A DNA stretch of 43,878 nucleotides, taken from positions 1 through 43,878 of the forward strand of contig JAAEZO010000006.1 in assembly GCA_018222825.1 (NCBI GenBank). The letters run 5' to 3'. Source of the DNA: Gammaproteobacteria bacterium (lineage in GTDB: Bacteria > Pseudomonadota > Gammaproteobacteria > Enterobacterales > Aeromonadaceae). The notes under the pieces were generated by a model. It ran no database searches and was not told the DNA's origin. It saw only the letters and a list, made by a program, of their open reading frames with translations. Below are positions 1 to 43,878 of this stretch, in pieces. Each line of letters opens with the position of its first letter. Position 1 is the stretch's first letter. Position numbers and translations under genes: made by a program.

Positions 1-48
1 GAAACCTTTTATCGCCTGTTGCTGGCGGAAGAGCCATCATCACCATGA
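1..48 (+). CDS. ftsB: FtsB, C-terminal end (partial)
   Basis: The first 15 codons read [15 protein letters not shown] and end at TGA 46-48. The ETFYRL motif matches the C-terminal part of the divisome protein FtsB, which forms the FtsQLB complex in the inner membrane. ftsB directly precedes ispD in many gammaproteobacteria, and its stop overlaps the ispD start here (ATGA). Only the tail is present, so the call rests on the short motif and gene order. Confidence 0.75.
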   Translation, partial: ETFYRLLLAEEPSSP

Positions 49-737
49 TACCTGACCTGTCTTTTACCGCCGTGGTGCCTGCGGCCGGGATCGGCAGCCG
101 CATGGCGGCCGACATACCGAAACAATACCTGCCGCTGGGCGGCAGTACCGTGCTCGAGCAAACCCTGGCGCAGTTGCTGAATCATGCGGCCATCGCTCGT
201 ATTATCGTGGCCACCGCCGAGCGGGATCCCTGGTTTGAACGGCTGGCCATTGCCCGCCACCCTCGAGTGTTGCGGGTCATCGGCGGGCGCGAGCGGGCCG
301 ATTCGGTGCTTAATGCGCTGGCTCATGTAAAGACCGACTGGGTGCTGGTGCACGATGCGGCCCGGCCGTGTCTGCACCCGGCCGATCTCGACGCAGTACT
401 GGTCGCGGGGCAGCAGCCACACGGTGCCCTGCTGGCCAGCCGGGTGCGCGACACCATGAAACGGGGTGATGGCCTGGGTGCGGTCAGCAGCAGCGTGTCG
501 CGGGATGAACTCTGGCATGCGCTGACGCCCCAATGCTTTGCCACCGCGCCCCTGCAACTGGCGTTGAGTGCTTCATTGGCGGCTGGGGCTGTCATTACCG
601 ACGAGGCGTCCGCCATGGAGTGGGCCGGTTTTCATCCTCGCCTGGTGGAAGGGCGCGCCGACAATATCAAGATAACCCGCCCGGAAGACCTTGGCCTGGC
701 GGGCTTTTTTCTGCAGCAGATGAGCGAGAGCAAATGA
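45..737 (+). CDS. ispD: 2-C-methyl-D-erythritol 4-phosphate cytidylyltransferase
   Basis: This cytosolic enzyme transfers CMP from CTP to MEP, the third step of the non-mevalonate isoprenoid pathway. The 230-residue product has the N-terminal nucleotide-binding loop PAAGIGSRM followed by KQYLPLGG, the VHDAARPC motif near residue 105, and the C-terminal [10 protein letters not shown] and [10 protein letters not shown] segments typical of IspD. Length is close to the 225-236 residues usual for the family. The ATG overlaps the ftsB stop and the stop overlaps the first ATG of ispF, so translation is probably coupled. ispF, for a later step, follows directly. Identification is secure. Confidence 0.97.
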
Positions 738-1213
738 TGATGCGAATCGGGCACGGTTTTGACGTGCACAAGTTTGGTGGTCAGGGGCCCTGTATCCTGG
801 CCGGGGTGGCGGTGCCTTACGCCCAGGGGCTGCTGGCTCATTCCGACGGTGACGTGGTGCTGCATGCCCTGAGCGACGCTTTGCTCGGCGCCATCGGCGC
901 CGGCGATATCGGTCGCCACTTCCCGGATACCGATGCGGCCTATGCCGGCATCGACAGCCGAATCCTGCTGCGCGACGTGTTCGAACGGGTCAGACAGGCC
1001 GGCTTTACCCTGGGCAATGCGGACATTACCGTGCTGGCCCAGGCGCCCAAACTGGCGCCTTTCATCGAGGAAATGGTGGCCAATATCGCCGCCGATCTGC
1101 AGGCAGATCCCACCCTCATCAACGTCAAGGCCACCACCACCGAGCAGCTCGGTTTTGTGGGCCGTAAAGAAGGCATAGCGGCAGAAGCCGTGGTGCTACT
1201 GGTAACAGCATGA
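734..1213 (+). CDS. ispF: 2-C-methyl-D-erythritol 2,4-cyclodiphosphate synthase
   Basis: IspF cyclises CDP-ME 2-phosphate to MEcPP with loss of CMP in the non-mevalonate pathway. The protein shows the metal-binding GHGFDVH motif at the N terminus, [11 protein letters not shown], the IDSRILL segment and the C-terminal [19 protein letters not shown] signature. Three consecutive ATG codons lie at 734, 737 and 740. The third gives [10 protein letters not shown], which matches the usual family start, but 734 overlaps the ispD stop, so the exact start is uncertain by two codons. The product has about 157-159 residues, the normal length. An in-frame extension back to 533 lies inside ispD and is not real. 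Confidence 0.96.
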
Positions 1214-2250
1214 ACAACTGGCACTATCTGCACGGACAACCCGAATACCGCGGTCGCCTGAAGGCGGCTCCGGAAGATTTTATCGTACGCGAAGACCTGG
1301 GGTTTGGCCCCGGTGGCGAAGGCGAACATATACTGCTGCACATTCGCAAGCGCGGCCAGAATACCCAATGGGTGGCGCGCGAGCTGGCACGGCTGGCGGG
1401 TGTGACCCAGCGCGAGGTCACCTGGGCCGGGCTCAAGGATCGGCATGCGGTCACCGAGCAGTGGTTCGGGGTGCATTTGCCGGGTAAGGAAATGCCGGAC
1501 TTTTCGAGCCTCGAAAACGACGACGTGCAGATCCTGGCCATCGCCCGTCACAACAAGAAGCTGAAGACCGGTGCGCTCAAGGGTAACTGGTTCGAGCTCC
1601 GAATCACCGAGCTGGAAGGGCAGGGCGATCTGGAGTCTCGCCTGGCGGCCATTGCCGAACGCGGTGTGCCCAATTATTACGGCGACCAGCGTTTTGGCCG
1701 GGAGTTCGGTAACCTGGAGCAGGCCCGGGCCATGTTCAACGGTCGCCGGGTCAAGGATCGCAACAAGCGTTCTCTCTACCTGTCTTCTGCCCGCAGCTAC
1801 CTGTTCAACCTGGCCGCCAGCCACCGTCTGGCGGAAGGCCTGGGTGAACAACTGCAGGACGGCGACTGTGTGATGCTGTCGGGCACCCAGTCTTTCTTTA
1901 CCCTGGGCGAAGACAATCCGCTGGACGACGCCATGCAGGCCCGTTTTGACGAAGGCGATGTGCGCCTGAGTGCCCCGCTGTGGGGCCGTGGCCGGCTGGC
2001 GAGCAGTGGCAAACCCGGCGAGCTGGAACAGGCCGCGATTGCCGGACAGCAAGACTTGTGTGCGGGGCTGGAAGCCAATGGCCTCAAGCAGGAACGGCGT
2101 CCCTTGCTGCTCAAGCCCGAGCAGATGAGCTGGAGCCGGGAGGGCGACAGCCTCAAACTGTCGTTCTGGTTACCGGCAGGAAGCTACGCCACCAGCCTGG
2201 TGCGGGAATTGATCAAGGATAATGGAATCGATGAAGATACTGGTGAGTAA
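1210..2250 (+). CDS. truD: tRNA pseudouridine(13) synthase TruD
   Basis: TruD converts U13 of certain tRNAs, notably tRNA-Glu, to pseudouridine. The 346-residue product carries the family hallmark [14 protein letters not shown] near residues 76-89, which contains the catalytic Asp, and [10 protein letters not shown] around residue 155. A large internal insertion domain (about residues 160-300) is usual for this family. The ATG overlaps the ispF stop (ATGA at 1210) and the 3' end overlaps surE by about 20 bases. The order ispF-truD-surE-pcm is conserved across many gammaproteobacteria. Confidence 0.96.
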
Positions 2251-2977
2251 TGATGATGGTGTGAATGCCCTGGGCATTCGTACCCTGAGCCGGGCGCTGG
2301 CGGAATTTGCCGAAGTGGTGACGGTCGCGCCCGACCGTAACCGCAGCGGGGCCAGTCATTCCCTGACGCTGGAAGTGCCGCTGCGAGTCGACAAGCTGGA
2401 TGACAGTGGCTTCTACTCGGTCAAGGGCACGCCCACCGATTGTGTACACTGGGCGGTGAACAGCCTGCTTGATCCGGATCCGGACATGGTGGTGGCCGGT
2501 ATCAACCACGGTGCCAACCTCGGCGATGACGTTATCTACTCCGGCACGGTGGCGGCGGCCACCGAAGGGCGTCACCTGGGCTTGCCCTCGGTGGCGGTGT
2601 CGCTGTGTGGCGATCGCTATTTCGAGACCGCGGCCCATTATGCCAGCCTGCTGGTACAGGGGCTGCTGCGGGCGCCGCTGGCGTCCAACCAGATCCTGAA
2701 TGTAAACGTGCCCGACTTGCCCCTGGAAGAGATTCAGGGTATCAAAGTGACTCGTTTGGGTAATCGCCATCGCTGCGATGCCGTGCTGAAAGAGTACGAC
2801 CCCCGCGGCCGCCCCATTTACTGGATAGGGCCTCCCGGCGCCATTCAGGATGCGGGTGAAGGCACCGACTTCGATGCTGTGGAGCACGGCTATGTGTCGA
2901 TCACGCCGTTGACCATCGATATGACGGCTTATGCACAAATGGCGGCGCTGGCCAGCTGGATTAAAGAGGTGGAGTGA
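2231..2977 (+). CDS. surE: 5'/3'-nucleotidase SurE
   Basis: SurE is a metal-dependent nucleoside 5'- and 3'-monophosphate phosphatase linked to stationary-phase survival. The N terminus [16 protein letters not shown] holds the two adjacent metal-binding Asp residues. [20 protein letters not shown] and [19 protein letters not shown] are family signatures. I chose ATG 2231 because family members begin with M(K/R)I-L-SNDDG. An upstream ATG at 2222 would add three residues but leaves almost no space after the AAGGA at 2215-2219. The gene overlaps the end of truD. The product has 248 residues, close to the usual 250. Confidence 0.95.
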
Positions 2978-2980
2978 CGG

Positions 2981-3607
2981 GTGCTCACGTTAGCGGGACA
3001 GCAACTCTATCATTTGCTGAAACAGCTTGGCATCAGCAACGAACGGGTGCTGAAGGCCATTGCCAGCTTGCCAAGAACCCAGTTCGTCGATGAGGCCATG
3101 GCCCACAAGGTCTGGGAAAACAGTGCCTTGCCTATTGGCTGTGGCCAGACTATTTCTCAGCCCTATATCGTCGCGCGAATGACGGAGCTGGTGCTGGCCC
3201 AGCAGCCCAAGCGGGTGCTGGAAGTGGGCACCGGATCGGGTTTTCAGACCGCGGTACTGGCGCAACTGGTAGAGCAGGTCTTTACCGTTGAGCGGATCAA
3301 GTCGCTGCAATATCAGGCCCGGCGTCGGTTACAGCGGCTGGACCTGCACAATGTGTCGACCAAGCATGGCGATGGTTGGCTGGGCTGGTCCAGCAAGGCG
3401 CCGTTTGACGCCATCATGGTGACGGCGGCGGCGCAGGAAACGCCCCAGGCGCTGTTGTCACAACTGGCGGATGGCGGACGCATGGTGATACCGGTGGGGC
3501 AGAGCCAGCAAGCGCTGTGGCTTTATCAACGTCATGGTGATCAATTTTCTCGTACCGAGCTGGAATCGGTGCGTTTTGTACCTTTGGTGAAGGGTGATCT
3601 TGAGTGA
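2981..3607 (+). CDS. pcm: Protein-L-isoaspartate O-methyltransferase
   Basis: PCMT methylates isoaspartyl residues in aged proteins using SAM. The 208-residue protein has the SAM-binding motif [18 protein letters not shown] near residues 77-94, an acidic post-I region (VFTVERI) and the downstream DAIMVTAAA and GGRMVIPVG motifs. It starts with GTG at 2981, three bases after the surE stop, and its stop overlaps the GTG start of yqaA. The surE-pcm-nlpD-rpoS order is the classical stationary-phase cluster of enterobacteria and relatives. Confidence 0.95.
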
Positions 3608-4185
3608 AGATTTTTTCTCGGTTGTATCGGCAGGTCATGATGTGGGCCATGCATCGGCATGCGCCGGTTTATTTGTCTTTGAACAGTTTTGTGGAGTCCA
3701 TCTTCTGGCCGGTGCCGGTGGATGTAATGCTGGCTCCCATGGCCTTGTCTAAGCCGGAACGAGCCTGGCATTATGCCGCTCTCGCCACCTTCTTCTCGGT
3801 ACTGGGTGCGGCTTTCGGTTACCTGCTGGGCTACGCCCTGTGGGAGCCGGTGGTGCAGCCCTTTATTGCGACCATGGGTTACGAAGGCAAGATGGCCATC
3901 GCCCAGCAGTGGTTTGATGAATGGGGTATCTGGGTGATTTTCATCGCCAGCTTTACTCCCATCCCCTACAAGGTGTTTACAGTCACCGCCGGCCTGCTGC
4001 AGATGGCCTTTCTGCCTTTTCTGCTGATCTCGCTGGTCGGACGGGGTCTGCGCTTTTTCCTGGTCTCGGGCCTGATGGTGTGGGGCGGGGTCAGAATGGA
4101 GCGTAAGCTGATTCAGTATATCGACCTCCTCGGTTGGCTGTGCCTGGCGGCGGCAGTGGTGGCCTATCTGTTGCTGAGAAACTGA
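3604..4185 (+). CDS. yqaA: YqaA family DedA-like inner membrane protein
   Basis: This 193-residue hydrophobic protein belongs to the SNARE-associated/DedA superfamily (YqaA branch). It has several predicted membrane segments, with a re-entrant-like [10 protein letters not shown] region and the conserved [18 protein letters not shown] motif near residues 115-132. DedA-family proteins are associated with envelope integrity and, in some members, undecaprenyl-phosphate or lipid translocation; the substrate of YqaA is not established. The start is GTG at 3604, overlapping the pcm stop (GTGA), and the stop overlaps the nlpD ATG. Insertion of yqaA between pcm and nlpD is common in Vibrionales and Aeromonadales. 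Confidence 0.9.
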
Positions 4186-5180
4186 TGCAACGGCGGAGCG
4201 GCATATTCAGACTGGCGTGTTTCAACCTGATGTTGATCACCCTGTTGACGGCTTGCTCCGCCAATCGCCCGGCGCCGGTGGTGGGGGTGCATGCCCGTGG
4301 CCAGATCAAGGCCAACGGTCGCCATTATGTGGTGGTCAAGGGCGACACCCTGTATTCCATCGCCTGGCAGGCCGGTACCGATGTGCCCACCCTGGCACGA
4401 CATAATCGCATTCCGGCACCTTACGCCATTTATCCCGGCCAGACCCTGCGGCTGGATGTGCCCGGTGCTGCTCGAGCTCAGTATCGGGTGCGCCGGGGCG
4501 ATACCCTCAATACCATAGCGCGCCGCACCGGCCACGGGGTGGCCGATCTGGCGACCCTCAACGGTCTTAAACCGCCTTATCGCATCTATGTCGGTCAGAC
4601 TCTGGCATTGCGCGGCGTTTTTGCTTCGGCCGGAAGCGGGCGGGCGGCAGCCAAAACAACGCCTCGTCCCGCCACGAAAAAGCCCAGTTCCAAGCCGGCG
4701 GCAACCGCTGGTACGAGCACTCGAGCAAAAGTAACCAAGCCTCTTGCACCCGCTCCGGGAAAAGCATACGCTGGAACAGGAGTACAAAAAAACGCCGCTG
4801 TCAATGCCACCACTGCCTGGAAATGGCCAACCGCAGGTCCGGTGATTACCGGGTTTTCGCTGGCCGAGACCGGTAATAAAGGCATCGATATCAGGGGTAA
4901 AAGGGGTCAGGCCATCAAGTCGGCCGCCGCAGGCAAGGTTGTTTACGCAGGGAATGCGCTACGTGGTTACGGCAACCTGATCATCATCAAACACAACGAT
5001 GATTACTTGTCGGCCTACGCTCACAATGAAGTGCTTCGGGTCAAGGAGCAGCAAACGGTGAGTGCCGGTCAGCACATAGCGGATATGGGCAGTAGTGATA
5101 CCACCGATGTGCGCTTGCATTTCGAAATCCGGTATCAGGGATCTTCGGTTAATCCGATGAAATATCTGCCAAAGCGATAG
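4185..5180 (+). CDS. nlpD: NlpD, LysM/LytM murein hydrolase activator lipoprotein
   Basis: NlpD is an outer-membrane lipoprotein that activates amidase AmiC during cell separation. From ATG 4185 (sharing a base with the yqaA stop, TGATG) the 331-residue protein has a signal peptide ending in lipobox LTAC with Cys 24. Two LysM repeats follow (about residues 47-90 and 97-140, both with GDTL and PGQ or VGQTL), then a Pro/Ala/Lys/Thr-rich linker and a C-terminal LytM/M23 domain from about residue 215. The LytM domain has NKGIDI where active M23 peptidases have a zinc-binding His-x3-Asp, and it ends in RLHFEIRYQGSSVNPMKYL. This degeneration is expected for an activator. Longer in-frame starts lie inside yqaA. 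In enterobacteria the main rpoS promoter lies within nlpD. Confidence 0.95.
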   Translation: MQRRSGIFRLACFNLMLITLLTACSANRPAPVVGVHARGQIKANGRHYVVVKGDTLYSIAWQAGTDVPTLARHNRIPAPYAIYPGQTLRLDVPGAARAQYRVRRGDTLNTIARRTGHGVADLATLNGLKPPYRIYVGQTLALRGVFASAGSGRAAAKTTPRPATKKPSSKPAATAGTSTRAKVTKPLAPAPGKAYAGTGVQKNAAVNATTAWKWPTAGPVITGFSLAETGNKGIDIRGKRGQAIKSAAAGKVVYAGNALRGYGNLIIIKHNDDYLSAYAHNEVLRVKEQQTVSAGQHIADMGSSDTTDVRLHFEIRYQGSSVNPMKYLPKR

Positions 5181-5222
5181 ATTCCGGGAAACAGGTAGTA
5201 CCCGGATTTAGGGAGAACTGCC

Positions 5223-6194
5223 ATGAGCCAGAGTAAAAAGAACACCCACCATGATGAGGTGGACTTGAATACCGAGACTGAACAGGATGTCATGACCGGT
5301 AGCGATGAAAAGGACAGTATTCAGGAAGAAGAAGCCCTCAAGGTACCCAGCGCTCGCACGCTGGATGTTACCCAGCTTTATCTGGGAGAAATCGGCTTTT
5401 CTCCCCTGCTGACGGCAGAGGAAGAAGTGCTCTATTCCCGCCGCGCACTGCGAGGTGATTTGATTGCCCGCAAGCGGATGATCGAGTCCAACCTGCGGCT
5501 GGTGGTCAAAATATCCCGCCGCTACAACAATCGGGGCCTGGCGCTGCTGGACCTGATTGAAGAGGGCAACCTCGGTCTGATCCGCGCCGTCGAAAAATTC
5601 GATCCCGAGCGTGGTTTTCGTTTCTCGACCTATGCCACCTGGTGGATTCGCCAGACCATAGAGCGGGCCATCATGAACCAGACCCGCACCATTCGCTTGC
5701 CCATTCACGTGGTCAAGGAACTCAACGTTTATCTGCGTACCGCCCGCGAGCTGGCTCATCGGCTCGATCATGAACCCACCGCCGAAGAAATTGCCGACGC
5801 CCTCGACAAGCCGGTGGAAGATGTTTCCCGCATGCTCAAGCTGAATGAAAAAATCAGCTCGGTCGATACCCCCATCGGCGGGGATGGCGACAAGGCGTTG
5901 CTCGATGTGATCACCGACGAGAATGATCTGGATCCGGAAACCGAAATTCAGGATGACGACATTCGTCTGAGCCTGGTGCGCTGGTTGGAAGAACTCAACC
6001 CCAAGCAACGGGAAGTGCTGGCGCGCCGTTTCGGCCTGCTCGGTTACGAAGCTTCGACGCTGGAAGATGTGGGCAGAGAGATAGGCCTGACCCGGGAACG
6101 GGTACGGCAGATTCAGGTGGAAGCCCTGCGCCGTTTGAAGGAAGTGCTTACCCAGCAGGGACTGTCGATCGATACCCTGTTCTACAGCGATTAA
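5223..6194 (+). CDS. rpoS: RNA polymerase sigma factor RpoS
   Basis: RpoS (sigma-38) directs transcription of the general stress and stationary-phase regulon. The 323-residue protein has region 1.2 ([21 protein letters not shown]), region 2 with [18 protein letters not shown], region 3 ([11 protein letters not shown]) and the region 4 helix-turn-helix [18 protein letters not shown]. The initiating ATG follows a good AGGGAGAA ribosome-binding site at about 5210-5217. An acidic N-terminal extension (residues 1-45) is usual in this family. The 42-base gap after nlpD has no terminator. A strong bidirectional terminator follows the gene. Confidence 0.97.
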
Positions 6195-6236
6195 TCGCTG
6201 ACGTGCTGGAGTAGATGCAAGCCATCGGCGGTAACT

Positions 6237-6280
6237 AAAAACGCGGCTGCAGACCCATAAGGTCTGCAGCCGCGTTTTTT
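6237..6280. terminator. Bidirectional rho-independent terminator between rpoS and mutS
   Basis: A near-perfect palindrome has arms ACGCGGCTGCAGACC (6241-6255) and its exact complement (6261-6275) around a 5-base loop. It is flanked by A-runs upstream and T-runs downstream, so it can end both rpoS (+) and mutS (-) transcripts. Confidence 0.93.
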
Positions 6281-6302
6281 ATAACGGCGCGCCGGTAATG
6301 CC

Positions 6303-8927
6303 TTACCGCTCCGTTTGACGCGCCTGTTTCAGTTGATACAGCAGCGTCAATGCCTGGCGGGGGCTGAGTTCGTCCGGGTCCAGCTCGTCGAGCATCATCA
6401 GTGCCGGATCCGGCTCGTCTGCGGTGTCTAACAGCGGCAGCGACGACTGCGGATCATCATGTTGCGCCGGGAGCGGATTGGCGGCTGCGTTTTGACGTTG
6501 TTGCGCCTTCTCCCTAGGCCGATGACCACTTTCCAGCTCGGCCAGCTTCTGCCGGGCCAGGGTCAGCACCGCTTTCGGTACCCCGGCGAGGGCGGCGACC
6601 TGCAAGCCGTAAGAGCGGCTGGCCGCACCTTCCTGTACCGCATGCATAAAGGCGATGGTGTCGCCATGCTCTACCGCATCCAGATGCACGTTGGCCACCT
6701 CGGGCCACAAGCCCGCCAGCTCGGTCAGTTCAAAGTAATGGGTCGCGAACAGGGTATAGGCATGCAGTCGGTTGGCCAGCGCGTCGGCGCAGGACCAGGC
6801 CAGCGCCAGACCGTCGTAGGTGCTGGTGCCGCGACCGATTTCATCCATCAATACCAGACTGTGACGGCTGGCGTTGTTGAGAATATTGGCGGTTTCGGTC
6901 ATTTCGACCATGAAGGTGGAGCGGCCCGAGGCCAGATCGTCCGAGGCGCCGATACGGGTAAAAATACGGTCAACCTTGCCGATACGGGCGCGCTGGGCCG
7001 GTACGAAAGAGCCGATGTAAGCCATCAGCACGATCAGTGCCGTTTGCCGCATATAGGTGGATTTACCCCCCATGTTCGGCCCGGTGATCACCAGCATCTT
7101 GCGTTGCTGTGACATCGACAGCGGGTTGGCGATAAAGGGATCGGTCATCACCTGCTCGACGACCGGATGGCGACCTTCTTCTATATCGATTACCTCGTCA
7201 CCGGTCAGTTGCGGGCGGCAGTAATTCAGGCTTTCGGCCCGCTCGGCCAGGTTGGCGAACACATCCAGCTGGGCCAGGGCGATGGCACTGTGCTGCAACG
7301 GCTGCAATTGTTCCAGCAAGCGATCCAGCAACGCCTCGTACAGTTTCTTTTCCAGCGCCAGGCCCTTGCTCTGGGCGTTGAGCACCTTGTCTTCGTACTC
7401 TTTCAATTCGGGAATGAGGTAGCGTTCGTTGTTCTTCAGGGTCTGGCGACGCACATAATGCACCGGCACCAGATGGGCACTGGCCCGGCTGACCTCGATG
7501 TAAAAGCCATGCACCCGGTTGTAGGCCACCTTGAGGGTGGAGATGCCGGTGGCGGCTTTCTCGCGAGCTTCCAGCTCTTCCAGATAACGGTGAGCCCCGG
7601 CGGCCAGCTCGCGCAGCTCGTCCAGCTCGGGGCTGAAACCATCGCGAATAACGCCACCGTCGCGGATCAGCACCGGCGGGGTATCGACCACCGCCTGCTC
7701 CAGCAGCTCGGCCAGATCCGGAAATTGACCGATACGCGCGGCCAGAGCATCCAGGCAGGAAGGGGTGACTTCGCTCACCATGGCCTGAATGTCGGGCAGC
7801 ACCTGCAATGCCGAGCGCAGCCGGCTCAGATCCCGGGGGCGGGCCGAGCGCAACGCCAGTCGTGCCAGCACCCGCTCCATGTCTCCGACCTGCCGCAGGG
7901 GCTGGCGCAGATCTTCATGGCGGCCCTGCTCCATCAACAGGGCAATCATGTCCTGACGGCGGCTCAGATCCTCGATATCGCGGCTGGGCTGGTGGATCCA
8001 ACGCTTGAGCAGGCGGCTGCCCATGGGGGTGGCGGTATTGTCCAGCACCTCGGCCAGGGTGTTTTCCATGGTGCCGGACAGATTCAGCGTCAGTTCCAGA
8101 TTGCGGCGGGTGGCGGCGTCCATGATCACCATGTCCTGACTGCGTTCCAGGCTGACGCTGCCGATGTGGGGCAGGGCGGTGCGCTGGGTGTCTTTTACAT
8201 ATTGCAGCAGGCAACCGGCGGCACACAGCGCTGTGGTGGACTGCTCGACGCCGAAGCCCACCAGATCCCGGGTGCCGAATTGCTGGCACAGCAGGTGACG
8301 AGCGGTGCCCAGATCGAACTCCCATTCCGGGCGGCGGCGCAGCCCCTTGCGTTGCTCGATAAGCGCATACCAGTGAAAGCCTTCCGGATACAGCAGCTCG
8401 GCGGGCTGGGTGCGCTGCAGCTCGGCGACCAGCGCCTCTTCGGTGTCGAACTGGTTGAGCACGAAGCGGCCGGTGCTGACATCGATGATGCCGTAACCGA
8501 ATTGCTGACCATCGTGATACACCGCCGCCAGGCAGTTATCCTGCCGGTCGGCCAGCAGCGCCTCGTCCGACAGGGTGCCGGGAGTAATAATCCGTACCAC
8601 CTGGCGTTCCACCGGCCCCTTGCTGGTAGCCGGATCGCCAATCTGCTCGCAGATGGCCACCGATTCGCCCATCTGTACCAGCCGCGCCAGATAGTTTTCG
8701 GCCGCATGATGGGGCACCCCCGCCATGGGAATGGCGTTGCCGCCCGATTTGCCGCGCTTGGTCAGGGAAATATCCAGCAGGCGCGAGGCTTTCTTGGCAT
8801 CGTCATAGAACAGCTCATAAAAATCTCCCATGCGATAGAACAGCAGAATGTCCGGATGCTGTGCCTTCAGTGCCAGGTACTGCTGCATCATAGGTGTGTG
8901 TTGTTGATCTAACTCTTTAGTTTTCAC
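6303..8927 (-). CDS. mutS: DNA mismatch repair protein MutS (5' end replaced by element insertion)
   Basis: MutS recognises mismatches and starts methyl-directed repair with MutL. The 874-residue protein has the mismatch-binding GDFYELF motif (Phe36-x-Glu38), the Walker A loop [15 protein letters not shown] near residue 617, and [12 protein letters not shown] downstream. The start is GTG at 8927: an in-frame TGA lies immediately upstream and the next Met pair is in HTPMMQQ. Codons 2-9 (KTKELDQQ) are AT-rich, unlike the GC-rich remainder, and come from the integrated element. The original start (MNQDNTQHTPMM) is displaced to 28714. Full function is expected, because the residues before HTPMM are variable among MutS proteins, but promoter and translation initiation are now element-borne. 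Confidence 0.97.
8880..8903. other. attL: left attachment site inside the mutS 5' coding end
   Basis: This 24-base segment matches 28673-28696 at 20 of 24 positions, with an exact 8-base core TGCATCAT (8884-8891) that lies over the mutS ATG-ATG (Met-Met) codons. The AT-rich first codons of mutS and the intergenic region begin immediately to the right. Exact crossover bases within or next to the core cannot be fixed by eye. Confidence 0.85.
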
Positions 8928-9013
8928 TCACTTAACCACCGTTAGTATATGTTTATAAAGAGATTTTATAATATTTGGTTTCTCAAGTCGTCTCATGATG
9001 TGTCAGCTGATAT

Positions 9014-9047
9014 CACTAAAACCTATGTTTTAATATAGGTTTTAGTG
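9014..9047. repeat. Perfect 13-bp inverted repeat between mutS and integrase
   Basis: CACTAAAACCTAT (9014-9026) and its exact reverse complement (9035-9047) flank the 8-base spacer GTTTTAAT. It lies in the 231-base gap between the mutS start and the integrase. No T-run follows on either strand that would make it an obvious terminator. It could be an operator for int or mutS transcription or a recombination accessory site. A second, shorter inverted repeat (TGTACG/CGTACA) lies at 9053-9071. Confidence 0.75.
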
Positions 9048-9158
9048 TAGGTTGTACGTGTCATCCGTACACGCTATAGAAGAATACAAAGCGCAAGGTG
9101 AGCGGCTCGGCTTATTAGATGGTGGCCTAACAGAACAGAGCTAATAGGAGATTGTGAG

Positions 9159-10448
9159 ATGACCTTAGCGAAGAGTACCAAACCTCTGACAACAAGAACA
9201 ATTCAGACTATGAAACCGAGTAGTAGTGATCTTGCTGATGCTGGGGAAAATAGAGGCCTACGGGTAGCTTGCGGTAGTACAGGCCTTAAGACGTTCTTCT
9301 ACAGATACACTAGCCCTGAGACAGGAAAGCTAGTGCAGGCCAAAATTGGAAACTTTCCAGAGACCTCTTTGGCTGGAGCTCGCTCAATACTTCAAGATTG
9401 GAAGTTACTGCGAAGAAAAAAAATTTGCCCTGCCAATGAGATAAAAAGAAAAAAAAAGGAAGAGAAAGAACGTTCATTGCTCATTGAGCAAGGGCGTCAA
9501 ACCTTCACGGTACAAGATTTAATCGAACTGTATTTGACTAGTCAGATAGAAGACCAGAAGTTACCAAGTGGACAACTAAAGTCTGGTTCTCGTAAGCCTA
9601 AGGGACAGGTTGAAACTAGAAGAACTCTTTATATTGATGTCGTGCCATTCATGGGTTCACGTCCGGCAACAGATATTTTAAGAAAAGATGTGATCGAGAT
9701 GATCATGGGTATTGTCGCTAGAGGTGCAAATGTACAAGCCGGTAGTGTATTAAGAGAGCTGTCTGCAGCTTACGAATATGCCATTGGCATTGATAGGTTA
9801 CCTGACGATTTTGCTAACCCTGCGTTACTAGCAAAAGCAGGACTAAGGCAAGCGAAAATAAAGCTTACATCTAAGCCAGGTCGAAGAGTGTTATCTGATA
9901 AAGAAGTTATAAAACTAATTAAGTGGTTGCCGAAGTCAGATTATACAAATGCGCAAAAGAAAATCCTTCATTTAACATTGCTTACAGGATGTAGAACAGG
10001 AGAGCTTTGCAATGCACAGTGGAGAGACTTTGATGCCAAAGAAAAAACATTGCATATAAGAGAAACAAAGACAGCAACGGATCGTTATGTTCAGCTGCCT
10101 AGCCAAGCTGTTAATATAATAAAAAAATTACCTGTTGGTACAACAGATGCGATGTTTCCATCAAAAATAACCGGCTTACCAGTACAGCAAAAAAAGCTAT
10201 CTGAGCAATCATGGGTTATGAGAACGAAGGGAGTAATGCTAGATATTGATCACTGGACACCACACGATCTGAGACGAACAGTAAGAACGGGGTTGGCTCG
10301 CTTACAATGTCCGAATGAAGTAGCTGAAGCAATCCTTGGTCATGCTAGATCTGGAATTGAAGGGACTTATGACTTGCATCGTTATGAAAAGGAAAGTCGT
10401 CATTGGTTGCAGGTGTGGGCGAATTATCTTGATGAATTGGTCGTGTAA
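9159..10448 (+). CDS. Tyrosine-type site-specific integrase
   Basis: This 429-residue integrase probably catalyses insertion and excision of the element at mutS. The N terminus resembles the DUF4102/P4-integrase arm-binding domain (LRVACGSTGLKTFFYRYTSPETGK). The catalytic domain shows the first Arg in TGCRTGEL, the HDLRRT box (His-x-x-Arg), ILGHARSGIEGTY with Gly-His, and the nucleophile Tyr in EGTYDLHRY. An AGGAG at 9146-9150 sits 8 bases before the ATG. A Lys-rich stretch near residues 88-105 is encoded by A-runs of 8-9. Location next to the attachment site is typical of islands. The gene is AT-richer than the chromosome. Confidence 0.95.
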   Translation: MTLAKSTKPLTTRTIQTMKPSSSDLADAGENRGLRVACGSTGLKTFFYRYTSPETGKLVQAKIGNFPETSLAGARSILQDWKLLRRKKICPANEIKRKKKEEKERSLLIEQGRQTFTVQDLIELYLTSQIEDQKLPSGQLKSGSRKPKGQVETRRTLYIDVVPFMGSRPATDILRKDVIEMIMGIVARGANVQAGSVLRELSAAYEYAIGIDRLPDDFANPALLAKAGLRQAKIKLTSKPGRRVLSDKEVIKLIKWLPKSDYTNAQKKILHLTLLTGCRTGELCNAQWRDFDAKEKTLHIRETKTATDRYVQLPSQAVNIIKKLPVGTTDAMFPSKITGLPVQQKKLSEQSWVMRTKGVMLDIDHWTPHDLRRTVRTGLARLQCPNEVAEAILGHARSGIEGTYDLHRYEKESRHWLQVWANYLDELVV

Positions 10449-10518
10449 ATTGTAAGTAAGCTTTACTATATTTTTCTTATATGTGACTGAGGTTTACTTG
10501 ATGCTACACTTTAGGGTT

Positions 10519-10547
10519 AGCCAATCTGACATTTGATTGGCTTTTTG
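10519..10547 (+). terminator. Terminator after the integrase gene
   Basis: AGCCAATC (10519-10526) and GATTGGCT (10535-10542) form a perfect 8-bp stem with an 8-base loop followed by a T-run, 70 bases after the integrase stop. It lies just past the stop of the oppositely oriented RHH gene. Confidence 0.85.
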
Positions 10548-10549
10548 TA

Positions 10550-11098
10550 TTATATTAAACCTTTGTAGTCTCCTGATATAGGGGGGTGAATGACGGAATA
10601 CTTATCTTCTAATATCTCTTGAAAAGCACTTTTTATAAAGGTTTTTGGCATGGTAGGTATATCATCTACTGATGAGTGGTGGCTTTTTTTTGCCTCCTTT
10701 CTTCCTTGCTTTTGTTTTGACTTTATTTTTTCATAGTTTTCAATAAGAAGCTCTAACACCTCACTCTGAGATGTATTCATCTCTTTCGCTATGTGCTCTA
10801 GTTTTTCCTTATGCTCTCTTCTTATCGATGCCGATAGCTGAACTTTACCTGAGTGGAGTTTGTGTTTCTTCTGGCGGCAGTGAGCCGTCATCTTCTGGAA
10901 TGTTACCCATCTTTCTAATGGGTAAGGATTACCTTGGGCTGGTTCGTTTGTGAATAAATTAATCAATGATTGTTGACAGGTTGATGCGTGGGGGAGTTCA
11001 AGCCCCTGTCTCTGAATGTAGCTGGTGGCGTGAGAAATCTGCTCATGCGTCGCGTTATTAATCCACTTCATTATCAGTCTTGGCTTGTCGTCACTCAT
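10550..11098 (-). CDS. Ribbon-helix-helix domain protein, probable element regulator
   Basis: The 182-residue product is not one I recognise by name. Its middle (LSASIRREHKEKLEHIAKE followed by MNTSQSEVLELLIENY, roughly residues 88-125) has the beta strand, helix, turn and helix pattern of RHH DNA-binding domains. The N-terminal half (KWINNATHEQISHATSYIQ) is predicted helical, and the C terminus is Lys-rich then Pro-rich. I chose ATG at 11098 (MSDDKPRL); a longer frame to 11164 has no support. It is divergent from the 487-residue gene at 11270, and two tandem dyad repeats lie between them. A repressor of the element or a replication or partition accessory protein is plausible. Confidence 0.65.
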   Translation of the reverse strand: MSDDKPRLIMKWINNATHEQISHATSYIQRQGLELPHASTCQQSLINLFTNEPAQGNPYPLERWVTFQKMTAHCRQKKHKLHSGKVQLSASIRREHKEKLEHIAKEMNTSQSEVLELLIENYEKIKSKQKQGRKEAKKSHHSSVDDIPTMPKTFIKSAFQEILEDKYSVIHPPISGDYKGLI

Positions 11099-11171
11099 GA
11101 GATTTCTCTGGGGGCTGTAAGTATGAAAGGCATTGTGCGGCTTGAAAGCAAAATAAGTCAACATTCATGTA

Positions 11172-11212
11172 AACGTTGCTACAAGCGTTAATTTAACGAT
11201 GCTACAAACGTT
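11172..11212. repeat. Two tandem 18-bp repeats (iteron- or operator-like)
   Basis: AACGTTGCTACAAGCGTT (11172-11189) and AACGATGCTACAAACGTT (11195-11212) are identical at 16 of 18 positions and repeat with a 23-base period. Each also has outer dyad symmetry (AACG...CGTT). They sit in the divergent region between the RHH gene and the 487-residue gene. Confidence 0.8.
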
Positions 11213-11269
11213 TGTGGGAATAAAGCTTTTTTATAGGTATTATTTGTCCTTTATTGATCTATAGGACAC

Positions 11270-12733
11270 ATGATGCCTCACTATCACTTGCTAAAAAATG
11301 GCTTCGATGATCTGGTGAAACTTACTCCAAAGTTGAGTGATGCAGTGCTTGAAAAGGGCTGGGGACTGCCCCCAGAAGCCAGGCTTTTCATTATCAGGTT
11401 GCTCGTGAGACATAGGGCATCGGTCTCATTCCCCGGTACAGTGAAGAGCTTGGTGAAGGAGTGCGACTCCGATGATCGGGCTGTGAGAAAAGGTATGGAC
11501 TACCTAAAGCAGGCAGGCTTGATTACCCAGGTAAGAGACTCACCGGGTAAAACTCTTTACCAAGTTAGCGGCTTCATTCAGCAGCATATAAGAAGCAAAT
11601 CACCGGCAGGCTCACCTCTGCCACCGTTATATGAACAGATAGACGCAGTGCTTTTCCCTGAGCATGGAGATAACCCTGAACGTGTGAAGCGGGGGGGGGT
11701 TAGTCGCGCCAGCAGATACCTTTTGGCCGTGATGCTGTCTTACTCCGATGCTTTAGGGATGGTCACTGGTGTGTCAAATGCTGAGTTACGCAAGCTGGCA
11801 GGTATGACGGAGCAGCGTTTAAGAGGGCATATTAAAAGTTTACTGGATAGCTCAATTCTTTGTGGTTACATGCCAGGGTTTAGTGCGTCTTCTGTGTTTG
11901 GTAAAGTGAAAAGTGAATTTCATTTATGGCTGCCTCATGCTGTGTTTGGGCATTGCTCTTTTAGGTATGGTTCTGTTGAGTATAAAGAAGAAAGACTTTC
12001 GACGTCGGATCTCAATGAAATTTCAGTTATAGACACAATGTACAGTTTGGCTAACTCCAAACCTTTAGAAAGTATTAAAAACAACTTGGCTCGGATAGCA
12101 TTCTTTGGTATTCACTTTTACGTAGAGGAGCTTCATTCTGTTATGAGTGAACAGAGTAGAGGTTATCTGCGATGGGCTGTGTTGGCTGTTACCTCTAATT
12201 TTATTCATGGAGGGAAATATTTTCTTAAGAATAGAGAACTACTTCCTATATGTGATTTCTTACTGGATAGACCTCTCGATGTAAAGTGTTATGAGCTAGA
12301 AGTGTGCTCTTTTATCGCTTGCAGGTTTATGAATGAAAAATCTGGTTACCGTTTTGATGAGTCTGATCTGGGAGACTTTAATTCTGAATCGCTTCAGTTA
12401 CGTTTCAAGCTGGCGTTGTTCATTTGTCGTGCATCCTTGATGTTGGCATCTAGAATAAATCGAGCTCTGGACGTTATTAGGGAAAGTAAGTCTGATTTTC
12501 GCTTTGTTATGCTCAGGCAAGGCGGAAGCGATCATGCCGTGAGGAACTTTTCTATTCAGTTCTTTAATCAAGAATACATGATGCTAACTACCAAAAAGTA
12601 CAGTGTGAAGATTTCCTCAAGTAGTGAGTATCTTGATAATGGACAAAAAGCCAGTAGGGAAATTGAGGTTTTTGAATTGTCCGAGGGGGTAAGTAAACTG
12701 CTTGCTAGCCGTCTTGATAACTTCAGAATGTAA
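11270..12733 (+). CDS. Unrecognised 487-residue element protein with N-terminal winged-helix-like region
   Basis: I do not recognise the family. Residues about 30-100 (PPEARLFIIRLLVRHRASV followed by DDRAVRKGMDYLKQAGLI) look like a winged-helix DNA-binding domain, and a second similar stretch (SNAELRKLAGMTEQRLRGHI) follows near residue 165. Two duplicated DNA-binding segments in a protein from an integrative element suggest a replication initiator or regulator, but this is inference. Two ATG codons lie in tandem at 11270 and 11273, after an AGGACAC ribosome-binding site. A run of nine G (11691-11699) lies inside the frame. The gene is AT-rich and is followed by the small alpA-type gene. Confidence 0.6.
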   Translation: MMPHYHLLKNGFDDLVKLTPKLSDAVLEKGWGLPPEARLFIIRLLVRHRASVSFPGTVKSLVKECDSDDRAVRKGMDYLKQAGLITQVRDSPGKTLYQVSGFIQQHIRSKSPAGSPLPPLYEQIDAVLFPEHGDNPERVKRGGVSRASRYLLAVMLSYSDALGMVTGVSNAELRKLAGMTEQRLRGHIKSLLDSSILCGYMPGFSASSVFGKVKSEFHLWLPHAVFGHCSFRYGSVEYKEERLSTSDLNEISVIDTMYSLANSKPLESIKNNLARIAFFGIHFYVEELHSVMSEQSRGYLRWAVLAVTSNFIHGGKYFLKNRELLPICDFLLDRPLDVKCYELEVCSFIACRFMNEKSGYRFDESDLGDFNSESLQLRFKLALFICRASLMLASRINRALDVIRESKSDFRFVMLRQGGSDHAVRNFSIQFFNQEYMMLTTKKYSVKISSSSEYLDNGQKASREIEVFELSEGVSKLLASRLDNFRM

Positions 12734-12782
12734 AAAACTACATCTTCGCCATATCTCATGAACCATATTAAAGGAGCTGGTC

Positions 12783-12965
12783 ATGAGATTTTTAAGACTT
12801 AAAGACGTTATCGATAAAACCGGACTTTCCCGTTCTACCATTTACCGGCAGATTGCTGAAGGTTGCTTCCCTAAGGGAGTCTCACTTGGAGGCAAGGCCA
12901 CAGGCTGGCTTGAAAGTGAAGTGGAAAACTGGATGTTGGAACGTTTGGCTATGAGGGATGGCTAA
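12783..12965 (+). CDS. AlpA family transcriptional regulator / excisionase-like protein
   Basis: This 60-residue protein is a MerR-like winged-helix protein of the AlpA family. It begins with MRFLRLKDVIDKTGLSRSTIY, continues RQIAEGCFPKGVSLG and ends with a GWLESEVENWMLERL helix, a near-perfect match to the family pattern. In P4-like and related islands AlpA proteins activate integrase or act as recombination directionality factors, so it may control excision from mutS. A strong AAAGGAG ribosome-binding site lies at about 12769-12775. The 185 bases to the next gene hold no other gene that I can support. Confidence 0.9.
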   Translation: MRFLRLKDVIDKTGLSRSTIYRQIAEGCFPKGVSLGGKATGWLESEVENWMLERLAMRDG

Positions 12966-13151
12966 GTTTTAGTCTTTTAAATATTCCCCTTTTGTTTTGG
13001 TATTTTTGGAGAGTGGAATGTTTTCTATTGTGTCGGGGGTCATCGATGCTTTTTTTGTTTTGTAGCGCTTGCTTCTCTTTGCTTTAGATAGCGCTCTTGT
13101 CGGTATAGTAATATTGGATAAATTAACTTAATTGATTTAGTAAGGATGGTT

Positions 13152-13796
13152 ATGAATAACGTAAGAGTTGAACTGAATACTAATTTAAGTAGATGGCATG
13201 GTCAGGAGTATAATGGCATGCCAGTACTAACTGGCAAAGGACCTTGTATCACAGAGTACCTTGATAAAACACATCAGGTAATTAACACTCATCGCGCATA
13301 CCACAGCCGAGTGTTTGCCATACGTCTGGATTTGAGGCTTCCAAATTTCGTGAACACTGAGTGTTACTCAAGCGATATGATAAACAGATTCATTTGTTCC
13401 CTAAGAGCCAAGCTGAAGCATTCCTATCAAAGCGGTCTGCGTCAAGGTCGTAGAATGCATGAGCCAGGTTTCAGGTACTTATGGGCAAGGGAATTGGGCC
13501 AAGATGGTCATCCACACTATCACTTACTACTACTGTTCAACCGGGATGCTTACTTTACGCTGGGGAACATGAGCAGCCCAGAGGGAAATCTTTACAGCAA
13601 GCTAAGCTCGGCATGGGCAAGTGCTCTCGATATAGAAGAGTATGATTCGAGAGGCCTGGTGAACGTTGCAGGTACGTTCCATTTGAAGTCTGGCGAAGAC
13701 ATAGGGCCGCTCTTCCTGGCGGCCAGTTACATATGCAAGGAACACTCCAAGGAGTTTGGTGCAAAACATCATGCCTTTGGTGGCTCCAGAGGATGA
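13152..13796 (+). CDS. Inovirus Gp2 / YagK-YfjJ-type HUH protein (Rep-like)
   Basis: The 214-residue protein has an HxHxH signature (HPHYHLLLL, His120/122/124) after WARELGQDG, followed by a Tyr-containing segment YICKEHSKEFG near residue 195. This is the layout of the inovirus-type Gp2/YagK family found in many integrative elements, related to HUH replication and relaxase proteins. Nicking at a replication or mobilisation origin is the expected role, but activity is inferred. I chose ATG 13152 because AAGGA (13142-13146) is 5 bases upstream; the ATG at 13146 overlaps that site. It follows alpA, as in similar elements. Confidence 0.82.
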   Translation: MNNVRVELNTNLSRWHGQEYNGMPVLTGKGPCITEYLDKTHQVINTHRAYHSRVFAIRLDLRLPNFVNTECYSSDMINRFICSLRAKLKHSYQSGLRQGRRMHEPGFRYLWARELGQDGHPHYHLLLLFNRDAYFTLGNMSSPEGNLYSKLSSAWASALDIEEYDSRGLVNVAGTFHLKSGEDIGPLFLAASYICKEHSKEFGAKHHAFGGSRG

Positions 13797-14042
13797 GCAT
13801 CTAGCGCACTTTCCCCATAAGGTCCCATTTAGCCCCTCTTTATCACTACACCCTGCTTCAAGCTCTGAATAGAACACTCTGAACGAGCCGGAAGCTGGAC
13901 GACGCTTAATGTCGCTTCCACCCCAAACACTGAATACACGCTGAACACAACTGCTGATGTGTGCATGGTCGCGCAGTGGCTGAATGCATCGGAAAGATGT
14001 AAAGTGATGCACATCCTGTCTCGTTATCCTGTTTGGTTGCTC
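13797..14042. promoter_or_regulatory. Leader region of the defence operon with repeated motifs
   Basis: This 246-base gap has no supported gene. It contains a repeated CTGAATA...CTGAAC pattern (about 13865-13890 and 13930-13947). It also holds an imperfect inverted pair, GATGTGTGCAT at 13956-13966 with ATGCACATC at 14007-14015. These could be operators for the RHH protein encoded just downstream. I could not identify a convincing -35/-10 pair. Confidence 0.35.
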
Positions 14043-14240
14043 ATGAAGTCTGTTAGAACCACGGTTTCCTTATCCAAGGAACAATACGAATCGCTTTGCC
14101 ACTTGGCCGAGGTCAGTGACTTATCCATTTCTCGGGTAATTCGTCAGGCAGTGGGCGAATTCCTGTCCAGGCATGAAGGAAGCCGGTTAGACCCCATCAG
14201 TACAGAAACACCATCAGTGATGAAGGAAGAGCAGAAATGA
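14043..14240 (+). CDS. CopG-like ribbon-helix-helix protein
   Basis: From ATG 14043 the product has 65 residues. MKSVRTTVSLSKEQYESL gives an N-terminal beta strand and helix, and SDLSISRVIRQAVGEFL supplies the second helix of a typical RHH/CopG dimeric DNA-binding domain. Its stop overlaps the ATG of the SNF2 helicase (ATGA), so it heads the operon. The likely role is autoregulator of the defence genes, by analogy with RHH antitoxins and repressors. An in-frame extension to 13959 lacks support. Toxin-antitoxin function is unlikely because no small toxin gene follows. Confidence 0.75.
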   Translation: MKSVRTTVSLSKEQYESLCHLAEVSDLSISRVIRQAVGEFLSRHEGSRLDPISTETPSVMKEEQK

Positions 14241-17092
14241 TGCGTTATTCAGCTCATCAACAAGCCTGGTTGGCTCACTGGCTAACGCTGGAAGGTAAAG
14301 CAGAAGACACCATGGCTCAAACCATGGCGGGTGCCAAGGTAGACATGAACCCTCATCAGATCGAGGCTGCTATGTTTGCCCTGGCTTCGCCGCTTTCCAG
14401 TGGCGTGATCCTGGCCGATGAGGTGGGGCTGGGCAAGACCATTGAAGCCAGCCTGGTGCTGGCTCAAAAGTGGGCCGAAAGACGCCGTAAGCTGCTGCTG
14501 ATTGTTCCTGCAACATTACGTAAGCAGTGGAGCCAGGAGCTGGAAGAAAAGTTCTCACTGCCCTCGGTGATTTTGGAAGCCAAGAGCTTCAATGAAGCAA
14601 AAAAAGCCGGGCATACTAATCCCTTCGATATTGAACTGAGCAAGGGCCAGCCAGCGGTATGCATCTGCTCTTATGAGTTTGCTGCCCGCAAAGAACTGGA
14701 TATTGCTAGGGTGCCTTGGGATTTGGTGGTGCTGGATGAAGCCCATAAATTGAGAAATATTTACAAAAACGAAGGAGCCAAAACAGCTAAAAAACTGGAA
14801 TCGGCGCTGGCTGGCTGCAAGAAGGTGCTGCTTTCAGCTACTCCACTGCAAAACAGCCTGTTAGAGCTGTACGGTCTAGTGTCCGTGATTGATCCTCACT
14901 TCTTTGGCGATCTGGCTGCCTTTAAGGCGCGTTACTCGAAGCATAATCTGGATGAGATGGAACTGGTCTTGTTGCGTACCCGCTTAAGCAAGGTGTGCAA
15001 CCGCACCCTCAGGCGTCAGGTGCAAGAGGAGGGGGGGATCAGCTTTACTCGTCGCTATTCAATGACAGAGGATTTCCGTCCTACCGAAATAGAAGATCAA
15101 CTGTATCGTCAGGTATCCGAGTACCTGCAGCAGGAAGAGCTGCTAGCCATAAAGAGTGGCGCACGTCATCTGGTCACCCTGGTTATCCGCAAGATACTGG
15201 CATCATCCTCCTACGCCATCCAGGGGACCCTGGAGACCATGATCAACCGGCTGGAACAAAAACAACCTCTGGTCGAGGCATTGCAGGATTATGAAAACCT
15301 GGAAGATTATCAGGATGAAGAAGGATACTCAGACGAGGATCTGATTGATCCCGAAGCCCTGCAAGCAGAGATAGACCAGTTAAAAGACTTCAAAGCCCTG
15401 GCGGGTAATATTTCACAAAACGCCAAGGCACAAGCCTTGCTTCGAGTGCTGGAACGGGCATTCGAGAAAACAGCGGATCTTGGTGGTGCCCGCAAGGCCG
15501 TCATTTTTACCGAATCGGTACGAACTCAAACCTGGCTGGCCGAAATGCTGGCGAGTGAAGGCTATAATGGCCAGATAGTCATGCTCAACGGCAGCAATAA
15601 CGATCCGGAGTCTAAAGCCATCTATAAAGAGTGGCTGGAGCGTCATCAGGGATCGAGCCGTGTCTCTGGTTCCAAAACTGCCGATATGAAGGCAGCTCTG
15701 GTTGATAAGTTTCGTGAAGATGCCACCTTGATGATCTCCACGGAAGCGGGCGCCGAGGGGATTAACCTGCAGTTCTGCTCCCTGTTGATTAACTACGATC
15801 TGCCCTGGAACCCGCAGCGAGTAGAGCAACGTATCGGCCGTGTGCATCGTTACGGCCAGAAACACGATGTGGTGGTGGTTAACTTCATCAACAAGGGCAA
15901 CCGAGCCGACGAGCGTGTGTTTGAGTTGCTAAGCCAGAAGTTTCAGCTCTTTGAAGGGGTCTTCGGGGCCTCAGATGAAGTACTTGGTTCTATCGAATCG
16001 GGTGTCGATATCGAACGACGCATACACGATATTTACCAGCGTTGTCGCAGTGATGAACAAATAGAAGACGAATTTAACGCCTTGCAGGAAGAGCTTAAGG
16101 AGCGACTCGATATCAAAAACAATGATACCAGGCGATCTCTGCTGGAGAACTTCGACGCCGATGTAATCAGCCGCCTGAATCTGCGCCGGAGCAAGACGAG
16201 TCGTCAGTTAAGCAGCTATCAGCAGCGGCTGCTGTTGCTGGCCAGAATGGCGCTGTCGCAGCAGGATGACGGCAGTTATCAGGAAGGTGAGGATGCTTTC
16301 ATCTGGCAGGGGAAAGCATACAACCTCAACTGGCAAACGGCTGAGACGCAGGATGGCTATTTCCTTCGTCCTCATGACGGCATGGGTGCAGCTCTCATTG
16401 AGCAAGCCAAGCAGCAACCGTTGCCCGCCGCCAAACTGACCTTTAGCTACCAGCCCGAGCAGGGGCAGTGGGTGGATGTGAAAAACCTGATAGGTCAGCA
16501 GGGCCTGTTAAAAGTCGTTAAGGTCATCGTGAATGCCAGCGCCCAGCGCCGTGAACATCTGCTGCTGTCGGCCATAGATCAAAATGGCAACCCCATTCAC
16601 TTCGAGACGGTAGAACGGCTGCTGCAGTTGCCATTGAATGGCACGCCCGGCACGATAACGCCGTTTGATGATCAGCAACTTGAAGGGCAAGTAACGGAGC
16701 AATTAGCGGCTTTCAAGGCACAGATCGAGCAGGATAACGAACTTTACTACAGCGAAGCGGTGGACAAACTCGAACGCTGGGCGGAAGACAAGCGTGTGGC
16801 GCTGGATATCCGCATCAAGCAGCTGGATCAAGAGATCAAAGAAGCCCGCAAGGCAGCACGGAACCTGAGTTCATTGCAGGAAAAAATGACGGCCAAAAAA
16901 CAGCTCAAGCTGCTGGAGCGTGAACGGGACAACGTGATGCTCAGCTACCACCAGGAAAAGAAAAAGATCGAGCAGGAAGAAGACCGCCTGTTGGAAGAAA
17001 TAGAAGAGCGCCTGGCTACAGAGACTCGTATGGAGGTGTTATTCTCCATTCACTGGCAGTTGGTGGCATCAGCACAAGAGGTTACAGCATGA
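14237..17092 (+). CDS. SNF2/HepA-like superfamily 2 helicase (defence operon)
   Basis: The 951-residue protein is an SF2 ATPase of the SNF2/RapA group. Walker A is DEVGLGKTIEAS near residues 58-69, the DEAH box (VVLDEAHKLRN) is near 166, motif III is SATPLQNSLLELYGL, and motif VI is RVEQRIGRVHRYGQ near 527. A long charged coiled coil covers about residues 855-935, ending RMEVLFSIHWQLV. SNF2-type helicases of this size occur in phage-defence loci (for example DrmD of DISARM), acting as dsDNA translocases. It overlaps the RHH gene upstream and the ATPase gene downstream (ATGA at 17089), showing coupled translation. No drmA, drmB or drmC is present, so this is not DISARM. Confidence 0.9.
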   Translation: MMRYSAHQQAWLAHWLTLEGKAEDTMAQTMAGAKVDMNPHQIEAAMFALASPLSSGVILADEVGLGKTIEASLVLAQKWAERRRKLLLIVPATLRKQWSQELEEKFSLPSVILEAKSFNEAKKAGHTNPFDIELSKGQPAVCICSYEFAARKELDIARVPWDLVVLDEAHKLRNIYKNEGAKTAKKLESALAGCKKVLLSATPLQNSLLELYGLVSVIDPHFFGDLAAFKARYSKHNLDEMELVLLRTRLSKVCNRTLRRQVQEEGGISFTRRYSMTEDFRPTEIEDQLYRQVSEYLQQEELLAIKSGARHLVTLVIRKILASSSYAIQGTLETMINRLEQKQPLVEALQDYENLEDYQDEEGYSDEDLIDPEALQAEIDQLKDFKALAGNISQNAKAQALLRVLERAFEKTADLGGARKAVIFTESVRTQTWLAEMLASEGYNGQIVMLNGSNNDPESKAIYKEWLERHQGSSRVSGSKTADMKAALVDKFREDATLMISTEAGAEGINLQFCSLLINYDLPWNPQRVEQRIGRVHRYGQKHDVVVVNFINKGNRADERVFELLSQKFQLFEGVFGASDEVLGSIESGVDIERRIHDIYQRCRSDEQIEDEFNALQEELKERLDIKNNDTRRSLLENFDADVISRLNLRRSKTSRQLSSYQQRLLLLARMALSQQDDGSYQEGEDAFIWQGKAYNLNWQTAETQDGYFLRPHDGMGAALIEQAKQQPLPAAKLTFSYQPEQGQWVDVKNLIGQQGLLKVVKVIVNASAQRREHLLLSAIDQNGNPIHFETVERLLQLPLNGTPGTITPFDDQQLEGQVTEQLAAFKAQIEQDNELYYSEAVDKLERWAEDKRVALDIRIKQLDQEIKEARKAARNLSSLQEKMTAKKQLKLLERERDNVMLSYHQEKKKIEQEEDRLLEEIEERLATETRMEVLFSIHWQLVASAQEVTA

Positions 17093-18180
17093 AAAAGGTC
17101 ACAGGCAGCGATCAACTCAGCCATATCGTGATCGAAGGCTACAAGTCTATCGGCAAATGCGACTTACAAATGGGGTGCCTGAATGTGCTCATTGGCGCCA
17201 ATGGTGCCGGTAAATCTAACTTCATCAGTTTTTTCCGACTGATCGCCACCGTACTCGATCATCGGTTGCAATCGCAGGTTGGCAGAGCGGGTGGGCCGGA
17301 TGCTTTGCTGCATTTTGGCCGGAAGAAAACGGAGCTACTAAAAGGCGAGCTGTTCTTTGGTAATAACGGTTACAAGTTTGCCCTGGAGCCAACCAACGAT
17401 AACCGAATGATGTTTCAGAACGAGTCTCTCTTTTGGAACATGGGCGGAGACTTCGGTAACTATTCCGGTCATTTTGAATCAATGGCAGATAGCCACAAGT
17501 CTCAAATAAAGCAGTATACGTTGCCTTACATGCGTCGCTGGCGTGTCTATCACTTCCATGACACCAGTAACAGTGCCAGGGTCAAGCAGATCCACCGCAT
17601 CAGCGATAACGACTTCCTGCGCGAAGACGGTGCCAACCTGGCGGCGTTTTTGTTTCGGCTGCAAAAAAACTACCCCAGCCACTACAAACGTATCGTCAGA
17701 ACCATCCAGATGGTGGCGCCTTTCTTCGGTGGCTTCTATCTGCGGCCAACACCGGATAACCCGGACAGCATACAGCTGGAATGGACAGAAAAAGAGCAGG
17801 ACATCCCCTTCAAGGCCAGTGAGCTTTCCGACGGCACCCTGCGCTTTATTCTTCTGGCCACGGTGTTGTTGCAGCCGGAAGAGTTTATGCCCAGCTCTAT
17901 CATCGTCGATGAGCCCGAACTTGGGCTGCACCCCTACGCCATTAACGTGCTGGCGGAGTTGATCAAAAGCGCCAGCAGTGAGCATCAGCTGATCGTCTCT
18001 ACCCAATCGGTGGAGCTGGTTAACCAGTTTGATGCCGAAGACTTGATAGTGGTCGACAAACAGCAGGGCGCTTCCACCTTCAAGCGATTGGAGACAGACA
18101 GCTTTAAGGAGTGGCTGCAAGACTACAGCCTGGGCGAATTGTGGAAGAAAAACCTGCTGGGCGGGAGACCACAACGATGA
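17089..18180 (+). CDS. AAA (RecF/ABC-like) ATPase, probable defence sensor or motor
   Basis: The 363-residue ATPase has Walker A GANGAGKSN (residues 36-44), a signature-like ELSDGTLRF near 245 and Walker B IIVDEPELGLHP near 271-282, followed by a His-less switch segment STQSVELVNQF. This is the AAA_21/RecF-like architecture, with a coiled insertion between the two halves. It lacks a fused C-terminal TOPRIM nuclease, unlike OLD or GajA; instead a separate TOPRIM-like DUF4276 protein follows with an ATGA overlap. Such ATPase/DUF4276 pairs are common in defence islands. PARIS is organised similarly, with a DUF4435 partner. The exact activity is not known. Confidence 0.88.
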   Translation: MKKVTGSDQLSHIVIEGYKSIGKCDLQMGCLNVLIGANGAGKSNFISFFRLIATVLDHRLQSQVGRAGGPDALLHFGRKKTELLKGELFFGNNGYKFALEPTNDNRMMFQNESLFWNMGGDFGNYSGHFESMADSHKSQIKQYTLPYMRRWRVYHFHDTSNSARVKQIHRISDNDFLREDGANLAAFLFRLQKNYPSHYKRIVRTIQMVAPFFGGFYLRPTPDNPDSIQLEWTEKEQDIPFKASELSDGTLRFILLATVLLQPEEFMPSSIIVDEPELGLHPYAINVLAELIKSASSEHQLIVSTQSVELVNQFDAEDLIVVDKQQGASTFKRLETDSFKEWLQDYSLGELWKKNLLGGRPQR

Positions 18181-18821
18181 TCCGGGTGAATGTATTTGTG
18201 GAAGGGCAAACGGAAGAAACTTTCGTGCGCGACTTGTTACTGCCTTATTTTGCCAACCAGGGCATCTATCTCAATGCCATTCTGGCGCAAACCAGCACGG
18301 GCCACAGAGGTGGCATCGTCAGCTATGGCAAGGTCAAGCATCAGGTCACTCGGTTGTGCAGGCAAGATAAAGGAGCCTTTGTTACTACCCTGATCGATTA
18401 CTATGGCTTGCCGACCGACTTCCCTGGATTGGATAGCCAGGAGCCAGATGCCCGGCTCAGAATCTCGGCATTGGAAGCGGCCTTTGCCGCAGACATCAAC
18501 GAGTCCAATTTTATCCCGAATTTTCTGTTACACGAGTTCGAGGCCTTGCTGTTTTGCGAGCCTAAAAAGTTTGCTGATTGGCTGGACGATGATGCGCCGG
18601 TGGTCAGGCTGGAAGCGATAAAGGCCAGCTTCGACAGCCCTGAGCTGATCAACAACAGCCCACAAACGGCACCGTCAAAACGGATTCTGGCACTGGTGCC
18701 GGAATACCGTAAAACCCTGCACGGACCGCTGATTGCCGAAGATATCGGCCTGGATACCATCCGGGCTCAATGCCCCCATTTTAACGACTGGATTGAGCGC
18801 CTGCAGGCGCTCGCCGACTAA
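18177..18821 (+). CDS. DUF4276 family TOPRIM-like protein, partner of the AAA ATPase
   Basis: The 214-residue protein begins MIRVNVFVEGQTEETFV, with Glu9 in the strand-loop typical of TOPRIM-like folds. A second acidic position follows in TLIDYYGLP (Asp74), and a LLHEFEALLF motif contains Glu120 and Glu122. This pattern is characteristic of DUF4276. The fold suggests metal-dependent nuclease or RNA/DNA-binding activity triggered by the partner ATPase, but activity is inferred. ATG 18177 overlaps the ATPase stop; a longer in-frame start at 18111 lies inside that gene. Only 17 bases separate it from mod. Confidence 0.85.
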   Translation: MIRVNVFVEGQTEETFVRDLLLPYFANQGIYLNAILAQTSTGHRGGIVSYGKVKHQVTRLCRQDKGAFVTTLIDYYGLPTDFPGLDSQEPDARLRISALEAAFAADINESNFIPNFLLHEFEALLFCEPKKFADWLDDDAPVVRLEAIKASFDSPELINNSPQTAPSKRILALVPEYRKTLHGPLIAEDIGLDTIRAQCPHFNDWIERLQALAD

Positions 18822-18838
18822 GGTTTACCGGAACAACT

Positions 18839-20605
18839 ATGAGCATTAAAAAGCAAAAACTGGAACTAACCTGGATTGGTAAAGACAAGCGCCCGCGCCT
18901 GGAACCCCGTATTTTTCTGGAAGACAAGAGCCTGTCCTACCAGGCGGCACCGGAGAACCTGACCGCCGATGATCTTTTTTCCGATGACGAGCAGCAGCCC
19001 AAGGCCTTTCATGACAACCTGTTGATCCACGGCGATAACCTGCTGGCACTGAAAGCGCTGGAACAGCAATATGCGGGGCAGGTGAAGTGCGTATATATTG
19101 ACCCTCCTTTTAATACAGGAGAGGCATTTGAAAATTATGATGATGGATTAGAACACTCGCAATGGTTAACTCTTATACGTGACAGGTTAGAGTTGATTTA
19201 TAACTTAACAGCAAGGGATGGAGCTTTATTTGTTCATATTGATGACAATGAGCTTGGTTATTTGATGGTTTTGCTGGATGAGATATTTGGCCGTCAAAAT
19301 AGAGTTAATATTGTAACCTTTAAGCAAGGCTCGGCAACTGGGCATAAGTCAATAAACCCTGGGTTAGTTACGACAACAAATTACATCCTTGTTTATGCTA
19401 AAGATAAATCGCATTGGAAGCCTAATCGCTTATATACTGCACGAGAGCGTGACTCCAGATATTCACAATTTATATTGAATTATGAGAAAGGGTATGAATT
19501 TTGGAGTCTTTGTACCTTGAGTGAAGCGTTTTCAAAAGAGTATCAATCGACCCCAAAGGAGCTGAAAAAGCTTCTTGGGGGGAAGTATGAAGAGCTTTTA
19601 AGTGAGTTTGTTATAAATAATGCACATAGAGTGGTGCAGCCAGCAAGGCCAGATTATAACTCGGTAGGTAGGAATGTTAGGGATTCTATCGATGAATCAA
19701 AGGCTAACCCAGAAAAGGTTGTCTATCTTGAAAGAGATGGTTACGAGGATATGTATTTTAAAGGAGGCCAAAGGTGGCTTTTTTATAAAAATAAGCTAAA
19801 GGATATAGATGGTGAATTAGTAGCTGGTGAACCTTTGACAAACTTATGGGATGATATTTTGTCTAATAACCTTCATAAAGAAGGCGGGGTTAAGTTCCCA
19901 AAGGGGAAGAAGCCAGAGCAATTGATAAAACGTGTTCTTGATTTATGTACATCTGAAGGCGACCTAGTGTTGGATTCTTTTGCCGGTTCTGGAACAACAG
20001 CTGCTGTCGCACATAAAATGAAGCGACGATGGATCTCCGTTGAACTTAGAGAGCAAGCGTTTACTCACATTCAGCTACGTTTGAAATCTGTTATAACGGG
20101 GGAAGATCAAGACGGTATTTCCAAGGCGGTAAACTGGCAAGGCGGTGGCGGATTCCGTTATCTTCGCCTAGCGCCTTCTCTGTTGAAAAAAGACAGTTGG
20201 GGCAACTGGGTCATCAACAAGGAGTACAATGGTGAGATGCTGGCTGAGGCCATGTGCAAGCACATGGGCTTCACCTATGCACCCAGTCAGACCCAGTTCT
20301 GGAACCATGGCTACAGCACCGAGACCGACTACATCTATGTTACCACCGGCTCCCTGGCCTATGACCAGCTCAAGCGCATCAGCGAAGAGGTAGGCTCGGA
20401 GCGTACCTTGCTGATCTGCTGCAAGGCCTTTATGACCGATGGCGCCGAGTTTGCCAATCTGACTCTGAAGAAAATCCCCCGCGCCATCCTCAACAAGTGC
20501 GAGTGGGATCACGACGATTACAGCTTTACCCTCAACGTGCTGCCGGAAGAGCCAGCCGAACAAGAAACAGTTGAACAAGCAACTACAAGCGCCGAAGAAG
20601 AATAA
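18839..20605 (+). CDS. mod: Type III restriction-modification methyltransferase subunit Mod
   Basis: Mod methylates adenine on one strand of an asymmetric site and gives specificity to the Mod-Res complex. The 588-residue protein has DPPFNTG (motif IV, residues 88-94) before DSFAGSGTTAAVA (motif I, about 379-391), the beta-class order of type III Mods. The region between them is the target recognition domain. The gene is mosaic: about 18839-19085 and 20120-20605 are GC-rich like the neighbouring genes, while the middle, about 19090-20110, is clearly AT-richer. This suggests replacement of the catalytic/recognition core by recombination. The frame is intact and there is no simple-repeat tract of the kind that phase-varies in Haemophilus and Neisseria mod genes. 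Confidence 0.93.
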   Translation: MSIKKQKLELTWIGKDKRPRLEPRIFLEDKSLSYQAAPENLTADDLFSDDEQQPKAFHDNLLIHGDNLLALKALEQQYAGQVKCVYIDPPFNTGEAFENYDDGLEHSQWLTLIRDRLELIYNLTARDGALFVHIDDNELGYLMVLLDEIFGRQNRVNIVTFKQGSATGHKSINPGLVTTTNYILVYAKDKSHWKPNRLYTARERDSRYSQFILNYEKGYEFWSLCTLSEAFSKEYQSTPKELKKLLGGKYEELLSEFVINNAHRVVQPARPDYNSVGRNVRDSIDESKANPEKVVYLERDGYEDMYFKGGQRWLFYKNKLKDIDGELVAGEPLTNLWDDILSNNLHKEGGVKFPKGKKPEQLIKRVLDLCTSEGDLVLDSFAGSGTTAAVAHKMKRRWISVELREQAFTHIQLRLKSVITGEDQDGISKAVNWQGGGGFRYLRLAPSLLKKDSWGNWVINKEYNGEMLAEAMCKHMGFTYAPSQTQFWNHGYSTETDYIYVTTGSLAYDQLKRISEEVGSERTLLICCKAFMTDGAEFANLTLKKIPRAILNKCEWDHDDYSFTLNVLPEEPAEQETVEQATTSAEEE

Positions 20606-20617
20606 TAAGGATAATTC

Positions 20618-23470
20618 ATGAGCACGGATATAAAAACGGCTAACCAGCTCAGCGCCAGGTTGTCGCTGCGCAAGCCCCAGGATAAATCTCTGCAGATCCT
20701 TTGCCGGATACTGGAGCAACTCAAGCTCGATAAAGACCCGGATCTTAATCACTGGCTGAAGGTCATCAAGGAAGAGCAGCCTACCGTCAAAGGCTTTGAG
20801 CGTAGCTTCCCGTCCCTGTGTTTTGCCCTGGCGACGGGGGTGGGCAAAACCCGGCTGATGGGGGCCATGATCGCCTGGCTGTACCTTACCGGCCGTAGTC
20901 GTCATTTCTTTGTGCTGGCGCCGAACCTGACCATCTACGAAAAGCTGAAACAGGACTTTTTGCCGGGCTCGCCCAAGTATGTGTTTCAGGGTATACCCGA
21001 GCTGTCCCAGACGCCGCCTGTGCTGGTGACCGGTGATGACTATCAGGAAGGGCGTGGCGTGCGCCTGGACTATGCGGTAACCGAACGGATGACCGGTGAC
21101 TTGTTCGCTACCGAAACGGCCCCCCATATCAATATTTTTAACGTGTCCAAGATCAATGCCCTGGACAACAAAAAGGGAGCGGATAAGTCCAAGACCGCCA
21201 AGATCCGCCGTATTCAGGAGTACATCGGCGATTCTTATTTCAGCTACCTGGCCGAGCTGCCGGATCTGGTGGTATTGATGGACGAGGCACACCGCTACTA
21301 CGCCAGCGCCGGAGCTAAGGCCCTGAACGACCTTAAACCGGTGTTAGGCATTGAGCTGACTGCCACCCCCAAGACAGTGGGTGCCAACCCCAGGGACTTC
21401 AGAAACATCATTTATCACTACCCGCTTGCCAGCGCCTTGAATGACGGCTATGTGAAGATACCTGCTGTGGCCACCCGTAAAGACTTTAGAGCGGCCAGTT
21501 ATAATCAGGATCAGCTGGAACGTATCAAGCTGGAAGATGGCATTCACCATCACGAATATGTGAAAACCGAGCTGGCCAGTTATGCTAATAACACCGGTAG
21601 ACCCTCGGTTAAGCCTTTTATGCTTGTGGTTGCCCAAGACACACTCCATGCCGATGAGCTTAAGAGCAGGATGGAAGATGACAGCTTCTTCGAGGGGGCC
21701 TACAAGGGCAAGGTGATCACCGTTCATTCCAATCAGGGAGCGGAAGAGTCAGAGGAAACCACCCAACGACTGTTGGCGGTAGAGCACGATAAAGACACCG
21801 AGATAGTTATTCACGTCAACAAGCTGAAAGAAGGCTGGGACGTCACCAACCTGTACACCATAGTGCCACTGCGGGCCTCTGCCTCGGAGATTCTGACCGA
21901 GCAGACCATAGGCCGTGGTCTTCGCCTACCTTATGGCAAGCGTACTGGTGTAGAGGCGGTCGATCGGTTGACGATTATCGCCCATGACCGTTTTCAGGAG
22001 ATTATCGACCGGGCCAATGACAAGGAGTCCGTCATTAAAAAGACGCTCTATATCGGTGCCGAAGATGATGAAAATGGTATTCCCGAAAAGAAGCCGCAGA
22101 CCATGGTTGTGCCTTCCATGGTGGAAATCCTGTTGGGACGTCGGCCTACAGAACTGGACGGTAGAGAGATTCATGAAAAGCCCCCAGCAGGTTATGGCGA
22201 TAATGTAGCAGCAGAAAAGCCCGCTTTGCCTTCGCTGCTTAATACGGAATCCGATCGCAAGGTAGCGGAGCTGACGTTCAAGGTTGTTAGTGAAGAGGCG
22301 AAGCGGCTGACCAGTAGTAAAGAGCTGAACAGTAATGAAATGAAAGAAACGGTGACCAAGCGCGTACAGCAAGCCATGCGCGAATGGTTTCCGCCGGTAT
22401 CTCCTCAGGTACAAAAAAATGAGAATGCAGGGGGAGAGACTGCTGCCGAGCAGTTGCCGTTACCTCGGATGGACGATAGCGCCATCAATGATCTGGTGAT
22501 AGCCATTACCGAGAAATTGGTAGAGCACACCATCGATATTCCCCAGATTGTGATCCTGCCAACCCGGGAAGTGAACTATGGCTTTGCGGATTTTGAGTTG
22601 TCAGGGCTTGAGCGAGTTGCCTTGAAACCTGGCAGCAAAGAGATGCTGCTACAGCATCTGGAAGACAACCGCATCAGTAGTATCAGCTGGGAAGAAGGCG
22701 GGGATACAGAAGCTCGCCCAGCAGATTACCTGGTACGTTCATTGATCGATCACGATGAGATCGATTATGACCAACATGCAGCAGCCTTGTATAAACTGGC
22801 CGGGCAAATGGTGACACATTTGCGTAGCTACTTGAGTGAAGAAGACGCAGAGAACCTGCTGAAGACTCAGGGTCAGCAGTTGGCCGACTTTATCTGGGCA
22901 CAGTTGCGAGCCAATATGTGGACGACGCCCACCGATTATGTGGGCAGAATCACTCAGGGATTCGATATTCTACGGCCTGCAACCTTTAACTACGCCAGAG
23001 ACGAGCAGCCTCGGGATTTTCGTTCACCCATTCAACCGGGTGAGAAAAGCAAAATACGGCATATGCTGTTCACCGGATTTACCAAGTGCTGCTACCCCTA
23101 CCAGAAATTCGACTCCGCAGACGGAGAGTGGCGTCTGGCGCAAATTCTGGAAAACGAGCCTTCGGTACTCAAGTGGATGAAGCCAGCCCCCGGCCAGTTC
23201 AAAATCGAGTATGCCAACGGCCAGAATTACGAGCCAGATTTTGTGGTGGAAACGGAAACCGAGTATCTGCTGATGGAACCTAAGAAGGCAACAGAAGTGG
23301 ATTCACCGGAAGTTCAGGCCAAAGCCAGGGCTGCCGTGCGTTGGTGTAACTACGCCAATGAGCACGCCAAGCTACACGGTGGTAAAAATTGGCACTATGT
23401 ATTGATCCCGCATGACCGTATAGAGCTGAGCCGTTCAGTGAAAGGACTCAAACAAGACTTTGAAGTTTAA
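20618..23470 (+). CDS. res: Type III restriction-modification ATPase/endonuclease subunit Res
   Basis: Res is the helicase-nuclease subunit that cleaves DNA when two oppositely oriented unmethylated sites are engaged. The 950-residue protein has Walker A LATGVGKTRL (residues 71-80), DEAHRYYAS near 222, motif III-like LTATPKT, and motif VI EQTIGRGLRLPYGKRTG. Near the C terminus, EPDFVVETETEYLLMEPKK (about residues 870-889) is a PD-(D/E)xK nuclease core with Asp and Glu-x-Lys. Only 12 bases separate it from mod, with an AAGGA site upstream. The 3' end is followed by an AT-rich gap with an imperfect hairpin at 23486-23515. Confidence 0.93.
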   Translation: MSTDIKTANQLSARLSLRKPQDKSLQILCRILEQLKLDKDPDLNHWLKVIKEEQPTVKGFERSFPSLCFALATGVGKTRLMGAMIAWLYLTGRSRHFFVLAPNLTIYEKLKQDFLPGSPKYVFQGIPELSQTPPVLVTGDDYQEGRGVRLDYAVTERMTGDLFATETAPHINIFNVSKINALDNKKGADKSKTAKIRRIQEYIGDSYFSYLAELPDLVVLMDEAHRYYASAGAKALNDLKPVLGIELTATPKTVGANPRDFRNIIYHYPLASALNDGYVKIPAVATRKDFRAASYNQDQLERIKLEDGIHHHEYVKTELASYANNTGRPSVKPFMLVVAQDTLHADELKSRMEDDSFFEGAYKGKVITVHSNQGAEESEETTQRLLAVEHDKDTEIVIHVNKLKEGWDVTNLYTIVPLRASASEILTEQTIGRGLRLPYGKRTGVEAVDRLTIIAHDRFQEIIDRANDKESVIKKTLYIGAEDDENGIPEKKPQTMVVPSMVEILLGRRPTELDGREIHEKPPAGYGDNVAAEKPALPSLLNTESDRKVAELTFKVVSEEAKRLTSSKELNSNEMKETVTKRVQQAMREWFPPVSPQVQKNENAGGETAAEQLPLPRMDDSAINDLVIAITEKLVEHTIDIPQIVILPTREVNYGFADFELSGLERVALKPGSKEMLLQHLEDNRISSISWEEGGDTEARPADYLVRSLIDHDEIDYDQHAAALYKLAGQMVTHLRSYLSEEDAENLLKTQGQQLADFIWAQLRANMWTTPTDYVGRITQGFDILRPATFNYARDEQPRDFRSPIQPGEKSKIRHMLFTGFTKCCYPYQKFDSADGEWRLAQILENEPSVLKWMKPAPGQFKIEYANGQNYEPDFVVETETEYLLMEPKKATEVDSPEVQAKARAAVRWCNYANEHAKLHGGKNWHYVLIPHDRIELSRSVKGLKQDFEV

Positions 23471-23600
23471 GCTGATATATATTGTCCCATTAGTCACATG
23501 GAATGAGCTAGTGGGGTAATGATTGTCATTTATATTTATATTGAGTAATTATTGGTGTGTTACTTATAGCTTTCTGGTTTTTTTAAAAAAAGGATGACGT

Positions 23601-24503
23601 ATGAACCCTGCAATTGTGAAGTTATTTCCTACAGTGATGCAGCTTCTTGATGAAGCAAGTAAAACAGAAGCAGGTCAGAAATATTTAGATAAAGGAAAGA
23701 GAGTTGTTGAGGTTTCACTCCCTTATATAAAAGATGCATCGGAGCTTGCAATCGACTTTTTATCTACAGATGTGGGTAAAGAGTTGTTTGGAGATGTTAA
23801 GAATATAAAATTATCTAAAAAATTAGACGTAGTCGATCGTGGCCTTAGTTTACCAAGTAGTTATGATAAGAATCAGAGTGCATCAATAAAACAAAAAATA
23901 ACGGATGGATTTGAAATCACAAAAGGGCAGAGTGAGATACTTTTCCTTTCAAATTCAATAAATTACTTCATAGATAGTCATAAGTTCAGGGTGGGCATAG
24001 ATAGAAATATATCTTACGCCTTACAGTACGATGTTAATGCAGTTACTGAATATTTAAAGAAAAGAAGCGATATTCGTTTTCCTGGATATCTTCTTCATCA
24101 ACTGCAAAGCTTGTCTAGCACTATTCGTGAATTGAATATTTTTTACGCATCTCTTTGTAATGATGGTTATGTTTCTGATTATAATGAAGAAGATCTTTTA
24201 GCTAAACTAAATAAAAAATATGGAGCTGAAGGGAAAGCTAGTGAAAGTATAGGTTATTATCCTTGTGATATGATGCTGTATGCAAAGCGATGTTTAGGTG
24301 ATAGTGTCAATCAAAATAAGCCATCTCCAAGTGGTCGTTTCTTTGCTGGTAAAATTTTTGATAAGGGTGAGGTAGCTAGTGGAGTGCATGACGCATTGGA
24401 AATATTGAATGATGAGTTGATTTTTAATGAGAAGCTTGAGAGTAATATTGTGGAGAAATTAAAGATTTTTCCGAATAATAAGCTGCTTATTGAGTCGTTT
24501 TGA
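23601..24503 (+). CDS. Unrecognised AT-rich 300-residue cargo protein
   Basis: No known domain is recognised. The protein is rich in Lys, Ile, Asn and Ser, with a helical N-terminal half (PTVMQLLDEASKTEAGQKYL) and no signal peptide or clear membrane segment. It has two central Cys (ASLCNDG and YYPCDMM) and an SPSGRFFAGKIF segment. It lies 130 bases after res in the same direction, but its base composition is much lower in GC than the operon's, suggesting separate acquisition. It is preceded by an AAAAAAGG ribosome-binding site close to ATG 23601. A role as an accessory defence, toxin or effector gene is possible only by location. Confidence 0.6.
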   Translation: MNPAIVKLFPTVMQLLDEASKTEAGQKYLDKGKRVVEVSLPYIKDASELAIDFLSTDVGKELFGDVKNIKLSKKLDVVDRGLSLPSSYDKNQSASIKQKITDGFEITKGQSEILFLSNSINYFIDSHKFRVGIDRNISYALQYDVNAVTEYLKKRSDIRFPGYLLHQLQSLSSTIRELNIFYASLCNDGYVSDYNEEDLLAKLNKKYGAEGKASESIGYYPCDMMLYAKRCLGDSVNQNKPSPSGRFFAGKIFDKGEVASGVHDALEILNDELIFNEKLESNIVEKLKIFPNNKLLIESF

Positions 24504-24519
24504 TATTATTGTTTTTTTG

Positions 24520-24543
24520 GGGGTGATGTTTCACTATCACCCC
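24520..24543. terminator. Hairpin after the AT-rich cargo gene
   Basis: GGGGTGAT (24520-24527) pairs perfectly with ATCACCCC (24536-24543) across an 8-base loop. It is located between two convergent genes. A T-run precedes rather than follows it on the + strand, so intrinsic termination is uncertain. Confidence 0.5.
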
Positions 24544-24563
24544 AAGTCATATTTTATCGTTAC

Positions 24564-24905
24564 TTAAAACCAGAACCTCATCTTTTCCGCGGCTAGTTCT
24601 TTTATTTCTTCATCTACATACAACGAAACTGAAGCGATAGCGGCGGTCAGTACGATCAGATCGTCGGTGTAACCTATGCCGGGAAGTAAATCCGGGATCG
24701 CATCAATGGGTAAGATAAAGTAAGCCAAAGCACTGTAGACGACGGTTTTTGCCCATAATGGTGTTTCTGGTTTCTGAGCTGCATAGTAAAGCCACAAGCA
24801 TTTACGAATAACTTCGGTGCCTGTCGTTTTCAGGCTGTGGCGAACTTTATCCCAGAAGCGTTGCTCACTGTAGATGTTGGCCAGTGCATGTTTATCTTGT
24901 TGCAT
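24564..24905 (-). CDS. YkvA-family (DUF1232) small membrane protein
   Basis: The 113-residue protein contains the DUF1232 core AKTVVYSALAYFILPIDAIP followed by DLLPGIGYTDDLIVL, with one or two membrane segments. The family's function is unknown. The ATG at 24905 has a good AAGGAG ribosome-binding site. It ends the minus-strand module after radC, with 26 bases between the genes, so it is probably co-transcribed with it. Confidence 0.88.
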   Translation of the reverse strand: MQQDKHALANIYSEQRFWDKVRHSLKTTGTEVIRKCLWLYYAAQKPETPLWAKTVVYSALAYFILPIDAIPDLLPGIGYTDDLIVLTAAIASVSLYVDEEIKELAAEKMRFWF

Positions 24906-24931
24906 GCTTACTCCTTTCTGTTTTGTGTTGA

Positions 24932-25429
24932 TTAGATAAGGCCGCGTGCGGCCAGTGATACGCAGCCTTCCATACCGACCACCACATGATCGAGGACGCG
25001 AATATCAACCAGGTTGAGTGCATCTCGCAGGCGAAGGGTGATACTGGTATCGGCTTTGCTGGGTTCGGGATCACCGGACGGATGGTTGTGCACCAGAATG
25101 AGTGCGGCTGCGTTGTAGGCTAAAGCCCGCTTTACCACTTCACGCGGGTAGACGCTGGCGGCATCGATGGTGCCTCGGAACAGCTCTTCAAAGCCCAAAA
25201 TACGATGCTGGTTGTCGAGAAACACGGCTCCGAACACTTCGTGCTCGTAGTGTTGCAATAGAGTTTTCAGATACTCGAAGGCAAGCTCTGGCTGGTTTAT
25301 GACGCGACCTTTGGCTAATCGCCGACGAGCCAGTTTTTGGGCCATGTTTAGGATATCGGCTTCTGTCAGTAGTTCGGGTGCCAGGTAGGTACCGCGTTGT
25401 TCGCCAGCAATAAATTTCTTCTGATTCAT
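24932..25429 (-). CDS. radC: RadC-like JAB/MPN-domain protein
   Basis: This 165-residue short RadC lacks the N-terminal helix-hairpin-helix of chromosomal RadC. It carries a complete JAMM metal-binding motif, HNHPSGDPEPSKAD (His-x-His-x7-Ser-x2-Asp, about residues 115-128), after EVFGAVFLDNQHRILG. Such proteins are frequent in mobile elements next to recombination genes; the name is historical and a true repair role is doubted. The start ATG follows a GGAG site. A terminator-like hairpin lies immediately upstream, so it may have its own promoter or depend on read-through from the Cys-cluster gene. Confidence 0.92.
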   Translation of the reverse strand: MNQKKFIAGEQRGTYLAPELLTEADILNMAQKLARRRLAKGRVINQPELAFEYLKTLLQHYEHEVFGAVFLDNQHRILGFEELFRGTIDAASVYPREVVKRALAYNAAALILVHNHPSGDPEPSKADTSITLRLRDALNLVDIRVLDHVVVGMEGCVSLAARGLI

Positions 25430-25445
25430 GGTGATCTCCAGGCAT

Positions 25446-25469
25446 AAAAAACGCCGCTCAAGGGAGGCG
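25446..25469 (-). terminator. Possible terminator between the Cys-cluster gene and radC
   Basis: On the minus strand CGCC...GGCG with a two-base bulge and short loop is followed by six T residues. It lies just after the stop of the 25490-26392 gene. Confidence 0.55.
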
Positions 25470-25489
25470 CATTAATGGGTGGGTAAGGT

Positions 25490-26392
25490 TCACTGAACGG
25501 TGCCCAGCTTGTTGGTCAGAAGGGTAGCCCGGACGAGCTCCTGTGGTTGAGGTTTGTCACCGGACTTGCTGGTAGTATCGCTCTCCGTTTCTGGATAAAA
25601 CTCTTCCAGCAACAAGGGGATTTCTTCTTCGCCATCTTCAAACTGGCCGTTTTTCAATAGGTGCCATGCGACCTTCTCCAAGCTAGCTGCATCCACACCA
25701 GCCTGGCGATGGCGTTCAGCCTCTTGTTGAGCCGTGCGCACGGCATCTGTCAGACTCTCTTCTTCCCGCAGGGTCAGATCGACGTAGTACACCGGGGTTC
25801 GATATGACTGGGTGGTGCTCTTGGCTCGCAGCCGTAATTGCAGTGGTAGGTGCCGGGTATGGCCTCCACTGGCAGCCTCAAAATAGCTCAGCCTGGCTGC
25901 CAGGGTACGCACCGAGTTGTAGCCGGTAGTACGGAAGATGAAGCTACCCAGCTCATCATTTTGGCCATCAATCTGAACATTTAAACGGCCATAGAGCTTG
26001 CAGCCTTGTTCATAGGCAAAGCGGCATCGCTCGGGGCTTGGGCAGGGCACTTCTTCGATGCCTCCGTCACCGGCTCGTTTTGCCATTTCACCGTTACCCA
26101 CACAAATAGGGCGGCCTGTGCTGCGATCAAAGGCGCTGTATTCGGCGCGTAGATTGAGATCGCTGTCGTTGAACAAGACTTTGACCGGAATGGAGCGGAT
26201 CTTGCCGTTGGCTGCGCCTTCGGTATACCGCTGATGCAGGGGATGCAGCATCCAGCCATTGCGGTTCTGGATCTGAGTGGTGAGAGTAAAACTGTCGTCT
26301 TTCTCCGGTAACCATTTATCGTTTTTATTGACCAGCTTACCGATGCTGATCCGTCCGATAATGGGCGGTGTAATGGCTAGTCCTTTGATCAT
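25490..26392 (-). CDS. Mobile-element Cys-cluster protein ('hydrolase or metal-binding' type)
   Basis: The 300-residue product resembles phage and ICE proteins usually labelled 'hydrolase or metal-binding protein', sometimes likened to recombination directionality factors. A Cys cluster, CPSPERCRFAYEQGC (Cys-x5-Cys-x7-Cys), follows RPICVGNGEMA, giving four Cys that could bind zinc or an Fe-S cluster. The ATG at 26392 overlaps the stop of the yqaJ gene upstream (ATGA), so translation is coupled. The adjacent YqaJ exonuclease and DUF932 genes recur with it in other elements. Function is not established. Confidence 0.75.
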   Translation of the reverse strand: MIKGLAITPPIIGRISIGKLVNKNDKWLPEKDDSFTLTTQIQNRNGWMLHPLHQRYTEGAANGKIRSIPVKVLFNDSDLNLRAEYSAFDRSTGRPICVGNGEMAKRAGDGGIEEVPCPSPERCRFAYEQGCKLYGRLNVQIDGQNDELGSFIFRTTGYNSVRTLAARLSYFEAASGGHTRHLPLQLRLRAKSTTQSYRTPVYYVDLTLREEESLTDAVRTAQQEAERHRQAGVDAASLEKVAWHLLKNGQFEDGEEEIPLLLEEFYPETESDTTSKSGDKPQPQELVRATLLTNKLGTVQ

Positions 26393-27372
26393 GATGAGCT
26401 CCTTTGTTGTTGCACCATAAAGCGACGAGTACCAGATACAGTTTTGCTGCAGTGCTGCAGCCATTCGGGGTGGTGGTTGGTGAGCTTTTCCATATCAGGC
26501 TGGGTGCGATCTCGGCTCTTCTTCCAGCTGATCTTGCCCTCCTGAAAGACTGCTGCGCTGGCTGTGCCTAGCGAGACTTGAAGTTGTTGTTTGAGTTGGG
26601 CTTCACGGGCTTCTGCTTTTTCTTTCTGTTGGCGGGCATTCAGAAAATGATTGAACAGTTCGTTCATTTCCGATGATTCGGACAGATCCAGGGTTTGACT
26701 GTCATCCTGCGGATACATAGATTGCAGTGCCTGAGCAGCATCATCCGAGCCATCTGGAGCGGGTTGAGTATCTTCGGTAACGTGTTGCCAGAAGGCGGCT
26801 TCTCGTTGGATGAGATCGGCAATTTTGTTATCGTCCCGGTTCACCCGGTAGATACGAAAATCCTGACCGGCGATTAACACTGCAACATCGGCCCAGGCAT
26901 GACCGGTCACGGCCAGTTGATGCAATACCTGGCACTGGTAGGCGAGGGGAATACCTTGCTCCCACTGGGGAGCTGAATGGTAGCCAGCCGTTTTTATTTC
27001 CAGGGTGCCGATACCATCGGCATGGCCCAGTACTTCACGATCCAGGTTGGCTAGCATAAAGGGATGCTCGGCGTGCTGGAGTACCGCATTGACCCGGCGT
27101 ACCTTCAAACCCGTTCGTTTGGCGTATACATAAGCCAGTACCGGCTCCAGGGTTGTCCCCCAGAATACCGCTTCGTTATCTGACAGGTCGGTGGCAGGGC
27201 GACGTTCCGTCTTCTCCAGCCACAGTGATAACGGGCTTTTGTATCGAGATAATCCCAGAGCCACGGCGGCATCGGAAGATCCGATCCCGGATTGACGAAC
27301 CTGAAGCCATTGTTCGTGGGTGAGAGTCTTGGTGTCGGCCAGGCGGAAGGCATTACCGTAACGTGTTTTCAT
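26389..27372 (-). CDS. YqaJ-type viral recombinase exonuclease
   Basis: The 327-residue protein has the YqaJ/lambda-exonuclease-like core: SGIGSSDAAVALGLSRYKSP near residues 29-48, WGTTLEPVLA, MLANLDREVLG and LEIKTA (Asp...Glu-x-Lys of the PD-(D/E)xK fold). After the catalytic part come a low-complexity acidic linker and a Gln-rich coiled coil (about residues 245-275). Such 5'-3' exonucleases generate single-stranded tails for annealases of the RecT/Bet type, but no annealase gene is visible nearby. The ATG follows a GGAG site. Confidence 0.88.
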   Translation of the reverse strand: MKTRYGNAFRLADTKTLTHEQWLQVRQSGIGSSDAAVALGLSRYKSPLSLWLEKTERRPATDLSDNEAVFWGTTLEPVLAYVYAKRTGLKVRRVNAVLQHAEHPFMLANLDREVLGHADGIGTLEIKTAGYHSAPQWEQGIPLAYQCQVLHQLAVTGHAWADVAVLIAGQDFRIYRVNRDDNKIADLIQREAAFWQHVTEDTQPAPDGSDDAAQALQSMYPQDDSQTLDLSESSEMNELFNHFLNARQQKEKAEAREAQLKQQLQVSLGTASAAVFQEGKISWKKSRDRTQPDMEKLTNHHPEWLQHCSKTVSGTRRFMVQQQRSSS

Positions 27373-27390
27373 GATGAGTCTCCTAAACGC

Positions 27391-27426
27391 ATAAGGCCCT
27401 GCTGGCGAGAACCAGCAGGGCCTTAT
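27391..27426 (-). terminator. Long perfect hairpin between the DUF932 and yqaJ genes
   Basis: Arms ATAAGGCCCTGCTGG (27391-27405) and the exact complement (27412-27426) enclose a 6-base loop. It sits in the 72-base gap between two co-directional minus-strand genes. No T-run follows, so it may attenuate, terminate or stabilise the message. Confidence 0.7.
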
Positions 27427-27444
27427 GGGGTAAGTTCGTAAGAG

Positions 27445-28398
27445 TTAGTGCAGTAAGGCGATGGCCTGATCGTAGGTTTTTTGCTTGAGCTGTGCTCCGT
27501 TGCCAAACCAGGCTGAATCGAGACGATAGTCTTGGTTACGAGCCCGGCGATGGTGGTCTACAAACTCGGTCATGGCATTGACCAGGCCCCATGCTGTGTT
27601 CTTGCTGGAGGCGAGGTCGGCGCCCATACCGGCACCGTCGTACAGACTGAGCAGTTGCTGCATGGGCTTGGACGGGGTGAGGTCTGGGTGTTCAGCACAG
27701 GGATCATCCAGTACTTCGGCAAAGAAACGATGAGCCTCTTCGGGGGATATCGGACGTTGAGAAAGCTCCTTCAGATTACGCATGAAGTCATCCCAACTGG
27801 ACAGTCCCAGCCCCAGCGCTTCCTTTACCTGCTTGGGATCAAACACGGTGGAATGGGGCACTTTAACTGCGCCAGCTTTGTTGTTAACCGCGACCTGCAG
27901 TGTGTTGTTACAGACCACTCGTACCGAGGTGAACTGAGCGGTTGTACATAGGGTGCCGTCACAGCTGGTGGCCAGCAGCAGATAGGCCTTGATGTTGTCA
28001 TTACCATTAAGGCGGGCACTCTGTCCGGTTTTAGCTAGAGCCCATAGCTTGCGACCGCCTTTGAGTACCCCCGCTGTTTCCAGCTCGAAGCCTCCGGCCT
28101 GCACCAGATCTTTATAGAAGTGCAGCACTTCTTGAGGCTGGACGACCTTGTAACGATTGGACACCACTGACAGTGGCGCCAGGGTATCTGAGCGATACAG
28201 TACTTGAGCGCTATCGTGATGACGTAGGTAAAGACCGTCGTCGGCAGCATTGAACATGACATCGCTCTGCTTGATGGACCAATCCATACCGGCTTCTTTG
28301 AGCCAGACCGACAAGGGTTGCTTGCTGGTGAGTTGGTTGCCCAGACCATGCCAGGGCGTCTGGCCAAGGTAGGCCATGGATTCAACAAGGTGAGACAT
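27445..28398 (-). CDS. DUF932 family protein
   Basis: The 317-residue product matches the DUF932 family (phage/plasmid-like protein TIGR03299 group). The N terminus MAYLGQTPWHGLGNQL is a hallmark, with SNRYKVVQPQEVLHFYKDL near residue 80 and VRVVCNNTLQVAV in the centre. Members are encoded by large phages, plasmids and ICEs, often near recombination genes; their function is unknown. The ATG has a GGAG site 8 bases upstream. It is the first gene of the minus-strand module and lies downstream of the displaced mutS promoter region. Confidence 0.9.
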   Translation of the reverse strand: MSHLVESMAYLGQTPWHGLGNQLTSKQPLSVWLKEAGMDWSIKQSDVMFNAADDGLYLRHHDSAQVLYRSDTLAPLSVVSNRYKVVQPQEVLHFYKDLVQAGGFELETAGVLKGGRKLWALAKTGQSARLNGNDNIKAYLLLATSCDGTLCTTAQFTSVRVVCNNTLQVAVNNKAGAVKVPHSTVFDPKQVKEALGLGLSSWDDFMRNLKELSQRPISPEEAHRFFAEVLDDPCAEHPDLTPSKPMQQLLSLYDGAGMGADLASSKNTAWGLVNAMTEFVDHHRRARNQDYRLDSAWFGNGAQLKQKTYDQAIALLH

Positions 28399-28651
28399 AG
28401 CGTGTACTCCATTTATGCTAGGTTATTACAGCTTTAATGAATGAGAGATTGTGGAGCCGGGTTAGCTCGGTATCGATTCATCAAGGTGATATGTACCTGA
28501 AGATAAATAGAATTGATTTACATTAGCGCTATTATTACTTGGGTGGTGGGAAAGATTTCAACAGAGTGATGTTCAATATAGAGGTTAAGTCTGAATAGCA
28601 GAAAAAGTGTAGGTTATATTAAAGGTTTTTCTTTGAGGTTATAAAAAGTTC
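28399..28651. promoter_or_regulatory. AT-rich right end of the element, no gene
   Basis: No gene is supported here. AGTGTAGGTT at 28606-28615 exactly repeats 9044-9053 near the left end, and further AGGTTATA-like motifs occur at 28611 and 28636. These are candidate integrase arm-binding sites. Promoters for the DUF932 module must lie here or in the displaced mutS leader. Confidence 0.45.
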
Positions 28652-28714
28652 TTATAAATCAATTGTTAAACACTGATGCATCATGGGGGTATGTTGGGTG
28701 TTGTCTTGATTCAT
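28652..28714 (-). pseudogene. mutS: Displaced 5' end of mutS (remnant)
   Basis: On the minus strand, from ATG 28714, the sequence reads M-N-Q-D-N-T-Q-H-T-P-M-M and then diverges to HQCLTIDL and a TAA stop. The first 12 residues are a typical MutS start. Joined at the attachment core to the chromosomal copy they give [19 protein letters not shown]. This is therefore the original mutS beginning, cut off from its gene by the element. Confidence 0.9.
28673..28696. other. attR: right attachment site
   Basis: Matches attL 8880-8903 at 20 of 24 positions, with the exact core TGCATCAT at 28677-28684. To its right the native mutS leader and GC-rich chromosome begin. Confidence 0.85.
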
Positions 28715-28976
28715 ATCTAAATCAATACCTTATATCTTTATGAGACTGTTTCTGGAAACCGGTGTGACGAGCAAAGTCCGGCCCGCTGCCGGGGCGGCAT
28801 GATACCAGCATCCGGGGGGAATGGCATGGCTGGAAGGAGGATGTGGAGTAACGGAGAAGGCTGTGTTCGATGGGGGAACAGAGCAAATTGGCGGTCGGCC
28901 GACATTTAAAGTGCAGTCCGGCCGCCATGTTATTCGAGCGGCTTCCCGTCATGAGAAAGCCGGCGGTTAAGCGGAT
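28715..28976. promoter_or_regulatory. Native mutS upstream region, now stranded at the element's right side
   Basis: The segment just right of the displaced mutS ATG should hold the original mutS promoter, pointing left into the element. From about 28741 the sequence becomes GC-rich like the chromosome. No gene is supported; a 76-codon frame at 28722-28952 has no gene-like features. Confidence 0.5.
28889..28927 (-). terminator. Probable terminator after ridA
   Basis: TGGCGGTCGG (28889-28898) pairs with CCGGCCGCCA (28918-28927) with one G-U wobble. On the minus strand the stem is followed only by AATTTGC, a weak T-run. It lies about 50 bases beyond the end of the minus-strand operon. Confidence 0.55.
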
Positions 28977-29351
28977 TCAGGGCTGGGCGGCGTAGGCCAC
29001 GATTTCGCAGAGCATTTCTTCCCGGGCCAGGCCGGCGACGATCATCGCCGCCCGGTTGGGGTAGGGGGCCTCGAAGTACTCGGCGTAGATCTTGTTGAAC
29101 ACCGGTAGCTGGTCGCGGGCGGTGACGTAGATTAGCACCTGGGTCACGTCTGCCATGGTCAGGCCGGCCGCTTCCACCGTGTGCTTGAAGTTGTCCATGG
29201 TCTGGCGAGCCTGGGCTTCGATGCCGCCGTCGACCACCTTGCCTTCGGTATCGATGGGGATCTGGGCGGTATAGAACTGACCGTTGGCCATAACCGCCCA
29301 CTCCAGCGGCGCCTTGGAAGCGAAAAGGTCGGTTTTTACGGCTGTTTTCAT
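28977..29351 (-). CDS. RidA family enamine/imine deaminase
   Basis: The 124-residue protein has the RidA/YjgF/Rid fold: QFYTAQIPIDTEGKVVDGG, QTMDNFKHTVEAAGL, and PNRAAMIVAGLAREEMLCEIVAYA with the conserved Arg of PNRAA. RidA proteins hydrolyse reactive enamine or imine intermediates released by PLP enzymes or amino-acid oxidases. The ATG at 29351 follows a GAGGAACC site; a longer frame to 29474 overlaps the transporter gene and is rejected. As last gene of the operon it probably handles an imine formed during catabolism of the transported compound. Confidence 0.88.
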   Translation of the reverse strand: MKTAVKTDLFASKAPLEWAVMANGQFYTAQIPIDTEGKVVDGGIEAQARQTMDNFKHTVEAAGLTMADVTQVLIYVTARDQLPVFNKIYAEYFEAPYPNRAAMIVAGLAREEMLCEIVAYAAQP

Positions 29352-29422
29352 CGATGGTTCCTCTAGGTGATGCTTGAAAAAAGAGCGGCTATTGCCGCTC
29401 AAAAGAGATAGTGCTCTGTGCT

Positions 29423-30991
29423 TTAAAGGCCCTGTTTCTTGGCCATTTGCATGATGATTTTCGGCGCCGTCCACAGGGTCGGCAGTAACACCAGTGATAC
29501 CGGCACGGCGGTGACCACGATGAAGGACTGCAGGGCGGAGATGCCGCCGGAGCCGATGGAAATCAGAATGGCGGCTACCACGCCCATCATCACGCCCCAG
29601 AACACCCGGACCCCGGCGTGGGGGTGGTCGGTGCCGGTCATCACCATGGACACGGCATAGGTCATGGAGTCACCGGTGGTGGCAACGAAGATGGTGGTCA
29701 GCACCAGAAACAGTACCGAAATGATGAAGCCCATCGGCAGTTGCTCGGTAATCGCCAGCAGGGCGGCAGGCAGATTGAAACCGGTGAAGGGACCGGACAC
29801 GCTGCCGGGATTGGCCAGCTCAAAGGCCAGGCCGCTACCGCCCATGATGGTGAACCAGAAGCAGGTGATCATGGGCGCTATGATGGAAATCAGCACTATC
29901 ACCTGGCGTACGGTGCGACCGCGGGAGATGCGTGCCACAAACATCGCCATCAGCGGGCCATAACCGAGGAACCAGCCCCAGAAGAACACGGTCCACCAGT
30001 CCAGCCAGGCCGGATCGGCACGGAACGTCGCCATGGGGATGAAGTTGTTCAGATACAGGCCGAAGGCATGCAGATAGGTGTTGACGATAAAGGCGGTCGG
30101 GCCGAACAGAAAAATAAACAGCATCAAAAAGGCGGCCAGCACCACGTTGATGTTGCTCAGGATCTGAATGCCGCGGGTCACGCCGCTCACCGCCGACAGG
30201 GTATAGATGCAGATCAGGCCGACCAGAATGGCCACCTGGGTGCTGTATACATCGGGAATGCCGAACAGCTTTTCCAGACCGAAGCTGACCTGCAGGCCGA
30301 GAAAGCCGATGGGACCCACGGTACCGGCGACCACCGCCAGCACGCAGCAGGCATCCACCAGCGAGCCCAGCCAGCCTTTCATCACCTTGTCGCCAAATAC
30401 CGGATAGAGCAGAGTGCGCGGTTTCAGCGGCAGGCCCTTGTCGTAATGCAGGTGCATGAACACGATGCCGGTGAGGCTGCCGAGAATGGCCCAGGCGAGA
30501 AATCCCCAGTGCATGAAGCTCTGGGCCATGGCATTGATGGCCATGTTCATCTTGTCGGTTTCGCCGGCATACATGGGAGGAGGGGACATGAAGTGGGCCA
30601 TCGGCTCGGCGGCGGCCCAGAACACGCCGCCTCCGGCCAGCAGGGTACACATGATGATCGACATCCACTGAAAGGTGGACATTTCGGGCTTGCTCAGATT
30701 ACCCAGGCGAACGTTGCCGCCACGGCCGATGGCCATGGCCAGCCCGATCAGGAAGGTCAGCAGCAGCAACACCTGCCAGTAGGCGCCGAACAGCCGGGTA
30801 GACACCGCAAAGGCACTGTTGACGAAAGCCGAAACCAGCTCGATGTCATACAGTGCCATCGCGACGAACAGCAGCAGGGCGCCGCCGCTGAGCAGAAACA
30901 CCGGCAGGTCGAGTCCGGTGAAAAAGCCGGGTTTGGCATTGATGTCCTTGTCTTTATCCATGGCCAGGGTTGCCTCTGTTTTATTGCTCAT
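29423..30991 (-). CDS. BCCT family betaine/carnitine/choline-type transporter
   Basis: The 522-residue protein has about 12 membrane segments and BCCT signatures: GGGVFWAAAEPMAHFMSPP, the glycine-rich AVVAGTVGPIGFLGLQVSFG, and the WGWFLGYGPLMAMFVARISRG-like segment followed by RTVR. BCCT carriers import quaternary or tertiary ammonium compounds with Na+ or by exchange. The core Trp segment differs from that of well-known glycine-betaine carriers, so the substrate is open. Its termini are short, without the long regulatory tails of osmosensing BetP, which favours a catabolic rather than osmotic role. ATG 30991 follows a strong GGAGG site; the longer frame is not used. Confidence 0.9.
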   Translation of the reverse strand: MSNKTEATLAMDKDKDINAKPGFFTGLDLPVFLLSGGALLLFVAMALYDIELVSAFVNSAFAVSTRLFGAYWQVLLLLTFLIGLAMAIGRGGNVRLGNLSKPEMSTFQWMSIIMCTLLAGGGVFWAAAEPMAHFMSPPPMYAGETDKMNMAINAMAQSFMHWGFLAWAILGSLTGIVFMHLHYDKGLPLKPRTLLYPVFGDKVMKGWLGSLVDACCVLAVVAGTVGPIGFLGLQVSFGLEKLFGIPDVYSTQVAILVGLICIYTLSAVSGVTRGIQILSNINVVLAAFLMLFIFLFGPTAFIVNTYLHAFGLYLNNFIPMATFRADPAWLDWWTVFFWGWFLGYGPLMAMFVARISRGRTVRQVIVLISIIAPMITCFWFTIMGGSGLAFELANPGSVSGPFTGFNLPAALLAITEQLPMGFIISVLFLVLTTIFVATTGDSMTYAVSMVMTGTDHPHAGVRVFWGVMMGVVAAILISIGSGGISALQSFIVVTAVPVSLVLLPTLWTAPKIIMQMAKKQGL

Positions 30992-31046
30992 GTTCGCCTC
31001 CATTATGGAACATCTGAGCGGGGGAGCCATGGCTCCCCCGTCATCC

Positions 31047-32057
31047 TTATCGAGCGATAGCCTGCGGCTGCAGGGCATCATCCAGGAAATTGAGCCAGTT
31101 CAGGCCCATGATCTTGGCTACATCTTGCTGGCTGAAGCCCCGGGTCAGCAGACCCTGGGTCAGGTTGGGGAAGTCACGGCTGTCGCGAAACCAGGACAGC
31201 GGGCGGGGCCAGTCGGCATTGGAGCTGGAGCCTTCACCATAATCCATGGACTTGGACCAGCGACCGTTGCGCATCCATTCCAGTACCGACAGCGGCTGGT
31301 TCTGGCACAGATCGGTACCGATGCCCAACCGGTCCACACCCATCAGATCGGCGGTGTCGGCAATCATGTCGCAGTATTCTTCCAGCGTGCAGTCGGGGCC
31401 ATTTTTGAGATGGAAGGGATAGGCGCTGAACCCCAGCAAGCCACCGGACTCGGCCAATGCCTTCAGCACCGTATTCGACTTGTTGCGCTTGGCGTCGTGA
31501 AAACTCAGCGGATTGGCGTGCGAAATCACGATGGGACGCTCGGAAATCTCGATTGCCTCCAGGGTGCTGCGCTCGGCGCTGTGGCTCATGTCCACCACCA
31601 TGCCGACCCGGTTCATTTCCTTGATCACCTGACGGCCAAAGCGGGTTACGCCGCTGTCGACCGCTTCGTAGCAGCCGCAGGCCAGCAGGCTCTGGTTATT
31701 GTAGGTCAGCTGCATGATCATCAGATTCAGATCACGCATCACTTCCACCATGCCGATGTCGTCTTCGATGGGAGAGCAGTTCTGCGCCCCGAACATGACG
31801 CCGACCTTGCCTTCGGCCTTGGCGCGCCGAATATCAGCGGCACTGCGCACCGGCATGATCAGATCGCCGTGCTGTTCGAACTGACGGTTCCACTCGGCAA
31901 CGCGCATCAGGGTTTCACGGATTTGCTCGTGATAGACGATGGTGGCGTGCACCATGGTGACACCGCCCTCACGCAGTTGTTCGAAGATCTCCCGGCTCCA
32001 GTTGGAATACTGAAGGCCGTCGATCACTATCATGTCGTTATGCAATGCTCTGCTCAT
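31047..32057 (-). CDS. Membrane dipeptidase (M19) family protein, variant active site
   Basis: The 336-residue protein has the M19 renal-dipeptidase-like TIM-barrel pattern: VVDMSHSAERSTLEA and PIVISHANPLSFH with both downstream His residues, and RLGIGTDL with the conserved Asp. However, the first metal motif (normally His-x-Asp after DG) reads DGLQYSNW, and the bridging Glu region reads FGAQNCSPIEDD. It therefore lacks ligands for the usual binuclear zinc site. From memory, M19-like genes beside dgcAB (dimethylglycine catabolism) in Pseudomonas have a similar DGL...W start. It lies 13 bases after the aldehyde dehydrogenase gene in the same operon. Confidence 0.85.
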   Translation of the reverse strand: MSRALHNDMIVIDGLQYSNWSREIFEQLREGGVTMVHATIVYHEQIRETLMRVAEWNRQFEQHGDLIMPVRSAADIRRAKAEGKVGVMFGAQNCSPIEDDIGMVEVMRDLNLMIMQLTYNNQSLLACGCYEAVDSGVTRFGRQVIKEMNRVGMVVDMSHSAERSTLEAIEISERPIVISHANPLSFHDAKRNKSNTVLKALAESGGLLGFSAYPFHLKNGPDCTLEEYCDMIADTADLMGVDRLGIGTDLCQNQPLSVLEWMRNGRWSKSMDYGEGSSSNADWPRPLSWFRDSRDFPNLTQGLLTRGFSQQDVAKIMGLNWLNFLDDALQPQAIAR

Positions 32058-32070
32058 GGCCCCGTCCCCG

Positions 32071-33513
32071 TTACGCGCGGATGTAGGTGGTTTTCACAAC
32101 GGTGTAGAATTCCTTGGCGTAGGTACCCTGTTCACGCGGGCCGAAGCTGGAATCTTTACGACCACCGAACGGCACATGGTAATCGGTACCGGCCGTCGGC
32201 AGGTTGACCATCACACAGCCGGTCTTGGCGTTGCGCTTGAAGTCGGTGGCGTATTTCAGCGACTCGGTGCAGATGCCGCCGGTCAGGCCGAAGTTGGTGT
32301 CGTTCAGGGTGGCCAGCGCCTCGGCGTAGTCCTTGACCTTGATGACACAGGCGATAGGCGCGAAGGCTTCTTCCCGGTTGATGGTCATGTCGTTGGTGGT
32401 GTCGGTAAACAGCGCCGGCTGCATGTAGTAGCCTTCGGTGTCTTCGGTGATCACTTCACCGCCGTACACCAGCTTGCCGCCTTCGCTCTTGGCCAGCTCC
32501 AGGTATTTCAGGTTGGACTCCATCTGGCGGGCGTCGGCCACGGCACCGATGTGCACGCCTTCCTTCAGCGGATTACCGACCACCAGCTTCTTCATGCGCT
32601 CGATCACGGCGGCCACGAAGCGGTCGTGAATGCCTTCGGTCACGATCAGACGGGAAGAGGCGGTGCACTTCTGGCCGGTACCACCGTAGGCGCCGCCCAC
32701 GGCACATTCGACCGCGTTATCCAGATCCGCATCATCCAGTACCACCAGGGCGTTCTTGGAGCCCATTTCCAGCTGGCACTTGACCAGGTTGACGGCGGTG
32801 GCCGCGGCGACCTTGCGACCGGTTTCCAGCGAGCCGGTAAAGGTCAGGGCATTGATATCGCGGGAGTTGATCAGCACATCACCGACCTCGGCACCCGGCC
32901 CCATCACCAGGTTGAAGGTACCGGCGGGCAGGTTCTGGCGCGAGATGATTTCGGTCAGCGCCCAGGCGGAGGCGGGTACCTGATTGGCCGGCTTCCATAC
33001 CACGGCGTTGCCGAAGGCCAGGGCCGGGGCAATTTTCCAGGCGCCGGTGGCGGTGGGGAAGTTCCAGGGCGTGATGATGCCGACCACACCGACCGGCTCG
33101 CGGCGGGTTTCGATTTCGACGCCGGGGCGTACCGAGTCGGCGGTTTCGCCCATCTGACGCAGTACTTCGGCGGCGTAGTAGTGGAAGAACTGGCCGGAAC
33201 GATAGACTTCACCGGCGCCTTCGGCCAGGGTCTTGCCTTCTTCCCGGGCGAGGATGCGACCCAGTTCGTCCTTGCGGGCGATCAGTTCGTCACCGATGGC
33301 CATCAGCACGGCGTAACGCTGTTCCAGACCGCTTTTCTGCCATTCCAGCTGGCCGTTCACGGCGGCGGCGATGGCGGCTTTGGTCTGGGCGGCATCGGCC
33401 TGGGCGTAGTGACCTATTACATCGCTGAGGTCGGAAGGGCTGACGTTGGCAATCGAGCTCGAACCTTCAACCCACTCACCGGCAATGTAGTTGCGAAATA
33501 CTGAAACAGACAT
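32071..33513 (-). CDS. NAD(P)-dependent aldehyde dehydrogenase (ketoglutaric-semialdehyde dehydrogenase-like)
   Basis: The 480-residue enzyme belongs to the ALDH superfamily, with TPWNFPTA (Asn151), CQLEMGSKN (Glu249) and GGTGQKCTASS (catalytic Cys283). The overall sequence resembles alpha-ketoglutaric semialdehyde (2,5-dioxopentanoate) dehydrogenases, enzymes of hydroxyproline and sugar-acid catabolism, but substrate assignment by eye is tentative. It is the first gene of the minus-strand operon with a GGAGATCC site before ATG 33513. It is divergent from the LysR gene, the usual arrangement for a regulated catabolic operon. Confidence 0.9.
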   Translation of the reverse strand: MSVSVFRNYIAGEWVEGSSSIANVSPSDLSDVIGHYAQADAAQTKAAIAAAVNGQLEWQKSGLEQRYAVLMAIGDELIARKDELGRILAREEGKTLAEGAGEVYRSGQFFHYYAAEVLRQMGETADSVRPGVEIETRREPVGVVGIITPWNFPTATGAWKIAPALAFGNAVVWKPANQVPASAWALTEIISRQNLPAGTFNLVMGPGAEVGDVLINSRDINALTFTGSLETGRKVAAATAVNLVKCQLEMGSKNALVVLDDADLDNAVECAVGGAYGGTGQKCTASSRLIVTEGIHDRFVAAVIERMKKLVVGNPLKEGVHIGAVADARQMESNLKYLELAKSEGGKLVYGGEVITEDTEGYYMQPALFTDTTNDMTINREEAFAPIACVIKVKDYAEALATLNDTNFGLTGGICTESLKYATDFKRNAKTGCVMVNLPTAGTDYHVPFGGRKDSSFGPREQGTYAKEFYTVVKTTYIRA

Positions 33514-33590
33514 AATGGATCTCCTATACCAAGTTGGCTTGATGATAAGAGCTGTGATTTAATAATAAAAATTAATAAATAATATTGATT

Positions 33591-33607
33591 GATAAGGAAG
33601 TCTTATC
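33591..33607. promoter_or_regulatory. GATAA-N7-TTATC dyad abutting the lysR start
   Basis: GATAA (33591-33595) and TTATC (33603-33607) flank GGAAGTC. The core conforms to the LysR-type T-N11-A box. The dyad contains the lysR ribosome-binding site and ends just before its ATG, so bound regulator could block its own translation start region. A half-site, TGATAAG, recurs at 33543-33549. Confidence 0.6.
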
Positions 33608-34498
33608 ATGTTGCCGGAATTCAAGATTACGCAGCTGCGTCACTTCGTCTGGGTGGCCGAGCTGAAAGGCTTTCATGTGGCCGCCGAAAAGGCGCATCGA
33701 ACCCAGCCGGCCATCTCTCTTTCTATTCGCGATCTGGAAAACAAGCTGGGTGAGGCGCTGTTCGAGAAGCGCAACAGCCGCTCCGCCAAGACCGAGCTGA
33801 CGCCTTTCGGCAAACAGTTCCTGCCCAGGGCCAAGGAGCTGATTGCCCACCACGATCGCATCGCCGAAGACATGGCGTTGCTGGTCGAGCACAAGACCGG
33901 CCATCTGCGGCTGGCTTCGGTGCCGTCCATCGCCAGCCGCTTTCTACCCGAGCTGTTGATGAACTTTATCGGTGACAGTGAACTGTACGTCAGCGTGTTT
34001 GACGATAACTCGGGTGCCGTGCTGAAAATGGTGGAAAACCAGCAGGTGGACTTCGGTATCGCCAGCCTGTTCGACGAGCATGACCAGAGCGAAAAGCACT
34101 TTACTCCGGTGTGGGAAGATAAATTAGGCGTGGTGTGTCCTCATGACCATCCTCTGGCCAGCCACAGCGAATTGCACTGGCAGGCGCTGCAGCAATACCG
34201 ACTCATCAGTAACGGCACTTCCCGTCTGCTGGAAGGCAGCGAGGCGGAATCCCTGCTGGCTCACTCCCAGTACTACATCTCCAACATGATCTCGCTGGTC
34301 GCCATGCTGGAAGCCGGCTTCGGCATCACCACGCTGCCCTGGTACGCCTTTCCACAGGGCAATACCCGGCTGACGTTTATCCCGTTGCATACCCCGGTGA
34401 TCACACGCCGCATCGGCATCATTCGGCTGAACAACAAGTCTCTGCCCCCGCCGGCCCAGGCGCTGGTCGACTTCATTCTGGCCAGTCGACAAGACTGA
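33608..34498 (+). CDS. LysR family transcriptional regulator
   Basis: The 296-residue protein has an N-terminal winged helix-turn-helix (FKITQLRHFVWVAELKGF, then AAEKAHRTQPAISLSIRDLE, residues 5-50) and a C-terminal periplasmic-binding-like effector domain. It is divergent from the ALDH-dipeptidase-BCCT-RidA operon and 95 bases from it, so it probably controls that operon in response to the imported compound. ATG 33608 follows AAGGAAG. A matching dyad upstream of the 573-residue gene suggests it also controls that unit. Confidence 0.93.
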   Translation: MLPEFKITQLRHFVWVAELKGFHVAAEKAHRTQPAISLSIRDLENKLGEALFEKRNSRSAKTELTPFGKQFLPRAKELIAHHDRIAEDMALLVEHKTGHLRLASVPSIASRFLPELLMNFIGDSELYVSVFDDNSGAVLKMVENQQVDFGIASLFDEHDQSEKHFTPVWEDKLGVVCPHDHPLASHSELHWQALQQYRLISNGTSRLLEGSEAESLLAHSQYYISNMISLVAMLEAGFGITTLPWYAFPQGNTRLTFIPLHTPVITRRIGIIRLNNKSLPPPAQALVDFILASRQD

Positions 34499-34848
34499 GT
34501 TACCGCTCCCTGCCGGCTCCACGTCGGCAGGAATAACACCACCATAATCTGCTCCAGATCTCATTTTTGTTAATTATCTTTCCTGATAAAGCGGTCATAT
34601 ATTCACATCTACATCAGTATTTATGCGCCCTGTTAGCATATCGATAAACTTTACTTATCAATTGATATATCCATTTAACTTGTCTGGTTTTGTTGCCGTG
34701 CCCGATGATGCGCTCCATGAGGCAGGAAGTGGGCCAATCATTCGAGACGGAAATCGGGTGTGCTCCGCTTCCGGACCCTGTGTCGTGTCGGGCGGCGAGT
34801 CCGAACCATGGCCAACAAGGACATGTAGCAATTATCGAGGGTAGAAAC
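34499..34848. promoter_or_regulatory. Leader region of the 573-residue/DUF3726 operon
   Basis: The 350-base gap holds no supported gene. Its left half is AT-rich and carries TTATC-N6-GATAA (34574-34589) and the dyad GATAA-N7-TTATC (34643-34659), identical in arms and spacing to the one at lysR. The right half is GC-rich. An upstream in-frame extension of the next gene into this region starts without a ribosome-binding site and is rejected. Confidence 0.5.
34643..34659. promoter_or_regulatory. Second GATAA-N7-TTATC dyad
   Basis: GATAA (34643-34647) and TTATC (34655-34659) flank ACTTTAC. It has the same arms and spacing as 33591-33607 and fits a T-N11-A LysR box. It lies about 190 bases upstream of the start at 34849. 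Confidence 0.55.
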
Positions 34849-36570
34849 ATGATGAGGTTAGCTGCGATCAAAGCCTCCCTGCGGGGGCCGAATGCACTGC
34901 CGCTGCGACCCGTTGAGCAGGTGATGGATCTGGAACGGCTGGGTGCCATGCATCAGAGTCGGTTGAGTTTCATGCGCATACTGGTGCGCCGCATCATGCT
35001 GGAACGCTGGCAGATAGGTACGGTACGTCAGGACTTGTGTGCCGACGGTTATGGTACCGTGATTTATGAAATCAACACCCCTCAGGGCCTGTTCAGCTTC
35101 GTCATTTTTTCCGATTACCTGAGCCCCGAAGAACGTAACGACAGGGTCATCGCCAGCAAGTGGGATCTGACCATGGCGCTGGTGGAAGGCCGGGTCGAAG
35201 ACGAGTATCTGGCGTTTTTGCGCCAGAATGTGCCCCTGCAGGAGGCCGGAAGAGTCGACTCGCGGGTATTCGTGCTGTCTCGAGCCAATCGCAGTGCCCG
35301 TAACTTCGATTATGTGGTGGACCAGCTGGCCAAAGGCGAACAGCCCGATGTGACCAAGATTGCCAAAGTCGGTTACCTCTATCGTACCACCGCCGTCTAT
35401 GGCAGCGGCAAGCTGGGCATGGCCGACTGGGACAAGGTCAGCAGCCGTTATCCGGACTTTGCCCGTCCCTTTGCCGCCGAAATGTTTGCCTGTCTGATGC
35501 TGAGAAATTTCAGCCTGCTGCAGGTGGAACATATCGCCCAAAGCCGTAATCCGCAGCAATACAACCCCATGCAGCCGAACATCAAACGCTACTTCGGCAT
35601 CGGCAACTCCACCGGTCTGGGCATGGCGCCGTATCTGATCAATCACCCCATGCTGATCAATCAATGGGTAGAGATGCGCGAGCTGGGGCTGGCGCTGGTG
35701 CGTAGCCTGGGTTTTATCGACGAGCCGGTGCGCCGCCAGTTTGACACCCTGCTGGCCCGTAGCGCCCAACACATGGCTGAAACCCTGACCGAAGATCCCT
35801 GGCAGACCGAGAACAACCGGCGAGTGATTGAAGATCTGGCGGCCCTGCAGCAAGAGGCCACTCGCTCCCTGACCGACTGGAATACCCTGCTGGCCTGGAG
35901 CGAGCAACATTGCTCGCTGCAGGGACAGGAGTTACTGGTCTCCGTGCTGCTGGAGTTGTACCCGCAACTGGTGGACGGACTCGATGACTATTATTGCGTG
36001 GAAGAGTTTCTCGATCTGGATCCGCTGATGCCGCTGCAGAAGCTGAAGGAAGTGATAGAGCGCCGCTACGACTGGACGCTGAAAATCGACTTCGGCAAGG
36101 AGGGTGCGCGGGACATTTTCTGGTATCGCTCGGAAGAAAAAATGGAGCCTCGCCTGGGTGAATGCGCCCTCGACAGCGGCAAGGAAAAACAGATGGCGCT
36201 GGGCGTGGGGTACGCCGTCTATAAATGTTACGAGCAGCTGTGTGCCTATATAGAAGAATATCCGCAGCACACCACGGCCCGCTTCATGGTGGCCAGGCCC
36301 AAGCTGCGCGGCATAGTGCGCCGCATCCAGAGCATGGACCGGTGTGTGTATGGCGACATTCAGGCCAACCTGCTGGCGCGGGACATACTGCCCATGCATC
36401 TGTTGCGCTGCAAGCTGTCTTTTTTCGGGGTCAGCAAGTTCGATCCGCGCTCCAAACTGTGGGTACGCAATACCATGTATCAGGGCGCGCCCTTGCTGGA
36501 AGACATCGGAAAAATCTATAACGACGACTGGTTTATGCCGCTGGCACCGACACAGGAAGGAGACAGCTGA
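34849..36570 (+). CDS. Unrecognised 573-residue cytoplasmic protein, partner of DUF3726
   Basis: I do not recognise the family. From ATG 34849 (GAGGG at 34837-34841, 7 bases upstream) the product is soluble, with no signal or membrane segment. Visible conserved-looking stretches include YGTVIYEINTPQGLFSFVIF, MQPNIKRYFGIGNSTGLGMA near residue 240, and DIFWYRSEEKMEPRLGEC near residue 420. The region rich in Gly and aromatics around GIGNSTGLGMAPYLINHP might bind a cofactor or ligand, but this is speculation. The stop shares a base with the DUF3726 ATG (TGATG), so the two proteins are probably made together and may form a complex. Confidence 0.7.
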   Translation: MMRLAAIKASLRGPNALPLRPVEQVMDLERLGAMHQSRLSFMRILVRRIMLERWQIGTVRQDLCADGYGTVIYEINTPQGLFSFVIFSDYLSPEERNDRVIASKWDLTMALVEGRVEDEYLAFLRQNVPLQEAGRVDSRVFVLSRANRSARNFDYVVDQLAKGEQPDVTKIAKVGYLYRTTAVYGSGKLGMADWDKVSSRYPDFARPFAAEMFACLMLRNFSLLQVEHIAQSRNPQQYNPMQPNIKRYFGIGNSTGLGMAPYLINHPMLINQWVEMRELGLALVRSLGFIDEPVRRQFDTLLARSAQHMAETLTEDPWQTENNRRVIEDLAALQQEATRSLTDWNTLLAWSEQHCSLQGQELLVSVLLELYPQLVDGLDDYYCVEEFLDLDPLMPLQKLKEVIERRYDWTLKIDFGKEGARDIFWYRSEEKMEPRLGECALDSGKEKQMALGVGYAVYKCYEQLCAYIEEYPQHTTARFMVARPKLRGIVRRIQSMDRCVYGDIQANLLARDILPMHLLRCKLSFFGVSKFDPRSKLWVRNTMYQGAPLLEDIGKIYNDDWFMPLAPTQEGDS

Positions 36571-37319
36571 TGCAGGTCTCGATGAATGAACTGAAGGCGG
36601 CGCTGCGCCGCTGTTTCGAGTCGGCCGGTTACTTCGTGGGCAACTATGAAGATGCCGCCAACATGGTGTTGTGGCTGGAAAAGCACGGCCTCAACGGGCT
36701 GGAAGAACTGAAGCGGGCGCTGCCCTATATCGGTATGGATACCAACAAGCCGCTGAGTACCGTGGTTTATGAAGACAGCACCTCGGCCATTATCGACAGC
36801 AACGGCCGCAGCGCCCTGAACTGCATCGCGGCTTCGGTGGATCTGGCTCACGCCAAGGCGCTGGAAAGCGGCATCGCCACCATTACCGTGCACAACTGCC
36901 ACAACCGCATGTTTGCGCTCAAAGCACTGACCGACTGTGGCCGACGCGGCATCAGCGTCACCGCCTACTGGCAGAATGGCAGCAAGACGGTGAAGGAATA
37001 CGCCGCGGCCATCAAGGCCGGCGAGCGTTATCCCAGCTTCAGCGAGGCGGCCACCACTCTGGTGACCAGCCCGGATGAACCCCAGGCGCTGACCATCGTC
37101 TGCAGCTCGCGGGTGGATCTGGCCGGATCGCTGCAGCGATCCAAGGGCAACCGCAACGCCCGCTACATGAGCCCCGAGCTGCTGGCCGAGAACAAGGAAT
37201 ACATCATCGACAACGGCATCGAAATTGACGAGCCGTTGTGGGCCGAGATCAACCGTCTCGGTACCGGTATTCTGGTGGAAAACAGCGAACGTTCCCGTCA
37301 GGGAGCCGGTAGCCGGTAA
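36570..37319 (+). CDS. DUF3726 domain protein
   Basis: The 249-residue protein matches DUF3726, beginning MQVSMNELKAALRRCFE. The segment ITVHNCHNRMFALKALTDCG, followed by RRGISVTAYWQNG, resembles the active-site region of the malate/lactate dehydrogenase Ldh_2 (YlbC/MdlD) family, which carries a His-Tyr or His-Phe pair there. The N-terminal helix, EDAANMVLWLEKHGLNGLEEL, also fits that family's N-terminal domain. A relation to NAD(P)-dependent 2-oxo-acid or imine reductases is my inference. It is coupled to the preceding gene and ends the + strand operon, with a strong hairpin 46 bases beyond. Confidence 0.8.
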   Translation: MQVSMNELKAALRRCFESAGYFVGNYEDAANMVLWLEKHGLNGLEELKRALPYIGMDTNKPLSTVVYEDSTSAIIDSNGRSALNCIAASVDLAHAKALESGIATITVHNCHNRMFALKALTDCGRRGISVTAYWQNGSKTVKEYAAAIKAGERYPSFSEAATTLVTSPDEPQALTIVCSSRVDLAGSLQRSKGNRNARYMSPELLAENKEYIIDNGIEIDEPLWAEINRLGTGILVENSERSRQGAGSR

Positions 37320-37364
37320 CGTCATCAAGTATTGACTGCCGTTTCAAGGTAACTGGGCCATCTC

Positions 37365-37404
37365 CATCATGGGCGCCGTGACTCAACTCATGGCGCCCAT
37401 GATG
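37365..37404. terminator. Long hairpin after the DUF3726 gene
   Basis: CATCATGGGCGCC (37365-37377) pairs perfectly with 37392-37404, and the stem can extend by one wobble and three more pairs. There is no T-run, so it may be a rho-dependent or processing structure, or an operator. Confidence 0.55.
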
Positions 37405-37490
37405 CTCGAAGATGCTCCCCGTTAGCTCTTCCCGCCGTTCTATCTTTCCCCCGTGCTAGACTGCCCGTCATTTTCTTCCGGATATTGTTC

Positions 37491-38231
37491 ATGCTGTACT
37501 CTCCCGCTGATCTGCTGGCGCTGTTGATCGTGACCGGCGGTATTGTGGTGCAGGCCTGGGTGGGTATCGGCTTTGGTCTGCTGGCCGCGCCCTTGCTGTA
37601 TCTGATCGATCCCGCCTATGTACCCGGCCCCGTACTGGTGCTGGGCTGGATGTTGTCTATCGTGGTGGTGCTCAAACAGCGGCACTCGCTCAACTGGCGG
37701 CGGGTGTTGCCCGCCATTGCGGCGCGTCTGCCCGGTTCCTGGTGCGGCGCCCTGTTGCTGGTAAGTATCGCCTCCTGGCAATTGAGCCTGTTTTTTGGCA
37801 CGGCGCTGCTGCTGGCGGTCTGGTTGAGCCTACGACGCTATGGGCTGGCGCTGACTCCGGTCAACCTGACGGTAGCTGGGTTTTTCTCCGGTGTGCTGGG
37901 CACCGCCACCTCGGTCGGCGGTCCGCCGATGGCCTTGCTTTATCAGCACCAGTCACGGTTGACGACCCGCAACGAAATTGCCGCTTTTTTCCTGATCGGC
38001 ACGCCGTTGTCGGTACTGATGCTGTTGCTGAGCGGCGGCCCGGCCTTGCTTGGCCTGCCGTTGATCCTGAAGATGATACCCGGCGTTCTGCTGGGCTTCT
38101 GGTTGTCGCGGCGGCTTGAAAGGGTATTTCAGAAAGACAGCGCTCGACCGGCAATCTTGCTGATTTCCGCCCTGTCGGCACTGGTGGTGCTGTGGCAGGG
38201 CATCACCGCCGCTCCCTTTTTTAACAACTGA
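37491..38231 (+). CDS. TSUP (TauE/SafE) family sulfite-exporter-like membrane protein
   Basis: The 246-residue protein has about eight hydrophobic segments arranged in two similar halves. The first half has IVVQAWVGIGFGLLAAPLLY followed by IDPAYVPGP, and the second has GFFSGVLGTATSVGGPPMAL, both typical of TSUP carriers. Members move sulfur- or carboxylate-containing anions; the substrate here is unknown. I use ATG 37491; a TTG two codons earlier is possible but no better supported by a ribosome-binding site. It precedes pncC in the same direction with a 91-base gap. Confidence 0.85.
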   Translation: MLYSPADLLALLIVTGGIVVQAWVGIGFGLLAAPLLYLIDPAYVPGPVLVLGWMLSIVVVLKQRHSLNWRRVLPAIAARLPGSWCGALLLVSIASWQLSLFFGTALLLAVWLSLRRYGLALTPVNLTVAGFFSGVLGTATSVGGPPMALLYQHQSRLTTRNEIAAFFLIGTPLSVLMLLLSGGPALLGLPLILKMIPGVLLGFWLSRRLERVFQKDSARPAILLISALSALVVLWQGITAAPFFNN

Positions 38232-38322
38232 GTCGACTGCCGGCGGCAATGGTTGGCGCGGCCTGCCCGCATCGGCATAATAACCGCCTGCTTTCGACAC
38301 AAATGAGCCCGGGGAGGGCGCT

Positions 38323-38817
38323 TTGAATCTGACGACACTGGCACAACAACTGGGCGACGCCTTGCTGAGTCGGGGGCTGACGGTGACCACGGCCGAATCC
38401 TGTACCGGGGGGGGCATTGCCTGTACCATCACCGATATTGCCGGCAGTTCGGCCTGGTTCGAGCGGGGCTTTGTGACCTACTCCAATGCGGCCAAGAGCG
38501 AGATGCTGGGCGTCGATCCCGCGCTTATCGAGCGCGATGGCGCCGTTAGCGAGGCGGTGGTCATTGCCATGGCCAAAGGCGCCTGTGCGGTGGCCGGCGA
38601 CTCACTCGGAGTGGCGGTCAGTGGTGTCGCCGGGCCCGGTGGCGGCAGCCCGGAAAAACCGGTCGGCACCGTCTGGCTGGCCTGCTATCTGGCGGCGGCG
38701 GACAAAACCCATTGTCGCCTGCTGCAGCTTGAGGGTGATCGGCTTGCCATACGCCGGCAAACCATTGCGGCGGCGCTGCAGGATTGTCTGGCCCTGTTGG
38801 CTGCTTCACGGACTTGA
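38323..38817 (+). CDS. pncC: Nicotinamide-nucleotide amidohydrolase PncC (CinA C-terminal domain)
   Basis: PncC converts NMN to nicotinate mononucleotide in the pyridine nucleotide cycle. The 164-residue protein has AESCTGGGIA (residues 24-33), FVTYSNAAKSEMLGV, GAVSEAVVIAMAKGA and SGVAGPGGGSPEKPVGTVW, all hallmarks of the CinA C-terminal domain. The likely start is TTG 38323, preceded by the strong purine-rich GGGGAGGG at 38311-38318. A run of eight G lies in the GGG codons at 38407-38414. The pncC-recA order is conserved in gammaproteobacteria. Confidence 0.93.
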   Translation: MNLTTLAQQLGDALLSRGLTVTTAESCTGGGIACTITDIAGSSAWFERGFVTYSNAAKSEMLGVDPALIERDGAVSEAVVIAMAKGACAVAGDSLGVAVSGVAGPGGGSPEKPVGTVWLACYLAAADKTHCRLLQLEGDRLAIRRQTIAAALQDCLALLAASRT

Positions 38818-38837
38818 TACTGTACGAATAACCAGTA
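38818..38837. promoter_or_regulatory. LexA-binding SOS box of recA
   Basis: TACTG-N10-CAGTA (38818-38837), containing CTG-N10-CAG, matches the LexA consensus and lies 50 bases upstream of the recA ATG. It begins at the pncC stop. It predicts SOS induction of recA and, by read-through, recX. Confidence 0.92.
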
Positions 38838-38887
38838 TACTCAACCTTATATTTTTCGACGCATTAGCTTAATCAGCGGAGCTCCTC

Positions 38888-39958
38888 ATGGATCAGAACA
38901 AAGAAAAAGCCTTGGCTGCGGCCCTGGGTCAGATTGAAAAGCAATTTGGCAAAGGCTCTATCATGCGGCTGGGCGACAACAAGGCGCTGAATATCGAGGC
39001 AATCTCCACCGGCTCTCTGTCGCTGGATATCGCCCTGGGTATCGGCGGTCTGCCCACCGGTCGTATTGTCGAGATCTATGGTCCCGAGTCTTCCGGTAAA
39101 ACCACCCTGACCCTGCAGGTCATTGCCGAGGCACAGCGTGCCGGCAAGGTCTGTGCCTTCGTGGATGCGGAGCATGCGCTGGATCCGCAGTATGCGGGCA
39201 AGCTGGGGGTCAACGTCGACGATTTGCTGGTATCCCAGCCGGATACCGGTGAGCAGGCGCTGGAAATCTGCGACATGCTGGTGCGCTCCGGTGCCGTTGA
39301 CGTCATCATCGTCGACTCGGTGGCGGCGCTGACGCCACGCGCCGAAATTGAAGGCGAAATGGGCGACTCCCACGTGGGTCTGCAGGCACGTTTGATGTCG
39401 CAGGCGCTGCGCAAGCTGACCGGTAACATCAAGAGCGCCAACTGCCTGGTGATCTTCATCAACCAGATCCGCATGAAAATCGGCGTCATGTTCGGCAGCC
39501 CCGAAACCACCACGGGTGGTAACGCGCTCAAGTTCTACGCTTCTGTTCGTCTGGACATTCGTCGTATCGGTGCCATCAAGGAAGGTGACGAAGTCATCGG
39601 CAACGAAACCCGGGTCAAGGTGGTCAAGAACAAGGTGGCGCCGCCGTTCAAGCAGGCCGAGTTCCAGATCGTGTACGGCGCCGGTATCTCGAAGGAAGGC
39701 GAGCTGATCGAGCTGGGCGTCAAGCACAAGCTGGTAGAAAAAGCCGGTGCCTGGTACAGCTATAAAGGCAACAAGATAGGTCAGGGCAAGGCCAACTCGA
39801 TGAAATACCTGTTGGAGCATAAAGACATCTCCGACGAAATCGAGCTGCAGCTGCGCCAGATGCTGCTGCTGGCACCAGGCTCAGCCAAGGATGAAGCGAT
39901 AGCCAAAGGCGAGGCGCTGGCCGAGCTGGATGGCCCGGACAACAACGAAGAGTTTTAA
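38888..39958 (+). CDS. recA: Recombinase RecA
   Basis: RecA forms filaments on single-stranded DNA, drives strand exchange and stimulates LexA self-cleavage. The 356-residue protein has [20 protein letters not shown] at the N terminus, Walker [10 protein letters not shown] near residue 67, Walker B-like [10 protein letters not shown], the L1/L2 loop regions ([29 protein letters not shown]) and an acidic C-terminal tail. A GGAGCTCCTC site is upstream of the ATG. A LexA box controls it, and a clear terminator follows with recX just beyond. Confidence 0.98.
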
Positions 39959-39963
39959 TCAAC

Positions 39964-39991
39964 AGGCCGGGATTTCCCGGCCTTTGTTTTT
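39964..39991 (+). terminator. Terminator between recA and recX
   Basis: AGGCCGGG (39964-39971) and CCCGGCCT (39976-39983) form a perfect 8-bp stem with an ATTT loop and a T-rich tail to 39991. As in E. coli, partial read-through would give low recX expression. Confidence 0.92.
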
Positions 39992-40011
39992 ATCGGTATT
40001 GTTAACAGAAC

Positions 40012-40473
40012 ATGATGGAACCACCACTTACCCCTCAGCAGCTGTGGGATTGCGCCCTCAGGCTGCTGTCCCGCCGGGATCACAGCCGTCGCGAGCTGGG
40101 CCAGAAACTGCGTCAACGGCAGTTTGATGCCGAGCTAATCGAGCTGGCGCTGGACAAGCTGGAGCAGCAGCAGTGGCTGTGCGACAGTCGCTTTGCCGTG
40201 GTGCAGGTACGCCAGCATATCTTCAGAAAGCACGGCCCGTTGCGCATTCGTGTCGAACTGCAGCGCAAGGGCGTGACTCAAGGCGATATCGAACAGGCAC
40301 TGGCAGAGGAAGAGCCGGACTGGTTCGAGCTGGCGCTGGCCTGTTATCGGTCTCGCTTCGCGTTTGCCGAACGGCTGGATATCAAGGAAAAGGCCAAACG
40401 CGTGCGTTATCTGCAGAGCCGGGGCTTCACTTCAGACCAGGTTCGCTACGCCCTGGAAACGCCACCGGAGTAG
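40012..40473 (+). CDS. recX: Regulatory protein RecX
   Basis: RecX binds RecA filaments and limits RecA activity. The 153-residue protein is rich in Arg, Gln and Leu with the three-helix repeats of the family: LLSRRDHSRRELGQKLRQRQF near residue 18, RQHIFRKHGPLRIRVELQRKG near 65, and a C-terminal RVRYLQSRGFTSDQVRYAL repeat. Two tandem ATG codons (40012, 40015) are possible starts. It lies 53 bases after the recA stop, past the terminator. Confidence 0.93.
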   Translation: MMEPPLTPQQLWDCALRLLSRRDHSRRELGQKLRQRQFDAELIELALDKLEQQQWLCDSRFAVVQVRQHIFRKHGPLRIRVELQRKGVTQGDIEQALAEEEPDWFELALACYRSRFAFAERLDIKEKAKRVRYLQSRGFTSDQVRYALETPPE

Positions 40474-40511
40474 TCCTTTCTGTCCCGCCGCTGCAAGGCG
40501 CGTTTTACATT

Positions 40512-40541
40512 AGCCCGGATACCTTTTAAATTATCCGGGTT
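40512..40541. promoter_or_regulatory. Palindrome in the alaS leader
   Basis: CCCGGATA (40514-40521) and TATCCGGG (40532-40539), extendable by two weaker pairs, flank a 10-base AT-rich loop 37 bases before alaS. No T-run follows. E. coli AlaRS represses its own gene by binding a palindrome at its promoter, so an operator is possible; termination of recX is the alternative. Confidence 0.5.
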
Positions 40542-40577
40542 AACGCCTATGAACCCAGCAATAGAACAGGATTATCC

Positions 40578-43202
40578 ATGCAGATGACCACATCTGAGTT
40601 ACGCACTGCGTTTCTCGAGTATTTCCGCCAGCAGGGCCACCAGGTGGTGGCATCCAGCTCGCTGGTTCCTCACAACGACCCGACCCTGCTGTTTACCAAT
40701 GCCGGCATGAACCAGTTCAAGGATTTGTTCCTGGGGCTGGAGCAGCGGGCCTATAACCGGGCCACCAGCTCTCAGCGTTGCGTGCGTGCCGGCGGCAAGC
40801 ACAACGATCTGGAGAATGTGGGTTATACCGCGCGTCACCATACTTTTTTCGAAATGCTGGGTAACTTCAGTTTTGGTGACTACTTCAAGCAGGATGCCAT
40901 TCGCTTCGCCTGGGAATTTTTGACCGACGTGGTCAAGCTGCCCAAAGACAAGCTGTGGGTGACTGTGTACGCCACCGATGACGAAGCATTCGACATCTGG
41001 TCGAAGGAAGTGGGTGTACCGGCCGAGCGTATCGTGCGCATCGGCGACAACAAGGGTGCCCAGTACGCATCCGACAACTTCTGGACCATGGGTGATACCG
41101 GCCCTTGCGGTCCCTGTACCGAGATCTTCTACGATCACGGCGAGCACATCTGGGGCGGTCCTCCCGGCAGCCCGGAAGAAGACGGCGATCGTTACATCGA
41201 GATCTGGAACCTGGTGTTCATGCAGTTCAACCGTCATGCAGACGGCACCATGGAGCCGCTGCCCAAGCCGTCGGTCGATACCGGCATGGGGCTGGAGCGT
41301 ATCGCCACCATTCTGCAGGGCGTGCATTCCAACTACGAAATTGACCTGTTCCAGGCACTGATCAAGGCGGCGGCCAAGGCCGTCGGCACACAAGATCTGG
41401 ACAACAAGTCGCTGCGCGTGATTGCCGACCACATTCGTTCCTGTTCCTTCCTGATTGCCGATGGTGTCATGCCGTCCAACGAAGGCCGGGGCTATGTGCT
41501 GCGTCGTATCATTCGTCGTGCCGTGCGCCATGGTCGCAAGCTGGGTGCCGAGCAGTCTTTCTTCTACACCCTGGTGGGCGCCTTGTGCGAGCAGATGTCC
41601 GATGCCTATCCGGAGCTGAACACCCAGCGCGCCATTATCGAAAAGGTACTGCGGCTGGAAGAAGAGCAGTTTGCCCGCACCCTGGGTCGCGGTCTGCAGC
41701 TGCTGGAAGATGCCATTGCAGAGCTGGGCGACGCCAAGGTGCTGCCGGGCGAAGTGGTATTCAAGCTGTACGATACCTACGGTTTCCCTGCCGATCTGAC
41801 CGCCGACGTATTGCGTGATCGCGAGCTGAGCATCGACGAAGCCGGTTTCGAAACCCTGATGCAGCAGCAGCGGGAGCGGGCCAAGGAAGCCTCCAACTTC
41901 GGTGTGGATTACTCCAAGGTCATCAAAGTGGATGGCGAAACCGATTTCACCGGTTACCAGCATCTGGCCGAGCCGGCCAAGGTGACGGCGATGTTCAAGG
42001 ACGGTGAACCGGTGTCTGCACTGATTGCGGGTGAAGAGGGCGCCGTGGTGCTGGACAAGACTCCCTTCTACGCGGAGTCCGGTGGTCAGGTTGGTGATAC
42101 CGGCGTGATCAAGCTGGACGACGGCCTGTTCGTGGTCAAAGACACCCAGAAAGCCGGCAAGGGCATACTGCATCTTGGTCAGCTGGAACTGGGCACCCTG
42201 GAAGTAGGTGAGTCGGTCACCGCCGCGGTGGATGCTTCTCGCCGTCAGGCCACGGCGCTCAACCACTCGGTCACTCACCTGATGCACGACTGTCTGCGCA
42301 AGCTGCTGGGTGATCATGTAACCCAGAAAGGCTCGCTAGTGGGTCCCGATCGCCTGCGCTTCGATTTCTCTCATCTGGAGGCGATGACCGCAGATGAAAT
42401 TCGTGAAATCGAAGACATGGTCAACAAGGAGATCCGTGCCAACCACGAGGTTTCTACCCGGCTGATGGACCTGGACTCCGCCAAGGAAGCCGGTGCCATG
42501 GCGCTGTTCGGCGAGAAATACGACGACGAAGTGCGTGTAGTCTCGATGGGGGATGCTTCCACCGAATTGTGCGGCGGTACCCACGTGCAGCGCACCGGTG
42601 ACATCGGTCTGTTCAAGATCCTGTCCGAAAGCGGCATTGCCGCCGGGGTGCGTCGTATCGAAGCCGTTACCGGTGAGGCGGCGTTGGCCTACCTGCATCA
42701 GCTGAATCAGGAACTGGCCCAGACGGCTGGCCTGGTGAAAGGCGATGTGTTTGCGGTTTCCGACAAGGTGCGCCAGGTGCTGGATCGCAGCCGTCAGCTG
42801 GAGAAGGAAATCGAGCAGCTCAAGGCCAAGCTGACCGCGCACGCGGGCACGGCGTTGCTGGAGCAGGTGATCGAGGTGAACGGCACCAAGGTGCTGGTAG
42901 CCAACCTGGAAGGCGTTGACAGCAAGTCGCTGCGCGGCTCTCTGGATGACCTCAAGAACAAGCTGCAATCCGGAATCGTGGTACTGGCCACGGTAACGGA
43001 CGACAAGGTGAGCCTGATTGCCGGCGTCACCAAGGATCTGACCGGCAAGGTCAAGGCCGGTGAACTGGTGAACCTGGTGGCCCAGCAGGTGGGCGGCAAG
43101 GGCGGCGGCCGACCGGACATGGCTCAGGCCGGCGGTACCGAACCGGCCCAGCTGCCGGCGGCGCTGGCGTCTGTCACTCCCTGGTTGACAGAGCGGCTAT
43201 AA
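40578..43202 (+). CDS. alaS: Alanyl-tRNA synthetase
   Basis: AlaRS charges tRNA-Ala and edits mischarged Ser and Gly. The 874-residue protein matches the normal length. The class II catalytic core includes [39 protein letters not shown], and [13 protein letters not shown]. The editing domain has the zinc-binding [11 protein letters not shown] (His-x3-His, near residue 561) and CGGTHV near 665. The C-terminal C-Ala/coiled region ends with [15 protein letters not shown]. The ATG follows an AACAGGATT site; a terminator follows. Confidence 0.98.
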
Positions 43203-43245
43203 TGTTAAAAGGGTAAAATTAGGCTGCTGTGGAAAGTTAGTGGCA

Positions 43246-43280
43246 ATAAAAGAGGCCTGTCTATGACAGGCCTCTTGATT
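43246..43280 (+). terminator. Terminator after alaS
   Basis: AAGAGGCCTGTC (43250-43261) pairs perfectly with GACAGGCCTCTT (43265-43276) around a TAT loop, followed by a short T-containing tail and preceded by A residues. Confidence 0.88.
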
Positions 43281-43397
43281 TGAAGCTAAGAGCACCCCAT
43301 CTGTTTGTTGGTGGGGGAAAAGCTAGGTTTTTGCACACCTTTATCGGATAATAAGTAACATTTTTGACTATTACATAGCGTATACAGGAGCAGCCAG

Positions 43398-43589
43398 ATG
43401 CTGATTTTGACTCGACGAGTAGGGGAAACCCTGATGATTGGTGACGAAGTCACCGTAACCGTGCTGGGTGTTAAGGGTAACCAGGTGCGTATCGGTGTAA
43501 ATGCGCCGAAAGAAGTATCTGTGCACCGTGAAGAGATTTATATGCGGATACAGGCCGAGAAAGGTACCGCGGAAGACAGCCAGTACTAA
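43398..43589 (+). CDS. csrA: Carbon storage regulator CsrA
   Basis: CsrA is a dimeric RNA-binding protein that represses or stabilises target mRNAs by binding GGA motifs in leaders. The 63-residue product [20 protein letters not shown], followed by [19 protein letters not shown], is nearly the family consensus, including RNA-contacting Arg44-type residues in VHREEI. An AGGAG (43386-43390) lies 7 bases before the ATG. The alaS-csrA-tRNA-Ser order is conserved in gammaproteobacteria. The 195-base leader contains the alaS terminator and, beyond it, AT-rich sequence without a promoter I could assign with confidence. Confidence 0.97.
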
Positions 43590-43681
43590 GCCATTTCGGG
43601 GTGTTTTCTGTTCTTTCTGGCCGCTTTTAACTCATTGTGTTTAAAGACTGTTCGAACAAAAGAATCAGGCAAGAAAAGTGT

Positions 43682-43709
43682 TTGACTTATTTTGGCCTGG
43701 CGTTAATAT
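43682..43709 (+). promoter_or_regulatory. Promoter of the tRNA operon
   Basis: TTGACT (43682-43687) and TAATAT (43704-43709) are spaced by 16 bases, 15 bases before the tRNA-Ser. The GC-rich stretch after the -10 (ACGCCCCGC) resembles a stringent-control discriminator. Confidence 0.8.
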
Positions 43710-43724
43710 ACGCCCCGCAAACAC

Positions 43725-43817
43725 GGTGAGGTGGCCGAGAGGCTGAAGGCGCTCCCCTGCTAAGGGAGTATGCGGCTTATACCCGCATCGAGGGTTCGAA
43801 TCCCTCCTTCACCGCCA
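43725..43817 (+). tRNA. serV: tRNA-Ser (anticodon GCU)
   Basis: A class II tRNA with acceptor GGTGAGG pairing CTTCACC, anticodon stem CTCCC/GGGAG enclosing loop CTGCTAA (anticodon GCT), a long variable arm, the T-loop GGTTCGAATCC and an encoded CCA end. It reads AGC and AGU codons. The symbol follows the E. coli gene at the equivalent place beside csrA. Confidence 0.95.
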
Positions 43818-43823
43818 TTTAAA

Positions 43824-43878
43824 GCATCCGTAGCTCAGCTGGATAGAGTACTCGGCTACGAACCGAGCGGTCGGAGGT
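43824..43878 (+). tRNA. tRNA-Arg (anticodon ACG), partial
   Basis: The sequence GCATCCGTAGCTCAGCTGGA opens the acceptor and D arm, and the anticodon stem CTCGG/CCGAG encloses CTACGAA (anticodon ACG, read as ICG after deamination). The gene runs off the window in the T arm. It starts 6 bases after tRNA-Ser, so both share one transcript. Repeated argQ/V/Y/Z-type genes usually follow here. Confidence 0.93.

What the first reader, a model, noticed from the sequence alone, without database searches (positions are those of the whole stretch)
8880..28714. Element inserted inside the mutS start, replacing the first codons of MutS
The right junction keeps the original mutS beginning (minus strand, ATG at 28714, MNQDNTQHTPMM). 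At the left junction, the element supplies GTG at 8927 and MKTKELDQQ before HTPMM. Joining 8880 to 28685 in silico restores one continuous mutS reading [19 protein letters not shown]. This fixes the element at about 19.8 kb and shows that it targets a mismatch-repair gene without breaking its frame. An excision-integration cycle would toggle the MutS N terminus and its expression, which could alter mutation rate.
Basis: partly seen in the sequence, partly recalled or inferred. Interest (0 to 1): 0.88.

Follow-up and report, generated by a model that had tools for sequence, protein, structure and literature searches.

The report
Mobile island swaps MutS's first codons
A mobile DNA island carrying likely anti-phage genes has inserted inside the start of the mismatch-repair gene mutS and supplies new first codons and a new upstream region, and relatives of it do the same in other bacteria including some E. 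coli.

Summary
A 19,793-bp island lies between ATGATGCA repeats (8884-8891, 28677-28684). Host flanks joined there align through the junction to an element-free congener whose mutS starts exactly as the displaced right end. The island has a tyrosine integrase, an AlpA protein, and type III restriction-modification and HEC-01-like genes. Its left end supplies the GTG start, 12 codons and about 230 bp upstream of mutS.

The strategy is widespread: 31 of 37 loci with integrase relatives hold mutS, 30 within 310 bp. In E. coli, 15 of 15 genomes with a near-full-length match have it at mutS; a second integrase occurs in 133 of 5,426, 6 of 6 sampled at mutS. One left end is 99.6% identical in two genera whose mutS bodies are 79% identical, so MutS starts travel with islands.

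mutS-specific integration at this site was published in 2008 (Burkholderia); 5'-end replacement is known for dusA. Toggling of MutS expression or mutation rate is not shown. New: breadth, exchanged MutS starts, stacking, and a 10-bp-phased motif array upstream.

The parts
6303..8927 (-). mutS, 874 aa, intact; first 12 codons (8892-8927) supplied by the island, start GTG
8884..8891 (-). attL core octamer ATGATGCA (codons MMQ of HTPMMQQY)
28677..28684 (-). attR core octamer ATGATGCA
28677..28714 (-). displaced native mutS start (MNQDNTQHTPMM), identical over 38 bp to the empty site of congener G015
8976..9015 (-). 10-bp-phased array of four TGANA motifs in the new mutS upstream region, found in most relatives; candidate binding site of the excision factor (inferred)
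9016..9054 (.). repeats of CCTACAC/CCTATA type next to int; candidate integrase arm sites (inferred by eye from the alignment)
9159..10448 (+). tyrosine integrase, Arm-DNA-bind_3 type
10550..11164 (-). RHH_1-containing protein
11270..12733 (+). HTH protein of unknown function (weak HTH_36, below cut-off)
12783..12965 (+). AlpA-family protein, 60 aa; candidate excision factor
13146..13796 (+). YagK/YfjJ C-terminal domain, Rep-like (PF23343 also hits)
13959..14240 (+). RHH protein
14237..17092 (+). SNF2-family helicase (DrmD-like, below the NCBIfam cut-off)
17089..18180 (+). AAA ATPase, HEC-01A-like
18111..18821 (+). DUF4276, HEC-01B-like
18839..20605 (+). type III restriction-modification methyltransferase
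20618..23470 (+). type III restriction enzyme
23601..24503 (+). protein without a family match at E 0.001 in Pfam, PADLOC or NCBIfam
24564..24905 (-). DUF1232
24932..25429 (-). RadC-like JAB protein
25490..26464 (-). Gp3-like family protein
26389..27372 (-). YqaJ / lambda-exonuclease family
27445..28398 (-). DUF932 / TIGR03299 phage/plasmid-like protein

Best explanation
The window holds an integrated mobile genomic island. Its tyrosine integrase uses the codons of the conserved MutS motif HTPMMQQY as attB, and strand exchange falls in or next to ATGATG (read from junctions). Integration cuts mutS from its native upstream region and start (shown). The left arm of the island carries a ready-made replacement: a start codon and 12 codons ending HTP in frame (shown), and about 230 bp up to the divergent int gene, which must now hold the mutS promoter if mutS is transcribed (inferred; promoter not shown). 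MutS therefore stays full length with a new first dozen residues. Excision would restore the native start (inferred). A phased motif array in this stretch and the island's AlpA protein are the likely excision controls (inferred). The site serves as a landing place for islands that carry defence genes and is reused, so islands stack and leave their MutS starts behind.
For: Empty site found and aligned through the junction. Right ends in four E. coli islands of this integrase type equal the K-12 mutS start up to ATGATGCA. G010 carries a related island with its own host-specific right end. In the genus 4 of 23 genomes have the integrase at E up to 1e-60, and 4 of 4 have it beside mutS. Of 37 integrase-relative loci, 31 hold mutS, 30 of them within 310 bp. 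In E. coli 15 of 15 near-full-length matches lie at mutS. E. coli VREC0864 and Enterobacteriaceae RIT693 share a 240-bp left end at 99.6% with mutS bodies at 79.2%; the VREC0864 body is 98.4% identical to K-12. In 40 of 40 distinct left ends the mutS frame has ATG/GTG before any stop, against 0 and 3 of 40 in the other two frames. AlpA E = 1.1e-22.
Against: No promoter is demonstrated: one sigma-70-like site in the window stretch against 0.9 expected by chance, none in E. coli L073. No empty or circular form in the own assembly. Four gammaproteobacterial relatives of the integrase have no mutS in their locus, and three E. coli records hold a partial match (25% of the query) to integrases not annotated at mutS (H16-H18). 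Several of the 31 loci hold only integrase fragments. The 40 left ends are related, so the frame counts are not independent.
Confidence: 0.9

Rival explanations
1. The island is a switch for mismatch repair: the phased array that controls excision overlaps the new mutS promoter, so integrase/AlpA occupancy and excision change MutS levels and mutation rate.
For: The array lies about 50-90 bp upstream of the GTG. Two or more phased units occur in 32 of 40 distinct island left ends and in 0 of 23 native mutS upstream regions. The native upstream region is physically displaced. SpyCI at mutL is a precedent for island control of mismatch repair (PMC3430984, abstract and passages).
Against: With a relaxed motif two or three units also occur in four integrase relatives that do not lie at mutS, so the array probably belongs to the recombination machinery rather than to mutS control. 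The motif was chosen after seeing the alignment. The predicted promoter is not above chance. No expression data.
Confidence: 0.18
2. The new start is a neutral by-product: the island happened to contain an open frame at attP and mutS is expressed by chance or poorly.
For: MutS leaders differ even among island-free relatives; promoter prediction is weak. For the second E. coli integrase family the frame test is weaker: 6 of 6 in frame, but also 4 of 6 in one other frame.
Against: Frame and start are kept in 40 of 40 left ends of the first family against 0 and 3 of 40 in the other frames; mutS is annotated full length in the six E. coli carriers of this type looked at; the leader moves almost unchanged between genera.
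Confidence: 0.08
3. The right-end copy is a partial duplication of mutS or an assembly error, not a displaced start.
For: The genome is a fragmented draft (330 contigs).
Against: Same architecture in G010 and in complete E. coli chromosomes with exact native starts at the right end.
Confidence: 0.01

Closest known systems
mutS-specific genomic islands GI8c (B. pseudomallei MSHR305) and Bt-GI4 (B. thailandensis E264), PMC2612704
   Same: Site-specific recombination at the same mutS codons; 15-bp repeat ACGCCGATGATGCAG = TPMMQ
   Different: Betaproteobacteria; GI8c is a putative prophage; section 13 and the passages read describe no replacement start or upstream region, and the integrase was not compared here
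dusA-associated islands, PMC4482086
   [quoted passage not shown] most of these islands replace the 5' end with their own sequence, with putative promoters (section 18)
   Different: Different gene; membership of the dusA integrase family not tested here
SpyCI chromosomal islands at mutL, PMC3430984
   Same: Mobile island at the 5' end of a mismatch-repair gene
   Different: There integration cuts mutL from its promoter and gives a mutator phenotype; here an intact start and frame are supplied
fhlA-mutS island hotspot of Enterobacteriaceae, PMC7232297
   Same: Same chromosomal place in E. coli; the paper also mentions integrases there in some strains
   [quoted passage not shown] an att site inside mutS is read here for two E. 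coli integrase families. Whether SPI-1 itself came in that way was not tested

Membership tests
mutS-targeting site-specific island (as in PMC2612704) | Direct repeat at the TPMMQ codons of mutS flanking the island | tested here: met
   ATGATGCA repeats at 8884-8891 and 28677-28684, 21 of 28 bases alike around them; shorter and less perfect than the published 15-bp repeat
mutS-targeting site-specific island (as in PMC2612704) | Integrase related to that of GI8c / Bt-GI4 | not tested
   Those integrases were not fetched
5'-end-replacing gene-targeted island (dusA type) | Island supplies a new 5' end of the target gene in frame | tested here: met
5'-end-replacing gene-targeted island (dusA type) | Promoter in the supplied 5' end | tested here: inconclusive
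   at or below chance level
Tyrosine-integrase genomic island | Integrase next to attL, direct repeats, displaced target copy, empty site in relatives | tested here: met
Tyrosine-integrase genomic island | Excision to a circle | not testable with these tools
   own assembly shows neither attB nor attP, which does not decide it
SpyCI-like mutator switch | Integration silences mismatch repair | not testable with these tools
   no expression data; the mutS frame is kept
Prophage | Capsid, terminase or tail genes | tested here: not met
   no such Pfam match among 17 island proteins scanned; PHROGs not run, and small frames were not all scanned

The most novel reading that the evidence does not exclude
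Islands of at least two integrase families have turned the MutS start into a shared landing pad in gammaproteobacteria. Each brings its own mutS leader, in the first family with an integrase/AlpA control array that overlaps the promoter region, so the cell's mismatch repair, and with it mutation rate and the barrier to foreign DNA, is set by which island is resident and by its excision state. In E. coli this would also replace the native mutS leader, which from recall (Chen and Gottesman 2017; not held in the library) is an Hfq target.
Probability: 0.18. Interest if true: 0.85.

Novelty: new variant of a known kind. Interest (0 to 1): 0.55.

Why it matters
[quoted passage not shown] The junctions read here put an attachment site inside the first conserved codons of mutS, used by two integrase families in E. 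coli, which makes the origin of the hotspot directly testable. It also means some natural strains carry exchanged mutS leaders, so mismatch-repair regulation may differ between strains of one species for reasons unrelated to vertical descent.

Tried and rejected
Assembly error or duplication: rejected because complete E. coli chromosomes show the same architecture. Prophage: no structural genes in the Pfam scans. DrmD for the SNF2 helicase: score 669.6 against a cut-off of 950, so not filed as DISARM. Promoter scan: no signal above chance. A mutS-specific role of the phased array: weakened because weaker forms occur in non-mutS relatives. Right end of the older island in G012: not found in L092 by pattern. 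The right ends of L074 and L089, and of most islands, were not fetched. Counting E. coli occupancy with the native leader failed, because the right end of an island keeps that leader (carrier RM10740 still matches at 99%). G008's odd start (VKATEQTQ) has no clear integrase of this family beside it and stays unexplained. The first left-end tests had left out L061 and L062; one search repeats them on all 40 distinct left ends of the first family, and its numbers are used. Papers: searches bearing on integration at mutS were. The E. coli defence-hotspot paper PMC10121019 (passages) has no 'mutS' or 'ygbA' in its main text; its table of 41 hotspots was not seen, so this place may be among them.
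Full report
What was checked. The window is contig C48 of a draft genome of 3.19 Mb in 330 contigs. mutS is intact on the minus strand (6303-8927). Its start GTG is preceded directly by an in-frame TGA, so translation cannot come from further upstream. GC falls from 0.53-0.64 outside to about 0.39-0.56 between the junctions.

The junctions. Around the left and right junctions 21 of 28 bases agree, with an uninterrupted ATGATGCA. Joining the host flanks at this octamer gives a site that aligns to congener G015 through the junction, 90.9% over 1,637 columns. The 38 bases from the displaced ATG to the octamer are identical in G015. The island is 19,793 bp. Of 22 congeners, 17 have the native type of start, 4 an island-type start and 1 an unresolved one. 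In G010 both ends of the island read ATGATGGTT, where most hosts have ATGATGCAG, so exchange falls in or next to ATGATG and the integrase tolerates that change.

Anatomy. Pfam, PADLOC and NCBIfam scans give an Arm-DNA-bind_3 tyrosine integrase, an AlpA protein of 60 aa, a Rep-like YagK/YfjJ protein, a defence block and a right-end block. The defence block is a SNF2 helicase, HEC-01A/B-like proteins and type III restriction-modification. The right-end block is DUF1232, RadC, Gp3-like, YqaJ and DUF932. The island in G010 has a matching order, with 91-95% protein identity for the helicase, the AAA protein and the restriction enzyme. The genes between int and the helicase are more diverged (29-76%), the methyltransferase matches over only 231 aa at 84%, and the simple frame-picking used there recovered no DUF4276 or Gp3-like frame in G010. 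The two mutS bodies are 77% identical in DNA, while the island DNA aligns at 81-90% in its four long pieces, which points to transfer between species.

Breadth. In the genus, 4 of 23 genomes have the integrase at E up to 1e-60, each beside mutS. A scan of GTDB genomes with the integrase gave 37 loci, several with integrase fragments only. Of these, 31 hold mutS and in 30 it lies within 310 bp of the integrase match; L062 has it 2.3 kb away. Four gammaproteobacterial loci hold no mutS, and two archaeal hits at 26-27% identity are irrelevant. In three of those four the gene next to int, reading away from it, is another conserved gene: a DTW-domain gene, a T2SSE ATPase gene and an RNA pseudouridine synthase gene; their att sites were not worked out. 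The fourth, L066, is unclear.

In E. coli 15 of 5,426 genomes have a match over at least 80% of the enterobacterial query and 15 of 15 are at mutS; three further records match a quarter of it in other integrases. A second integrase (WP_000858985; 21% identity over 132 aa to the first) matches 133 of 5,426 genomes. Six of six opened lie at mutS, as do the ten best rows; the rest were not opened. Annotated cargo includes type I restriction-modification genes in ET915, methylase and specificity-subunit genes in OW1E2 and MB06233, TrlF in VREC0864, and DRT3 and ABC-three-component genes in 1916D18. Right ends read in five E. coli islands (L073, L087, L088, L095 and, for the second family, L096) keep the native K-12 start up to at least ATGATGCA. 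Among 50,697 phage records one matches the integrase at E up to 1e-30, at 29% identity.

The MutS start belongs to the island. E. coli VREC0864 and Enterobacteriaceae RIT693 share the 240 bp before HTPMM at 99.6%, though their mutS bodies are 79.2% identical; VREC0864's body is 98.4% identical to K-12, and blastn finds no match between its leader and K-12's. Over 40 distinct left ends of the first family the mutS frame holds ATG or GTG before a stop in 40, against 0 and 3 in the two other frames; for six left ends of the second family the counts are 6, 0 and 4. The sequences are related, so these are not independent trials. One congener (G012) shows stacking: the right end of its present island abuts a relic left end with another island-type start and a 20-residue integrase remnant. 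Another (G018) keeps an island left end, 90% identical over 583 bp (mutS part included) to that of G016, without a detectable integrase in the 10 kb available.

Regulation. Alignment of left ends shows repeats of the CCTACAC/GTTACAC kind near int and, nearer mutS, a 10-bp-phased array of TGANA motifs. With the strict motif 32 of 40 distinct left ends have two or more phased units and 24 have three or more; 0 of 23 native mutS upstream regions have two. Dinucleotide shuffles of 38 left ends average about one unit. The motif was chosen after seeing the alignment, so these values are descriptive. A relaxed motif gives two or more units in 39 of 40 island left ends and 1 of 23 native regions, without a shuffle control, and two or three units in the four non-mutS relatives. 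The array is therefore most likely part of the recombination control. AlpA acts as excisionase in Shewanella prophage CP4So (PMC5148205, passages read); that AlpA binds this array is inference. The sigma-70-like site reading towards mutS is not above chance.

Known and new. mutS-specific integration at the same codons was reported in 2008 (PMC2612704: section 13 and passages read). 5'-end replacement with putative promoters was reported for dusA islands (PMC4482086, section 18 and passages). Island control of mismatch repair is known for SpyCI at mutL (PMC3430984, abstract and passages). [quoted passage not shown] The hotspot table of PMC10121019 was not seen. Searches listed no paper that, as far as its title, abstract or the passages seen show, describes the exchange of MutS starts by islands in gammaproteobacteria; most subscription papers are not in that library.

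Verdict. The anatomy and the site-specific mechanism are secure. Mismatch-repair switching is an open, testable idea. The replaced residues lie before the conserved HTPMM motif, so any effect should come through expression.

Noticed in passing
L078 about 16925-17260 (G012): Two islands stacked at mutS: the right end of the present island abuts a relic left end (start VKNKENLSS-HTPMM) with a 20-residue integrase remnant.
   Followed up: partly
L053, L056, L058 upstream of int: Relatives of the integrase lie next to the 5' ends of other conserved genes (DTW-domain gene, T2SSE ATPase gene, RNA pseudouridine synthase gene), suggesting target switching within one integrase family.
   Followed up: partly
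28655-28714; also L073, L087, L088, L095, L096, L093 (G010), L078 (G012): The displaced mutS frame runs into the island and meets a stop 1 to 12 codons after MM in 8 of 8 right ends read, leaving a short open frame behind the native upstream region.
   Followed up: partly
L015/L082 (G008): mutS with an unusual start (VKATEQTQ-HTPMM) and no clear integrase of this family beside it.
   Followed up: partly
L096 (E. coli 1916D18): Second, very different integrase at the same mutS site, with DRT3 reverse transcriptases and ABC-three-component genes as annotated cargo.
   Followed up: partly
24564-28398: Right-end genes DUF1232, RadC, YqaJ and DUF932 also lie at the right end of the G010 island; frames that begin like DUF932 and YqaJ lie at the right end in G012 (judged by eye).
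   Followed up: partly
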